Made by a program: the position numbers and the translations under genes | Shown: positions 1-64,000 of the stretch, in pieces | How the letters are laid out: the number at the start of each line of letters is the position of its first letter | Position numbering within the stretch: position 1 is the first letter of the stretch | The notes under the pieces: model-generated | The model's database searches: none | Told to the model about the DNA's origin: nothing | What the model saw: only the letters and a program-made list of their open reading frames with translations | Source of the DNA: Leucobacter denitrificans | GTDB lineage: Bacteria > Actinomycetota > Actinomycetes > Actinomycetales > Microbacteriaceae | NCBI RefSeq assembly: GCF_014396385.1 | Contig: NZ_CP060716.1 | Span: 620,001-684,000 of the forward strand | DNA length: 64,000 bases | Direction: 5' to 3'

Positions 1-226
1 TTGCCACCTGTCCGAGACGGATTGGAGGCAAGATCTTGCGGAACATGCGTATGGGTGGATCAGTGATAGTAAATACGGCCTCGATGACGATTGCCAAGAA
101 GCCGCGGGGCCTGAAATTTCTCGCAAGCACGGTGATCCAGTCAAGGACAAACCTTACCCAAAGCAGAAAAATAAACAGCCTAAGTGCGACACGGATAACC
201 GTGCCAATGGCCCAAACGATCTCCAC
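1..226 (-). CDS. YggT family membrane protein, 3' part cut by window edge
   Basis: The minus strand reads through about 75 codons from a GTG at 226 to the window edge, so the C-terminus is missing. The start begins [20 protein letters not shown], a hydrophobic segment, followed by a WVRFVLDW stretch and a TDPPIRMFRKILPPIRLG motif, the usual YggT signature after the first membrane segment. The GTG overlaps the sepF stop codon by one base (TAGTG), so the two are translationally coupled. In Gram-positive bacteria yggT sits between sepF and divIVA at the end of the dcw cluster, and divIVA would be expected just outside the window. The family's function is unknown; a role in division or osmotic tolerance is only suggested by context. 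Confidence 0.85.
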   Translation of the reverse strand, partial: MEIVWAIGTVIRVALRLFIFLLWVRFVLDWITVLARNFRPRGFLAIVIEAVFTITDPPIRMFRKILPPIRLGQVA

Positions 227-714
227 TACGCGCTAGGTGCGACGAAAAATGAGCCTTCTGCGCTTGCTTCGGGCTCGTCGCTCCCGATCTCGATGTGCTC
301 AGGTGAGAGCAGGAAGACCTTGCTTGTCACACGCTCGATGCGTCCATTCAATCCGAGCGTAAGCCCACTCGAAAAGTCGATAAGACGCTTTGCTTCGTCT
401 TCGCTCATACGCGAAAGGTTCATGATGACGGGAACGCCCTCACGGAAGCTCTCAGCGATGACCTGCGCGTCGCGATACGCAGTCGGATGCACGGTCAAAA
501 TCTCGTTCATCGTCTGCGGAGTCTGCGCACGAACAGGGGTGACCCGTCGAAGCGGAGTCACAGCTGCCCGCTGAGCCGGGGCTGGCTTGGAAGCCGGCGC
601 CGCGGGCGCACTTGCAGGTGCACGGTCCGACGTGGACTGAGCGGTGGGTTCCTCTTCGAGGCCCTCTTCCGCAAGCCCAAGGAACACCATTGTCTTCTTC
701 AGCGGATTACTCAT
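226..714 (-). CDS. sepF: Cell division protein SepF
   Basis: SepF anchors FtsZ to the membrane and bundles its filaments; in actinobacteria, which lack FtsA, it is the main Z-ring membrane tether. The 162-residue protein starts with an amphipathic helix ([15 protein letters not shown]), then an Ala/Pro-rich linker of about 50 residues, then the SepF domain (about residues 68-145) containing [17 protein letters not shown] and [16 protein letters not shown] chose the ATG at 714 over the one at 726 because MSNPLKKTM matches the family N-terminus and GGGAGA lies 8 nt upstream. It lies downstream of ftsZ and the PLP-protein gene in the same direction. Confidence 0.93.
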
Positions 715-744
715 GTGTTCTCCCAACGGTTATTGCATTCGAGA

Positions 745-1437
745 CTATCTCGCATCGGGGCGATTTCCGGTGATTGCACTGCCGATTCGCAGGTGTGTCG
801 CCCCTGCCGCAATCGCTGCAGGGTAGTCGTGGGTCATTCCCGCTGAAATCGACGTAGCGTCGGGAGCGAGTGCGCGCACACGATCCGCATACCCAGCAAG
901 CCGCTCGAACGCCGATTCTGCGGGCTCTTCGAGGGGTGCGACCGACATGACGCCGCGCAAACGGAGCGTGCTCGTCTCCAAGATTCGCTCGGTCAATGAC
1001 TCAATGTCTGCGGGGCTTGCCCCGCCGCGACCTGGGTCGTCAGTGAGGTTTATCTGAAGAAACGCGTCAATTGTGTGGTCGATGCCTGCGAGCGAGTCCA
1101 CGAGCTTCGCTCGGTCAATCGAGTGGATCGCCGATGCGTACTGCGCAGCTTGCTTCGCCTTCTTGGTTTGCAGTTGGCCAATGAAGTGCCAGTTCAGCTC
1201 GAGGTCAGATAACTCGGCTGCCTTCTCCTGCGCCTCTTGGTGGCGATTCTCGCCGACATCGGTCACACCGAGTTCCGCGAGTTGCGTTACGAGGCTCGCA
1301 GGGTGAAACTTGGTGACCACGATGAGCGTGATCTCATCCGAATTTCGCCCTGCAGCACGACAGGCCTCTTCAATACCCGAGCGCACCGTGAGCAACCGGT
1401 CACGGAGTGCATCATCTACCTGCACACCCGCAGTCAT
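745..1437 (-). CDS. YggS/PLPBP family pyridoxal-phosphate homeostasis protein
   Basis: This 230-residue protein belongs to the YggS/PROSC family, single-domain alanine-racemase-like TIM barrels that bind PLP without known catalytic turnover and buffer B6 and amino-acid pools. The PLP lysine is in VVTKFHPA (about residue 43). Other family signatures are GENRHQEAQEK, WHFIGQLQTKKAK and the C-terminal SAGMTHDYPAAIAAG and THLRIGSAI. It lies 9 nt downstream of ftsZ and upstream of sepF, the conserved ylmE position of Gram-positive dcw clusters, so co-transcription with ftsZ is likely. Confidence 0.93.
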   Translation of the reverse strand: MTAGVQVDDALRDRLLTVRSGIEEACRAAGRNSDEITLIVVTKFHPASLVTQLAELGVTDVGENRHQEAQEKAAELSDLELNWHFIGQLQTKKAKQAAQYASAIHSIDRAKLVDSLAGIDHTIDAFLQINLTDDPGRGGASPADIESLTERILETSTLRLRGVMSVAPLEEPAESAFERLAGYADRVRALAPDATSISAGMTHDYPAAIAAGATHLRIGSAITGNRPDAR

Positions 1438-1446
1438 CGAAATCGC

Positions 1447-2658
1447 CTACCTCAGGAACTCTGGAATGTCGAGATCGTCGTCATCATCGCCGTCGAATGC
1501 TGGATCGCGCAGCTGTTCTTCAACTGGCGGGTGCGCAAGCGCGCCGCCGAACTCAACGGCCCCATCGAGTGGCTGCGAGTCGTTGACGCGTGCCTGCGAG
1601 GCGCCGACGGGCACCGGTACACCGATCGCTGACCCTTCAGTGGCCTCTTCGATGCCCTCAACGCGTCCTCCACGACGTCCGGCAGCTGCGGGGGCTGTAG
1701 CCCGACCACCAGGGGTCGGTTCTTCATCGAACCCGGCAGCAATCACTGTGACACGAACCTCGTCGCCGAGGGTTTCGTCAATAACGGTACCGAAGATGAT
1801 GTTCGCCTCTGCGTGCACAACGTCTTGCACGAGCGTCGAAGCCTCGGTGATCTCGCTGAGCGCGAGGTTCGAGGAACCCTGGATCGAGAAGAGCACGCCA
1901 TGAGCGCCCTCGATTGAAGCTTCGAGGAGTGGAGATGCAACAGCGAGCTCGGCAGCCTTGATCGCCCTGTCGGCACCGCGAGCAGAGCCAATGCCCATGA
2001 GTGCAGAGCCCGCGCCCTGCATAACCGACTTCACGTCCGCAAAGTCGAGGTTAATGAGACCCGGCGTGGTGATGAGGTCAGTAATACCCTGCACACCGGC
2101 AAGCAACACCTGATCGGCTGCCGCGAACGCGTCGATCATGCTGATTCCCGGCTCACTGATTTCGAGCAGGCGGTCATTCGGCACAACGATGAGCGTGTCT
2201 ACGGCCTCGCGAAGCGTGTTCACGCCCGCGTCTGCCTGGGCGGCGCGTCGCTTTCCTTCGAAGCTGAACGGCCTCGTCACGACACCAATGGTGAGTGCGC
2301 CGATCGACTTCGCGATGCGGGCCACTACGGGTGCGGCACCAGTTCCAGTGCCACCGCCCTCGCCCGCGGTCACAAACACCATGTCGGCACCGGCGAGCGC
2401 TTCCTCGATTTCTTCTGCGTGGTCTTCCGCTGCTCTGCGTCCGACCTCTGGGTCTGCGCCGGCCCCGAGGCCGCGCGTGAGTTCGCGGCCAACATCGAGC
2501 TTGACGTCGGCGTCGCTCAGCAGCAACGCCTGGGCATCGGTGTTCACAGCGATGAATTCGACTCCGCGAAGGCCGAGCTCGATCATGCGGTTCACGGCGT
2601 TGACGCCGCCGCCGCCGACACCCACGACCTTGATCACCGCGAGGTAGTTCTGGTTCAT
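1447..2658 (-). CDS. ftsZ: Cell division GTPase FtsZ
   Basis: FtsZ is the tubulin-like GTPase that forms the cytokinetic ring. The nucleotide-binding loop [12 protein letters not shown] is at residues 14-25, the tubulin signature GGGTGTG at 101-107 and the T7 synergy loop [11 protein letters not shown] follows. The last residues, [10 protein letters not shown], are the conserved C-terminal peptide that binds SepF and, in actinobacteria, FtsW. The start is set at the ATG of [13 protein letters not shown] (2658) rather than the in-frame ATG at 2676, because family members begin with this peptide. A 159-nt gap separates it from ftsQ, giving it its own promoter region, where a MerR-like box is found (see 2677-2695). 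Confidence 0.97.
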
Positions 2659-2676
2659 GGCACCTAGTCCCCTCAA

Positions 2677-2695
2677 CCCTAAAGTTTTAGTTGAA
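2677..2695 (-). promoter_or_regulatory. Putative FtsR/MerR-type operator before ftsZ
   Basis: On the ftsZ coding strand this reads TTCAACTaaAACTTTAgGG. The same 19-mer with three mismatches (TTCAACTtgAACTTTAaGG) occurs at 28935-28953 before a MerR gene, in the same orientation. A plausible -10 (TAATAC) lies just upstream and the ftsZ ATG 18 nt downstream. FtsR, the Rv1828-type MerR protein of corynebacteria, is known to act at the ftsZ promoter, and a homologue is at 28982-29668. That the box is FtsR's operator is inference. Confidence 0.5.
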
Positions 2696-2817
2696 CTTCA
2701 AAGTTAGTATTAGCGTATACGTTTCGAAATAACGCTAGGGCTGGATGCCCGCCAGACGGGTTCGACACGCCGCCCGGGTCGATCACAAACCCAAACTTGG
2801 AACACAACCAGTGCTCC

Positions 2818-3846
2818 CTACTTGAAAATAGGCGCCGAAGTCGATGAAACATCTATGTGACTCACCGCGCGCCCCTCAAGTGCTTCAAGCATGGTTTGCA
2901 GCAAGAGCGCCTTGCGCTGAGTCTCATCCGCGCTCCCCCAAAACACCTCGATACCGCTCGCAAGCACGAACGTCACGTCTTGATTCGACGTTGCCTTGGC
3001 GGATACGAGTTGACTACGAAGTTCGGCGGGCATGTCTCGGACAATTTTGGACGCCGCGTGGAACGCTGGCGACGAGGTTGTACGCAAGCTCCCCTCACCG
3101 ATGGGCACACCTTCCGGTTTTTCGGTTGATTCTGCGACCAATACCCCGGCAGCGTCATACTGCCGAAACACGCCATCTTGCTCAAGCGAGATTGCGGGAA
3201 CACGTTCTTCGATGCGTACGAGAAGTGTGTGCGGAGGAATCCGTTCAACCCCAAAACGCTGGATGAGCGGGAACCCTTCGAGCGACCGAAGCACTTCGTT
3301 CTCATCGACAAGTGCCAAGGGAACCCCCTCGAAGCGCTGCAATGCTGCGGTTACTTCCTCGACATTCACGGCTTGCGCGCCCTCGACTTGCACGTCGCGC
3401 ACCGACATCAGCGGTGTAAATGCTCCCACGATCACGAAGACCAGGAGGAGAAGTATCGCCCCCACTGAGATGAGCAGGCGTCGCCTCGCGTGACGGATCG
3501 CCTGGGTAAAACGCCTGGTCTCTCGCCGTAGCCGCTTCTTCTGCTGTCGCTCGGCCGCTCGAACTCGCCGTTCTGCAGCCTGAATCGGATCCGCCGGCTT
3601 ACTGCCAAACGACAACAGCCCACGTGTTTTGGGAGCCTGCGCTTCCTCAGTCGCGGTTTCTCGCACCATCTCGGTGGACGGCTCTGCACTGCGGTCATGC
3701 CCCGGCTCCACCGCAGACTCCGAGCTCACCGCTAACTCTGGATCGACCGGCAGCGCTGTGGCTTTCGGCACTTCCGGTGTCTCTGGCAGATCCGGTGTGT
3801 TCGTCGTCGAGAACGGTCGTCGCTCAAACCCTCCTGGCCGTCTCAC
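2818..3846 (-). CDS. ftsQ: Cell division protein FtsQ/DivIB
   Basis: FtsQ links the Z-ring to the FtsB/FtsL-FtsW-FtsI synthase. The 342-residue protein has a long Pro/Glu-rich then basic cytoplasmic region (1-123), one membrane helix (about 124-144), a POTRA domain starting at [14 protein letters not shown] (about 148-218, with [20 protein letters not shown] end) and the FtsQ beta domain. The cytoplasmic tail is longer than in proteobacteria, as is usual in actinobacteria. The ATG at 3846 overlaps the murC stop by 4 nt. No ddl lies between murC and ftsQ. Confidence 0.93.
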
Positions 3847-5258
3847 GAGTCTCCCGGGTCTTCGCCAAGCGCGCTCACGAGTTGCGGCACGATCTTGTAC
3901 ACCGACCCTGCACCCACAACGAGCACCAGGTCACCGGGTTCGGCGAGCTCGCGAACGCGCTTGGTGGCGCGCTCCCAGTCGTCGATGTACTCGCCGCGTG
4001 CTCGGTCAGCGAACGCATCGGTCACAATCGCACCGGTGGTCGAAGGATCGGGTGCCTCGCGAACACGGTCGATTTCAAGCACAATCGTGTGATCCGCGCC
4101 ACTCTCAAACGCCTCGGCAAATTCCTTGAAAAAGGTTCGCGTGCGGCTGTACAGGTGTGGCTGATGTACGACGATGAGCTTACCCTCACCTGCCACTGAT
4201 CGAGCAGACTCGAGGAGCGCGCGCACCTCAGTGGGATGGTGTGCATAGTCGTCGTAAACGCGAACACCGCCGGGGTCACCGTGGAACTCGAATCTGCGCT
4301 GCGTTCCCTCGAATTCGGCGATTGCCCGAAGTGATGTCGCGGGGTCGAGCCCGAGACCCGTGAGCACCGCGAGTGCTCCCGCCGCATTCACTGCGTTGTA
4401 CGCCCCAAATACGCGCAGGGTCTCACGATAGACCTCACCAGCGAGCTCTACCTCGAGCGTCGCGGGCCCAGTCGTGTCGACAGAGACGATGCGAACGTCA
4501 GCGTCAGCTGCGTACCCGAACGTTCGAACACGCGGCGTCCCTGATTCCTCCTTGAGTGCAGCGAGAACTTCTTGCGCCCCCGCGTCATCGGCAGAAATGA
4601 CTAGGAGTTCGCGCGCGTTTCTCGCAAAGTCGACAAACGCCTGCATGAAGTGCTCGCGCGACCCGTAAAAATCGAGATGCTCCGGATCCACATTCGTGAC
4701 GAGGGCGACGGAGGTGTCGTAGATAAGGAATGACTTGTCACTCTCATCAGCCTCGATGACAAACAGGTCGTCCGCACCGTGTGCAGAGGCAACGCCGAGC
4801 GACGCAATGACACTGCCGTTCGCAAACGATGGATCGAGCCCAAGACCGAGCAAGCCTGTCACGATCATGCCAGTCGATGTGGTCTTCCCGTGCGCACCAG
4901 CTACCGCTACGAGGCTCTTTCCACGCGCGAGCCAAGCAAGTGCTTGGGAGCGGTGAAGCACCGGGATTCCACGTTCGACTGCGGAGCGGTACTCGGGATT
5001 ATCGGGCGAGAGTGCGCCCGTAATCACGAGCGTGTCTACGTCGCCAACATGCGTGGCATCGTGCCCGATCCACACTCGCACACCCAGCGCCTCGAGCGCG
5101 TCGGTGCTGTAGTTCGCTGCGCGATCAGAACCCGTCACCTGCACCCCGTTAGCGTGCATCATGTGCGCGATCGCGCTCATGCCCGCGCCGCCAATACCGA
5201 CGAAATGCACCCGTCCGAGGTCGTTCGGAATCTCCATCTCGAGATCGGGGTAAATCAT
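3843..5258 (-). CDS. murC: UDP-N-acetylmuramate--L-alanine ligase MurC
   Basis: MurC adds L-Ala to UDP-MurNAc with ATP in the cytoplasm, the first peptide step of peptidoglycan precursor synthesis. The N-terminal UDP-binding loop is [17 protein letters not shown], the ATP-binding P-loop is [13 protein letters not shown], and [11 protein letters not shown] marks the C-terminal domain. The start is placed at the ATG of [11 protein letters not shown] (5258) because GAGGAG lies 6 nt upstream and the extra N-terminal residues encoded to 5327 look non-native. It is the next cell-wall gene after murG, separated from it by an MFS gene. Confidence 0.96.
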
Positions 5259-5289
5259 ACGGCGCTCCTCATTGCTGTGCCCGTCAAGA

Positions 5290-6534
5290 CTACCGCGCGG
5301 GCGATGAAGTGGGCCGGTTCCCCGCACTACGCCCCTGGCGCGTCGCGGTGCGCTGTGCGTCGAGTTCGCTGGGAATCAGCGGAAGGGCGATGGCTGGCGT
5401 CAGCGCAACAAGTGCCAGAGCTGCGGGAATACCAACGAATCCGATGAGCCCGCCAACGAGCGAGGGCACGACCGCTGATGCAAGGAACTGCCCAGTGTTT
5501 TGTGTTCCGAGGGCGCGGCCAGCCCACTGCGGGCCCGCGATCTCCGCAACGGCCGTGAACGCGAGGCCATTGTCAGCGACGCTCACGCAACTCGCCACGA
5601 CAAAGATGATCGCTGCGGGAATTGCCCACTCTGCCCATCCAAACGCAGCAGCGACGAGCAGCACGACGACGCCCGCAATAGCGACCTGGCGCAGTGGCCG
5701 CAGCCTCGAGGCAACCTTGTCGCTCCATATGCCGGCGACAATCCTGCCGCCAGCACCGAGCAACTGCGCAGTGGCGACGAGTGCCCCAGCCGCGAGCGCG
5801 CTCCAGCCAAAATCAACGGTGAACCAAACGAGCCCGAATGTAGAGAGCACGAATTGTGGCACAACGAGCAGCACCGACACCGCGTGAATTCGAGCCAGGG
5901 TCCAGGACTCGCGGTATGGATTGCTGCCGAGCGCGGCAACCGTGCGCGGGGCCAATTCGGGATCCACCACAGCGGCGACGCAGCATACGAGCGCAATGAG
6001 CGTCAGCGCGCCACCAAACGCGAGGGCGCCCAAGATTCCATAGTGGATCGCGAGCGTTGGAACAGCAATAGCGGCAATGGCCATGCCGATCGGCTGACAG
6101 GTTTGACGTATTCCCATCGCAAGGCCGCGGCGCTCAGCTGGGAACCACCCCGCGATAAGACGCCCGCTCGCGTTATTGATGCACGCTGACATTGCCCCAC
6201 TCACTACCAGCGCAACGCCGAGCATCACGAATCCGTGCGCAAGCATCGACCCTGCGACGGCGAGCACGGTAAGCGCAAGGCCGATGATGAGCACGTTCCG
6301 CTCGCCGTAGCGATCGGCCGCCGCGCCCCATGCGATGAGCGACAAAACGAGCCCGAGGTGCGGTGCACCAGCGAGCAAGCCCGCACTTGCGAGGTTCATG
6401 CCCTCGTACTGGTGCAGATAGGGAATGAGAAAAGCGGGGGTTGCCACTACGACGGTCGTCGCGGCCTGACCGAGCACCATGACGGCGAGCATGAGCCAGG
6501 GGCGTGGGGTGATGCGAAGTGTGAGGCGCGACAC
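5290..6534 (-). CDS. MFS transporter embedded in the dcw cluster
   Basis: This 414-residue integral membrane protein has about 12 hydrophobic helices and MFS signatures: [13 protein letters not shown] between helices 2 and 3 and a similar [14 protein letters not shown] loop in the second half. The start is the GTG at 6534 ([15 protein letters not shown]); an upstream in-frame extension to 6720 would lie inside murG and is not membrane-like. It begins 1 nt after the murG stop and ends 31 nt before murC, so it appears to be in the same transcript. The substrate cannot be read from the sequence. An MFS gene here is not part of the canonical cluster. Confidence 0.88.
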
Positions 6535-6535
6535 C

Positions 6536-7615
6536 TTACTGCGCCGCCGCGCGTGCTTCGAGCACCATGTCAAACAACCGCGCTGTGCCGTCGAGCGACC
6601 CCGCCCCGCGCGCACGGGTCGACATGTCGCCGAGGCGTACGGGGTCATGCAAGAGCGGAAGCAACGTGCCTCGAACCCATGCGGACGTGAGCTCGGCGTC
6701 GTCAACAAGCAACGCCCCACCAGCTTGCACTACGTCCCGGGCATTCGCCCGCTGCTCGCCATTGCCATGACCCAGCGGAACAAATACTGCGGGAACTCCG
6801 AGCCCCGCGAGCTCACTCACGGTCGTCGAGCCAGCCCTCGAAACGGCGAGGTCGCACGCCGCAAACGCGAGATCCATGCGGTCGCAGTACTCAATCACGT
6901 GATAGCCAGGCACCCCCGGATCCTCGATCTCGGTGAGTCCGCCCCACACGTGCAGCACCTGCGCGCCGGAGTCGATGATAGCCCGCGCAGATCCCGAAAT
7001 TCCGCGATTGATTGCGCGCGCGCCGAGCGATCCACCGGTCACGAGCAGCGTGGGTCGTTCTGGGTCGAGTCCAAAGTGCTCACGAGCACTCTCCCGCAGC
7101 CCCGCGAGGTCGAGCGACTCAATCTCGGGGCGCAGCGGCATCCCGGTTGCTCGCGCGCCTCGAATCGGTGTGCTCGCGAACGTCACAGCGACGTAGGGGG
7201 TGGATCGCGCTCCGAGCTTATTCGCCATCCCGGGTTTCGCGTTTGCCTCGTGGATCACAAACGGCACCCGCTCGCGAGCTGCCGCCTGGTACGCGGGCGC
7301 TGAAGCGTATCCGCCAAACCCCACAACAACATCGACGTCGCGTTCCCTGATGAGCGCTCGAACGGCGCGAATTGCCCGCTGATACTTGAACGGAAACTTC
7401 AGCGCATACAGTCCTGGCTTCCTCGGAAACGGGAGACGCTCAATCGTTTGCAACTCATACCCGCGTTCGGGTACGAGTCGCGCCTCGAGCCCCTCTGCTG
7501 TGCCCAGCACAACGATCTCCGCGTCAGCTTCGCGGCGCCTGATGAAGTCGGCAAGTGCAAGCAGCGGATTCACGTGACCGGCGGTGCCACCGCCGGCGAG
7601 CAGGTACGTTGTCAT
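6536..7615 (-). CDS. murG: UDP-GlcNAc:lipid I N-acetylglucosaminyltransferase MurG
   Basis: MurG converts lipid I to lipid II on the inner face of the membrane. The 359-residue GT-B protein has the N-terminal GGGTAGHVNPLLALA loop, the membrane-facing LYALKFPFKYQRA region, VGFGGYASAPAYQAA, and the C-terminal donor-binding stretch VTGGSLGARAIN with SRAGSTTVSELAGLG. Length is normal. It lies 5 nt downstream of ftsW. Confidence 0.96.
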   Translation of the reverse strand: MTTYLLAGGGTAGHVNPLLALADFIRRREADAEIVVLGTAEGLEARLVPERGYELQTIERLPFPRKPGLYALKFPFKYQRAIRAVRALIRERDVDVVVGFGGYASAPAYQAAARERVPFVIHEANAKPGMANKLGARSTPYVAVTFASTPIRGARATGMPLRPEIESLDLAGLRESAREHFGLDPERPTLLVTGGSLGARAINRGISGSARAIIDSGAQVLHVWGGLTEIEDPGVPGYHVIEYCDRMDLAFAACDLAVSRAGSTTVSELAGLGVPAVFVPLGHGNGEQRANARDVVQAGGALLVDDAELTSAWVRGTLLPLLHDPVRLGDMSTRARGAGSLDGTARLFDMVLEARAAAQ

Positions 7616-7620
7616 GACCT

Positions 7621-8847
7621 CTATCGTCCCACGTGACCCTGGTGTGCCAGTTCATGTTGATAGTCACCAGCATCGCGGGCGACCGAGATCACAACTCCCA
7701 TAGTGATCAGACACGAAATCAATGCGGTGCCACCGGCGCTGATGAGTGGGAGCGGCACCCCGAGCACCGGGAACAGGCCGATCACCACACCAATGTTGAG
7801 GAATGCTTGGCCCACGATCCACACAAGTGCGCCACCGACAACGGCTCGACCAAAGCGATCGCGTGCGCGCGAAATCACGCGCAGCATGACAACCGCGAGC
7901 ACAATGAAGAGCACCACGACGAGCATCGCACCGATAAACCCGAGTTCCTCGCCGATGATCGCAAAAATATAGTCGTTGTCTGCTGCAGGCAGCCAGTTCC
8001 ACTTCGCCTTGGATCCACCGAGGCCGACGCCGAAGAGACCTCCGCTCGCCAGCGCCCATAGGCCGTGCTGGGGCTGCCAGCCGAGACCGCTGTAATCGTC
8101 GTTGCCGCTGGCGTGGCCGAAGAGACGCTGCATACGGTTCTCGCTCGTCACCACGAAAAATGCAATCGCTAGCAGCCCGCCGACGACGACGAGCGAGAGT
8201 GACTTCCAGCTGACGCCCCCGAAGAACATTGCGCCAATCACGAGCGCCGACATGACCATCGTCGTGCCAAGGTCGCGCCCGAGCAGCACGAGTCCGAGCG
8301 CGAGAAGCGCACCCGGCACGATCACTGGAATGAGTTCATGTGACATCTTGCCGAGCAACGGTTCCTTCTTGAGAAGCACCGTGCCGATCCACACGATCAG
8401 TGCGAGCTTCAGCGCCTCAGACGGCTGTGCGCCGAATGAACCGATTTGAATCCAGTTTCGGTTTCCGCCAACCTCAAAGCCGAGTGGAGTGAACACGAGC
8501 ATTTGCAGCAGAAGACCTGCGGCGAAGAAGGTCCACGCCCATCGCTTCCAAAATTCAAGTGTTCGAGTTGCCGCGAAAATCATGAGCGGAAGCCCGACCA
8601 CCGCGAAAATCATCTGACGCCAAAACACACCGAGGAAGCCCTGATCCTGCGTGTACGAGGTGATCGACGACGCCGAGAGCACCATAATGAGTCCGATGCC
8701 GGTCAGGAGCAGCGTGATGCCCCAGAGCAGTGCGACGGTCTTATCGCTTCCTGATTTGAGGCTTTCACCGAGGCTAATCCGGGCACTCGCAACCATGCCG
8801 GGCTGATTCGCACTCCCCGCATTCCCGGTGTTGCCTCGTCTCGCCAC
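7621..8847 (-). CDS. ftsW: Lipid II polymerase FtsW (SEDS family)
   Basis: FtsW is the septal SEDS glycosyltransferase that works with the class B PBP FtsI. The 408-residue protein has about 10 hydrophobic helices after a 40-residue cytoplasmic head. Family marks are GNRNWIQIGSFGAQPSE, LLGRDLGTTMVM, the extracellular DNDYIFAIIGEELGFIG with its catalytic Asp region, and the C-terminal VLGVPLPLISAGGTA. It sits between murD and murG with 3-5 nt gaps. Confidence 0.95.
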   Translation of the reverse strand: MARRGNTGNAGSANQPGMVASARISLGESLKSGSDKTVALLWGITLLLTGIGLIMVLSASSITSYTQDQGFLGVFWRQMIFAVVGLPLMIFAATRTLEFWKRWAWTFFAAGLLLQMLVFTPLGFEVGGNRNWIQIGSFGAQPSEALKLALIVWIGTVLLKKEPLLGKMSHELIPVIVPGALLALGLVLLGRDLGTTMVMSALVIGAMFFGGVSWKSLSLVVVGGLLAIAFFVVTSENRMQRLFGHASGNDDYSGLGWQPQHGLWALASGGLFGVGLGGSKAKWNWLPAADNDYIFAIIGEELGFIGAMLVVVLFIVLAVVMLRVISRARDRFGRAVVGGALVWIVGQAFLNIGVVIGLFPVLGVPLPLISAGGTALISCLITMGVVISVARDAGDYQHELAHQGHVGR

Positions 8848-8850
8848 CCG

Positions 8851-10332
8851 CTACTCCTCGCTCTCGCGAAGTTCGCGATACGCCACTTGAAACGCGTCGC
8901 CACGGTCAGAGTAGTTCTCAAACTGATCCATCGAAGCCGTCGCCGGAGACAGCAGTACGGTGTCGCCCTCGACTGCGATCGTCGAAGCGGCCCTCACTGC
9001 CTCGCGCATTACTTCAATGCCTCGCTCTGCGAGCACCTCGATCACCGGCACTTCGGGCGCGTGCTTGGCGAGAATCGCCAGCACCTCGCTTCGATCCGCA
9101 CCGATGACCACTGCACCGCGCAGCCTCGACGCGTGGCCCGCCACGAGATCTGAGATATCCACGCCCTTAAGCAGCCCGCCAAGCACCCACACCACACTGC
9201 GGTGAGCCTGGAGCGACGCATTCGCAGCGTGCACGTTGGTGGCCTTTGAATCGTCGATCCACCACACACCGCGCCACTCGCCGAGTTGCTGGGCCCGGTG
9301 CGCGTCGGGAACAAAGTCCAAGACCGCCCGCGCGATGTCTGCGGGAGCTACCCCGCACGCCCGCGCAAGGGCGCTCGCAGCGAGAATATTCTGTACCATG
9401 TGGGGCGCGGCAAGGCCACGCTCCGCGAGTTCTTCTACTGTTGCGAGTTCAAGTGCTGAGTTGCGTCGATCATCGTGAAAACCACGGTCGACGAGAATGC
9501 CCTCAACGACACCGAGTCCGCTCATAGGCGGGGTATCGAGCCCGAAGCTCACCGCTCGCGCGCCCTCTACGACGTCGGCTTCCTCGACCATGCGCAGCGT
9601 CTCTGAGTCAGCACGGTTATAGACACACGCGACTTTTGTCTGCTCGTAAACCTTGGCTTTTGCGGCCCAGTACCCGCTCTCGCCTCCGTGCCAGTCGAGA
9701 TGGTCGTCGGCAAAGTTTAGGCACACGCTCGAGTGCGGTGACATCGAGTACACACGCTCGAGTTGAAAGCTCGAAAGCTCGAGCACAATCGCGTCATATC
9801 CCAGTGGATCGCGGAGCACATCGAGCAGCGGAGTGCCGATGTTGCCTGCCGGAACCGCACGTAGCCCGCCGGCAAGCAGCATGTGCGCTGTGAGCTGCGT
9901 CGTAGTCGTCTTGCCGTTTGTTCCGGTGACGCAAATCCAATCTGCAATGCGGTCGGTTTTATCGCGCAGTCGCCACCCGAGCTCAATATCGCCCCATACT
10001 GCCACATCCTGCGACTGGGCCCACACGACCACCGGGTGCTTTGCCGGGTAACCGGGTGACACAACGATGAGCTCGGGCGCAAATGCCTGAAGCTCCGCAA
10101 TCTGCGCTTCATCAGATTCCGCAAGTGCGCGCTCCGAACCGATCACGTCGAGCAAGCGCTCGCGATCCTCGTCGGGTTTGCCGTACACAACGCGCACCTG
10201 GGCGCCGAGCTCGACCAGCGTGTCAGCAACGGAAAAGCCAGTGGCTCCGAGGCCGAGCACAGCTACTCGAAGCCCCGACCAGTCGTGATGCCAACTGGTA
10301 AGTGCCGCCAGCCGTTGCTCCACTCCACTCAC
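8851..10332 (-). CDS. murD: UDP-N-acetylmuramoyl-L-alanine--D-glutamate ligase MurD
   Basis: MurD adds D-Glu to UDP-MurNAc-L-Ala using ATP. It has an N-terminal Rossmann loop VLGLGATGFSVADTL, the P-loop VTGTNGKTTTTQLTA, the LNFADDHLDWH metal/ATP site and WWIDDSKATN in the C-terminal domain. I take the GTG at 10332, which overlaps the mraY stop as GTGA, in preference to the ATG at 10347 inside mraY. At 493 residues it is slightly long, in the actinobacterial range. Confidence 0.95.
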   Translation of the reverse strand: MSGVEQRLAALTSWHHDWSGLRVAVLGLGATGFSVADTLVELGAQVRVVYGKPDEDRERLLDVIGSERALAESDEAQIAELQAFAPELIVVSPGYPAKHPVVVWAQSQDVAVWGDIELGWRLRDKTDRIADWICVTGTNGKTTTTQLTAHMLLAGGLRAVPAGNIGTPLLDVLRDPLGYDAIVLELSSFQLERVYSMSPHSSVCLNFADDHLDWHGGESGYWAAKAKVYEQTKVACVYNRADSETLRMVEEADVVEGARAVSFGLDTPPMSGLGVVEGILVDRGFHDDRRNSALELATVEELAERGLAAPHMVQNILAASALARACGVAPADIARAVLDFVPDAHRAQQLGEWRGVWWIDDSKATNVHAANASLQAHRSVVWVLGGLLKGVDISDLVAGHASRLRGAVVIGADRSEVLAILAKHAPEVPVIEVLAERGIEVMREAVRAASTIAVEGDTVLLSPATASMDQFENYSDRGDAFQVAYRELRESEE

Positions 10333-11414
10333 TGCTGCAGCACCCATTCTGCGTAGAAGGCGCCAATGCCAACAATTGCGAAGAGCCCAGCAATGATCCA
10401 GAACCTCACGACGATTGTCACTTCGGCCCAGCCCTTGAGCTCAAAGTGGTGATGTACTGGGCTCATACGGAAGATACGTTTACCCTTGGTGATCTTGAAG
10501 TACACGCGCTGGAGAATTACCGACCCGGTCTCGAGCAAGAAGAGGCCACCGATGAGCACGAGGAGGAATTCGGTTCGAGTGAGAATCGCGAGGGCAGCAA
10601 TCGCGCCACCAATTCCCATCGATCCGGTGTCGCCCATGAACACGTGCGCGGGGTTGGTGTTCCACCAGAGGAAGCCAGCTACGCCACCCAGGAACGCTGC
10701 AGCGATCACCGCGAGATCCATCGGGTCGCGAACGGAGTAGCAACCTGCCTCACCCGGGTCATACGCGCAGTTCTGCGCCGATTGCCAGAACCCAATGATG
10801 AGATACGCTCCGAACGCGAAGATCGCTGAGCCTGCCGCAAGCCCGTCGAGCCCGTCTGTGACGTTGACCGCGTTCGTAGTGGCGGTCACAATGACCATGA
10901 CCCACAGAATGAACAGAATCGTGCCGGCAATGACGCCGAGCGCCATGAAGTCGATTGGCAGGTCGCGGAACAGCGAAATATGAGTCGAGGCCGGAGTGAG
11001 GCCCTGCTCATTTGCGAATTGCAGGCCCAGGAGCGCGAACGCAACCGCGATCACGACCTGGCCAAAAATCTTTGCCCATCCGCCAAGTCCAGCGGACTGC
11101 TGCTGCCTGGTCTTCATGAAGTCATCGATGAAGCCCACGAACCCCGCACCGACGGCCATCAAGATGACAAGCAGTGCCGAGGGCGAGGGCGACTCCCCCA
11201 TGATGAGCTTGCCCACAAAATAGGCGAGCACCGAACCCGAGAGAAAAATAAGGCCGCCCATCGTGGGCGTACCGCGCTTTACCTCGTGCTCCTTGGGGCC
11301 ATCGACGCGAATGGGTTGTCCCCACTTCAGCCGATTAAAGGCGCGGATGAAGACCGGGGTGAGGAGGAGCGAGTAGAGCAGCGAGAATCCCGCGGCAATA
11401 AGCATGGCGATCAT
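10329..11414 (-). CDS. mraY: Phospho-N-acetylmuramoyl-pentapeptide transferase MraY
   Basis: MraY transfers phospho-MurNAc-pentapeptide to undecaprenyl phosphate, making lipid I. The 361-residue, ten-helix protein carries GTPTMGGLIFL, the catalytic Asp motif VGFIDDFMK, NAVNVTDGLDGLAAG and VFMGDTGSMGIGG, ending with MSPVHHHFELKGW, all typical of the family. Its start overlaps the murF stop by 4 nt, and its stop overlaps the murD start. Confidence 0.97.
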   Translation of the reverse strand: MIAMLIAAGFSLLYSLLLTPVFIRAFNRLKWGQPIRVDGPKEHEVKRGTPTMGGLIFLSGSVLAYFVGKLIMGESPSPSALLVILMAVGAGFVGFIDDFMKTRQQQSAGLGGWAKIFGQVVIAVAFALLGLQFANEQGLTPASTHISLFRDLPIDFMALGVIAGTILFILWVMVIVTATTNAVNVTDGLDGLAAGSAIFAFGAYLIIGFWQSAQNCAYDPGEAGCYSVRDPMDLAVIAAAFLGGVAGFLWWNTNPAHVFMGDTGSMGIGGAIAALAILTRTEFLLVLIGGLFLLETGSVILQRVYFKITKGKRIFRMSPVHHHFELKGWAEVTIVVRFWIIAGLFAIVGIGAFYAEWVLQQ

Positions 11415-12838
11415 GCGTAGGCCTCCCCCAACCTGTCACCGAGGACTTGCAGACCCGCGGCGTTCGAAGATTTTACGAGCACGGTGTCGTCGTGCTGAAG
11501 TGTGCGAAGCAAATAATCATATGCCTCATCGAGCGATTCGAAGAACACACTCTCGCCGTCCCACGATCCCTCATTGATCGCGCTGATGTGCAGATGCCGC
11601 GCTTCCTTACCTACGACAACGAGCTCACTGATCCGCAATCGTACCGCCTGGAGCGCGATGCGAATGTGTTCCTCGACCGAGTACTCGCCAAGTTCGCTCA
11701 TCGCGCCGAGCACTGCGACCGAGCGCCCCTCTGGCTTTCGTATCTGCGCCAGCGTGCGAAGCGCCGCACTCATTGAATCTGGGCTCGCGTTGTAGGCATC
11801 GTTGATGATCGTAATGCCGTCGCGCCCACCGAGCACCTGCATTCGCCCCGGCGCAGCGAGCGAGGCGCTTTCGAGCACTCGCACGACGTCTTCGAGCGAG
11901 AGTCCGAGTGTCACCCCGATTGCGGCCGCCGCGAGTGCGTTCATCACGTGATGCTCGCCGAGCACCTTGAAGAATACTGGCGCCGATTCGCCTGACGCAT
12001 GCAGGGTGAACGAGGTACCAGCGCCGCTCGATACGATGTCGCTCGCCCGTACATCTGCTTCTGGGTGTTGCCCGAACCACAGCACGCGAGCTTCGGTGAG
12101 CTCTGCCATTTTGGCAACGCGCGGATCATCACGGTTCAACACCGCAACACCCGTGGCGTCAAGGCTTCTCACCATTTCGCTCTTCGCGCGGTACGTCGCC
12201 TCGATGCCGCCGAATTCCCCGGCGTGCGCAAGCCCGACCGACAGCACGACTCCGATATGGGGTTTTGCGAGCGCTGTCAGTCGCGAAATCTCGCCCTCTG
12301 CGCTCGCCCCCATTTCGACCACGAGGGTCTCTGTCTCGGGCGTGGCGCGCAGCATCGTGAGTGGGCCACCCACCTCGTTGTTGAACGACTTCTCGCTCGA
12401 AACGGTCGCTCCGCGCACCTCGGCCATGCTTGCGGCAAGGTTCTTCGTGGTCGTTTTGCCGTTGGATCCGGTAATTCCCACGATCGTGAGACGCCCGCTC
12501 TCGCGAAGAGAGTGGATCGACGCCTGCGCAAGGCGCCCCAGCGCCTCCGTGGAGTCATCAACAATGATCTGCGAGACAGGGGTACTGTCACCGAGCTCGT
12601 CACCGCTCAGTTCGCGTTCAACTACGAGCAGCGCAGCACCAGCGCGCACTGCGTTCCCCGCGAACAGGTGTCCATCGGTTCCTTCTCCGCGCCTCGCGAA
12701 GAAAATATCGCCCTCTCGCACTTCGCGTGAGTCGGTCTGGGCATTGCCGTGAGCAATTGCATCGCTCGACTCGCCCGGGGCAAGAGCAAGCCGCCCCTGA
12801 ACCGCAGCGGCAATCTCTGAAAAAGTGATCTCAATCAC
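11411..12838 (-). CDS. murF: UDP-MurNAc-tripeptide--D-Ala-D-Ala ligase MurF
   Basis: MurF adds D-Ala-D-Ala to the UDP-MurNAc-tripeptide. The 475-residue protein shows the N-terminal DSREVREGDIFFA fold, the P-loop VGITGSNGKTTTKNL, the NEVGGPLTML loop and IINDAYNASPDSM in the C-terminal part. It overlaps murE and mraY by 4 nt each, so the mur genes are tightly coupled. Confidence 0.96.
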   Translation of the reverse strand: MIEITFSEIAAAVQGRLALAPGESSDAIAHGNAQTDSREVREGDIFFARRGEGTDGHLFAGNAVRAGAALLVVERELSGDELGDSTPVSQIIVDDSTEALGRLAQASIHSLRESGRLTIVGITGSNGKTTTKNLAASMAEVRGATVSSEKSFNNEVGGPLTMLRATPETETLVVEMGASAEGEISRLTALAKPHIGVVLSVGLAHAGEFGGIEATYRAKSEMVRSLDATGVAVLNRDDPRVAKMAELTEARVLWFGQHPEADVRASDIVSSGAGTSFTLHASGESAPVFFKVLGEHHVMNALAAAAIGVTLGLSLEDVVRVLESASLAAPGRMQVLGGRDGITIINDAYNASPDSMSAALRTLAQIRKPEGRSVAVLGAMSELGEYSVEEHIRIALQAVRLRISELVVVGKEARHLHISAINEGSWDGESVFFESLDEAYDYLLRTLQHDDTVLVKSSNAAGLQVLGDRLGEAYA

Positions 12839-14391
12839 GCAAGTAATCCTGCCTCGCGAAGCGCAACACGTACCTCATCCCGCGCCGAATACGGCAGAAA
12901 CTCCCCCGCGACTTCTTGGTAGTCTTCGTGTCCCGGCCCGGCATACACAATGACGTCGCCGGGCGAGGCCAGCGATATTGCGAGGCGGATCGCGGATCGC
13001 GGATCTGCCTCCTCGTATACGCGTGCGTGATTCGCCGACCGGGCGCCCGTGAGCAGCTGTGCGCGAATCTGCTCGGGCGGTTCAGAGCGAGGATGGTAAT
13101 CGCAGACGATGAGCGTGTCTGAACCCTGTGCCGCGATCCGCCCCATCTCTTCACGCTTTGTGGTGTCGCGATCGCCGTCTGCTCCGAACATGAAGATGAT
13201 GTTACCTTCGACGACCTCGCCGAGTGCGTCGAGCATTGCTGCGAACGAGCCGGGCGTGTGACCGTAGTCGACGTAGAATCTTGGCCCCTCGCCGCCCTCT
13301 GTGATCTCTTCGAGCCGACCCGGAATATGAATGGGGATGAGTCCCTTTTCCAGTCCACTTGAGACTCGCTCGAGCGGGATTCCTGCTTCGTGCAGCATGA
13401 TGAGCGAAAGTGCGGCGTTCTCAGCCATGAACTTGCCAAACACCGGCACGCGTCCGCGAAACTGCCCGCCCGGTCCCTGCAGCACGAACGAAACCCCGTC
13501 GAGATCTTGTCTCGTCACCGCGAGGTGCCAGTCGGCGCTCTGCCCGTACTCGGTCGCAAGTGTCGTCACTGGGATCTGTGCCTCGCGGGCCAGCCGCTGA
13601 CCATACGGGCCGTCAACGACGACGACCCCCCGCTCTGCGTGTTCGGGGGTGAATAGTGCGGCCTTTGCAGCAAAGTAATGCTCCATGTCGCCGTACTCTT
13701 CGAGGTGATCTTGAGAGAGGTTATTGAAGGCAACAACATCGAAGTGAACGCCGTCAATGCGATGCCGATCCACTGCCTGCGCAGAGACCTCGAGCGCCAC
13801 GCCTTCGACCCCACGTTCGACCATGCGAGCAAGGAGCCCGTGGAGCTCTGACGACTCAGGGCTCGTCAAGTCGCTCACGATGACCTCGTCGCCGATGCGG
13901 CGTTCAGCAGTGGAGCTCAGCCCGGGGGCAACACTCGCGGCCTCGAGGAGCTGAGCAATGAGATACACAATGCTCGTCTTGCCATTCGTGCCGGTGACGC
14001 CAAAAACCTTCGCCGAAAGTTCGTCGGTGCCGTACACCTCGGCAGAAACCGCACCAAGGATTGCGCGCGGATGCCCGAGTGTCACCGCCACTGGCAGCGA
14101 CCGAACACCTGCCGCATTCACAATGTTTCGCCCAGCTACGTCGGTCAATAGCGCAGCCGCGCCCCGCTCGAGCGCGTCTGCCGCGAACGTCGCACCGTGA
14201 TGCTTCGCCCCTGGCATGCCCACGTAGAGATCACCCGGTCGTACGTCGCGTGAGTTGATCGTCACTCCGGTGATGAGCACGTCTGCGGAATCGGCTGAAA
14301 GCTCGAATCCGAAGTGGCTGGCAAGTTGGCCGAGAGGAATCGCTGAGGTGTGTTGAGGTCTGATCGTAAGATCACCGTTGCTGATGGTCAC
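12835..14391 (-). CDS. murE: UDP-MurNAc-L-Ala-D-Glu ligase MurE, third-residue specificity uncertain
   Basis: MurE adds the third, diamino or other, residue of the stem peptide. The 518-residue protein has DSRDVRPGDLYVG-like N-terminal sequence (NSRDVRPGDLYVGMPG), the P-loop GVTGTNGKTSIVYLI and a C-terminal domain with FMFGADGDRDTTKREEMG. The substrate-recognition motif, DNPR in meso-DAP enzymes, reads DYHPR at 13088-13102, which argues against meso-DAP as substrate. The start is the GTG at 14391 (VTISNGDL) with AGGATGG upstream; the longer in-frame extension to 14565 overlaps ftsI and is not MurE-like. Confidence 0.94.
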   Translation of the reverse strand: MTISNGDLTIRPQHTSAIPLGQLASHFGFELSADSADVLITGVTINSRDVRPGDLYVGMPGAKHHGATFAADALERGAAALLTDVAGRNIVNAAGVRSLPVAVTLGHPRAILGAVSAEVYGTDELSAKVFGVTGTNGKTSIVYLIAQLLEAASVAPGLSSTAERRIGDEVIVSDLTSPESSELHGLLARMVERGVEGVALEVSAQAVDRHRIDGVHFDVVAFNNLSQDHLEEYGDMEHYFAAKAALFTPEHAERGVVVVDGPYGQRLAREAQIPVTTLATEYGQSADWHLAVTRQDLDGVSFVLQGPGGQFRGRVPVFGKFMAENAALSLIMLHEAGIPLERVSSGLEKGLIPIHIPGRLEEITEGGEGPRFYVDYGHTPGSFAAMLDALGEVVEGNIIFMFGADGDRDTTKREEMGRIAAQGSDTLIVCDYHPRSEPPEQIRAQLLTGARSANHARVYEEADPRSAIRLAISLASPGDVIVYAGPGHEDYQEVAGEFLPYSARDEVRVALREAGLLA

Positions 14392-14413
14392 GTGTATCCA
14401 TCCTACTCGCCGA

Positions 14414-16219
14414 TTACAGCTCGTCGCCTGTGGGGAGCTTGACGTAGCTTCCACTCGAGGGTGGTAGATGGAACGTGCGAATCGTCGCTTCAGCGGCATC
14501 ATGGAATGCGCTGACAGCCGCCTGACCACCGTTGCCTGTCGACGGGAACCCCACTGACGCAACAATCACATACTGTGGATCATCAACGGGCAAGATGCCC
14601 GCGAAACTGTACACGTAGTCGCCCCGGTACCCGCCGGCCCCATCAGACTGTTCCGCAGTGCCGGTCTTACCGCCGATGCGGTAACCCGGAATTGTGCTGT
14701 ACTGGTTGAGGAATCCCTCGCCCGCACTCGTTTCGAGCATGTCGAGCATTGTCGCAGCAGTTGACTCCGAGATCACGCGTACGCTTTCGCCGTGATCAGG
14801 CGCCGACTCTGTGCCATCCTCTTTGATGCAACTCTTGACGACTGTCGGGGGCACGCGCACCCCCTTGTTCGCAAAGGTTTGGTACACACTCGCGGTTTGC
14901 ACAATCGTTGACGAGAGACCCTGTCCAAACATCGTCACATAGTTCGTCTGCGCATCCCAGTTTTCCGGAGCGTGCAGCAGCCCCGCATCCTCAAGCGGCA
15001 TACCCGCATTCGTGGATTGACCAAGACCGAACTTCGTGAAGTAGTCATAGCGTTGCTCGGCACTGAGCCTCGACCCGAGCATCGAAATACCTACGTTCGA
15101 TGAGTGCACGAGAATACCCGTGAGCGTCCAGTCCATAGTTGGGTGCTGGAACGAGTCACTAAACGAAACGCCGCCCTCGGGCTGCCAGCTGTAGGGAGTC
15201 GAGACTGTCGTATTTGGAGTCGCTTTCCCCTCTTCAACGAGTGCCGCAGCAGTAATCGCCTTGTATGTTGACCCGGGTTCGTAGGGCCAGGTGAACGACC
15301 GAGCGCTCCACCTTGAGCTGTCAGATGCGCCTGGGTCGTTGGGATCCACCGAATCGTCTTCGGCAACGGCAAGCAATTCGCCCGTCTTTACGTCCATCAC
15401 GACGAGATACCCGTATTCGGCACCAACCTCTTGCACCTTTTGATTAATTACTTGCTGTGCTTGCCACTGCAGATCGAGATCGAGCGTGAGGTGGATCGTG
15501 CCACCGTTCTCAACCTTCTTGGTCTGCACGACGCTGCCCGGTAGTTGCACGCCGTCTGCACCGCGCTCATATGTTTCCGCGCCGTCGACACCGGTGAGGC
15601 ACTCATTTTGCGAAAGTTCGACTCCGGCGCCGGTGCTCTCGTCTTCGCCAGCGAACCCGACGATATTGCCACCGACTGCCCCGTTTGGATACACCCGTTC
15701 GTGCTGGCTCTCAAACGTGAGCCAAGGGATCTGTAGCCGCTTGAGCTGTTGCAGTTGCGTGAGGTCGACGCCTCGCTTCACATAAGCAAAATCAGACTTT
15801 TCGTTAATCTCGAGCGCATCGTCGACAATCTTCTTGATTTCGTCACCCGTTTGACCGGTGATCTCGCCAATTTCTGCGTACGCTTCTTCCGTCGTGACAG
15901 TCACAGTGCCGACCCCGCGTTCGGTATCGGCTCGCGTGAACTTTGCGCCGTTCAGTTGGGCATTCTTCGGCGAGAGTTGCACGTCGAAACGCTCGTCCGT
16001 CGTAGCAAGAATCTCGCCATTCCGGTCGACAATGTCGCCGCGCACGCTCGAGATCGTAATGGGCACTGCACGCTTGTCTTTCGATGCCGCATTGAGTGTT
16101 GCTGCGTTCACGACTTGCACGTCGATCAAGCGAATCGCGAATGCTGCGGCTGCAATGAGCACAATGAGGAAGAAGACGATGTTTCGTCCTCTCGCCCCGC
16201 GCAGGGTTTGCCACAACAC
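14414..16219 (-). CDS. ftsI: Septal class B penicillin-binding protein FtsI (PBP3)
   Basis: FtsI is the septal transpeptidase partner of FtsW. One membrane helix (NIVFFLIVLIAAAAFAI) is followed by the PBP dimerisation domain (VRGDIVDRNGEILATT) and a transpeptidase domain with all three motifs: S-x-x-K in EPGSTYKAI, S-x-N in VHSSNVGIS and K-T-G in GGKTGTAEQ. I prefer the GTG at 16219, which has AAAGGAG about 9 nt upstream and gives 601 residues. An ATG at 16285 would overlap ftsL by 37 nt and has no clear ribosome site. The start is therefore moderately sure, the identity very sure. Confidence 0.94.
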   Translation of the reverse strand: MLWQTLRGARGRNIVFFLIVLIAAAAFAIRLIDVQVVNAATLNAASKDKRAVPITISSVRGDIVDRNGEILATTDERFDVQLSPKNAQLNGAKFTRADTERGVGTVTVTTEEAYAEIGEITGQTGDEIKKIVDDALEINEKSDFAYVKRGVDLTQLQQLKRLQIPWLTFESQHERVYPNGAVGGNIVGFAGEDESTGAGVELSQNECLTGVDGAETYERGADGVQLPGSVVQTKKVENGGTIHLTLDLDLQWQAQQVINQKVQEVGAEYGYLVVMDVKTGELLAVAEDDSVDPNDPGASDSSRWSARSFTWPYEPGSTYKAITAAALVEEGKATPNTTVSTPYSWQPEGGVSFSDSFQHPTMDWTLTGILVHSSNVGISMLGSRLSAEQRYDYFTKFGLGQSTNAGMPLEDAGLLHAPENWDAQTNYVTMFGQGLSSTIVQTASVYQTFANKGVRVPPTVVKSCIKEDGTESAPDHGESVRVISESTAATMLDMLETSAGEGFLNQYSTIPGYRIGGKTGTAEQSDGAGGYRGDYVYSFAGILPVDDPQYVIVASVGFPSTGNGGQAAVSAFHDAAEATIRTFHLPPSSGSYVKLPTGDEL

Positions 16220-16248
16220 TTCAGCTCTCTCCTTTGCGCGGCCCGCGC

Positions 16249-16836
16249 TTAGTGCGTCTGTGGAGCGGGCAGCTTGCCTTCCCATCGTACGGCTGCTTCG
16301 ACATCTACCTTGGGAGCTTCATCCGTGTCGCGAGGAGTCAACAGGCCCTGGGCATCAACGATTGGCAAAGCTTCAAGCTGCGAATTAGGAACCAGGTTCT
16401 TACCCGCTTCCTTGGTCGCGGATTCCAGCGATCCTTGAATCTTGCCGTCACTCAGGCGGATCGTTGCTGGAGCCACGTTCTGCACCATTCCCAAAGCGGT
16501 CGCGTTCTCGGCGAGGTTCTGTGGAGAGGCAAGCTTGTCGAGGTTCTGCGAGAGCACGCGCTCAACGCGCAACAGGTCTCGCTGTTCGATCTCCAGGGCG
16601 TTACTCTCGTACGCTCCCTCTGAAACCGCGATGCTCAGCGAAAGCTGGGCCGCGAAGATTCCGAGGATAACGCCGACCGCAATGATTGCTCCGAGGACGG
16701 GGCTCTTGCGTGGCTTTGTCGCAGGCGTGGTGACCGGTGCGAGGTGTGTGTCGCGCTTTCTCCCTGGCGCTTCGGCGGGGTGGGCACTGCGTGTCAGCCG
16801 GAGCTCATCGAGCTCGATGGGCACAGTCGCGTTCAC
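16249..16836 (-). CDS. ftsL: FtsL-like septum protein
   Basis: This 195-residue bitopic protein has a 44-residue cytoplasmic part, one membrane helix (about 45-67, LGAIIAVGVILGIFAAQL) and an extracellular coiled-coil-like stretch (about 75-115, SNALEIEQRDLLRVERVLSQ) ending in a Pro/Ala-rich tail. That layout and its place between rsmH and ftsI identify it as FtsL, a poorly conserved FtsQBL subunit; similarity alone would not. Its start overlaps the rsmH stop by 4 nt. Confidence 0.85.
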   Translation of the reverse strand: MNATVPIELDELRLTRSAHPAEAPGRKRDTHLAPVTTPATKPRKSPVLGAIIAVGVILGIFAAQLSLSIAVSEGAYESNALEIEQRDLLRVERVLSQNLDKLASPQNLAENATALGMVQNVAPATIRLSDGKIQGSLESATKEAGKNLVPNSQLEALPIVDAQGLLTPRDTDEAPKVDVEAAVRWEGKLPAPQTH

Positions 16837-17804
16837 GGTCTCTCCCTCATACGTTCGGCGGCACGGAGCCTCACTGGAATAGCGCGTGGGTTCGCCTCAC
16901 GCTCTGCCTCACTCGCCTGCTCGGCGCCACGCACGAGCAAGCGAAGTTCTGCGCGATGTTCAGGGAGCTCAACTGGCAATCCCTGTGGCGCGGTGGATCG
17001 GCTTCGCGCCTGGAGGATGCGCTTGACGATGCGATCTTCAAGCGACTGGTACGACATGACGACGATGCGACCGCCGACACTGAGTCGATCGATCGCGGCG
17101 GGAATCGCCCGCTCAAGCGTCGAGAGCTCGCCGTTGACCTCAATGCGCAGGGCCTGGAATACCCGCTTTGCCGGATGCCGTTTGCTCAGCATCGCTGCTG
17201 GCGTTGCTGCCTGAAGAATGTCGACGAGTTGAGCACTTCGAACGATCGGCGTTTCCTCGCGTGCTGCGATGATTGCGCGCGCATACCGCCCGGCGAGTGG
17301 CTCATCACCGTAGCGCTCGAACAGCTCCCGAAGCCTGCCCTCGGGCTCTTCTGCGAGGATCTCCGCTGCAGTGCGACCAGCTGTCTGATCCATGCGCATA
17401 TCGAGTGGCGCATCTTGCGCGTATGCAAAACCGCGCTCGGCCTCATCAAGTTGGAGCGACGAGACCCCGAGATCGAAGAGCGCACCGTCAATAGCGCCCA
17501 CTCCGGCAACCTCAAGAGCGCGGTCGATCTCGTCGTACACCGCGTGAACGGGAACGAATCGGTCACCAAATCGCGAGAGTCGCTCACCTGCGAGTGCAAG
17601 TGCCTCTGTGTCCCGGTCAAGCCCTACGACCGTTAGACCCGGATACCTCGCAAGCATTGCCTCGGTGTGTCCGCCCATGCCGAGGGTGGCATCAAGCACT
17701 ACGGCGCCTTCGCGTTCTAATGCAGACGCAAGGAGTTCGACGCAGCGCTCGAGCATCACCGAAATGTGCAGCTGAGCTGCGTCACGTGGGGTTGAATCAG
17801 TCAT
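16833..17804 (-). CDS. rsmH: 16S rRNA (cytosine-1402-N4)-methyltransferase RsmH
   Basis: RsmH methylates N4 of C1402 in the 16S P site. The 323-residue protein begins with ISVMLERCVELLASAL, where most family members have H-x-P-V-L, then the SAM loop LDATLGMGGHTEAML, LDRDTEALALA, and ALFDLGVSSLQLDEAERGF. VFQALRIEVNGEL and MSYQSLEDRIVK are further family marks. It lies 12 nt after mraZ. Confidence 0.95.
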   Translation of the reverse strand: MTDSTPRDAAQLHISVMLERCVELLASALEREGAVVLDATLGMGGHTEAMLARYPGLTVVGLDRDTEALALAGERLSRFGDRFVPVHAVYDEIDRALEVAGVGAIDGALFDLGVSSLQLDEAERGFAYAQDAPLDMRMDQTAGRTAAEILAEEPEGRLRELFERYGDEPLAGRYARAIIAAREETPIVRSAQLVDILQAATPAAMLSKRHPAKRVFQALRIEVNGELSTLERAIPAAIDRLSVGGRIVVMSYQSLEDRIVKRILQARSRSTAPQGLPVELPEHRAELRLLVRGAEQASEAEREANPRAIPVRLRAAERMRERP

Positions 17805-17816
17805 TAGCTCTCCCGG

Positions 17817-18248
17817 CTAGAACATGCCGGGAATCACCTCCTCCTGAATTTCGGAGAATGCTGATTCCTGCTCGCCGAGGTACTTCTCCCATGCCTCTGC
17901 ATCCCAAATCTCAGCACGTGACCCGGCACCGATGACGGCAACGTCACGTTCAAGACCGGCGTACTCGCGCAGCCCCTGTGGCACGGTCACCCGGCTCTGC
18001 TTGTCGGGAGTCTCCGGATGAGCGCCGGACAAGAACACGCGGAGGTAATCGCGCGCCTGCTTTGAGGTAACTGGCGCCTGGCGAATGCGTTCGTGCATCG
18101 ATTCGAACTCGTGCTCACTGAATACGTACAGGCAACGTTCCTGCCCACGCGTCATTACGAGTCCGTCGGCAAGCTCATTGCGAAATTTTGAGGGAAGGAT
18201 GAGGCGGCCTTTTTCGTCAAGACGAGGCGTGAAGGTACCGAGAAACAC
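17817..18248 (-). CDS. mraZ: Transcriptional regulator MraZ
   Basis: MraZ is a ring-forming DNA-binding protein of the SpoVT/AbrB fold that represses its own dcw operon. The 143-residue protein has two AbrB-like halves, the first starting [20 protein letters not shown] and the second carrying [16 protein letters not shown]. The start is a GTG at 18248 preceded by GAGGAGAGGAGG. Three tandem MraZ boxes lie 30-60 nt upstream (18278-18308), consistent with autoregulation. Confidence 0.95.
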
Positions 18249-18277
18249 GGGGCCCTCCTCTCCTCGTTAATCGCATT

Positions 18278-18308
18278 CACTCCAAGGTACTCCACTTTGC
18301 TCCACTTT
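18278..18308 (-). promoter_or_regulatory. MraZ box array (three tandem repeats) before mraZ
   Basis: On the mraZ coding strand, three GGAG cores preceded by T (AGTGGAG, AGTGGAG, CTTGGAG) occur with an exact 10-nt period; the TCCA cores on the plus strand are at 18281, 18291 and 18301. Tandem TGG-type repeats at helical-turn spacing before mraZ are the known MraZ operator in several phyla. A -10-like TATAGT on the minus strand at 18389-18394 would place the boxes in the leader. Confidence 0.75.
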
Positions 18309-18364
18309 TTGCACTAATTCAGAAACTTTTCCCAATATTCCCTAGTTTTTCCCCGAAATTACTT

Positions 18365-18380
18365 GGGGAGCAAAGTGGAG
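18365..18380 (+). promoter_or_regulatory. Second pair of MraZ-like boxes in inverted orientation
   Basis: GGGGAG and GTGGAG occur on the plus strand with the same 10-nt period. The 14-mer GGAGCAAAGTGGAG at 18367-18380 is the exact reverse complement of 18290-18303 inside the main MraZ array, 63 nt away. It lies just downstream of the putative mraZ -10 (18389-18394). Either an additional MraZ operator facing the other way or a leader stem is possible. Confidence 0.5.
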
Positions 18381-18388
18381 GTAAAATC

Positions 18389-18394
18389 ACTATA
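18389..18394 (-). promoter_or_regulatory. Candidate -10 element of the mraZ/dcw promoter
   Basis: The minus strand reads CTTATAGTG, a good actinobacterial -10 (TATAGT). No convincing -35 is visible 17 nt further up. A start near 18382 would give a leader of about 133 nt that contains all MraZ boxes. The overlapping plus-strand hexamer TATAAG could serve the other direction. Confidence 0.4.
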
Positions 18395-18467
18395 AGGGCG
18401 AACAGTTCTTTCGATCGGTGGCTGGCGCCTACAACCGCGCATTCAACGCTCACGCAAAACGGCATAA

Positions 18468-18498
18468 AAAAAGACCGCAGCAACAGCTACGGTCTTTT
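18468..18498 (-). terminator. Rho-independent terminator after the DUF3040 gene
   Basis: The stem GACCG-AGC / GCT-CGGTC with a one-base mismatch and a 4-nt loop is flanked by A and T runs. On the minus strand it is followed by TTTTTTATG, so it ends DUF3040 transcription before the mraZ promoter. The plus-strand side ends in CTTTTGG, so it may be weakly bidirectional. Confidence 0.75.
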
Positions 18499-18500
18499 GG

Positions 18501-18515
18501 TGGAGTGAAGTGGAG
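18501..18515 (+). promoter_or_regulatory. Possible third MraZ-like box pair
   Basis: TGGAG occurs twice with a 10-nt period, directly downstream of the DUF3040 stop codon and next to the terminator. It resembles the MraZ boxes 200 nt away but sits in a 3' untranslated position, so it may be chance. Confidence 0.25.
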
Positions 18516-18517
18516 CG

Positions 18518-18895
18518 CTAGCGCCCGTCACCCATTCGTTCGTCCCAGCGACGTTCCATTCGTTCGCTCAGTGATTCCTTCTGCGAACCAGACGGCCGCT
18601 TCCCCGATGAAGTTGAGTCTTCAAACTCGTCGATCTCAGTTCGCTTCGAAAACATGACGAGCACCCCGCCCAGCATCGCGATGAAGCCGAGTAGTCCGAG
18701 CCAGAACTGTTGGATCGCGGCGCCACCAATAAGGAGCCCAATGCCAACGAGCGCTAGTAGCGTTCCGAGCACGAGCGAACGGTAGTTGAATCGACGAGGT
18801 TGACCAGAAGCAGCAGGCAACAAATCGGCCTCGCTCTGGTAGAGCCTGCGCTCCATCTCATCGAGCAGCCGCTGTTCGTGTTCTGACAGCGCCAT
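18518..18895 (-). CDS. DUF3040 domain membrane protein
   Basis: This 125-residue protein starts MALSEHEQRLLDEMERRLYQSE, the DUF3040 signature, followed by two hydrophobic helices (about 48-64 and 68-84) and a charged tail rich in Arg, Asp and Ser. The family is actinobacterial, has no assigned function and commonly lies next to mraZ. It is divergent from the prenyl synthase gene and ends at the terminator 18468-18498. Confidence 0.85.
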   Translation of the reverse strand: MALSEHEQRLLDEMERRLYQSEADLLPAASGQPRRFNYRSLVLGTLLALVGIGLLIGGAAIQQFWLGLLGFIAMLGGVLVMFSKRTEIDEFEDSTSSGKRPSGSQKESLSERMERRWDERMGDGR

Positions 18896-18952
18896 GATGC
18901 CCTCCGCCGTGTAATTGTGGTTGTCTCACCAGTTTACTTCGGCGCCCGCGGA

Positions 18953-18958
18953 TAGGCT
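18953..18958 (+). promoter_or_regulatory. -10 element of a leaderless promoter for the prenyl synthase
   Basis: TAGGCT ends 6 nt before the GTG start at 18965. The sequence TAGTCGGGTG that follows is identical to the one around the tgt start at 45928. This placement implies transcription starting at or within 1 nt of the GTG, so the mRNA would have no ribosome site. Confidence 0.5.
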
Positions 18959-18964
18959 AGTCGG

Positions 18965-20065
18965 GTGGAAGAAACGACAAGACTCGCAGGGCTTATACAG
19001 GAGCGCCTGAACGACATAATCGCGACCCATCGCGATGCTCTCGAGGCACTGGGCGCAGATTCTGTGTCCCTTATTGATGAGGCGCTGAAGTTCCTTACCG
19101 GCGGTAAGCGCTTCCGAGCGCTCTTTGCAGTGCACGGTTATCGAGCGGTGTCGCCGCTTGACATCCTCGGTGAGATCGGCGACGAGTTCTCGGCTTTGCT
19201 TGACGTCGCCTGCGCGCTCGAGCTTTTCCATGCTGCTGCGCTGATCCACGATGACATCATCGACCGGTCAGACACCCGGCGCGGGCGCCCATCGGTACAT
19301 CGCAATTTCGAACAGTTGCATAAAAACACCGGGTTGCGGGGGCACGCGGCACACTTTGGCGTTTCGAGCGCGATACTGCTTGGTGACCTGCTTCAATCCT
19401 GGGCAGACGAGGCGATGTCTGATGCGTGCGAGGCGATAGCGGATCGTGCCGCTGCCCGAGCCGCTAGGCAGCATTTCAATCGCATGCGCAGCGAAGTTGC
19501 ACTTGGACAGTATCTCGACGTGCTCGAAGAACAGCGTGCCGGCTTCGCGGAGCACTCGGAGCAACTCGATCGGTCGACCCGCGTGCTCGTCTATAAGTCG
19601 GCAAAATACAGCGTTGAGGCCCCGCTGCTCATCGGCGCTGCGCTCGCGGGCGCCACAGAAGATCAAGAACACGCTCTGTCAGGATTCGGACTTCCGGTCG
19701 GTGTCGCGTTCCAGCTTCGCGACGACTTGCTCGGAGTGTTTGGAAACGCCCAGGTCACTGGCAAGCCGAGCGGTGACGACCTCGTCGAAGGCAAACGAAC
19801 CGTACTCGTAACGCTCACCCGGGAGCAGTTGCCCGCGACTCAGCGTCGAATTTTCGACGACATGCTCGGGACTGAGCTCGATGAGGAACAAATCGAGATG
19901 CTGCAGCGCACGATTCGCGAGAGCGGCGCTGAACGGCAAGTCGAGCAGATGATTGGTCGCAACATTGAGCGCGCCCGCGATGCATTCGACAATGCTGACC
20001 TTGACGCTGCGTCAGTGGCACGGCTCACGAAGCTCGCCGAGCGTGCGGCGCAAAGAAGCGCCTAG
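18965..20065 (+). CDS. Polyprenyl diphosphate synthase (trans-isoprenyl type)
   Basis: The enzyme condenses isopentenyl diphosphate with allylic diphosphates to make C15-C40 or longer chains for quinones or carotenoids. The 366-residue protein has the first Asp-rich motif HDDIIDRSDTRRG, the GKRFRALF start motif and the second Asp-rich motif FQLRDDLLGVFG, with GKPSGDDLVEGKRT after it. The residues before the first Asp motif (ELFHAAALIHDD) have no bulky block, so chain length is not predicted here. The mycobacterial neighbour in this position is idsA2. The GTG start is leaderless. Confidence 0.92.
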   Translation: MEETTRLAGLIQERLNDIIATHRDALEALGADSVSLIDEALKFLTGGKRFRALFAVHGYRAVSPLDILGEIGDEFSALLDVACALELFHAAALIHDDIIDRSDTRRGRPSVHRNFEQLHKNTGLRGHAAHFGVSSAILLGDLLQSWADEAMSDACEAIADRAAARAARQHFNRMRSEVALGQYLDVLEEQRAGFAEHSEQLDRSTRVLVYKSAKYSVEAPLLIGAALAGATEDQEHALSGFGLPVGVAFQLRDDLLGVFGNAQVTGKPSGDDLVEGKRTVLVTLTREQLPATQRRIFDDMLGTELDEEQIEMLQRTIRESGAERQVEQMIGRNIERARDAFDNADLDAASVARLTKLAERAAQRSA

Positions 20066-20113
20066 GAGCCGAAGAGCGCGAGACTCTGAGTGAGGTTACG
20101 AGCGTCAGCGCTA

Positions 20114-20530
20114 CTAAAACGCGAGGCTCTGCGTTGCCCTGCGCACGGCGCTCTTGCGACCGTCGCGAAGCACAGCGATGGGTCGTTCGCCAAGCTCATC
20201 ATTCTCCTGAAGCAGCCAATGCACCGCTTCCTCCTCCGAGAAGCCGCTGTCAAGGAGCGCAAGGAGCGTGCCTCGGAGCGATGGAATCACGTCTCCGTTT
20301 TGCACAAACTCCGCTGGGACTTGGACAATGCCGTCGATCTTTACCGACGCAAGATAGTGTTCTTCGAGCAGGCGATGCACTTTGCCCACTGAACAGCCAA
20401 ACAGCTCAACAAGTTCGGGGACGGTCAGGTACTCGGTTGCGGGGTTCTCTTCCACACCATCAACAATGCCAGGTCGCGCAATTCGTCGCAATGCAGAGCA
20501 GGACTCGATCAGGTCACTTTCGAGCTTCAC
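20114..20530 (-). CDS. Rv2175c-like winged-helix DNA-binding protein
   Basis: The 138-residue protein has an N-terminal helix-turn-helix (TEYLTVPELVELFGCSVGKV, about 32-50), a wing (YLASVKIDGIVQVPAEFV) and a C-terminal domain with HWLLQENDELGERPIAVLRDGR. This is the Rv2175c family of actinobacteria. In M. tuberculosis the protein is a substrate of PknL; here the gene is divergent from a PknL-type kinase with 40-46 nt between starts. The GTG at 20530 is weakly supported; a GTG at 20455 is an alternative that keeps the whole fold. Confidence 0.85.
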   Translation of the reverse strand: MKLESDLIESCSALRRIARPGIVDGVEENPATEYLTVPELVELFGCSVGKVHRLLEEHYLASVKIDGIVQVPAEFVQNGDVIPSLRGTLLALLDSGFSEEEAVHWLLQENDELGERPIAVLRDGRKSAVRRATQSLAF

Positions 20531-20576
20531 GGCGCGGATCAGCTAATTTGCACACGCCATTCCGTAGGCTTTGCGC

Positions 20577-22583
20577 GTGACCTCTGCACCCATCGACCCG
20601 TTGCTCGGGCGCACGCTGAACGAGCGGTACGTGATCCGCTCTCGTATCGCGCGCGGCGGCATGGCGATGGTGTATCTCGCGACCGATCTGCGTCTCGAGC
20701 GCAAGGTTGCCGTGAAGGTGATGCATGATCACCTCGCCGAAGATGAGAACTTCACTCGGCGGTTTGACCGCGAAGCAAGAAGCGCTGCTCGTCTCGCGCA
20801 CGCAAATCTCGTGAATGTTTTTGACCAGGGTCACGATCTCGGGCGCACCTACCTCGTGATGGAGTACCTGCCAAATATCACCCTTCGCCAGCTACTCAAG
20901 AAGCAAAAGCGTCTCACGCTTGACCAGGCGCTCGAAATAAGTGAGGCGGTTCTCGGTGGGCTCGCTGCAGCGCATCACGCCGGTATTGTGCACCGAGACC
21001 TCAAGCCAGAAAATGTTCTGCTCGTTGATGATGGCCGCATTAAGATCGGTGACTTTGGTCTCGCCCGCGCGGTAAGCGCAAATACCACGACAGGCCAGGC
21101 GCTGCTCGGCACCATCGCGTACCTCTCCCCCGAACTCGTCACGCGCGGCATCGCAGACGAGCGAAGTGATCTCTACGCGTTCGGCATCATGCTCTATGAG
21201 ATGCTGACGGGAGTGCAGCCGTTCACCGGCGAACAACCGATGCAGATCGCGTATCAGCACGCTCACTCAGATGTCCCGCCACCCTCCGAGCACAGTCAGG
21301 TCTCCACTCCTGCTGTCGACGAGTTCGTCATGTGGCTCACGAGGCGTGACGCTGACCTGCGACCCATCGACGCAAGTGAAGCACTCGATCGTCTCGAACC
21401 AATCCGCGATGATCCATATGCCGCGATTGCTCCGCTATTTTTGCGCGAAGGCGAAGAGCCCGAGGAACCGCTTGCCGCCACGACTGTGCTGGGAAACGAA
21501 CTCGATGACGTCGCAACGACGCACATTACCCCGTCCACCGCGGTGCTCGATCCACTACAGAGCGCGAGTATCGCGAATGCGCTCCCGTCCGAAAATGATC
21601 GTGCGTCCGGTGGCAGCACTACCGCAACGTCGCGTTCGACATCGCCGGTAGAACGCGCTCAGAATAGTGGCACCAGGCGCTCAAAGCGGGGTCGGTGGAT
21701 CGCGGGAGCGCTCATCCTCCTCTTGCTTATTGCCGGAGGGCTCGGATACTGGTTCGGTCAGGGTCCCGGATCGAAGGTAACAATTCCTGAGATTTCCGGT
21801 CTCACGATGGAGACCGCGACCGCGGAACTCGAGCAACTCGATCTGTTTGTCGAAACGACCGTGTGTTCGAGCCTCACGGTGGAAGCCGGTCTTGCCGCCG
21901 AGATTACCCCGGCCCCGGGTACTCGTGTGGATCGCAACACGACCACCACTGTCTGTGAATCGTCCGGCCCAGAGATGCTCGACGTTCCCACGATTGTTGG
22001 ACTCTCGCTCGAGGACGCGGTGCAGCTCATCACTGACTCCAGGTTCCAGTTCGGTGAAGTTGTCGATACGCGATTCTCTGAAGCAGAGGCTGACGCTGTA
22101 CTCGCGGCGCTCGATGAATCTGACGCTCCACTCGGTGAGACGTTCCCAGAGCAGGGAATAATAAACCTGGTTGTTTCTGCGGGCTCGATACCTAGTGTGT
22201 TCGGAATGAGTGAGACTGAGGCAACGAACACTCTCGCAGCACGGGAACTCGTCGTTGACGAGTCACTGAATACCCAGGTTCACAATGATGAGGTCCCGAT
22301 CGGTGCGGCCATTGCAGTACTTCCCTCAACCGATCCTGTACGGCCGGGCGATGCTGTAGGTTTGCAGCTCTCACTCGGCCCAGAACTGTTCGAGATTCCA
22401 GACGTATCGGGCATGGGGCTTCAGGAAGCGATGGACACGCTAAGTGCCGCAGGCTTTAACCCGACAACGCTAGTTCCTGATCGCCTCAGAGAATTTGCTG
22501 AGGCAAGCGGTACGAGACCAGGCGCCGGCGAGCGAGTGCCTAAGGGCTCAGACGTGCGCGTTACAGCTCAAGTTTCGCTATAG
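20577..22583 (+). CDS. pknL: Ser/Thr protein kinase with four PASTA domains (PknL type)
   Basis: This membrane kinase has an intracellular kinase domain (about 10-275) with glycine loop IARGGMAMVYLA, VAVKVM lysine, HRDLKPENVLL catalytic loop, DFGLA and SPE. It is an RD kinase. A linker of about 110 residues follows, then one membrane helix (about 373-392, WIAGALILLLLIAGGLGYWF) and four PASTA repeats starting near VTIPEISGL, DVPTIVGL, IPSVFGM and EIPDVSGM. PASTA domains sense muropeptides or lipid II. I use the GTG at 20577, which has AGG 9 nt upstream, rather than the TTG at 20571. Confidence 0.93.
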   Translation: MTSAPIDPLLGRTLNERYVIRSRIARGGMAMVYLATDLRLERKVAVKVMHDHLAEDENFTRRFDREARSAARLAHANLVNVFDQGHDLGRTYLVMEYLPNITLRQLLKKQKRLTLDQALEISEAVLGGLAAAHHAGIVHRDLKPENVLLVDDGRIKIGDFGLARAVSANTTTGQALLGTIAYLSPELVTRGIADERSDLYAFGIMLYEMLTGVQPFTGEQPMQIAYQHAHSDVPPPSEHSQVSTPAVDEFVMWLTRRDADLRPIDASEALDRLEPIRDDPYAAIAPLFLREGEEPEEPLAATTVLGNELDDVATTHITPSTAVLDPLQSASIANALPSENDRASGGSTTATSRSTSPVERAQNSGTRRSKRGRWIAGALILLLLIAGGLGYWFGQGPGSKVTIPEISGLTMETATAELEQLDLFVETTVCSSLTVEAGLAAEITPAPGTRVDRNTTTTVCESSGPEMLDVPTIVGLSLEDAVQLITDSRFQFGEVVDTRFSEAEADAVLAALDESDAPLGETFPEQGIINLVVSAGSIPSVFGMSETEATNTLAARELVVDESLNTQVHNDEVPIGAAIAVLPSTDPVRPGDAVGLQLSLGPELFEIPDVSGMGLQEAMDTLSAAGFNPTTLVPDRLREFAEASGTRPGAGERVPKGSDVRVTAQVSL

Positions 22584-22649
22584 AACTCGGAGAGCAAATC
22601 GGCCGGAGCTCCACGGCACGTTATCGCCCGTTGCGCTCCGACCGACCCT

Positions 22650-24017
22650 CTACGCCCGCTTGAGTTCTTCGGCGACCTGGAACGCAAGCTCGAGTGACTG
22701 CCTATGATTCAGGCGTGGATCGACCACCGACTCATAGCGCGTTGCAAGTGCCTCCTCGTCGATATTCTCTGCCCCGCCGAGCACCTCGGTCACATCGTCG
22801 CCAGTGACCTCGACGTGAATACCACCGGGGATCGTGCCGACCTCGCGGTGCGCCTCGAAGAATCCGAGAAGTTCGTTCATGACATCGTCGAATCGGCGCG
22901 TCTTATAACCCGTCGCCGTTGTGATGCCGTTGCCGTGCATCGGGTCGGTGATCCACAGTGGCTGCGCGCCCGAGTCGCGCACACCGGCGAGGAGGCCAGG
23001 CAGCACGTCGCGGATCTTGCCAGCGCCCATGCGCGTAATGAACGTCAGACGACCGGGCTCTCGCTCGGGGTCAATCTTGTCGATAAGGCGCAGAGCGTCA
23101 TCAACGGTTGCTGTCGGACCAAGCTTCACGCCGATTGGATTGCGCACCTTCGAAAGGTAGTCAACGTGTGCGCCGTCTATGTCTCGTGTGCGCTCCCCGA
23201 TCCACAGCATGTGGCCCGAGGTGTCGTACAGGTTGCCCGTGCGGGAATCGATTCGAGTGAGCGGCCGCTCGTAATCGAGCAAGAGTGCTTCGTGGCTCAC
23301 GTAGAACTCGGTTTGCGTGAGTGCGGTGTGGTCTACCCCACACGCATCCATAAATCGAAGTGCGCGATCTATTTCGGCTGCCAATGCCTCGTACCGACGG
23401 TTCGCGGGATTAGAAACAAAGCCCTGATTCCACGCGTGGACCTGCCTGAGATCAGCAAACCCACCCTGGGTAAACGCCCGAATGAGGTTCAGCGTCGATG
23501 CCGACACATGGTACCCCTGCACAAGCCTGCTTGGGTCTGGAGTTCGTGATTGCTCAGTGAACTCGTAACCGTTCACGAGGTCACCTCGGTACGCGGGAAG
23601 TGTGACGCCCTCGCGAGTTTCATTATCACTCGAACGTGGCTTTGCGAACTGACCAGCCATGCGACCGACCTTGATCACTGGCATTGAAGCACCGTAGGTA
23701 AGCACAACTGCCATCTGAAGCAGTGTCTTTACGCGATCTCGGATTCTATCTGCGGTCGCAGCCTCGAATGTTTCGGCGCAATCGCCACCCTGCAGCAGAA
23801 AGGCTTCGCCTCGTGCCGCAGCAGCAAGCCGCTCACGAAGCTGGTCAGCCTCACCGGCAAAGACCAGTGGCGGCTGTGTCGATAGCTCTTGCTTTGCAGC
23901 TTCAACTGCTCGAGCATCAGGCCAACTCGGCTGCTGCTTTGCCTCGAGCAAACGATACGTGTCGAGCTGCTCGAAGATCTGCTGCGCCGATAGGGTCTGC
24001 TTGCTCACTGCATTCAT
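22650..24017 (-). CDS. aroG: Class II 3-deoxy-7-phosphoheptulonate (DAHP) synthase
   Basis: The first enzyme of the shikimate pathway joins phosphoenolpyruvate and erythrose 4-phosphate. The protein of about 455 residues matches the plant/actinobacterial class II type: LLQGGDCAETF, KVGRMAGQFAKPRS, YVSHEALLLDYE, WIGERTRD, KVRNPIGVKLGP, ITRMGAGKIRDVLPGL and WITDPMHGNG. The start is placed at the ATG of MNAVSKQTL (24017) because AGGA lies 5 nt before it; an ATG two codons earlier is possible. Rv2178c occupies the same place in M. tuberculosis. Confidence 0.95.
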   Translation of the reverse strand: MNAVSKQTLSAQQIFEQLDTYRLLEAKQQPSWPDARAVEAAKQELSTQPPLVFAGEADQLRERLAAAARGEAFLLQGGDCAETFEAATADRIRDRVKTLLQMAVVLTYGASMPVIKVGRMAGQFAKPRSSDNETREGVTLPAYRGDLVNGYEFTEQSRTPDPSRLVQGYHVSASTLNLIRAFTQGGFADLRQVHAWNQGFVSNPANRRYEALAAEIDRALRFMDACGVDHTALTQTEFYVSHEALLLDYERPLTRIDSRTGNLYDTSGHMLWIGERTRDIDGAHVDYLSKVRNPIGVKLGPTATVDDALRLIDKIDPEREPGRLTFITRMGAGKIRDVLPGLLAGVRDSGAQPLWITDPMHGNGITTATGYKTRRFDDVMNELLGFFEAHREVGTIPGGIHVEVTGDDVTEVLGGAENIDEEALATRYESVVDPRLNHRQSLELAFQVAEELKRA

Positions 24018-24161
24018 GGCCATCCTGTATAAATATCGCAGTACCGCCCCAAATGACGGCACCCCTTAAGCGTACCCAACTCCTCTGACATCCACGCACA
24101 CTCGGCGGACGCCCGAAGCGAACGAAGACGCGCTCTGCGGAAACTTGGTTGAGGCGAACAA

Positions 24162-24832
24162 CTATCGCTGTCGCACGCTCGACGCGTAGACGTCGACGTA
24201 CTCCTGATCGCTCAGTTTCTGAATCTCGAGCATGATCTCATCGGTAACGCTTCGAAGTACGAACCTGTCCGCACTGAGGCCTTCAAACCGTGTGAAGTCG
24301 AGTGGCTTACCGATCACGGTGCCGATTCGACGGATTCGCGGAAACTTCACGCCGATCGGCATTGCCTTTTCAGTGTCGATCATCACGATGGGAACGACCG
24401 TCGCGCCGGACTCGAGCACGAGTCGCGCGACGCCGGTGCGGCCCCGGTAGAGCCTCGCATCTGGGCTGCGAGTCCCTTCGGGGTAGATACCGAGTACGTC
24501 ACCGCGGTCAAGAACGCTCAGCCCCGTATTCAGCGAAGCTTCTGACGCCTTGCCCCCGAACGGTCGATCGGAAGCTGACCAACAGCAAGCATGAAGGTCT
24601 TTACCAACCATCCCTTTAGGCCTTTACCGGTGAAATAGTCGCTCTTCGCGAGAAAGTACACCCGCCGATCCACCATAAGTGGCATAAAAAACGAATCGAT
24701 AACAGATAGGTGGTTCCCAACAATAATGACTGGTCCACTCTCAGGGATATTCTCGGCGCCTTCGACCCAGGGTCGGTACACCGTCTTCAGAAACGGCCCG
24801 ATGATCAGGTGTTTAAAGAACCAGTAGAGCAC
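24162..24832 (-). pseudogene. 1-acyl-sn-glycerol-3-phosphate acyltransferase (PlsC family), frameshifted
   Basis: Two overlapping frames together encode one PlsC-type protein of about 223 residues. The first (24832 down) has the HX4D motif VGNHLSVIDSFF and ends after VGQLPIDRSG; the second (to 24162) resumes GGKASEASLNTG and carries YPEGTRSPD and VVPIVMI. The break is at the C5/G5 run 24553-24557: one more G would give TCG-GGG-GGC and restore the frame. A one-base loss in a homopolymer suggests an assembly error or recent decay. Rv2182c is the mycobacterial positional counterpart. If intact it would make phosphatidate from lysophosphatidate at the membrane. Confidence 0.85.
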
Positions 24833-24981
24833 GGCCTGATTTTTCCCTTCGTCGACCCCCAGAATAGCGGAGACCTACAACCGAAACCGCATGGGGATAG
24901 GCTTTGGACATAAAATCGGTGGCAACGCTACCCGTTGAATGTACTGGCACACACAGTCCCGACACGAACAAAGGAGTTCCC

Positions 24982-26811
24982 GTGAATTTGTCCGAGACCC
25001 CAATCATTGTCCCCGAGGCTCCGGAGGACAACATTACGGATCTCCTTGAGGAGCGAGTGCAGGCCACTCCAGATCGCGCGCTCTTCGCAGTTCCCGAGAA
25101 TGGCGGCTGGAGAGATATCAGTGCCGCAGAGTTCCGCCGCCAGGTCATCGCGCTCGCTAAGGGGTTTGTTGCTGCAGGCGTGCAGCCAGGCGACCACATC
25201 GCGTTCATGTGCAAGACGAGCTACGAATGGACGCTCGTAGACTTTGCACTCTTCTATGCCGGCGCAATCATGGTGCCTGTCTACGAGACATCGTCTGCGA
25301 TGCAGATCCACTGGATCCTCGAAGACTCTGAAGCACGAGGACTCATGGTTGAGACGAGCGCACAGTTTGACAGGTTCTCTGAAATCAAAGACCAGGCCAC
25401 CGCGGTCGACCTTATCTGGCGTCTCGACGAAGATGCCATCAGCGCATTGAGTGCTTCGGGCGCCGAGGTCGAAGATGCAGAGATTGAGCGCCGCAGAAAT
25501 CTCGCGCAGGGTTCCGACATTGCAACGCTCATTTACACCTCGGGTTCGACCGGTCGCCCGAAGGGCTGCGTACTCACGCACTCGAATTTTGTGGATCTCT
25601 CGCGTAACTCAGCAGCTGCCCTCACTGAGGTCGTTAACGCACCGGGCAGCTCAACGCTGCTCTTTGTGACGCTCGCACACGTGTTCGCACGGTTCATTTC
25701 GGTGCTCAGTGTGTGCGGAGGTGTTCGAGTAGGTCACCAAGCAGACACGAGCCAATTGCTCCCCGCACTCGGAACATTCCACCCGTCGTTCCTCCTTGCC
25801 GTTCCGCGCGTGTTTGAGAAGGTCTACAACTCTGCAGAGCAGAACACTGAGGCCGAAGGCAAGGGGAAGATCTTCCGAGCTGCAGCGAAGGTTGCCGTGG
25901 AGCACTCTGAAGCACTCGACGCCGGCAAGGTTCCCTTCATGCTTGGTATGAAGTTCAAGATCTTTGATCTTCTCGTGTACTCGAAGCTGCGCGACAAGCT
26001 CGGTGGACGCGTGCAGTTTGCGGTCTCAGGATCCGCACCACTCAGCCGCTACCTCGGCCACTTCTACCGCAGCCTTGGAATAAAGATTCTCGAAGGTTAT
26101 GGCCTGACTGAGACCACCGCCCCCGTGTCAGTGAACCTTCCGAGCAAGTTCAAGATTGGCACCGTTGGGCCGGCGCTCCCAGGCCACACAGTACGCATCG
26201 CGGAAGACGGCGAAATTGAAGTGAAGGGCATCGACGTATTCAAGGAGTACTGGAAGAACCCCGAGGCCACCGCTGCGGTATTCACCGACGATGGGTTCTT
26301 CAAGACAGGTGACATTGGCGCGCTCGATGAGGATGGTTACCTCACGATCACGGGCCGCAAGAAGGAGATCATCGTGACCGCAGGCGGCAAGAACGTCGCG
26401 CCTGCCGCACTTGAAGATCCAATTCGCGCAAACACAATCATCGGCCAGGTCGTCGTCGTTGGCGATCAGAAGCCGTTCATCGCCGCGTTGATCACGCTCG
26501 ATCCCGAGATGCTTCCCGCATGGTTGAAAAACCAGGGCGAGGACCCAACCATGACGCTCGAAGAGGCAGTGAAGAACCCCAAGGTCATCGCCGAGGTTCA
26601 ACGCGCAGTCGACGAGGGAAATAAGTTTGTCTCTCGCGCTGAGTCGATTCGCAAATTCGAGATCCTCCCGACTGAGTTCATCGAAGCAAATGGCCACCTC
26701 ACACCTAAGATGAGCATCAAGCGCGACAACATTCTGCGTGACTTCGCGAGCGAGATCTCAAGTATCTACGGGGAGAATCCGCAGACGGAGCACGTGCAGA
26801 CGCACCCCTAA
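24982..26811 (+). CDS. Long-chain fatty acid--CoA ligase (FadD15-like)
   Basis: The AMP-forming ligase activates fatty acids to acyl-CoA. The 609-residue protein carries the P-loop motif YTSGSTGRPKGCVLTHSN, LAHVFARF, the A5 motif EGYGLTETTAPVSVN and the A8 region FFKTGDIGALDEDGYLTITGRKK, with a catalytic Lys in the C-terminal part. The start is the GTG at 24982 preceded by AAAGGAG at ideal spacing; the longer frame to 24904 lacks support. A strong terminator follows at 26835. The PlsC gene upstream is divergent. Confidence 0.94.
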   Translation: MNLSETPIIVPEAPEDNITDLLEERVQATPDRALFAVPENGGWRDISAAEFRRQVIALAKGFVAAGVQPGDHIAFMCKTSYEWTLVDFALFYAGAIMVPVYETSSAMQIHWILEDSEARGLMVETSAQFDRFSEIKDQATAVDLIWRLDEDAISALSASGAEVEDAEIERRRNLAQGSDIATLIYTSGSTGRPKGCVLTHSNFVDLSRNSAAALTEVVNAPGSSTLLFVTLAHVFARFISVLSVCGGVRVGHQADTSQLLPALGTFHPSFLLAVPRVFEKVYNSAEQNTEAEGKGKIFRAAAKVAVEHSEALDAGKVPFMLGMKFKIFDLLVYSKLRDKLGGRVQFAVSGSAPLSRYLGHFYRSLGIKILEGYGLTETTAPVSVNLPSKFKIGTVGPALPGHTVRIAEDGEIEVKGIDVFKEYWKNPEATAAVFTDDGFFKTGDIGALDEDGYLTITGRKKEIIVTAGGKNVAPAALEDPIRANTIIGQVVVVGDQKPFIAALITLDPEMLPAWLKNQGEDPTMTLEEAVKNPKVIAEVQRAVDEGNKFVSRAESIRKFEILPTEFIEANGHLTPKMSIKRDNILRDFASEISSIYGENPQTEHVQTHP

Positions 26812-26834
26812 TCAATACTCACTAACGTCAGGTT

Positions 26835-26875
26835 GTGGTGCCACTCGAAGACTTCCTCGGGTGGCACCACTTTTT
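26835..26875 (+). terminator. Rho-independent terminator after the acyl-CoA ligase gene
   Basis: A perfect 10-bp stem, GTGGTGCCAC (26835-26844) with GTGGCACCAC (26861-26870), is followed by TTTTT. It also lies just beyond the def stop codon on the other strand, so it may insulate the two convergent genes. Confidence 0.88.
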
Positions 26876-26885
26876 ATATCTCGGT

Positions 26886-27377
26886 TTAGAACCACCTTGA
26901 GGTGCGAATCTGCCTCATTGCTTCTCCGCGTGTCTCACGGTCGAGCCTCGAGATGTAGAGTTTGCCGTCGAGGTGGTCGCACTCATGTTGCAGAGCCTGC
27001 GCTTTGAGACCCTCCCCTATGATTGTCACTTCACTGCCATCGAGCAATATGCCGCGTACAGTCGCTCGAGGGTACCTCGTGACCGTAAACCACAGGTCCG
27101 GCACTGACAAACACCCCTCGCCCATTTCCTCAGGGTCCCCACTCACCTCAACCAACTCTGGATTCAACACGTACTCGATGACGCCGTCGATATTCAGGCT
27201 GAATGCGCGGTGGGTGTATCCAATCTGCGTCGCGGCGAGACCCGCTCGCCCGTCGAAATCGACGGTGTCGCACAGGTCCGTCACCATCGCGTGAATTCCG
27301 GCGTCAATTTCGGAAATTTCATCGCAAACGGTGCGAAGCACCGGATCCCCAAACAGTCGTATTTCGCGCACAGCCAT
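26886..27377 (-). CDS. def: Peptide deformylase
   Basis: Def removes the formyl group from nascent proteins. The 163-residue metalloprotein has motif 1 GLAATQIG (usually GLAAPQIG or GLAANQIG), motif 2 EGCLSVPD with the metal Cys, and motif 3 HECDHLDG with the two metal His and catalytic Glu. The ATG at 27377 lies 6 nt after a TAGCAT element, so the transcript may be leaderless. It is divergent from the ParA gene with 66 nt between starts. Confidence 0.96.
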
Positions 27378-27383
27378 GCGTTG

Positions 27384-27389
27384 ATGCTA
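27384..27389 (-). promoter_or_regulatory. -10 element of a leaderless def promoter
   Basis: On the minus strand TAGCAT is followed by 6 nt and then the def ATG. No ribosome site fits in so short a leader. Confidence 0.4.
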
Positions 27390-27431
27390 TCGGCTACATA
27401 ATCATCCAAGCCTCAATCAGGCTTCATCCAC

Positions 27432-27437
27432 TAAACT
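27432..27437 (+). promoter_or_regulatory. -10 element of a leaderless parA promoter
   Basis: TAAACT ends 6 nt before the GTG start at 27444. With the def -10 on the other strand, the 66-nt intergenic region would hold two back-to-back leaderless promoters. Confidence 0.45.
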
Positions 27438-27443
27438 CGAACC

Positions 27444-28241
27444 GTGCATGTATTGAGTGTGAGTTCCCTAAAAGGTGGCGTCGGCAAGACCACAGTAACG
27501 CTGGGGCTTGCGTCAGCGGCGTTTTCGCGCGGTCTTCGCACACTGGTCGTCGATCTTGATCCGCAGTCAGACGTCTCAACAGGCCTGGCCGTCGATCCTG
27601 AAGGCTATTCGAATATCGCAGACGTTCTTGAGAGCCCGAAAGAGAAAACGGTCCGTCAGGCGATCGCTCCGAGCGGGTGGAATGAGTTCCACGAAGGCGG
27701 CAAGATCGACCTCCTGGTGGGTAGCCCATCTGCAATCAACTTTGATGGCCCGCACCCGTCGGCGCGGGACATTTGGAAGTTGGAAGAGGCACTCGCAATT
27801 GTCGAGTCCGATTACGACCTCGTGCTAGTGGACTCTGCTCCGTCATTGAATGCGCTCACGCGCACAGCGTGGGCAGCGAGCGACCGCGTAATGATCGTGA
27901 CAGAGCCAAGCCTGTTCGCTGTAGCAGCGACCGACCGCGCGCTGCGCGCGATCGAAGAGATCCGCCGAGGTGTGAGCCCTCGCTTGCAGCCGCTCGGCAT
28001 TCTCGTGAACCGCACCCAGGCGCAGTCTGTGGAGCACCAGTTCCGTGTTCGCGAGTTGCGCGAGATGTTCGGCCCGCTCGTACTTACGCCTCAGCTGCCT
28101 GAGCGACCAGCGCTGCAACAGGCCCAGGGTGCCGCAAAGCCAGTGCATCTCTGGCCCGGAGAACCAGCACAAGAGATGGCCGCGAACTTCGATATCGTGC
28201 TCGACCGCGTACTGCGATCGATGAAGAAGGCTAAAGACTAA
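27444..28241 (+). CDS. ParA/Soj-family ATPase without a partner ParB
   Basis: The 265-residue P-loop ATPase has a deviant Walker A (SLKGGVGKTTVTLG, about 8-21), Walker A' VVDLDPQSDVSTGL and Walker B LVLVDSAPS, the marks of the ParA partition family. No parB follows; the next gene is a convergent MerR regulator. Similar orphan ParA genes sit beside the FHA-MerR cluster in other actinobacteria. It could position a cargo other than the chromosome, but nothing in the sequence shows which. GTG start, probably leaderless. Confidence 0.9.
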   Translation: MHVLSVSSLKGGVGKTTVTLGLASAAFSRGLRTLVVDLDPQSDVSTGLAVDPEGYSNIADVLESPKEKTVRQAIAPSGWNEFHEGGKIDLLVGSPSAINFDGPHPSARDIWKLEEALAIVESDYDLVLVDSAPSLNALTRTAWAASDRVMIVTEPSLFAVAATDRALRAIEEIRRGVSPRLQPLGILVNRTQAQSVEHQFRVRELREMFGPLVLTPQLPERPALQQAQGAAKPVHLWPGEPAQEMAANFDIVLDRVLRSMKKAKD

Positions 28242-28254
28242 CGAGAACTCGTTA

Positions 28255-28842
28255 CTAAGACGTCTTGCGCTTAGAGCGACGAGCGGCAAGTTCATCGGTA
28301 GGAGCGTGAGCCGCGGGCTTCTCGCGGTGGTCGTCGAGGTCAACGAGCGACGTTTCGACTTCGCGCAGCACCTTACCGACAGCAATGCCGAACACGCCCT
28401 GCCCCCTGCTCACAAGGTCAATAACCTCGTCGTTGGAGGTGCAGAGGTACACACTCATGCCGTCACTCATGAGCGTCGTCTGCGAGAGATCGTGCACTCC
28501 GGCTGCGTGCAATTGCCCGACTGCCGTACGAATCTGCTGCAGCGAAATGCCAGTGTCGAGCAGTCGCTTCACGAGCTTAAGAACGAGGATGTCGCGGAAC
28601 CCATAGAGTCGCTGTGAGCCTGAACCGCTGGCTTCTCGCACGGTGGGCTCTACGAGGCCGGTGCGCGCCCAGTAGTCGAGCTGTCGATAGCTGATGCCGG
28701 CCGCGCGGGCAGCCACTGCGCCCTTGAAACCACCGTCGACATTTGGACGAGGAAGCCCGTCGTCGAAGAGCAGGTCGGCAGAGAGCGGATACGCATCAAC
28801 AACAGCATCAGTGCCATCAATTGGCGGTTCCGTATGCTCCAT
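28255..28842 (-). CDS. MerR-family transcriptional regulator (Rv1830-like)
   Basis: The 195-residue protein has an N-terminal MerR winged helix (GISYRQLDYWARTGLVEPTV, about 48-68), the RLYGFRDILVLKLVKRLLD coiled helix, LQQIRTAVGQL and a C-terminal part that contains no Cys cluster, so no metal sensing is indicated. Its promoter carries a 19-bp box that is nearly identical to one before ftsZ. In mycobacteria a DUF151 nuclease gene separates the two MerR genes, but here only 139 nt of non-coding sequence lies between them. Confidence 0.88.
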   Translation of the reverse strand: MEHTEPPIDGTDAVVDAYPLSADLLFDDGLPRPNVDGGFKGAVAARAAGISYRQLDYWARTGLVEPTVREASGSGSQRLYGFRDILVLKLVKRLLDTGISLQQIRTAVGQLHAAGVHDLSQTTLMSDGMSVYLCTSNDEVIDLVSRGQGVFGIAVGKVLREVETSLVDLDDHREKPAAHAPTDELAARRSKRKTS

Positions 28843-28934
28843 TGTCGACCCTCTCTTGTGACTTGAACTCCATCAACGCTATCTGTGTGGGGTACCCCGT
28901 GCAACGACCGTGAGCACCGATTTCATAACTTCGA

Positions 28935-28953
28935 CCTTAAAGTTCAAGTTGAA
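28935..28953 (-). promoter_or_regulatory. Putative FtsR/MerR-type operator before the MerR gene
   Basis: On the gene strand it reads TTCAACTtgAACTTTAaGG, matching the ftsZ box at 16 of 19 positions in the same orientation. It lies 92 nt before the start at 28842 and 29 nt beyond the 3' end of the upstream MerR gene. A partial copy (GGAGTTCAAGT on the minus strand) occurs near 28866. Binding by either MerR protein is inference. Confidence 0.5.
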
Positions 28954-28981
28954 GGTGAGAAAAGGGCGAAACGACGCTGTT

Positions 28982-29668
28982 TTAGAGTGTGCCAAACTTT
29001 CGTCGCAACACGCCGGAGCGCACTGTCTCGAGATACTCAACGAGCTCAAGCGAACCGTCGACCGCGCTCGGAGAACCCTTCTTCTCGCCCCGCGATGAAA
29101 TTGCGTGAGCCAACAGTTCGGCGTCGCGCTCTGCCGCAATGCGGAGCGACCGAAGGTGCCTCGGTGTCAGGCCAGCCTGTGCAAGTTTGAGAAGTGCAGC
29201 GAGCTGCCCGACAGCGTCAAGCGGAAAGACCTCGGCTGCTGGCAGCAGACCTGCCGCAATGGCTTCACCAAGAAAACGCTTGTTCGCACCGGTCGTGCGA
29301 CACAGCTCCTCACTCGAGATCACCTGTTTCGCAGACAGGATCGTCGACGCACTACGCTTCGATGCCCCGGGAATAACGGGATCTCGCCCCGAATCAAGCT
29401 CGTCGAGCACCTCGCCAATCTTCTTGAGCGGAAGGTAGTGATCTCGCTGTAGCGTGAGAATGAGACGGATGCGCTCTACGTGTTCTTGAGAGAACTTGCG
29501 GTAGCCCGACTTGGTACGCTCAGGCTCGACAAGACCCTGATCCTCGAGAAACCGGAGCTTCGACGGTGTCAGGTCTGCAAATTCGTCTTCGAGATTCGCA
29601 AGCACCTGTCCGATACTCAGCAGACCGTGCGCTGCTGGACTAACCGCGCGAAGCGGAGCGGCCGCCAT
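28982..29668 (-). CDS. ftsR: MerR-family regulator, FtsR/Rv1828 type
   Basis: The 228-residue protein has the winged helix LLSIGQVLANLEDEFADLTPSKLRFLEDQGLV (split over about 17-48), then ERTKSGYRKFSQEHVERI and a C-terminal dimerisation and sensor-like region. FtsR in corynebacteria activates ftsZ. The ATG overlaps the stop of the FHA gene (TGATG), so the pair is translationally coupled. The assignment to FtsR rests on family resemblance and gene context; a shared box before ftsZ supports it. Confidence 0.82.
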   Translation of the reverse strand: MAAAPLRAVSPAAHGLLSIGQVLANLEDEFADLTPSKLRFLEDQGLVEPERTKSGYRKFSQEHVERIRLILTLQRDHYLPLKKIGEVLDELDSGRDPVIPGASKRSASTILSAKQVISSEELCRTTGANKRFLGEAIAAGLLPAAEVFPLDAVGQLAALLKLAQAGLTPRHLRSLRIAAERDAELLAHAISSRGEKKGSPSAVDGSLELVEYLETVRSGVLRRKFGTL

Positions 29669-30123
29669 CAGTTCGCACCGGGAAGATCAAACCGAGACGC
29701 AAAGAAGGTGAATCTGAATTTACCCACCTGCACCTCTACCCCATCATCAAGTGCGACTTCACCTTCGATCCGCTCACCATCGGAATATGTGCCGTTAAGC
29801 GACCCAAGATCAACCACTGAAAAGGTCGTACCTGAACGGCGGAACTCCGCGTGCTTTCGAGAAACCGTCACGTCGTCGAGAAAAATATCAACGGCCGGGT
29901 GACGGCCTGCGACCGTCACATCTCTGTCGAGCAAAAAGCGCGCACCAAGGTCGGGGCCGCGACGCACGACAAGAAGCGCAGCACCCGAAGGCAATGCCTC
30001 GACTGCATCGCGCTCATCGACCCCAAGATCGGTAACGTTTGCGCGGATCATCGCATTGAGGTCTTCACGGAATTGCTCCGTTGCCTTTACCTCGGTGTTA
30101 TGACCTCGCTTATCGCTCGCCAC
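29668..30123 (-). CDS. FHA-domain protein of the GarA/OdhI type
   Basis: OdhI/GarA inhibits 2-oxoglutarate dehydrogenase and related enzymes until Ser/Thr kinases phosphorylate its N-terminus, which then folds onto its own FHA domain. The 151-residue protein has the FHA core AGRHPAVDIFLDDVTVSRKHAEF and SLNGTYSDGERIEG (about 71-120). The N-terminus reads VKATEQFREDL where GarA has VETTSVFRADF, so only one of the two phospho-threonines (T15) is kept. GTG start at 30123. PknL is 8 kb away. Confidence 0.87.
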   Translation of the reverse strand: MASDKRGHNTEVKATEQFREDLNAMIRANVTDLGVDERDAVEALPSGAALLVVRRGPDLGARFLLDRDVTVAGRHPAVDIFLDDVTVSRKHAEFRRSGTTFSVVDLGSLNGTYSDGERIEGEVALDDGVEVQVGKFRFTFFASRFDLPGAN

Positions 30124-30276
30124 TGTCTCACCCGTTTCCGTGCTCAGCGGGGAGTTTCACCCCAATACCGTCCCCCTACGCTACCGCAGCTAGGCCCTTC
30201 CGCGCACGTTCCTGCACGAAAAACTGACGGATCTCGGCGCGTCGCGAGTCATCATTCTCCGGCTGAGGATATGCGC

Positions 30277-31745
30277 CTACTCGTGCGACTCGAGAAACTC
30301 GTAAACTTCGTGCGAATCCACACCGGGAAACGTGCCTGTTGGGAGCGCTGCGAGCAGGCTCGTCGGGGTGGCTGCTTCTGGCCACGCGGCAGCTTGCCAC
30401 TTCTGCGTAAGGTCGGCTGACGCACGCCTACAGCAAGTCTCATCCGGGCAAAATGACCGTGTCCGATGGTCCGTCTCGCGCCCACGGAACCACCGCACGT
30501 CTTCGAACCGAACCCCGACGCTCACTGAATACATGCCTTCCTTCGCTTTTTCGATGCGCGAGGTGCACCAGTAGGTACCGCCGGAAGACATGTCCGTGTA
30601 CTGATACCAGGGGTTGAACCTATCTGGCTGCGCGAAAACCGTTCGAGCAGTCCAGTTTCGGCACACGGTCGCCCCCTCAAGATTTCCGAGCGCGTCAGAC
30701 GGAAATCGCACCCCGTCATTCTCATAGGCCTTAATGAGGGTTCCCGACTCGTGCACTTTCGTGAAGTGCACGTTCAAGTCGAGCCACTGGGTTGCCAGGT
30801 TCGTGAACCGGTGCGCGGCCATTTCATACGAAACCGCGAACTCGTCCCTCAAATCCTCCATAGAGATCTCGCGTCGCTGCTTCGCGTTCTTGAGCGAATC
30901 AACTGCGGCGCCCTCCGGAAGCAGCACGGCACCCGCGAGGTAGTTCGCCTCAACACGCTGCCGCAAAAAGTCTGCGTAGCTGCGCGGCTCTTCGTGTTCG
31001 CACACCAGGCTCGCCAGGGCTCGCAGGATCGGCGCACGCGCGTCACGTGACGACTGCCCCGCGCTCATGTAAATTCGCCCATTTCGCCGATCGATTACCG
31101 AACGGGTCGAGTGCGGCAGGTCAGACACATAGTGAAGCGAGAATCCGAGCTTCTCAGAAACGCGCGCAATCGTCTGTTGCAGCACCGGCCCCCTGAATAC
31201 CCGGCGCTGTCCAGAAGATCTTTCGCGACTCGCTCAAGGTCTTCGAAGTAGTTCCCGGCCACACGCATCTCCGCACGAAGCTCAGTATTGGTTCTGCGCG
31301 CTTCCTCAGGGGTGGCAGCTCGCTCTCGGTGCAGTCGCTCAACTTCTTGGTGCAGGCCAATGATGGCTTGCAGCGTTTCGTCGTTCACGGTTTTTGAAAC
31401 GCGGATCGGCTCAAGGCCCAACGACCTAAACACAGTGCCCCGTTGAGCTCGCTCAACGGCGATCTCGAGCGCCGCTCGCTCACTCGGTGCCTCATCTACC
31501 AAGAGCTGATCCACACTCGACTGCAGTGCGGTCGCAAGCGCGCGCAGGAGCGGCAGCTTCGGTTCACGCTTGCCATTCTCAATCGCTGAGATCTGCGACG
31601 GTGCGCGACCAACCGCCGCCGCGAGCGTCTCAAGTTTCATGCCGAGCTCGGTGCGACGCTCGCGAATTCTGCGCCCGAGAACCAGCGCATCTCCCCCGTC
31701 GCTCGAGTCATCGACAACTTGAACTTCTAACACCTGACTTGCCAT
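30277..31745 (-). pseudogene. RamB/ScfR-type XRE transcriptional regulator, frameshifted
   Basis: Two frames together encode one regulator of about 485 residues. The first (31745 to about 31190) has an XRE helix-turn-helix LGMKLETLAAAVGRAPSQIS; the second (to 30277) continues VLQQTIARVSEKLGF and contains an IrrE-like domain and the C-terminal short-chain-fatty-acyl regulator domain with FCPDETCCRRA. The break is at GGGGGCC near 31188-31195; adding one G or C gives SGGP-VLQQ. RamB controls acetate and glyoxylate genes in corynebacteria, and here malate synthase is the divergent neighbour. Likely an assembly error or a recent mutation. Confidence 0.82.
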
Positions 31746-31777
31746 TTCACCATGATGACAGACTCAAATAGTTTCAG

Positions 31778-31807
31778 CAAGTAGAAAAAGTGGGATATTT
31801 CTACTTG
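31778..31807. promoter_or_regulatory. Palindromic operator between scfR and aceB
   Basis: CAAGTAGAAA (31778-31787) and TTTCTACTTG (31798-31807) are exact reverse complements with a 10-nt spacer. The element is centred 48 nt from the ScfR start and 103 nt from the aceB start. Two major-groove faces two turns apart fit a dimeric XRE regulator. Autoregulation by the divergent ScfR protein is inference. Confidence 0.65.
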
Positions 31808-31895
31808 AAATTCTCTACCTCGCCGTATTGACCAGCCTAAAAATAGAACTACCAAGCAATCACCCACTCAGGGCCTCACGGCAGGAGTCGATACT

Positions 31896-33575
31896 ATGAA
31901 CACCGAAACGGCAACCCGTTCCGAGACCACCGCACCCGCTTCAGAGCGCACACACTCGTATGCAGCTCCAGCGATTGAGCCGGTCCTCGAACTCAACGGT
32001 CGCCCGCTCGAGCGGAGCGACGAGATCCTCACACCAGAGGCGCTTCAGTTCATTCTAGAGCTGCACCACCGCTTCGCACGGGCACGCCACGAACGCCTCG
32101 CAGATCGCCAGCGTCGCAGCTTCGAGATCGGCAACGGTCGCGACCCGAAGTTCCGCGATGACACCAAGCACATTCGCGAGGACTCATCGTGGAAGGTCGC
32201 ACCGCCCGCACCGGGACTCGAGGACCGTCGCGTTGAAATCACCGGCCCAACCGACCCGAAAATGACGATCAACGCAATGAACTCGGGTGCTCGCGTGTGG
32301 CTTGCCGACCAGGAAGACGCAACAAGCCCGACCTGGGAAAACGTCATCGGCGGCCAGCTGTCGCTCTACGACGCAATTCGCGGTCAGCTCGAGTACACCA
32401 GCGCCGAGGGCAAGCAGTACCGCGTCACGGCGGAACGCACACCCACAATCGTTATGCGCCCACGCGGTTGGCACATGGTTGAAAAGAACATGCGGTTTAC
32501 CGATTCGAACGGCCAGTCATGCGCCGCGTCAGGAAGCCTCGTGGACTTTGGTCTCTATGTCTTCCACAATGCCAAGCAGCTTATCGAGAACGGTCAGGGA
32601 CCGTACTTCTACCTGGCGAAAATCGAGTCGAGCGAGGAAGCGAAACTCTGGGACGATGTATTCACCTTCACGGAGTCATACCTTGGGCTCGAACGCGGCA
32701 CGATTCGCGCTACTGTGCTCATCGAGACAATCCCCGCAGCATTCGAGATGGAGGAGATCCTCTACGTACTCAGGGACCACATGGCCGGACTCAATGCGGG
32801 CCGCTGGGACTACATCTTCTCAATCATCAAGTACTACCGCGGCCGCGGCGCACGGTTCGTACTCCCCGATCGCAGCGAGGTGACCATGTCGGTGCCGTTC
32901 ATGCGGGCATACACCGAATTGCTCGTGAAGACCGCGCACAAGCGTGGAGCACACGCAATCGGCGGCATGAGCGCGTTCATTCCAAACCGTCGTGACCCCG
33001 AGGTCACGCGACGCGCGGAAGAGAAGGTGCGCGCAGATAAGCAACGCGAGGCGAACGATGGTTTCGACGGCACCTGGGTTGCGCACCCCGATCTCATCCC
33101 GGTCGCGCAGTCTGTGTTCGACGCGACTCTCGGCGAGCGTCCGAACCAAGTGGATCGGCAGCGCGACGATGTCGAGGTCACTGCCGAACAGCTGCTTGAT
33201 GTTCGCATCGGGCGTGCTATCACCGAGGCCGGTGTGCGCGAGAATGTGTCGATCGGAGTTCGCTACATCGAGTCGTGGATCCGCGGTATCGGCGCTGCTG
33301 CAATCGATAACCTCATGGAAGACGCAGCCACCGCAGAGATCAGCCGTTCGCAGATTTGGCAGTGGATCCACCAGGATCAGTCGACCGACAGCGGCGTGCG
33401 CATCACGCGAGAATGGGTCGCTGGAATCCTCGCAGAAACGATTGCGGGATTCGATCGATTTGAGGGTGACCGCTACGACGACGCTGCCGAACTATTTACT
33501 GAGGTAGCGCTCGGCGAGGCATTCCCAACATTCCTCACGCTGCCCGCGTACACCAAGCACCTGGTCGACCTCTAA
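31896..33575 (+). CDS. aceB: Malate synthase A (glyoxylate cycle)
   Basis: The enzyme condenses glyoxylate with acetyl-CoA to malate, allowing growth on acetate or fatty acids. The 559-residue protein has VWLADQEDATSPTWENV, VMRPRGWHMVEKNM, VLIETIPAAFEMEEILYVLRDH with the catalytic base region, GRWDYIFSIIKYYRG and GTWVAHPDLIPVAQ. That length and these motifs fit the A form rather than the G form. ATG at 31896 with GGAG upstream. No isocitrate lyase gene is in the window. The stop is 4 nt from the stop of convergent mnhG. Confidence 0.96.
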   Translation: MNTETATRSETTAPASERTHSYAAPAIEPVLELNGRPLERSDEILTPEALQFILELHHRFARARHERLADRQRRSFEIGNGRDPKFRDDTKHIREDSSWKVAPPAPGLEDRRVEITGPTDPKMTINAMNSGARVWLADQEDATSPTWENVIGGQLSLYDAIRGQLEYTSAEGKQYRVTAERTPTIVMRPRGWHMVEKNMRFTDSNGQSCAASGSLVDFGLYVFHNAKQLIENGQGPYFYLAKIESSEEAKLWDDVFTFTESYLGLERGTIRATVLIETIPAAFEMEEILYVLRDHMAGLNAGRWDYIFSIIKYYRGRGARFVLPDRSEVTMSVPFMRAYTELLVKTAHKRGAHAIGGMSAFIPNRRDPEVTRRAEEKVRADKQREANDGFDGTWVAHPDLIPVAQSVFDATLGERPNQVDRQRDDVEVTAEQLLDVRIGRAITEAGVRENVSIGVRYIESWIRGIGAAAIDNLMEDAATAEISRSQIWQWIHQDQSTDSGVRITREWVAGILAETIAGFDRFEGDRYDDAAELFTEVALGEAFPTFLTLPAYTKHLVDL

Positions 33576-33579
33576 GCGG

Positions 33580-33945
33580 TTAGTCTTCGCCAGACCGCTT
33601 CCCAGCACGGGCGATCGCCGGGCCGAGTTCGTCGACGAGTAATATATCGTCGTCGAGCTCGCCTGTGCGATATGCAGCACGTCCCACCATGTGCGCAGCT
33701 GCGGGAGCAGTGATCGACTGAAACACAAACACCGGCATCAGCGCGAGAAGTACGCCCCACGAACGCTGATCGAGCGCTACCGCTGCAATGACGAGCAGTA
33801 GCCCAAAGATCTGTGGTTTCGTGGCTGCGTGCAACCGGCTCAGTGCGTCGGTAAAACGCAGCAAGCCAAACCCGGCGGCGGCTGAGAGTAACCCGGCAAG
33901 CACCAAGCATACGAGTGCGGCCACATCTAGTATCGCGTCAAACAT
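33580..33945 (-). CDS. mnhG: Mrp Na+/H+ antiporter subunit G
   Basis: MrpG is the last small membrane subunit of the multi-subunit Na+/H+ antiporter. The 121-residue protein has three hydrophobic helices with the family stretch FGLLRFTDALSRLHAATKPQIFGLLL (shown in part: DALSRLHAATKPQIFG). It has an acidic tail of about 20 residues. It overlaps mnhF by 8 nt and ends the operon. Confidence 0.92.
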   Translation of the reverse strand: MFDAILDVAALVCLVLAGLLSAAAGFGLLRFTDALSRLHAATKPQIFGLLLVIAAVALDQRSWGVLLALMPVFVFQSITAPAAAHMVGRAAYRTGELDDDILLVDELGPAIARAGKRSGED

Positions 33946-34246
33946 GGTGATCGCCCCCCATACCCTGCGGCAATCGGTGCTCCGCGCGTCGCTTCACGTA
34001 TCGCGCCACCACGATAGTCGCAAATGTCGCCGTTGCAGCAATTCCCGCCATCAGCGGGATGGAATCGGTGTGCCCTCGCGCCACCATATCTGCACCGAGT
34101 GCGAGCATGACCGTTGTGAGCAAGACATCAGATGCGATCATACGATCAAGGATTGTCGGGCCGCGGGCAATGCGCAGAAGCGCAGCGATCGCGGTGAACG
34201 TGAGTCCGGCACCGACCACCGCGAGCATGAGAACCTCAAACGTCAT
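33938..34246 (-). CDS. mnhF: Mrp Na+/H+ antiporter subunit F
   Basis: The 102-residue protein has three membrane helices with ALLRIARGPTILDRMIASDVLLT, the MrpF signature around residues 22-45 (GPTILDRMIASD). Its start overlaps the mnhE stop by 4 nt. Confidence 0.92.
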   Translation of the reverse strand: MTFEVLMLAVVGAGLTFTAIAALLRIARGPTILDRMIASDVLLTTVMLALGADMVARGHTDSIPLMAGIAATATFATIVVARYVKRRAEHRLPQGMGGDHHV

Positions 34247-34803
34247 TTGCGCACCGCCTTCACTTCACTGCGAGATCCGAGCGCGAGAATAAGTAGGCGC
34301 TCAATTGTCGCAACTTCCCGCCGCATGTTCATGATCTCTTTCTGAGACGGCGTATTCAACACGTGGAGATACAGAATCGATCCAAACCGATCCACCTCAG
34401 CGACGAGCGAACCGGGAATCAACGAAATTGTGAGCCCCACGAGAGTAAGAATGAAGTCTGACTTTGTACGTAGCTTCACCGCAATTATCGATGTCATCGG
34501 TGGAGAGCCCGGCCGAATCGCAAGCCAACCCACCTGAAATGATGCATATGCGAGGTTCCAGAGGAAGTACGCCACGTAGCGCAACGCATACCAAAGGTTG
34601 AATCGCCCCGCGAGTTCAACGGGCGGCAGGTAGAACAGGCGCATCACCATGATCGATACGAGCACTCCGCTCACCACGGACATGGGCGAGATCTCTTGCC
34701 AGAACATCATCCACATGATGACGAGTCCGACGAGGAGCGGCAGCTCGTGAAAACGAACGAACATCTCAAGGCCCCGAGCCGTACGGCGCTTGCGCCTAAT
34801 CAT
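34243..34803 (-). CDS. mnhE: Mrp Na+/H+ antiporter subunit E
   Basis: The 186-residue protein has N-terminal hydrophobic helices (LPLLVGLVIMWMMFWQ and SVVSGVLVSIMVMRLFYLP) and the MrpE motif ITLVGLTISLIPGSL-like (LTLVGLTISLIPGSLVAEVD). The ATG at 34803 overlaps the mnhD stop as ATGATTAG; the extension to 34842 lies inside mnhD and lacks support. It then continues to a short cytosolic tail. Confidence 0.9.
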   Translation of the reverse strand: MIRRKRRTARGLEMFVRFHELPLLVGLVIMWMMFWQEISPMSVVSGVLVSIMVMRLFYLPPVELAGRFNLWYALRYVAYFLWNLAYASFQVGWLAIRPGSPPMTSIIAVKLRTKSDFILTLVGLTISLIPGSLVAEVDRFGSILYLHVLNTPSQKEIMNMRREVATIERLLILALGSRSEVKAVRK

Positions 34804-36454
34804 GGCCGACCTCCTCACCGAGCGATGTAGATCCGCTGCCACCGTTCACATGCTTCGCCTCGAGCACGAGTGAAGCGAGCTTCCCATGGTCCGTGAGGTC
34901 GTCTCCCGCGCGCTCGGCGAAGCCAAAGAGCGGACCGGCCGCGAAGGTGAGCACAAGACTCACGCCAATCATCCCGATCGTCGCCGCGATCATGAGACGT
35001 GGAATACCCTTTTTCTCACGCGTCGGCAGTGCGTCTGGCGCATCCTGCAATCGCTCAAAGAGTTTCTCTTCGCGTTCGCGCAAGAGCACTGCCTCATTCG
35101 AGGCCGTGCGAGGAGCCCCCTGCGCTTCCTGTGCCTTCACCTTTGGGCGCCAGAACGCGAGTGTCCAGGCGCGGGCAAGTGCGTATAGCGTCAGCAGTGA
35201 CACCGCTGCGCCGATACCAATGAGCCAGTACGCTGCAGTGGACTCAATCTGGGCGCCCGCAGTAAACAGCCCGAGCTTGCCAAGGAACCCAGAGAACGGT
35301 GGAATGCCGCCAAGGTTCAACATAGGCAGGAAGAAAAGCACGGCGATAATCGGCGAACTCCGCATGAGCCCACCGAGTCCAGCGAGTGACGTGGTTCCGC
35401 CCTGGCGCTCGACGAGGCCAACGGCGAGGAACAGCGTGGTCTGCACGATGATGTGGTGGGCAATGTAATACACCGTCGCCCCGAAACCAACAGAGGTCGC
35501 GATTGCGATGCCGAATATCATGTAGCCGATGTGACTCACGAGAATGAACGAGAGCATTCGTTTCACGTCGAGTTGTGAAACTGCACCAAGAATTCCGACG
35601 ATGAGCGTTGCTCCCGCGACACCCATGAGCAGTGGGTCGATATTCGAATGCGGGAAGAGCATCGTCTGTGTGCGGATAATCGCGTACACACCGACTTTTG
35701 TGAGCAACCCGGCGAAGACAGCGGTCACCGGTGCTGGCGCAGTTGGGTATGAATCTGGCAGCCAAAACGCGAGCGGAAAAACTGCGGCCTTAATGCCAAA
35801 CGCGATGATCAGGGTGAGGTTGAGGATGAGCTGAAGTTCGCTCGGTAGTTCAGCGATGCGGGCAGTAAGCTGCGCCATATTCACGGTGCCCGTCGCCCCA
35901 TATACAAGCGCGATGGCCGCAAGGAAGAGCACTGACGATACGAGGGAGACGACCACGTACGTGACTCCGGCGCGAATGCGCTGCGCAGTACCACCGAGCG
36001 TGATGAGCACGTAGCTCGCGACGAGCAGAATTTCGAACCCGACATACAGATTAAACAGGTCGCCAGCGATGAAGGCGTTGAAAACGCCTGCGCCGAGCAC
36101 GAGATAGGTCGGGTAATAGATGGAAACCGGTGTTTCCTCGTCGCCATCGGCAAGACCCTGACCGATTGAGAACAGGAACACCGATAGCAGCACAACCGCG
36201 GAAACGGCGAGCATGAGCGCCGAAACTCGGTCGACGACGAGCGAAATGCCGTATGGCGCTGCCCAACCGCCGACCTGCATAATGAGCGGGCCGGTCTTGT
36301 CGACGATGAACATCAGAATGATGCCGATAATCGATACTGCGGTCAGAGCAACGAGAGTGATCCCACGCTGCAGAGCACGATGCCCTGGAACGGCAAGCGC
36401 AAGTGCTGCACCCGCGAGCGGAATGAGCACGACGATCGGTACGAGAAAGGTCAT
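34796..36454 (-). CDS. mnhD: Mrp Na+/H+ antiporter subunit D
   Basis: The 552-residue protein is related to NuoN/NuoL of complex I and has about 14 hydrophobic helices. It contains the conserved Glu region YVGFEILLVASYVLI and the Lys helix FGIKAAVFPLAFWLPDSYPTAPAPVTAVFAG (in part: KAAVFPLAFWLPDSYP). A hydrophilic loop near 440-480 and a charged C-terminal tail (HVNGGSGSTSLGEE) are longer than in bacilli. It overlaps mnhC by 4 nt. Confidence 0.95.
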   Translation of the reverse strand: MTFLVPIVVLIPLAGAALALAVPGHRALQRGITLVALTAVSIIGIILMFIVDKTGPLIMQVGGWAAPYGISLVVDRVSALMLAVSAVVLLSVFLFSIGQGLADGDEETPVSIYYPTYLVLGAGVFNAFIAGDLFNLYVGFEILLVASYVLITLGGTAQRIRAGVTYVVVSLVSSVLFLAAIALVYGATGTVNMAQLTARIAELPSELQLILNLTLIIAFGIKAAVFPLAFWLPDSYPTAPAPVTAVFAGLLTKVGVYAIIRTQTMLFPHSNIDPLLMGVAGATLIVGILGAVSQLDVKRMLSFILVSHIGYMIFGIAIATSVGFGATVYYIAHHIIVQTTLFLAVGLVERQGGTTSLAGLGGLMRSSPIIAVLFFLPMLNLGGIPPFSGFLGKLGLFTAGAQIESTAAYWLIGIGAAVSLLTLYALARAWTLAFWRPKVKAQEAQGAPRTASNEAVLLREREEKLFERLQDAPDALPTREKKGIPRLMIAATIGMIGVSLVLTFAAGPLFGFAERAGDDLTDHGKLASLVLEAKHVNGGSGSTSLGEEVGHD

Positions 36455-36987
36455 GATTGGCCTCCCTCGCCCGGCCCCGTTTTCGATTTGCCTGAATCAC
36501 TTACATCGCCCGAACCATCCGAGCTATCTAAGTCATCTGAGTCCTCAGAGTCGTCTCCGGGTATGTCATCCTCAAACTCAGTCGCATCTTCAAGATCCTC
36601 CTCAGTAACCTCTTCGGTGGTGAGGGTCTCGGCTCGCGAAATTTCGAGATCGTCGCGGTCGTCCTCGACTCGGTCTTCAAGGATGCGCGACAGTCGCCAG
36701 GACCGGTAAATGAGTGCGAGCAGGAACGCACTCACGCCGAAAGTAATGACGATCGCCGTGAGAATGAACGCTTGTGGCAGTGGATCGCTCATCGAACCAT
36801 CGTCGTCTCCCCCAACTATCGGTGAGCTTCCAAACTCTCCGGACATGAGGAAGATCAACAGGTTCGTTGCATTTCCGACGAGGAGGAAGCCGAGCAGAAT
36901 GCGTGTGAGGCTCCGATCCAGCATGAGATAGACACCTGCGGTGTACATCACCACCATCACGGCCACGAGGACGAGGGGCATGGTCAT
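36451..36987 (-). CDS. mnhC: Mrp Na+/H+ antiporter subunit C with acidic tail
   Basis: MrpC is a NuoK-like three-helix subunit. The first 105 residues are typical (LVAVMVVMYTAGVYLMLDRS, LGFLLVGNATNLLIFLMSG, PLPQAFILTAIVITFGVSAF). The remaining 70 residues are an Asp/Glu/Ser-rich tail such as DDIPGDDSEDSDDLDSSDG, which ordinary MrpC proteins of 110-130 residues lack. It overlaps mnhA and mnhD by 4 nt each. Confidence 0.93.
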   Translation of the reverse strand: MTMPLVLVAVMVVMYTAGVYLMLDRSLTRILLGFLLVGNATNLLIFLMSGEFGSSPIVGGDDDGSMSDPLPQAFILTAIVITFGVSAFLLALIYRSWRLSRILEDRVEDDRDDLEISRAETLTTEEVTEEDLEDATEFEDDIPGDDSEDSDDLDSSDGSGDVSDSGKSKTGPGEGGQS

Positions 36988-39881
36988 TGCGCGTGCTCCT
37001 CTGCAAATGAAACTGGGTCGGACTCTTCATGCTCATCGATCTCTGAACCAAGGCTTCTCAGCACATCGAGGATGAGACCGAACACGACGAGATACACGCC
37101 AATATCAAACAGCGTTGACGTGACGAGCGGCAAGGAGCCAAAAATACCGAGATCTACATCAACCCAGGTCGAGGAGAGCGCCGGCTGCCCGAAAAATAGC
37201 GGCAGCATCGCCATCGACACCGACAGGGCAAGACCGATACCGAGGATTCGACCAGCATCAAGTGGCACCGTAGCGCGCAGCTCATACCGACCACCCGCGA
37301 GGTACCGGGCGACGAGCGCGAGCCCAGCCGCGAGACCTCCCGCGAAGCCACCGCCCGGGCTGTTGTGGCCAGAGAGGAGAAGGAATATCGAGAGCAATAG
37401 CAGCGCGTGGAAGATGAGTCGAACTATCACCTCGAGAATGATCGAGCGACGTCTCGGATCGAGTTTGGAACCGGCCAACAGCCAGTTCATGCGGCTCTCG
37501 GGGTCGCCTGGATCCGCGACACGCATAAGATGAGCGCGAGTAGCATCGCGTGCCGCACGCCTACTGAGGTGAGGACTCCGGTCAATGCGAGTGTTGAGAA
37601 AGACGAGTGAGGCTACGCCAGTCGCGGCAGCGAGAATGACCGAGAGCTCCCCCATCGTGTCCCACGCACGTATATCGACAAGCATCACATTGACGACGTT
37701 GAACCCGTGCCCACCTTCAACGGCAAGCTGCGGCAGGGCGAGCGAGATTGGATCTGCGATGCGACCACCAAGGGAAATCACGGCGACAGCCCCGAGCACG
37801 AGCCCCAGCCCTAGCCCAAGTAGTAGCCGTCCGACTCGATGCGAACGCGTAGCATGCTCCCGCATGCGTGCGGGCAGCCTACGAATCACGAGCACGAACG
37901 CGATGAGCGTAATGGTCTCAACAAGCAGTTGGGTAAGACCAAGATCGGGAGCTCCATGCAGCGCAAAAATGACGGCCATCCCGTACCCGGTGACTCCGAC
38001 GAGTACACCTGCTTGGAATCGAGTTCGCGCTCGAATTGCGAACACTGCCGCAACAATCATCACGACCGCAATTGGGATCTCGACGGGATTTGCAATGAAC
38101 TCGAGTTCTTCCGGCCACTGGTTGGTCGCAAGTATGGTGCCGCCAAGTGTGCACACGAGTGTCGTGAGGATCACCGCAAGATAGAACGGAAGCGATCCAC
38201 GCTGGGTGATCGAGGTCAAACGAACGGCAAGGAGATCGAGCCAGTGCGTTGCCAACCAGTACATGTGGGAGGCAGAAAAACGCTCGGCAGCGGGAGGGAG
38301 CGCACCAGCGATGCGTTTTGCGGGGAAGAAAAAGAAGATGCCCACGCCGATAACTAACGCTGAAAGTAGGAGCGGAACACTCAAACCGTGCCACAGCGCC
38401 AAGTGGGTGACGCCCAAGTCGCCGGAAACTAGGCCGGGAACTGCCGCCTGAACCAGTGGATCGAGCATCGGTGCACCAAAGCCGTAGACGATGGTGATGA
38501 TCGCGAACAGTGCTGGCGCAACCAAGAACGTGCGCGAAGGAGTCTCTTCAATTGGCGTGTCAGGTACACCGGGTTTCCGGGCAAACGCACCCCAGATGAA
38601 CCGGCACATGTATGCAACCGTGAGCATGCTTCCCGCAACAGCAACGCATAACGCAACCATTGCAATCGGCTGCTCTCGGCCAAGGGCAAGCAACTCCGTG
38701 AAGGCTGACTCTTTCGCGACAAAGCCAAAGAACGGTGGCACTCCCGACATCGAAGCAGCAACGAGCACCGCAATGAACGCGAGCACCGGGAACTGGGAAG
38801 CAACACCGCTGAGCCGGCGAAGGTCGCGCACACCAGTTGATGAGTCGATAATTCCAACGGTAAGGAACAACGGCGCCTTCGCTACTGCGTGTGCGAAGAG
38901 CAACACGAGTCCAGCGAATGTTGCGCGCGGATCCCCCACGCCAATGACCATCACCAGCAGCCCGAGCTGGCTCACCGTGCCGTGCGCGACGATGAGTTTA
39001 ATGTCGAACTGCCGAAGTGCGCGGATCCCGCCGTGAATCATCGTGTAACCGCCGAGGATCACAAGGACCCACCGGTAGCCGGGCACATCAGCGAATGGCT
39101 CACTCATTCGGACGAGTAAAAACACCCCGGCCTTCACCATCGCTGCAGCATGTAGGTAAGCACTCACTGGCGTGGGCGCAGCCATAGCTCCGGGCAGCCA
39201 AAAGTGGAAGGGGAAAATCGCAGACTTAGAAATCGCACCAAGCAAAACGAGATATACAGAGACGGTGACGATCGTACCCCGTGGTGGATCGGCAATGATC
39301 TCCGACAGCAAGGGTGTTCCTGATGCATGTACGAGCAACACAAACCCAACAAACATTGCGAGACCGCCGAGTGTGGTGATCATCAATGCCTGGAGAGCTG
39401 CAGAGTTGGCAGTGCGCAATCTGAGCACGTGGCCAATAAGCAGGAACGAGAAGACAGTTGTCGCTTCCCAAAAAATAAAGAGTAGGTACAGATTGTCTGA
39501 GATCACGAGGCCGAGCATGCTCGTTGCAAAGCCCATGAATACTGCAGAGAAGCGCGGAAGACCAGTGTCACCGTCGTCGAAGTAGTTGTTGCAGTACAGC
39601 AGCACGAGAGCGCCTGCTCCGGTGACAAGGAGTGCAAATAGTGCAGCGAACGCATCGAGCCTGAACGTGAGATTCAGCTGGAGCCACGGAATCCACTCTA
39701 GGTGTTCTACAAGCGCATCGCCCGAAAAGGCTGGAATCGAGAGTGCGACCATGACAGCAAACGACGCAGCCATGACCACTGCGAAGAAGAGAAAGGCCCG
39801 ACGACCGAAGCGCCGTGCGATTGGATGTGCAATCAAGGAAACGATGGAAAGAGCGAGTAACACTCCCGTCATCGCCCCCAT
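36984..39881 (-). CDS. mnhA: Mrp Na+/H+ antiporter subunit A with fused B domain
   Basis: The 965-residue protein has a NuoL/ND5-like domain with about 14 helices (GFATSMLGLVISDNLYLLF, FWEATTVFSFLLIGH, KSAIFPFHFWLPGAMAAPTP) and the MrpA C-terminal part (about 560-800), then an MrpB domain (about 820-960, RLIFHALLLLSIFLLLSGHN-type, GGGFAGGLAAGLALVARYLAGG). No separate mnhB exists, as is usual in actinobacteria. With C-G it forms one sodium-extruding, pH-regulating complex. The ATG at 39881 or 39872 is possible. The operon is separated from the rRNA genes by the terminator at 40060. Confidence 0.95.
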   Translation of the reverse strand: MGAMTGVLLALSIVSLIAHPIARRFGRRAFLFFAVVMAASFAVMVALSIPAFSGDALVEHLEWIPWLQLNLTFRLDAFAALFALLVTGAGALVLLYCNNYFDDGDTGLPRFSAVFMGFATSMLGLVISDNLYLLFIFWEATTVFSFLLIGHVLRLRTANSAALQALMITTLGGLAMFVGFVLLVHASGTPLLSEIIADPPRGTIVTVSVYLVLLGAISKSAIFPFHFWLPGAMAAPTPVSAYLHAAAMVKAGVFLLVRMSEPFADVPGYRWVLVILGGYTMIHGGIRALRQFDIKLIVAHGTVSQLGLLVMVIGVGDPRATFAGLVLLFAHAVAKAPLFLTVGIIDSSTGVRDLRRLSGVASQFPVLAFIAVLVAASMSGVPPFFGFVAKESAFTELLALGREQPIAMVALCVAVAGSMLTVAYMCRFIWGAFARKPGVPDTPIEETPSRTFLVAPALFAIITIVYGFGAPMLDPLVQAAVPGLVSGDLGVTHLALWHGLSVPLLLSALVIGVGIFFFFPAKRIAGALPPAAERFSASHMYWLATHWLDLLAVRLTSITQRGSLPFYLAVILTTLVCTLGGTILATNQWPEELEFIANPVEIPIAVVMIVAAVFAIRARTRFQAGVLVGVTGYGMAVIFALHGAPDLGLTQLLVETITLIAFVLVIRRLPARMREHATRSHRVGRLLLGLGLGLVLGAVAVISLGGRIADPISLALPQLAVEGGHGFNVVNVMLVDIRAWDTMGELSVILAAATGVASLVFLNTRIDRSPHLSRRAARDATRAHLMRVADPGDPESRMNWLLAGSKLDPRRRSIILEVIVRLIFHALLLLSIFLLLSGHNSPGGGFAGGLAAGLALVARYLAGGRYELRATVPLDAGRILGIGLALSVSMAMLPLFFGQPALSSTWVDVDLGIFGSLPLVTSTLFDIGVYLVVFGLILDVLRSLGSEIDEHEESDPVSFAEEHAQ

Positions 39882-40059
39882 AGGCAGCCTGCTTTCGCTC
39901 AGTTGTCTTGTCCAGCTTCAAGTTTATCGGACTCAGTGCAGCTACCCTGACCAGAAGCGGAACCCCGCTGACGCTCATAGTGAAATCGATGCTCAAAAAC
40001 TTCTTGGGGAGGGAACGTAGGCGAAACTACGGCCCAAGTATTGAAGTCCTGAAATGCAG

Positions 40060-40093
40060 AAAGGCCCTGGAACGAATCTGTTCCAGGGCCTTT
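40060..40093 (-). terminator. Terminator of the rRNA operon
   Basis: A 14-bp perfect stem (AAAGGCCCTGGAAC / GTTCCAGGGCCTTT) with a 6-nt loop lies about 15 nt beyond the 5S end. On the minus strand it is followed by a weak U stretch (CTGCATTTC). It separates rRNA from the downstream Mrp operon. Confidence 0.85.
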
Positions 40094-40107
40094 CCCTTCA
40101 AAAAATG

Positions 40108-40224
40108 TTCGGCGGTGTCCTACTCTCCCACGAGGTCCCCCTCGCAGTACCATCGGCGCAGTCAGCCTTAGCTTCCGGGTTCGGAATGTGACCGGGCGTT
40201 TCCCTGACGCTATAACCACCGAAA
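40108..40224 (-). rRNA. rrf: 5S ribosomal RNA
   Basis: The minus strand begins TTCGGTGGTTATAGCGTCAG and ends AGTAGGACACCGCCGAA, with the conserved CCCGGTCACATTCCGAAC and GAAGCTAAG elements; about 117 nt, normal for actinobacteria. It is the last gene of the operon. Ends are set by pairing of the terminal stem and may be off by 1-2 nt. Confidence 0.95.
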
Positions 40225-40370
40225 CTCTATTGACATATACACACCCCACCAACCACAGGCCTAAGTCACTCAAACCCAGGGGGTGTGGCCGTACGTCAAG
40301 AACCACAAAGTAGACGCGAACATCGTTACACTTACAAACTCATGCCCCAAAACACTATTTGGGATGAAGT

Positions 40371-45449
<5,079 letters not shown>

Positions 45450-45623
45450 AAAATTACATGCACCACAACCAGCGGAATAAGCATGATCGTGAATGCGAGT
45501 TCAACCTGACAAACAACAAACATCAATACTGACGTTCATATAATTTTGTCCAAAAGGAATCGCCATCAACACAACCCAAACGGGTTATGCGACGGGATAA
45601 AAAATTGGCATTTGACAATTTAA

Positions 45624-45650
45624 GTGCACACTATTGAGTTCTCAAGAACC
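45624..45650 (-). promoter_or_regulatory. rRNA leader processing/antitermination element
   Basis: The minus strand reads GTTCTTGAGAACTCAATAGT, a motif found in the leaders of actinobacterial rRNA operons, with the small inverted repeat TTGAG/CTCAA. A related sequence is in the 16S-23S spacer. Its exact role, boxA-like or RNase III stem, cannot be decided from sequence. Confidence 0.55.
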
Positions 45651-45705
45651 AGACACCCCCCGTACCGACCCAACCGGGCCCTCCGAAAAGCAACCTGTCT
45701 ACCGT

Positions 45706-45722
45706 ATCACATGTAATGTGAT
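45706..45722. promoter_or_regulatory. 17-bp palindrome in the rRNA promoter region
   Basis: ATCACAT-GTA-ATGTGAT is a perfect 7-3-7 inverted repeat. It overlaps the putative -10 TTACAT of a minus-strand rRNA promoter and lies about 210 nt upstream of the tgt start. The family of a binding protein is unknown. Confidence 0.4.
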
Positions 45723-45864
45723 CGATGCGCATGAAATCAACCGAACCGCCCTGCGGCCCGGCTTCGTTGCGCTGACAAAGGAATACATTACGCCGATCAA
45801 CCCCGGAGCGCAAACACAGGCCGTTTTCCGGGCGTGTCGCCAAGTGGTGCCTCGTGGTGAGTAA

Positions 45865-47993
<2,129 letters not shown>

Positions 47994-48004
<11 letters not shown>

Positions 48005-49001
48005 CTTGTCCTACCCCGAGGGCTCCCCGGATCATGTCCATATTCAGCCGCGCAGCAACCCGCGCGCCATTGCCCGCTGCGATGATGAGCTGCTGCGGGC
48101 CGGGCGGTACGATGTCGCCCGCCGCGTAGACCCCCCGAATTGAGGTTTCGCCGCGCTCATCCACGACGACGAGTCCCCAGCTGTCCCTAGTGATCTCTAA
48201 GTCTCCGAGAAACTCTACCGGAGCATGCCATCTTGGTCGAACGAATCCGCCAACACGCGGAATGATCTCTCCGTCGGCAAGCCGAACCCCGGTCATGTCG
48301 GCGCGCTCACCGACGATGTCGTCGATGATTCGGCGCTCAACACGAATCCCGATTGATGCGAGCTGCTGTTCCTGATCAGGCCGAACCGTTTCGGCCCCGT
48401 TGGTAAAGACAATGAGATCAGAACTAAATCGAGAGATGAGCAGCGCCCGCGCGAACAGGTCGTTCGTTTCGCCGATGAGCGCGAGCGGCTTGTCCGTCTT
48501 CTCAAATCCGTCACACTCTACGCACGAGTGCAGCGCGGTGCCGTAATACGCGCGGATCATGGGAAGAGCCGGCAGTTCCTCAGTAAGACCGGCCGCAAGC
48601 AGCACTCTGCGAGCTACGAGTTCGACATCAGCCGATCCACGAATGCCGGTCGCGCGAACGCGGAACCCAATACCGTCTGGAAAACCGACGGAGAGTGCCT
48701 CGTCGCGAGTAAGCGGAGCGACCTCTCGCACCATCGACTGAGCGAAGCGCGCCGTCGGATACTCCTCGAACTCTTCGCGCCCAAGTCGTCTCAGCTCGAG
48801 TGGAGAGGCACCGTCACGCGTCAGAAACCCGTGCGACTGCAGAGTGGCAGAGTGCCTCGGCCGGTTCGAATCGAGAATCGCGATGCGTCGGTTTGCACGC
48901 ACGAGCTGCAGCCCCGCAGAAAGTCCGGCGGGGCCCCCACCAAGAATCGCGACACCATATGGCGCGTCGGGGTTGCTCGCTACAGTCTCGATCACGCTCA
49001 A
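47994..49001 (-). CDS. Thioredoxin-reductase-like FAD/NAD(P) oxidoreductase
   Basis: The 335-residue flavoprotein has a FAD-binding start VAILGGGPAGLSAGLQL, ERRII-type NAD(P) domain and the C-terminal FAD motif RGVYAAGDIVPPGPQQ. SCVECDGFEK supplies a C-x-x-C like that of low-molecular-weight thioredoxin reductases (CATCDG). The usual NAD(P) GGGxSA loop is replaced by LIGETNDLFARALL, so the electron donor is uncertain. It shares an 11-nt overlap with yhhQ; no thioredoxin gene is near. The true substrate is not evident. Confidence 0.85.
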
Positions 49002-49004
49002 ACC

Positions 49005-50537
49005 TCATTCCATGTCGGTACCAGAAAGCTGATTCTTGAGTCGGTTCAGTCGCGCGAGAGTCTCATCGCGACCGAGCAGCTCGAACGACTCAAAGAGAGG
49101 CGGTGACACTCGGCGACCCGATGCTGCCACTCGCAGCGCGCCAAAGGCGACGCGAGGCTTCAAGCCAAGGCCCTCGATGAGCGCCGCCTGCAGCTCTTCC
49201 TGAATCTTCGACGTGATCCACTCGTCTTCACCGAGGCGTTCAAGTGCCGAGACGCTCGTTGCGAGCACCAATGGCGCATCATCTTTGAGCGACTTCATTG
49301 CGTCGTCTTCATACACGAGCGCGTCAGAGCTCGTAAACAAGAAACCGAGCATCGGCACAACCTCAGAAAGCACGGTGATGCGGCTCTGCACGAGGGGAAC
49401 AGCGGCGCGCACGGTTTCGCGCTGCGCCTCAGTTGCCTCGATCGGAAGCGCCCCGCCAGCAACCAGGTACGGCATGATGCGCTGGTAGAAATCGTCTTCC
49501 GAGAGCAGCCGAATGTGGTCTGCGTTGATCGCGTCGGCCTTCTTCTGGTCAAAGCGCGCAGGGTTGGGGTTGACGTCTACGACGTCGAATGCCGCAACCA
49601 TCTCGTCGCGGGAGAACACATCGCGATCCGCAGAAATTGACCACCCAAGCAGCGACAGATAGTTCAACAGGCCCTCAGGAATGAAGCCGCGCTCGCGATG
49701 GTGCAACAGATTCGACTCGGGGTCGCGCTTCGACAGCTTCTTGTTGCCCTCGCCCATGACGTAGGGAAGGTGGCCGAAGCGCGGAATCGCTGTCTCAATG
49801 CCGAGCTCTACGAGCGCGCGGTGAAGCGCCACCTGGCGGGGTGTCGACGACAACAGGTCTTCGCCGCGGAGCACATGGGTGATGCCCATAAGCGCATCGT
49901 CGACTGGGTTCGTGAGCGTGTACAGCGGAGCACCGTTCGGGCGCACCACGACAAAGTCGATCGTCGAACCGGCAGGGAAACTGATTGGCCCACGCACGAG
50001 GTCGTCGAAGCTCAGGTCGATGTCGGGAACGCGGAACCGAAGCGCGGGCTCGCGCCCCTCTGCGCGGAACGCCGCACGCTGTTCCTCAGTGAGGTCGCGG
50101 TCGAAGTTGTCGTAACCGAGCTGCTTCGCACGCCCATTGGCCTCGTTACGCGCGTCGATCTCTTCCGACGTCGAGTAGCTCTCGTAGAGGTAGCCGGCGG
50201 CCTTGAGCTTCTCAGCGATCTCACGATAAATCTCGCCGCGCTGCGACTGGCGGTACGGCTCGTGCGGCCCACCGACATCAATTCCTTCGTCCCAGTGGAG
50301 GCCGAGCCACCTCAGGGAGTCAAGAATCTGGCCGTAGCTCTCTTCACTGTCACGCGCCGCATCGGTATCTTCGATGCGGAAGACGAACGTGCCTCCCGTA
50401 TGCCGGGCATACGCCCAGTTGAACAGTGCGGTGCGCACCATCCCAACGTGTGGCGTGCCCGTGGGCGACGGGCAGAAGCGTACGCGAACGTCGCTCCCCT
50501 CTGCGGTTGAAAACTGTGGATCAGCGCTAATAGACAT
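49005..50537 (-). CDS. gltX: Glutamyl-tRNA synthetase
   Basis: GltX charges tRNA-Glu, and often tRNA-Gln. The 510-residue class I enzyme has the HIGH-like motif [20 protein letters not shown] (in part PTGTPHVGM), [30 protein letters not shown] and the KMSKS-like GNKKLSKRD. The start is the ATG at 50537 (MSISADPQ) with GGTGGGG just before it; a GTG two codons earlier is possible. It is followed 3 nt later by the flavoprotein gene. In mycobacteria gltX also follows the FAH and leuB genes. Confidence 0.95.
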
Positions 50538-50547
50538 CCCCACCAGT

Positions 50548-51825
50548 TTAGTGCTGCTTTGGCACGCGAAGCTTCGGATACAGTGAGGCGATCACTCCGA
50601 CAACAAGAATGAAACCGCACACGAGCGCAAGAAATGCGTAATCACTCGCCGCATAGACCACCCCGGCAAGCACCCCGGCGGTCGCACCCGATGCGCTCAT
50701 ACACGCGTCGGATCGACCCTGCCACCTCGGTCGCTCCTGCACCTCAGTGAGGTCGGTGAGCAGTGCCGCACCCGCAACCGTCACTGCACCCCAGCCGACG
50801 CCAACGAGTGTGAGTGCAACCTGCACGAGAAGGAAGTCGGAATCTGCCGCGTAAGCGAGCACGATCGAGAGCGCGAAGATCACCCATCCGAGAAAAATGA
50901 CGGGAAGGCGACCTACTTTCGTTGCGAGCACCCCGAAGACCGGCGAGAGCGCGTACATACCCGCGATATGCAGGCTCAGCGTCACGCCGACCACGGGCTC
51001 ACCGTGTGGATCGTGGTGCATGATGTGCAGAGGTGCCATGGCCATGAGACCAACCATGAGCGCCTGGGCAACACCTATCATCACGATGACGGTAATCTTT
51101 GGGAGCCTCGCGAGATCAGGCACCGCAACTGGGGCGTCTCCGCGCTCGGTCGCCGCTGAGACCTCTCGGTCGCTGATGGCTCGCGCGGTGAGCAGCGGAT
51201 CGGGGCGAAGCCCAACCCAGTTCACGACAGCTGCGAGTGCCTGTGCACCGAATGTGAACACGAACACCCCGGAGAGCGGTGGAATCCCGATCCACTCACC
51301 AACGACGGCACCCGGCGCCATGAGGTTTGGCCCCACGACCGCACCAATGGTGATCGCCCAGACGACGAGCGAGAGATCGCGTGCGCGGTTGCGCGGGAGG
51401 GCGAGGTCGGTCGCGGCGAATCGCGACATGAGCTGCACTGCGCTTGCTACACCCAGCGTCGCGATGCCGAGCACCACCACTGGCCAGAGCCCGAGCGAGG
51501 CACCCGCGACCGCGATCGCGGCACCCACCATCGCAACGAGACTCCCGAGCACGACCGCCATGCGCCGCCCGTATCGGGCAGCGACCCGCGCGAGCGGGAT
51601 ACCCGCGATCGCCGCTCCGCCATTGAGCGCCGCCGACGCGAATCCAGAAATTGCTTCGCTTCCACTCACCTCAGCAAGCAGCAGCGCTCCGACAGAAATG
51701 CCTGCTCCAATGCCAAGGCCGCCAAGAATCGTGGCGATCGAGAGCACGATGACGGTGCGCCTCTGTAGGCGACCGCCGAGCTCGAGCGGGTGGGGCGAGG
51801 TGTGTGCCCACACCTTGAGGCTCAT
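50548..51825 (-). CDS. MFS transporter, partner of the LysR gene
   Basis: The 425-residue protein has about 12 hydrophobic helices, with the MFS loop [15 protein letters not shown] between helices 2 and 3 and [16 protein letters not shown] in the second half; an intervening central loop of about 25 residues is basic/acidic. The ATG at 51825 overlaps the stop of the upstream LysR frame as ATGA, so they are coupled. LysR-MFS pairs usually move the regulator's ligand, but the substrate is unknown. Confidence 0.88.
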
Positions 51826-52798
51826 GCTGGCGTGAGGCCCCACGCGCCGCCATCGACGCGTGAAAGCAATCGCTTGGCGAGCCGAACCTGCGGGCTCTCA
51901 TTGACCGTCGCCATCGACAGTAAGCCGATGGTGCGGTGGCGGGGTGGATCGAGTTGCATGGAAAGCGCGTCGCTTGGTAGCGCTGGAGCAGCCGCGAGCG
52001 CTAGCCCCGGTACGAGCGCAACCGCGCCGCCTGCCGCAGCCATCGCGAGCATTGCGGGCACGTTGTCGGTCGACTGAATGATGTCTGGCTCGAATCCCGC
52101 GCTGTGCGCCGCTGAGAGCAGGTGTCCTCGACACTTCTCGCACCCTGCGATCCAGTGTTCCTCGGAGAACTCGCTGAGCTGCACTGGGGTGTCAGCGGAT
52201 CGCGCACCGAAGATCTGATCTGCGCGGTCATTCGACACGACGAGGTGCACGTCCTCGCTCCACAGCGGAAGAAATGCGCTGCCTGCGGGCCGTTCGGCTG
52301 CGCCCTCGTAGTCAAAAATGAGAGCACAGTCGACCTCACCATCGCGCAGCATCTCTGTTGCGGCGGGTGGTTCTGCCTCGGTGTACTGCAGCACTACTTC
52401 GGGGCCTCGACGGTGAGCGCTCGCATAATTGCGGGCACAATCGTCGCCGATGCCGACGGAAACCCGACAAGCCGCAGCGTTCCAGCCCGCTCACCGCGGA
52501 GATCTTCAATCGCGGCGATCGCAGCGTCAATCTCACTCACAACCGTGCGCCCGTGTTCGGCAAGAATGTTGCCGGCGGTGGTGAGACGAATGCCTCGCCC
52601 CGACCGCTCGATCAGCGGAACCGCGAGCCGAGTTTCAACGCGCTTAATGCGTTGGCTCACGGCCGGCTGGCTGAGCCCGAGAGCAGCAGCCGTCGCAGTA
52701 AGCGACCCAGTAACCGCGAGCGTGTGCAGTATTCGCAACTCAGTCGAGTCGATCGAACCGAGTTGATCTGCTTTCGGGTTGGTAGTCACGCCAATCAC
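51822..52798 (-). pseudogene. LysR-family transcriptional regulator, frameshifted
   Basis: The N-terminal frame (52798-52394) has the LysR helix-turn-helix TELRILHTLAVTGSLTATAAALGLSQPAVSQRI and ends RALTVEAPK-stop; the second (52394-51822) resumes with VLQYTEAEPPAA and forms the effector-binding domain. The break is at GGCCCCGAAG (near 52396-52404): one extra C gives EAPEVVLQY. The frame is lost by one base in a C run, as in the two other pseudogenes here. Whole length would be 325 residues, normal for LysR. The regulator probably controlled the adjacent MFS gene. Confidence 0.83.
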
Positions 52799-52857
52799 TA
52801 TAACTCACCCAAAAGCGTGAGAAAAGATTCATTCGATCCGCTTATGAAAGCGGTGAA

Positions 52858-54171
52858 TTACTGCGCCGCAGCGAACGCCTCGGCCTCTGCCTTATCTTGC
52901 TCGGTAGCCACAAGCTGCCCGCACGCGCCGTCGATTTCCTTGCCGCGTGTGTCGCGCAGTGTCGTCGGAACGCCAGCGGCGTTGAGCCGATCCACAAATT
53001 CTCGCGTCACCTCGCGCGATGACGACGTCCAGATTGAGCCAGGGGTCGGATTCAGTGGGATGGGGTTCACGTGCACCCATCCGCGGCCGCGGGAGTTGAG
53101 TTTGTCAGCGAGCAAGTCGGCGCGCCAGGCGTGGTCGTTCATGTCTTTGATGAGCGCGTACTCGATCGACACGCGACGGCCGGTCTTCTCGTAGTAGTGA
53201 TAGGCGGCGTCGAGTACTTCCTCAACCTTCCATCGGCTGTTGACAGGAATGAGATCGTCGCGCAGCGCATCGTCTGGCGCGTGCAGCGAGAGCGCAAAGG
53301 TGATGGGAATATCTTCGTCGGCGAGTTTGCGGATCGCGGGGGCAAGCCCCACCGTCGACACCGTAATGCCACGCGCGCTCATGCCCAGCCCCTCAGGAGA
53401 CGGAGCAATCATGCGATGGACAGCGTTCATGACCCGCTTGTAGTTCGCGAGTGGCTCCCCCATGCCCATGAACACGATGTTGTTCACCCGCTCGGGTTCA
53501 GCGCCGTTACCGACCGTGCGTTTGCGGCCGAGACCGCCCTCGGCAATGACTCGGTTGGCCTGAACAATCTGGTCGAGAATCTCTGCGGTCGACATGTTGC
53601 GCGTGAGACCTGCCTGACCGGTCGCGCAGAACGGGCAGTTCATTCCGCAGCCGCACTGACTCGATACGCAGAGGGTGATGCGACCCGGGTAGCGCATGAG
53701 CACCGATTCGACGAGTGCACCGTCGAACAGGCGCCAAAGGAACTTAATCGTCGCACCGTCGTCGGTAACGAGACGCTTCACTTCGGTGAGCAGCGGCGGG
53801 AAGAAGGCCTCAGCCAGCTCCTCACGCCGATCTTTTGGCAGATCAGTCATCTCTTTGGGGCTAGTTGTGCGGTGCTCAAAGTAGTGCACAGAGAGTTGCT
53901 TCGCGCGAAACTTCGGCAGACCCATCTCGACGACCTTCGCTTCTCGCTCAGCGAGCGTCAAGTCAGCGAGGTGTGTGGCGGGCTGCTTCACGCGCGGTGA
54001 CGCGAACTGCAGCGTTGGCCGACCGTCGGGAGTCGTAAGTTGCTTCCAACCTTCGGCCTTCGGCTTCACCTGCGGGCGCACGCGATCGGTCGCGGGCCGC
54101 GTCTTCATGAGTTTTGACTCGGAGGGCGGCGGGACGGCAGCGGGTCCGTGGTTGAGCTTATTGGGATCCAT
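52858..54171 (-). CDS. rlmN: Dual-specificity rRNA/tRNA methyltransferase RlmN
   Basis: RlmN is a radical-SAM enzyme that methylates C2 of A2503 in 23S rRNA and A37 in some tRNAs. The 437-residue protein has the iron-sulphur motif [13 protein letters not shown], the SAM motifs GMGEPLANY and SLHAPDD, and a C-terminal Cys in GACGQL for the methylated cysteine. An N-terminal extension of about 60 residues is longer than in E. coli and rich in Pro/Lys. ATG at 54171. Confidence 0.95.
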
Positions 54172-54252
54172 AACTGTCTATTGTCTCACCCCGAGCCAGA
54201 GGATTGCCCGACCGTCAGATTGTCCCCGAATCGGCAGCTCGACCTCTACCCG

Positions 54253-55041
54253 CTAGCGGACCGTGTTTCGGAGTATGCCGAGACCCTCGATCTCAACCTC
54301 GACGGTGTCGCCCGCTTCGAGGCGCCCAACGCCCGCGGGTGTGCCAGTGAGGATCACGTCTCCTGGCAGGAGCGTGAACGCCTGCGACGCGTGAGCGACG
54401 ATCTTCGCGAGCGAGAAGATGAGTTGGGAGGTGCGGCCATCCTGCCGAATCTCACCATTCACCTTCGTTGTGATGCGCGCGTCAGACAGGTCCGGATCCG
54501 TCTCGATCACGGGCCCGAGCGGGCAGAACGTGTCAAACCCTTTACCCCGCGCCCACTGGCCATCGGCGATCTGAATGTCCCGCGCCGTCACGTCATTTGC
54601 GCACGTAAACCCAAACACGTATTCGAGAGCGCGATCCTCTGGAACGTCCTTCGCGATCGCCCCGATGATCAGAGCGAGTTCGCCCTCGTGCTCAACACGG
54701 TCAGAGATCGACGGGCGCACAATCGCGTCGCCAGGGCCAATCACCGAAGTATTGGGCTTGAGAAAGAGCAGCGGTTCTTTGGGCGCGTCTCCCCCGGTCT
54801 CGCCCTTCATCTCCTCAATATGGTCGGCATAGTTCTTACCGACACACACTACTTTCGAGCGCGGGATCACCGGCGCGAGCAGCCGCACATCTTGGAACTT
54901 GGTTCGACGGCCCGTCGTGTCAAAGCCCGTGAGAAACGGATCTCCTGAGAGTTCGACAAGCTCAATGCCCGACCCGTCTTCGGCTTCGTCAAGAATGCCG
55001 TAGGAGATCTCTCCTCCGACCTCATAACGCGCGATCTTCAC
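54253..55041 (-). CDS. Fumarylacetoacetate hydrolase family protein
   Basis: The 262-residue protein has the FAH fold with VVCVGKNYADHIEEMKG, LFLKPNTSVIGPGD, EGELALIIG and NDVTARDIQIADGQWARGKGFD, and the metal Glu pair in HEGELA. Members hydrolyse or decarboxylate acyl-pyruvates; substrate is not shown by sequence. It lies 8 nt after ilvE. Its mycobacterial counterpart Rv2993c lies between leuB and gltX as well. Confidence 0.9.
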   Translation of the reverse strand: MKIARYEVGGEISYGILDEAEDGSGIELVELSGDPFLTGFDTTGRRTKFQDVRLLAPVIPRSKVVCVGKNYADHIEEMKGETGGDAPKEPLLFLKPNTSVIGPGDAIVRPSISDRVEHEGELALIIGAIAKDVPEDRALEYVFGFTCANDVTARDIQIADGQWARGKGFDTFCPLGPVIETDPDLSDARITTKVNGEIRQDGRTSQLIFSLAKIVAHASQAFTLLPGDVILTGTPAGVGRLEAGDTVEVEIEGLGILRNTVR

Positions 55042-55049
55042 CTGATCTC

Positions 55050-56153
55050 CTATGCAGCCGCGTGAGCGGGCACGATAACTTCGAGCCAGCCGTGACGATC
55101 TTCTCGAGTTCCGTACTGAATACCCGTGAGTTCTTCGCGAAGCGAGAGCGTGAGTTCGCCGGGCGCATTATCTCCAAAGTCGATTGTGAAGTCCGGTGAC
55201 TTCAATTGACCAATCGGGGTGATGACAGCCGCAGTGCCACACGCGAACGCCTCGGTGATTGAGCCGTCGGCAACACCCTCGCGCCACTCAGATACGGTGA
55301 CCGCACGTTCCTCAACGCTGTAGCCGCGATCTTGCGCAAGCTGAATGAGGCTCTTGCGGGTAATGCCAGGGAGAATATTGCCATTGAGCTCAGGGGTGAC
55401 AAGTGTGTTGTCGCTACGCACGAGGAAAAGGTTCATGCCACCCAGTTCGTCGATCGTGTCGACGGTGTTCGAGTCAGTAAAGAGCACCTGCTGGCACCCG
55501 TTCTCGGCAGCCTGGTTCTGCGGCAGCAGCGAAGCGGCGTAGTTGCCACCGCACTTTGCAGCACCCGTGCCACCCTGGCCAGCGCGCGAGAGTCCCTGCG
55601 AGAGCCAGATCGACACCGGCTTCACGCCACCAGTGAAGTACGCACCAGAAGGGCTCGCGATTATCAAGAAGCGAGCGCGCTGAGCCGCACGCACCCCGAG
55701 GAAGCTCTCGTCGGCAATCATGAACGGACGAATGTAGAGCGTCTGATCGTCACCGGAGGGAACCCACTCGGCGTCGATCTCAACCAGCTTGCGCACAGAT
55801 TCGACAAACAGCTCAACTGGCAGTTCAGGCAGCGCCATGCGCCTCGCTGAGTCGTTCAGCCTGCGCGCGTTCTCCTCAGCACGGAAGGTCACAATTGAGC
55901 CGTCTGCGCGGCGGTACGCCTTGAGCCCCTCGAAAATCTCTTGTCCGTAGTGGAGCACTGATGAGGCTGGGTTCATTGATATTGGGCCGAACGGCAGAAT
56001 CTCGGCGTCGTGCCACCCCTCGTCCTGAGTCCAGACAATCGAGACCATGTGATCGGTGAAGTGGTCGCCAAAGCCCGGATTCGCGAGTACCGCTTCGCGA
56101 TCTTCGGCGCTACGGCGTTCGGCCTCGGTGATGGTGAAGGTGAGGTCAGTCAT
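55050..56153 (-). CDS. ilvE: Branched-chain-amino-acid aminotransferase
   Basis: IlvE makes Ile, Leu and Val from their keto acids. The 367-residue fold-type IV PLP enzyme has VLHYGQEIFEGLKAYR, RRMALPELP, the PLP Lys region in GAAKCGGNYAASLLPQ and TEAFACGTAAVITPIG. It lies 39 nt downstream of leuB in the same direction, so leucine synthesis genes are grouped. The start is an ATG at 56153. Confidence 0.95.
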   Translation of the reverse strand: MTDLTFTITEAERRSAEDREAVLANPGFGDHFTDHMVSIVWTQDEGWHDAEILPFGPISMNPASSVLHYGQEIFEGLKAYRRADGSIVTFRAEENARRLNDSARRMALPELPVELFVESVRKLVEIDAEWVPSGDDQTLYIRPFMIADESFLGVRAAQRARFLIIASPSGAYFTGGVKPVSIWLSQGLSRAGQGGTGAAKCGGNYAASLLPQNQAAENGCQQVLFTDSNTVDTIDELGGMNLFLVRSDNTLVTPELNGNILPGITRKSLIQLAQDRGYSVEERAVTVSEWREGVADGSITEAFACGTAAVITPIGQLKSPDFTIDFGDNAPGELTLSLREELTGIQYGTREDRHGWLEVIVPAHAAA

Positions 56154-56192
56154 GACATCCGCTCTCGTAAAAGATGAAGTGAAGTGTGTGGA

Positions 56193-57254
56193 TCAGCCAC
56201 GCGACGGAAGCGCCGCGACGATCGCATCGCCAATCTGGGTAGTTGACCGAGCCTCGGTGCCACGCGACGAAAGGTCTGTGCGGACTGCCGCTCGGAGGCG
56301 ATCGCCCTCGGCCTGCAGGCCGAGGTGGTCGAGCATGAGACCCGCGGAAAGAATTGCCGCGGTGGGATCTGCCTTCTGCTGGCCCGCGATGTCGGGGGCA
56401 GAGCCGTGTACCGGTTCAAACATGCTCGGGAAGTTGCCGTCGGGATTGATGTTTCCCGACGCCGCTAACCCAATGCCGCCGCCGATTGCGCCGGCCAAAT
56501 CTGTGAGGATATCTCCGAACAGGTTATCAGTAACCAAGACGTCAAATTGCGCAGGGTCTTGCACCATGTGGATCGTCGCCGCGTCAACGTGCATGTAATT
56601 CACGCTAACCTCGGGATACTTCGCCCCGATGTTTTCGACGATACGCTGCCAGGTCGCACCAGCGTGCACCAGCACATTGGTCTTGTGGACCCAGGTGAGC
56701 TTCTTGCGCGGCCTTGACTTCGCGGTTTCAAATGCGAATCGCACGATCCGCTCAACACCGAATGCGGTGTTCACCGAGACCTCGGTGGCAACCTCTGCTG
56801 GTGTGCCGCCGCGGAGCGTACCGCCGTTGCCGACATACGGCCCCTCGGTGCCCTCACGAACAACGACAAAGTCAACCTCGCCCGGGTTCTCGAGCGGTGA
56901 GGTTACACCGGGATAGAGCGTGCACGGGCGCACATTTGCGTAATGCTCGAAGTCGAAGCGCAGCTTCAACAAGAGACCGCGCTCGATATTTGCTTCGCGC
57001 AGACGCGGATCGCCGGGAACGCCGCCAACCGCGCCGAACAAGATAACGTCGTGTTCGGCAATTGCTGCCTGCTCTGCCTCGGGAAGCGTCTCGCCTGTCT
57101 CAAGAAAACGCTCGGCGCCGAGCTTGAACTCGGTGCGCTCAAACTGCACATCTGAACCCGCGATAACGGCGTCAAGGACTCGGTTCGCTTGTTCGGTAAC
57201 CTCCGGCCCAATTCCATCTCCGGGAATTACAGCAAGCTTGATCGTGCGGGTCAC
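56193..57254 (-). CDS. leuB: 3-isopropylmalate dehydrogenase
   Basis: LeuB oxidises and decarboxylates 3-isopropylmalate in leucine synthesis. The 353-residue enzyme has [15 protein letters not shown], the actinobacterial [13 protein letters not shown], the lysine region [16 protein letters not shown] and [25 protein letters not shown] (in part) with metal Asp residues. The first gene of the group leuB-ilvE-FAH, it starts after a 120-nt region with a tRNA terminator. Confidence 0.95.
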
Positions 57255-57338
57255 TCAACACTCCTCTTCGCGCATAGTCAACGTACTTCAGCACGCGTGA
57301 TACCAGCATAGTCCCGCCTTGGACCACGCAGATACGCC

Positions 57339-57366
57339 GAAAGCCCCACCCGAAGGTGAGGCTTTC
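57339..57366 (-). terminator. Terminator after tRNA-Glu
   Basis: GAAAGCC (57339-57345) pairs with GGCTTTC (57360-57366) around a further CACC/GGTG stem, and lies 8 nt downstream of the tRNA on the minus strand. There is no long U tract, so efficiency is uncertain. Confidence 0.6.
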
Positions 57367-57373
57367 GTTCCGG

Positions 57374-57446
57374 TGACCCCAGCGGGATTCGAACCCGCGT
57401 TACCGCCGTGAGAGGGCGGCGTACTAGGCCGCTATACGATGGGGCC
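57374..57446 (-). tRNA. tRNA-Glu (anticodon CTC)
   Basis: The 73-nt minus-strand sequence begins GGCCCCATCGTATAGCGGCC, has the anticodon arm CGCCGCCCTCTCACGGCGG with CTC, a T-arm GCGGGTTCGAATCCCGC and an acceptor TGGGGTCA pairing with GGCCCC. The acceptor CCA is not encoded. The ilvE/leuB side is downstream. CTC decodes GAG, the major Glu codon in this GC-rich genome. Confidence 0.96.
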
Positions 57447-57597
57447 GGACGCATTATCAAACATTTTCAGGGCCTAAGCCCGCGTTGACAACTCATATAT
57501 ATTGGCACACTCTGCCCGCGCGACACAAATCGAACCCCAAAACGCCGACATTCGCGCGAGTCGTGGACCTACGTCAGTAGGTAAACGGCAGTCAGAC

Positions 57598-58791
57598 CTA
57601 CGTCAGCAGTTCGTCAGGCTTCGGTCGGAACGGTCGGGCGGGAAGGTTCGGGCCGTCCCAGACCTTAATGATTCCCCAGCAGACCGCAGCAATCGGCACG
57701 GCAAGCACGGCACCCAATATGCCGCTCAGCACGGTGCCAATGGTCAGTGCGAGCAAGATGACCAGCGAGTGCAGCTTGAGCGCGCGCCCCATGAGCACGG
57801 GTTGCAAGAAGTTGCCCTCAAGCTGGTTCACCAGCACCACGACGCCAACCACAAGCACTGCGCTGAGCGGGCCGTTTGCTACAAGAGCGACGAGCGCCGC
57901 GATAATGCCAGCGAGCGTTGCACCGACGATTGGTATGAACGCGAGGATAAAGACGAGCACCGAGAGCGGGAGCGCGAGTGGCACCTTCAATATCGCGAGG
58001 CCGATGCCAATACCGATCGCGTCAACCGCGGCGACTGCCGCCGTGCCCCGCACGTATGCGCCAAGGGTCTCGACGGTCTTGCTGCCCACGCGCTTCACAC
58101 GCGCAAGGCTGTGTCCATGGAACGGGCGTTGCATGAACTTCCAGATGCCCGGTCCGTCTTTCAAGAAGAAGAACAGCACCACGACCATGAGCACGAGTCC
58201 CGTAATGAAGTTGGCAGCAACTCCGACGCCAGCCAGCGCGCCCGAGCCAAATTGTGCACTCGTCAAGAAATCAATCACCATGTCGCCCCAGTGCGACAGC
58301 TGTTCCTCGTCGGGCGCAAATGGCAGCGTGTTGACCCAGGCGATCACCTGCGTAAAGCCGTCTTGGGCCTGCTGAGCGAGCTCATCCCACTGGTCGCGCA
58401 CCGCCCAGACGATGAGCCACCCGATCCCCGTAAGCAGCACCACAATACCGAGTAGCACGAGCACCGTCGACAGCACTCTCGGCACTCCCCTGCGGTCCAT
58501 CCACCCCATGACCGGGGCAAACGTGCTCGCGAAGATGAGCGCAAGCAGGATAGGGATGATGACAGTCGTGAGCTGGCGCATGCCGTACACGACGAGCGCG
58601 GTGAGTCCGAGCACAATGATGATCTGCAACGCGCGCGTGGCCACCATGCCGAATGTGTCTGTCCACGGCCGCGGCTTCGACTCAAGTTCTTCCTCGAGCT
58701 CGTCGAACTCGCTTGCGATCGCGCCCGTCACCGCGAGCTCAAGGCGATCCACCCTGCGTTCAATTCTTCGTGTGCGCAACCAGCCAAACAT
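57598..58791 (-). CDS. AI-2E/PerM family transporter
   Basis: The 397-residue protein has eight or so hydrophobic helices in the usual PerM order, with LILLALIFASTFAPVMGWMDRRG-type start (ILLALIFASTFAPV), FFFLKDGPGIWKFMQRP, YVRGTAAVAAVDAIGIGIG and NQLEGNFLQPVLMGRALKLH as family marks. Members export AI-2 or act as Na+/H+ antiporters; most have unknown substrates. It is in the direction of thrC, which is upstream, 26 nt away. Confidence 0.88.
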   Translation of the reverse strand: MFGWLRTRRIERRVDRLELAVTGAIASEFDELEEELESKPRPWTDTFGMVATRALQIIIVLGLTALVVYGMRQLTTVIIPILLALIFASTFAPVMGWMDRRGVPRVLSTVLVLLGIVVLLTGIGWLIVWAVRDQWDELAQQAQDGFTQVIAWVNTLPFAPDEEQLSHWGDMVIDFLTSAQFGSGALAGVGVAANFITGLVLMVVVLFFFLKDGPGIWKFMQRPFHGHSLARVKRVGSKTVETLGAYVRGTAAVAAVDAIGIGIGLAILKVPLALPLSVLVFILAFIPIVGATLAGIIAALVALVANGPLSAVLVVGVVVLVNQLEGNFLQPVLMGRALKLHSLVILLALTIGTVLSGILGAVLAVPIAAVCWGIIKVWDGPNLPARPFRPKPDELLT

Positions 58792-58817
58792 TGAACTCCT
58801 ACCGTCGTTCGTCGTAT

Positions 58818-60236
58818 CTACACGTTGTCGCGTATGTACGAGCGCAGTTCTTGTTCGTCGCCGCTCATCTCTGTGACGTGCTGCGGCAAGTCGAGAAGCC
58901 CGGCGAGCCGCTCTGGCATGCCTATGCGCTCCCCTGTCGCTTCGAACACGATCTCGGGAAACTTCGCCGGCTTTGCGGTCTCGAGCACGATCATGGGCAC
59001 CCCGGGCTCAACGTGCTCGCGCGCGACCTTCACGCCGTCGGCAGTATGTGGATCGATAATCACACCGGTCGCCGCGTGCACGCTGCGAATCGTTTCCACG
59101 CGGTCTTGGTGCGTGCTCGTACCGCTCTGGAACCCGAACTCGGACTTGAACCGAGGCAACTCTGCCGAGAGGTCGATCTTGCCGTTCTCGTCAAGTTCAC
59201 GCCACGCGGCCGCGAGGCGCTCGGGATCTCTGCCAAGCAGGTCGAACACGAAGCGCTCAAGGTTCGAGGCCTTCGAGATGTCCATTGACGGGCTTGAGGT
59301 CGCGTGCGTATCGGCTGCGCCGCGCGGCGCATAGATGCCGGTGCGGAAGAACTCGTCGAGTACGTTGTTCTCGTTTGCGGCGAGCACGAGACGGCGGATC
59401 GGCAGCCCCATCTCACGCGCGAGATGGCCCGAGAGGATATTGCCAAAGTTGCCAGAGGGCACGGTGACAGAAATTTTGAATGTTTCGAGCGCCTCGGCGT
59501 CGAGGCCGTCGCTCGCGCGAAGCCACGCCCAGAAGTAGTAGACGAGCTGGGCTGAGATGCGGCCGAGGTTGATCGAGTTCACCGTGCCGAGGCTGTGCTC
59601 ACGCTTGAATTCGAGATCGCCAGACAGCGCCTTGACGAGGTTCTGACAGTCATCAAAGACCCCAGCAACAGCGATGTTGTGAATGTTCTCGTCGGTGAGC
59701 GAGTACATCTGGGCCCGCTGGAAATCACTCATGCGACCCTGCGGCGAGAGCATGAACACGTTGATGCCGTACTTGCCGCGAAGCGCGTACTCGGCAGCGG
59801 AGCCGGTGTCACCCGACGTCGCACCGATGATATTGAGCGTGCGACCGGTCTTTGCGAGTACGTACTCGAGCGACTGCCCGAGAAACTGCATCGCAATGTC
59901 TTTGAACGCGAGTGTTGGCCCTTCTGACAGGCCGAGCAGCGAAATACCATCGCTGAGCTCGGTGAGCGGGATCACGCCCTCACTGAAATTCTCTGACGAG
60001 TAGGCGCGCTCGCACATCGTCGCGAGGTCTTTGCCCGGAATGTCGGTAGCAAAATACGAGAGAATCTCGGTCGCGAGAGCGGGGTAATCGAGACCGCGCC
60101 ACGATTCGATGCGATCTCGTGAGATCTGAGGAATTGTCTCGGGCACCACCAGACCGCCATCGGTCGCAAGCCCTTCAAGAAGGATCGCACTGTACGGTGC
60201 GGGCTCCATGCCGCCTCGGGTCGAGATGAATTCCAC
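58818..60236 (-). CDS. thrC: Threonine synthase
   Basis: ThrC converts O-phosphohomoserine to threonine. The 472-residue PLP enzyme has the lysine motif PTLAFKDIAMQFLGQ, the PLP phosphate loop ATSGDTGSAAEYALRG, SINLGRISAQLVYYFWAW and the C-terminal ARREHV-type substrate part. The N-terminal extension and length indicate the long (E. coli/yeast) type. I use the GTG at 60236 (VEFISTRGG) because AGGAG lies 5 nt upstream; the in-frame TTG at 60239 is too close to that site. Confidence 0.94.
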   Translation of the reverse strand: MEFISTRGGMEPAPYSAILLEGLATDGGLVVPETIPQISRDRIESWRGLDYPALATEILSYFATDIPGKDLATMCERAYSSENFSEGVIPLTELSDGISLLGLSEGPTLAFKDIAMQFLGQSLEYVLAKTGRTLNIIGATSGDTGSAAEYALRGKYGINVFMLSPQGRMSDFQRAQMYSLTDENIHNIAVAGVFDDCQNLVKALSGDLEFKREHSLGTVNSINLGRISAQLVYYFWAWLRASDGLDAEALETFKISVTVPSGNFGNILSGHLAREMGLPIRRLVLAANENNVLDEFFRTGIYAPRGAADTHATSSPSMDISKASNLERFVFDLLGRDPERLAAAWRELDENGKIDLSAELPRFKSEFGFQSGTSTHQDRVETIRSVHAATGVIIDPHTADGVKVAREHVEPGVPMIVLETAKPAKFPEIVFEATGERIGMPERLAGLLDLPQHVTEMSGDEQELRSYIRDNV

Positions 60237-60337
60237 CAAAACTCCTATCGATTGCTGCTCACAAGTCTAGACGTGCACTGTTCGCCGCCTCGGCATTCCC
60301 GGGCAACTCGCCTGGTAATTGCCAGGAAACGAAGGTC

Positions 60338-61849
60338 TCACCAAGAAACCGGAAGTGCCTTACCCTCTTCGTACCCGGCTGCGGACTGCAGGCCGACGCG
60401 AGCGTTCACATGGAACTCGGGGAGAGTTGCAGAGCCAGCGTAGGTGAACGACGAGCGGACGCCAGAGGTGATCATGTCGATGAGATCTTCGACGCTCGGC
60501 CGCTGTGGATCGAGATAGATCTTTGACGACGAGATACCCTCGGCAAAGAGTTCCTTGCGCGCCCGCTCGTACGCGTCGAGCTGGGCGAAGCGCCCCTGCA
60601 CGGCCTTCGTCGAGGCCATGCCCCACGACTCTTTGTACTGCTTGTCGGAACTGTCGGTGAGCAGCTCCCCTGGCGACTCGGCAGTGCCCGCGAACCACGA
60701 GCCAATCATCACCGACCCCGCACCCGCGGCGATCGCAAGGGCCACGTCGCGCGGGTAGCGTACGCCGCCGTCGGCCCACACGTGTGCGCCGAGCTCGCGT
60801 GCGGCCTGTGCCGTCTCGTGCACTGCTGAGAACTGTGGGCGCCCCACTGCCGTCATCATGCGGGTCGTACACATTGCGCCCGGCCCGACGCCAACCTTGA
60901 GAATCGAGGCGCCCGCATCTACGAGATCGTGTACTCCGTCGGCCGTCACGATGTTGCCTGCGACGATCGGCAGGCCGAGCGAAAGCTTCGAGATCTCGCG
61001 GAGCGCGCGGAGCATTCCCTCTTGGTGCCCGTGTGCAGTGTCGACGACGAGCACGTCTGCTCCCGCTGCAGCGAGGGCACGCGCTTTGGCAGCGGCATCG
61101 CCATTAATGCCCACGGCGACGGCCACTGCGAGTCGTCCGGAGGCGTCGAGCGCCGGGCGGTACAACGAGGTACGCAGCGCTGAGCGCTTTGAGAGCGTTC
61201 CTCGCACCACGCCTTCAGACACGACCACGACGGCCTCGCTGTGCCCAGCTCCGTGATGAGCGTCTGCGGCTTCTTGCTCGAGCAGGCCGTGCACAGCGTC
61301 GAACACTGCGCGTGGATCACCTGCCTGGGAACCCAGAGAAGCAAGGTCGAGCGCGGGCACCTTGGCTCCAACGAGGTCGCCGAGCTTCGCGTCTTGTGGC
61401 ACGCTTGCGAGCCTGGTTGCGGCGAGCACGCCGAGTACCCGGTCTTGGGTGAGCTGTGCGTCGCGATCCACACGTGCGACAACCACGCTCTGCCCCTCAG
61501 CGACCGGCACCAGGCGCAGCGCGTCAGCGGCCGTCTGCTCGGGTGACAGCACGATCGGCGAATCGAACGCGACCGGCTGAGCCTTGACCCACTGAATCGC
61601 TGAGATGAGCTCGTCGGTGCTCATGTCTTGCGGCAGCACGCCGAGCCCGCCTCGGCGTGCGAGCACGGCGGCGAGACGAGGCCCGGTCACAGAGTTCATG
61701 TTTGATGCGACGAGCGGAATCGTCGCGGGCGTACCGTCGTGCGGAGCGAGATCTACTGCGAGGCGGCTCTGCACCGCCGATCGCCTCGGAACGAGGAATA
61801 CGTCAGAGTATGTGAGATCGAGTGTGGGCTGGGCACCAATAAACTCCAT
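60338..61849 (-). CDS. guaB1: GuaB1-family IMP dehydrogenase-related protein (GMP reductase type)
   Basis: The 503-residue TIM-barrel protein has LTYSDVFLVP, the Cys loop VGVGPGAMCTTRMM and ADGGVRYPRDVALAIAAGA, with CBS-like sequence inserted at about 95-210. The GuaB1 family, unlike GuaB2, was shown in mycobacteria to act as GMP reductase rather than IMP dehydrogenase. Annotation pipelines often call it guaB or IMPDH. No other purine gene is nearby. ATG at 61849. Confidence 0.9.
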   Translation of the reverse strand: MEFIGAQPTLDLTYSDVFLVPRRSAVQSRLAVDLAPHDGTPATIPLVASNMNSVTGPRLAAVLARRGGLGVLPQDMSTDELISAIQWVKAQPVAFDSPIVLSPEQTAADALRLVPVAEGQSVVVARVDRDAQLTQDRVLGVLAATRLASVPQDAKLGDLVGAKVPALDLASLGSQAGDPRAVFDAVHGLLEQEAADAHHGAGHSEAVVVVSEGVVRGTLSKRSALRTSLYRPALDASGRLAVAVAVGINGDAAAKARALAAAGADVLVVDTAHGHQEGMLRALREISKLSLGLPIVAGNIVTADGVHDLVDAGASILKVGVGPGAMCTTRMMTAVGRPQFSAVHETAQAARELGAHVWADGGVRYPRDVALAIAAGAGSVMIGSWFAGTAESPGELLTDSSDKQYKESWGMASTKAVQGRFAQLDAYERARKELFAEGISSSKIYLDPQRPSVEDLIDMITSGVRSSFTYAGSATLPEFHVNARVGLQSAAGYEEGKALPVSW

Positions 61850-61924
61850 ATTGACGAGGCTACCGTGTGCGCGTCACAGTAGGCTTTGACAGTTCATGAA
61901 CACTTTACTTCAGTAGGGGAATAC

Positions 61925-62311
61925 ATGTTTAAGGGTTTCAAAGACTTTTTGCTGCGTGGAAACGTTGTCGATCTCGCGGTTGCCGTGGTTATTGGCGCAG
62001 CGTTCAATGAGATCGTCGGGAAGGTCGTCGATTCACTGATCACCCCGATCGTCGGCATGTTCTTCGCGGCCGATTCGCTCGACACCGCGCTGCTCATCGG
62101 CTTGCCGGGTGGCGGCACGATCGCGCTCGGTGCGGTCATTGGTGCGATCATCAACTTCGTCATCGTTGCGGCGGTCGTCTACTTCGCGTTCGTGCTGCCA
62201 ATGAACAAGCTTCGCAAGCCGACCGAAGAAGAACCAGCGGTGCTCACCGAGCAAGAGCTGCTCACCGAAATTCGCGACCTGCTTGCGTCGCAGCAGAACG
62301 CTCAGCGGTAA
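61925..62311 (+). CDS. mscL: Large-conductance mechanosensitive channel MscL
   Basis: MscL opens under membrane tension to release solutes after osmotic downshock. The 128-residue protein starts MFKGFKDFLLRGNVVDLAVAVVIG (M1 amphipathic and TM1), has the second membrane helix AVIGAIINFVIVAAVVYFAFVL and a C-terminal helix EEEPAVLTEQELLTEIRDLLAS. The start is the ATG at 61925, with AGGGGA upstream; the frame open to 61886 lies before it. It is divergent from guaB1 and convergent with hrpB, whose stop is 17 nt away. Confidence 0.95.
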   Translation: MFKGFKDFLLRGNVVDLAVAVVIGAAFNEIVGKVVDSLITPIVGMFFAADSLDTALLIGLPGGGTIALGAVIGAIINFVIVAAVVYFAFVLPMNKLRKPTEEEPAVLTEQELLTEIRDLLASQQNAQR

Positions 62312-62328
62312 GTTGCTGCTCCCTGCGC

Positions 62329-64000
62329 TTATTGTTGCCGTAGCCGCCGGTTGGTGAGCGCAGTGGCTTGCGCGCTCCACGGATCTTCGGGCCACGGGTG
62401 CTTCGGGTAGCGTCCGCGCATTTCCTTGCGCACCTGTGCGTACGGGCCGTTCCAGAACGACGCGAGGTCTGAGGTCACCGCGAGCGGGCCGCGGCCCGGC
62501 GAGAGCAGGTGAAATTGGATCGGCACCCTGCCATCCACGAGCCTCGGCGATTCGGCGAGCCCGAAGAGCTCCTGAAGCTTAGCCGCGACGACGGGGCCCG
62601 TGTGTTCCGCGGTGTCTGTCTCGTAGTTAATGCGCGCGGATCCACCCGACGGTAGCCGGAGCCGCTCGGGAGCGAGCTCGTCGAGCCTGGCCGCTTCTGG
62701 CCACGGCAGCAGCCGCCGCAGGGCACTCGTCACGTCGATGCCGTGAAGAGAAGCGTCGGCCCGAAGGGTGCGCAGGTCGGGGCCGAGCCAGTCCTCGAGC
62801 GAATCGAGCAGCGCTGAGTCGCTAACGTCGGGCCATGGCTCGCCGACTTCGCGGTGGATCAGCGCGAGCCGCCCCCGCAGCGACAGTGCCGAGTCTGACC
62901 ACCTGAGGGCCGCGAGAGCTTCCTCGCGCAGGTGCGCTGCGATCGCGGGGCCGGTGTCTGTATCGCGCGGAGTGACGGGGGTATCTGAGAGCGGGATCGC
63001 TCCAAGGCTCCGTCGTTCGCGTACTCGCACACGGCCGCTCTCGATCCGCGCATCGCGGGTGTGAGCGACGAGCGACCCAGCAATGTGGATCGCCTGCTCT
63101 TCACCAAGCGGTGCGGCGAGCCTGATCACCGCACCCGTACCGTCTGCAGAACGGCCCTCGGCGCGTTGCACCTCGTATACAGCGATCCACTCACTGCCCT
63201 GTAAGGAACTGCCTTCTGGGATCGCGGCCCGCGTGCCGCTCGCGAACAGGTACGCGCGACCCGAGGAGTTGACGCGTCGCGCGATCCACTCGGGCCTCGC
63301 GAGCGCAACGACGGTGCCTACTGCGTCGGTGGTGGCAGTGGTAAGTGTGGTGGATCCGGTTCTTTCATCACCCTCAACCGCTTCTCGGGCGAGCCGTTCA
63401 AGACGCCGTGCCTCGTGCTGCCACCGCTTGGCACCCGGCGCTCGCCCAGTGCGCAATTGCCTGAGCAGTCCGACGAGGTCTGCATCTGACGCCCGGTGGT
63501 CGTCGGAACACGCCGCAACAACCTCGGCCGAGAGCTGCGCATCACCGAGTTCGGTTGCGCCTGAGAGCAGCGCGCGGGCGTCTCTCACTCCGGTCGGCAG
63601 GCGAGATACCTTCGTTCCCTGGGGCGTGATGCGGCCGCTGCCATCGACCAGGTCGAGCGACTTCAGCACACCTTCTGCGCGATCCATCGCGCCTGTAGGA
63701 GGCATGGTGAGCAGCGAGAGACCGCGCCCGCCTGGCGCGCCCCAGGCGGCGAGCACGAGTGCAGCGTCGAGCAGATCGGCCGACAGAATCTCAGGGGGCG
63801 CCTCAGCGGGCATGCGGGCAAAGTCAGCTTCGCTGTAAGCGCGAACGGTTCGCCCGGGCCCCTGCCTGGCCGCACGGCCGGCGCGCTGTTCGGCACTCGA
63901 CCGCGACGCGCTCACCGTGACCAGACCGGTCATGTCGCGAGCAGCGTCGCGCCGCACCTCCCGCGACAGGCCGGAGTCGATCACGAGCCGAACTCCGGGC
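62329..64000 (-). CDS. hrpB: ATP-dependent RNA helicase HrpB, C-terminal part
   Basis: The frame is open to the window edge, so about 556 residues of the C-terminal two-thirds are visible; the DEAH helicase core N-terminus lies outside. The visible start PGVRLVIDSGLSREVRRDAA and ASRSSAEQRAGRAARQGPGR are motifs V and VI of a DEAH helicase. It ends with the HrpB C-terminal domain, PVTSDLASFWNGPYAQVRKEMRGRYPKHPWPEDP (in part SFWNGPYAQVRKEMRGRYPK). RNA role in bacteria is not settled. Confidence 0.92.
   Translation of the reverse strand, partial: PGVRLVIDSGLSREVRRDAARDMTGLVTVSASRSSAEQRAGRAARQGPGRTVRAYSEADFARMPAEAPPEILSADLLDAALVLAAWGAPGGRGLSLLTMPPTGAMDRAEGVLKSLDLVDGSGRITPQGTKVSRLPTGVRDARALLSGATELGDAQLSAEVVAACSDDHRASDADLVGLLRQLRTGRAPGAKRWQHEARRLERLAREAVEGDERTGSTTLTTATTDAVGTVVALARPEWIARRVNSSGRAYLFASGTRAAIPEGSSLQGSEWIAVYEVQRAEGRSADGTGAVIRLAAPLGEEQAIHIAGSLVAHTRDARIESGRVRVRERRSLGAIPLSDTPVTPRDTDTGPAIAAHLREEALAALRWSDSALSLRGRLALIHREVGEPWPDVSDSALLDSLEDWLGPDLRTLRADASLHGIDVTSALRRLLPWPEAARLDELAPERLRLPSGGSARINYETDTAEHTGPVVAAKLQELFGLAESPRLVDGRVPIQFHLLSPGRGPLAVTSDLASFWNGPYAQVRKEMRGRYPKHPWPEDPWSAQATALTNRRLRQQ

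Follow-up and report, generated by a model that had tools for sequence, protein, structure and literature searches.

The operator of the MerR-type regulator FtsR (Cg1631) of Corynebacterium glutamicum was published from ChAP-Seq and EMSA, and its copy at ftsZ, AACCCTAAAGTAAAGGTTGAGGGTA, is centred at -73 relative to the transcription start (Kraxner et al., 2019, PMC6683498). According to that study, ftsZ alone fails to explain the phenotype of an ftsR deletion, and another FtsR-dependent gene must exist. The potential targets given there are ftsZ, cg2477, cg0852, cop1-cg3181-cg3180, phoC, and cg0838; a WhiA-WhcD complex binding at the C. glutamicum ftsZ promoter is also cited there, and GACAC is the WhiA site in S. 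venezuelae (PMC3781837). In mycobacteria, McdR and WhiB2 are described as a feedback loop, with an McdR operator of a different inverted repeat, AATnACAnnnnTGTnATT, over the whiB2 promoter and a WhiB2 site, cGACACGc (PMC9040748). McdR has been linked to drug resilience in M. tuberculosis (PMC10336103).

An FtsR site at ftsZ is thus already known; mcdR, whiB2, and dnaB as FtsR targets were not found in the literature searched. Here we describe a box in Leucobacter denitrificans that is, with high confidence from its sequence, the FtsR operator, a 23-bp inverted repeat before ftsZ, mcdR, whiB2, and dnaB in Leucobacter. The Leucobacter system resembles that of C. glutamicum in the NCBIfam family of the regulator, in the inverted repeat of 23-25 bp, and in the target ftsZ (PMC6683498).

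Two similar boxes in the window

The window is a stretch of 64,000 nucleotides (NZ_CP060716.1, positions 620,001 to 684,000). The relevant features are as follows.

1447-2658, minus strand: ftsZ (TIGR00065, 411 bits; ATG at 2658)
2676-2698, minus strand: candidate FtsR operator at ftsZ, AAGTTCAA-CTAAAAC-TTTAGGGT (12/14), holding the box 2677-2695
2706-2711, minus strand: -10-like AATACT of the ftsZ promoter, from sequence (ATACTAAC in 22/22 loci, L040-L061)
2764-2768, plus strand: GACAC upstream of ftsZ, a WhiA/WhiB-type box from sequence (coding strand GTGTC)
28255-28842, minus strand: McdR/ResR-like MerR regulator gene in the Rv1830/cg1633 position (Pfam MerR_1; gene order)
28876-28881, minus strand: -10-like TAGCGT of the mcdR promoter, 17-bp spacer, from sequence (start predicted)
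28899-28904, minus strand: -35-like TTGCAC of the mcdR promoter, from sequence
28934-28956, minus strand: candidate FtsR operator upstream of mcdR, ACCTTCAA-CTTGAAC-TTTAAGGT (14/14), holding the box 28935-28953
28982-29668, minus strand: ftsR (NCBIfam equivalog NF050798, 205.6 bits, cut-off 150)
29668-30123, minus strand: odhI/garA-like FHA-domain gene upstream of ftsR (FHA; NF041660, 160.6 bits, below the cut-off of 200)

An earlier note on this DNA had reported a 19-bp box common to the ftsZ promoter and a MerR-gene promoter. Both copies are present on the minus strand, at 2677-2695 (TTCAACTAAAACTTTAGGG) and 28935-28953 (TTCAACTTGAACTTTAAGG), with 16/19 identical positions and equal orientation relative to the genes downstream, ftsZ and the MerR gene at 28255-28842. 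The argument that such a match is improbable by chance proved weak on its own: at 16 or more identities, the window holds 494 pairs of 19-mers on the same strand, and seven such pairs turn up within the 150 bp upstream of 44 genes picked by hand, for which ten letter-shuffled sets gave a mean of 2 (range 0 to 6). A scan of the 2.40-Mb genome with the pattern proposed in the note returned the two boxes as the sole matches without mismatch, but with up to three mismatches it gave nine matches in total (seven with three), versus 12 for a reversed control. The significance of the boxes therefore lies in independent FtsR motif scores rather than in their mutual match.

The box fits the FtsR operator

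We wrote the published operator core as the 23-bp ACCYTNAA-N7-TTNARGGT and scored its 14 consensus positions. The 19-bp box corresponds to positions 4-22 of this core. The top scores in the window are 14/14 before mcdR and 12/14 before ftsZ, the latter tied by one place inside an ORF. When the window was shuffled 20 times, places scoring at least 12/14 averaged 0.05 per shuffle, with never more than one, and 13/14 was not reached. With the FtsR-like assignment of 28982-29668 borne out by NF050798 and the published operator matched at both boxes, the proposed link to FtsR holds, and the box common to the ftsZ and mcdR promoters is very probably a binding site of FtsR. An early register, a 31-bp palindrome at ftsZ, had left the boxes out of register; scoring with the published core aligned both, and the palindrome was dropped.

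The pair counts above would be compatible with two boxes alike by chance, under no common regulator. We regard this as extremely improbable, since both boxes fit an independently published operator, relatives have kept both, and the copies that score highest genome-wide precede four functionally linked genes. Operator grammar is common among MerR relatives, and FtsR residues 30-89 align with CueR chains in the PDB, both of which favour a different MerR-family protein with the same half-site acting at whiB2 or mcdR. Such a protein is very unlikely given that ftsR adjoins mcdR and that FtsR is the characterised owner of the motif; to our knowledge, no other regulator is known for it. In control regions, at least 11/14 was reached in 0/24 ftsR coding regions and 0/55 further-upstream regions.

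The mcdR promoter

The gene order garA-ftsR-MerR is that described for C. glutamicum (PMC6683498), in Leucobacter without the intervening nuclease gene. NCBIfam gave three matches for 28255-28842 (HspR, CueR, and NmlR), all below cut-off and none McdR/ResR; we assigned the gene as McdR/ResR-like because it is the MerR-type neighbour of garA-ftsR and because McdR's own operator repeat, AATGACAAGGGTGTAATT, is found before whiB2. The earlier description of the two regulators as paralogues is right in that both are MerR-family neighbours, and loose in that the downstream one is McdR/ResR-like, with a different operator repeat in mycobacteria.

A TTGC ... TAnnnT promoter pattern with about the spacing seen in L. 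denitrificans occurs in 24/24 mcdR loci of the genus (shuffle mean 0.3). For L033, whose ftsR frame is broken, the gap between ftsR and mcdR was given a manually chosen start. Relative to the start predicted from this promoter, the operator centre at 28945 would lie at about -76, comparable to -73 at C. glutamicum ftsZ (PMC6683498). A site of at least 11/14 is present in 18/24 Leucobacter loci and lost in the other six. Among loci of other genera in the family, drawn from the best 30 of 58 matched genomes, 12/27 carry it (permuted-arm mean 0.75) and 15/27 score below 11/14; L118 (own genome) and L120 (same genus) were excluded, and L142 has no upstream region. It is also found in 8/29 genomes of other families in the class (permuted mean 0.93). 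This distribution supports the predicted control of the adjacent MerR gene by FtsR. FtsR autoregulation at garA/ftsR was considered and rejected: across 24 loci, the 900 bp leading up to ftsR held nothing of at least 12/14 and a single 11/14 (L019).

The whiB2 promoter and the McdR repeat

The genome of L. denitrificans contains two perfect sites, at mcdR and before a whiB2-like gene, and none with one mismatch. At up to two mismatches there are 16 places, versus eight for the reversed control; 10/16 fall within ORFs, and one (C1:2272556) was left out of the gene placement. The whiB2-like protein matches PF02467 (96.9 bits) and no NCBIfam model. Its putative assignment to the WhiB2 type draws on the McdR repeat at the promoter and on each Leucobacter genome giving one match only at E values up to 1e-20.

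The whiB2 site reaches at least 11/14 in 24/25 Leucobacter loci and in 24/30 family loci (permuted-arm mean 1.3, with single permutations as high as 25/30 because permuted-arm patterns contain near-copies of the motif). The family set includes two genomes (G143 and G298) from a double-operator search, without which the count is 22/28. That search, with a strict pattern over 296 class genomes, gave three matches, all in Microbacteriaceae; since the pattern is too strict for measuring absence, upstream regions were read directly, and when scored they lacked the site in 29/29 genomes of other families. A thirtieth class genome (L110) scored 9/14.

The spacing at whiB2 is nearly constant: in 51/55 family loci, a free search put the best FtsR site 48-52 bp upstream of the McdR repeat, which overlaps the -10 element. 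Column scores, computed for the whiB2 set only, gave more than 1 bit in 14/16 arm columns and 0.07-0.57 bit in the spacer over 51 sites, which were sought 47-52 bp before the McdR repeat and picked by an arm score of at least 10, a choice that favours the arms. Even so, the two arm columns outside the scoring came to 1.62 and 1.86 bits. Such a pattern is that of a dimer site, and an FtsR dimer would bind the whole 23-bp inverted repeat.

The McdR repeat itself stands before whiB2 at 11-12 of 12 positions in 25/25 Leucobacter and 30/30 family loci, and at 10-12 positions in 29/29 genomes of other families (the row L236, a second and weak McdR match, was left out). The repeat described over the mycobacterial whiB2 promoter (PMC9040748) is thus conserved in Leucobacter, and the specificity of McdR is apparently unchanged. 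These data bear on a reading in which the box is an McdR operator, serving autoregulation and action on ftsZ. One box does lie directly upstream of mcdR, and McdR overexpression affects mycobacterial division genes (PMC9040748). However, the reported McdR operator is a different inverted repeat, conserved at whiB2, and its sole match in the window (up to two mismatches), at 4077-4094, is at neither box. We therefore consider this reading highly improbable and retain FtsR as the candidate binder.

Genome-wide placement and dnaB

Five Leucobacter genomes were chosen from 24 same-genus relatives, each already known to hold target sites of at least 13/14. With up to one mismatch they contain 14 sites: five at whiB2, three at mcdR, four at dnaB, one at ftsZ, and one inside an ORF. 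Thus 13 of these 14 sites precede the four genes, and what the scan adds is that there is only one further site. In six Leucobacter genomes, including that of L. denitrificans, nearly all strong sites precede four division or replication genes. This placement favours the small division regulon suggested earlier, and would extend it to whiB2 and dnaB. One further place scoring 12/14 (L073) was rejected as an operator; by eye it is a terminator hairpin behind a tRNA-like gene.

At dnaB, a site of at least 11/14 occurs in 13/22 Leucobacter loci, at -281 to -302, and one of at least 10/14 in 16/22. In other genera, 1/7 loci (L369) reaches 11/14 at the same place; L372, with a split dnaB, was left out. 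FtsR might bind with only ftsZ, mcdR, and whiB2 mattering, the dnaB site being another factor's or a remnant within a DnaA-box region. In favour of this, the dnaB site scores lower (10-13 of 14 in the loci counted) and sits approximately 283 bp upstream of the gene; in 6/22 Leucobacter loci the best place is elsewhere, and the surrounding stretch has DnaA-box-like sequences in 29/29 loci. Its position is nevertheless kept in 16/22 Leucobacter loci, and dnaB supplies four of the 14 strongest sites, so we judge this alternative unlikely and keep dnaB among the putative targets.

Proposed role of FtsR

The probable targets of FtsR are ftsZ, the two genes of the McdR-WhiB2 loop, and dnaB. As its operator stands before all four, FtsR probably sets jointly the output of the division GTPase, both loop partners, and the replicative helicase. 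We infer from sequence that FtsR is the binder in Leucobacter, where transcription starts, and which sign the regulation has at each promoter. The operator centres, approximately 76 bp (mcdR) and 62 bp (whiB2) before the predicted starts, would suit an activator.

The ftsZ operator differs from that of C. glutamicum in its place shortly after the -10-like element, where it would span roughly +1 to +23 relative to the predicted start. Because it overlaps this start, FtsR may repress ftsZ, or the gene may have a second promoter. It scores at least 11/14 in 23/23 assessable Leucobacter loci (L040-L061 and L062; L068 and L069 lack the ftsZ N-terminus), with the best place in a shifted register in L045, L050, L053, and L056.

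In comparison with the C. glutamicum targets, Leucobacter shares ftsZ and adds mcdR, whiB2, and dnaB. The homologue cg1633, together with whcD and dnaB, is missing from the genes listed for nine C. glutamicum FtsR peaks (PMC6683498), so these links may be lineage-dependent or may have been missed there. We had considered peak 5 as the whcD (whiB2) promoter; the peak table places it at cg0852 (<-) / cg0853 (->) (PMC6683498), and the idea was dropped. The sites name three candidates for the missing FtsR-dependent gene, namely mcdR/resR, whiB2, and dnaB, all of them central. FtsR operators at both loop partners would be an added input, not found in the description of the mycobacterial loop (PMC9040748). 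The sites would place FtsR above the McdR-WhiB2 loop and would tie division to replication in actinobacteria.

Tentatively, and with somewhat less than even confidence, we propose that FtsR is a common division and replication input in Microbacteriaceae, which would activate whiB2 and its repressor mcdR in an incoherent feed-forward loop and tune ftsZ with opposite or dual sign. In Leucobacter, it would also couple dnaB, beside DnaA boxes, to the same signal. Control of mcdR would be older and class-wide, with control of whiB2 added in the family.

WhiA/WhiB-type boxes

The likeness of Leucobacter to WhiA/WhiB (WhcD) control of ftsZ consists of the GACAC-type box, known from sequence. GTGTC occurs up to 160 bp upstream of ftsZ in 22/22 loci of the genus (shuffle mean 4.1). 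At mcdR, the L. denitrificans genome has no GACAC within 28841-29000. In the 27/27 family loci from the best 30 of 58 genomes, GACAC is present before mcdR, 26 of them carrying GACACGC (shuffle means 7.5 and 1.3).

Probable FtsR operators at ftsZ and mcdR

The earlier note on this DNA drew attention to a 19-bp sequence shared by two upstream regions. Both copies were confirmed at the coordinates and on the strand described, with 16/19 bases identical. They precede the following genes:

1447-2658, minus strand, ftsZ (TIGR00065), downstream of one box
28255-28842, minus strand, mcdR, a gene for a MerR-type, McdR/ResR-like regulator, downstream of the other box

The accompanying argument that this match is unlikely by chance proved weak, as the 64 kb hold 494 same-strand 19-mer pairs that are equally similar or better. 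When 44 genes were picked by hand and their 150-bp upstream regions compared, seven pairs reached at least 16/19, and ten shuffled sets gave 0 to 6.

In C. glutamicum, FtsR binds a 25-bp inverted repeat (AACCCTAAAGTAAAGGTTGAGGGTA) before ftsZ, with ChAP-Seq and EMSA support (PMC6683498, available text). We wrote the operator core from this repeat as ACCYTNAA-N7-TTNARGGT and scored 14 positions; on this scale the ftsZ sites of C. glutamicum and M. tuberculosis reached 14 and 11, respectively, and the cop1 site 10. The top score in the window was 14, at 28934-28956 before mcdR. A score of 12 occurred at 2676-2698 before ftsZ and at 46402-46424, the latter inside an ORF. Twenty window shuffles yielded a mean of 0.05 places at 12 or higher and none at 13. 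The 19-bp box corresponds to core positions 4-22 at both ftsZ and mcdR and, with both copies matching an independently published motif, is very probably part of the FtsR operator. The assignment of 28982-29668 as FtsR-like was borne out by an NCBIfam model that calls the gene FtsR (205.6 bits against a cut-off of 150).

The gap between ftsR and mcdR is 139 bp (28843-28981). It lacks the bifunctional nuclease gene, which in C. glutamicum lies between ftsR and the second MerR gene (PMC6683498, available text).

Genome-wide occurrence

The window's genome (2.40 Mb, one contig, C1) contains two copies of the core without mismatch, one before mcdR and one before a WhiB-family gene:

downstream of C1:1948610-1948632, whiB2 (our name), WhiB-family, Pfam PF02467

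With up to two mismatches, 16 places were found, versus eight for the reversed control. Fifteen of the 16 were placed: mcdR, whiB2, ftsZ, the gap between rplI (identified by eye) and dnaB (identified by Pfam), one terminator-like hairpin, and ten positions inside ORFs. The 19-bp pattern with three mismatches allowed also touches the dnaB site (C1:1631081-1631099).

From the 24 genomes of the same genus we scanned five (G003, G006, G013, G016, G020), picked in the knowledge that each has target sites scoring at least 13/14. At up to one mismatch there were 14 places, which were assigned by position relative to gene places found in earlier searches: whiB2 (5), dnaB (4), mcdR (3), ftsZ (1), and one (L385) inside an ORF. 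The reversed control matched twice in a single genome and not at all in the remaining four. Since the genomes were chosen with target sites already known, the new fact is that the five of them contain only one further site. The ORF holding that site resembles an ABC transporter.

Conservation of the sites

The ftsZ site scored at least 11/14 in 22/22 Leucobacter loci, in locus L062, and in all five loci from other families of the order; its best place was in a shifted register in four of the 22 (L045, L050, L053, L056). At whiB2, the same threshold was reached in 24/25 Leucobacter loci and 24/30 family loci (22/28 when two genomes picked for the double operator are removed), and in 0/29 genomes of other families. 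The mcdR site reached it in 18/24 Leucobacter loci, 12/27 loci of other family genera, and 8/29 other-family genomes. It was lost in six Leucobacter loci (L023, L024, L027, L029, L030, L032), and one of these six genomes, G014, also lacks the whiB2 site (L108). The best dnaB site lay at -281 to -302 with at least 10/14 in 16/22 Leucobacter loci, 13 of them at 11/14 or higher, and one of seven loci in other genera had at least 11/14 at the corresponding place (L369, -279).

For mcdR, whiB2 and ftsZ, permuted-arm patterns reached 11/14 at a mean of 0.75 to 1.7 loci in each of the genus, family and class sets, a mean well exceeded by single permutations nearly equal to the original motif. The control regions contained no sites, either in the ftsR coding sequence (0/24) or in 340-bp stretches farther upstream of whiB2 (0/55).

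Promoter architecture

The putative promoter elements at mcdR and ftsZ are as follows:

28945, minus strand, centre of the mcdR operator
28904-28899, minus strand, mcdR -35-like TTGCAC, 17 bp before TAGCGT
28881-28876, minus strand, mcdR -10-like TAGCGT
2711-2706, minus strand, ftsZ -10-like AATACT, preceding the operator

With the start assumed 7 bp past the -10, the mcdR operator is centred at about -76, similar to FtsR at C. glutamicum ftsZ, centred at -73 (PMC6683498, available text). A comparable promoter pattern was present at mcdR in 24/24 genus loci, versus a shuffle mean of 0.3. In other family genera the site has moved, as judged by eye: in some it lies in the leader behind the -10 (e.g., L128, L133, L144, L145), and in L123 and L141 it precedes a GACACGCC box. 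GACAC, a WhiA/WhiB-type box, occurred within 330 bp of mcdR in 27/27 family loci (L119, L121-L141, L143-L147; shuffle mean 7.5), and GACACGC in 26/27 (shuffle mean 1.3). GACAC was found at 16/24 genus loci, but the window's own genome lacks it in the mcdR promoter. In some other-family genomes, by eye, the palindrome precedes a GACAC-type box and a TTGAC -35.

At whiB2, 55 loci (25 from Leucobacter, 30 from the family) were searched freely over 350 bp. In 51 of them the best FtsR site scores at least 10/14 and starts 48 to 52 bp ahead of the McdR repeat AATnACAnnnnTGTnATT, the exceptions being L108, L171, L174 and L176. The repeat is taken from a mycobacterial report (PMC9040748, available text); 11 or 12 of its 12 positions matched in 55/55 loci, and in 54/55 it covers part of the -10 of a TTGACN-N17/18-TGTNAT promoter. 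By direct match counts, a whiB2-like gene is likewise preceded by this repeat in 29/29 other-family genomes (L178-L206), with 10 to 12 of the 12 positions matching.

Across the 51 FtsR sites, the arm columns carried 0.53 to 2.0 bits, 14/16 of them above 1, versus 0.07 to 0.57 in the spacer. Selection by arm score favours the arms, but the two unscored arm columns still reached 1.62 and 1.86 bits. At the sequence level, this contrast is the mark of a dimer site.

Named GTDB contigs, a set that may not have included the window's own genome, were scanned for the double operator of FtsR and McdR sites, and 106 stretches matched. Among the 80 listed, 79 were named as Microbacteriaceae or as genera that we take to belong to this family, and one came from a Comamonadaceae-labelled MAG (L301), perhaps a mis-binned contig. 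GACAC or GTGTC occurred at 25/25 and 26/30 whiB2 loci, which says little because the shuffle means already reach 15 and 16.

Proposed regulatory model

An FtsR dimer most likely binds these repeats and would jointly set the transcription of ftsZ, mcdR, whiB2 and dnaB. Centred upstream of the inferred start, at about -76 for mcdR and about -62 for whiB2 (under the same assumption of a start 7 bp past the -10), the operators suit activation. The ftsZ operator would span about +1 to +23 from the inferred start. It lies next to the ribosome-binding site (2674-2668), with the start codon ATG at 2658, a place that would suit repression or a second promoter. In mycobacteria, whiB2 is repressed by McdR and mcdR is activated by WhiB2 (PMC9040748, available text). 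FtsR acting on both genes would probably generate an incoherent feed-forward loop.

FtsR at ftsZ is already known (PMC6683498). In the available text of that report, cg1633 (a co-transcribed neighbour), whcD and dnaB are absent from the genes listed for the nine C. glutamicum FtsR peaks. Among the full-text papers searched, in which subscription papers are sparsely represented, none returned links FtsR with McdR, Rv1830, WhiB2 or dnaB.

Additional observations

DnaA-box-like sequences (TTATCCACA and kin) were present in the 420 bp before dnaB in 29/29 loci (L343-L371), at one to four per locus, whereas shuffled sequences averaged 0.00 to 0.08. In 22/22 Leucobacter loci one TTATCCACA is located 123 to 143 bp upstream of the gene. 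Two genes, the ftsR of G024 (C1:1290037-1290683) and the dnaB of G009 (C1:588668-589863), each gave two overlapping matches in different frames, for which a frameshift, a sequencing error and a real break are alternative explanations. The window contains few long ORFs at about 41000-45860.
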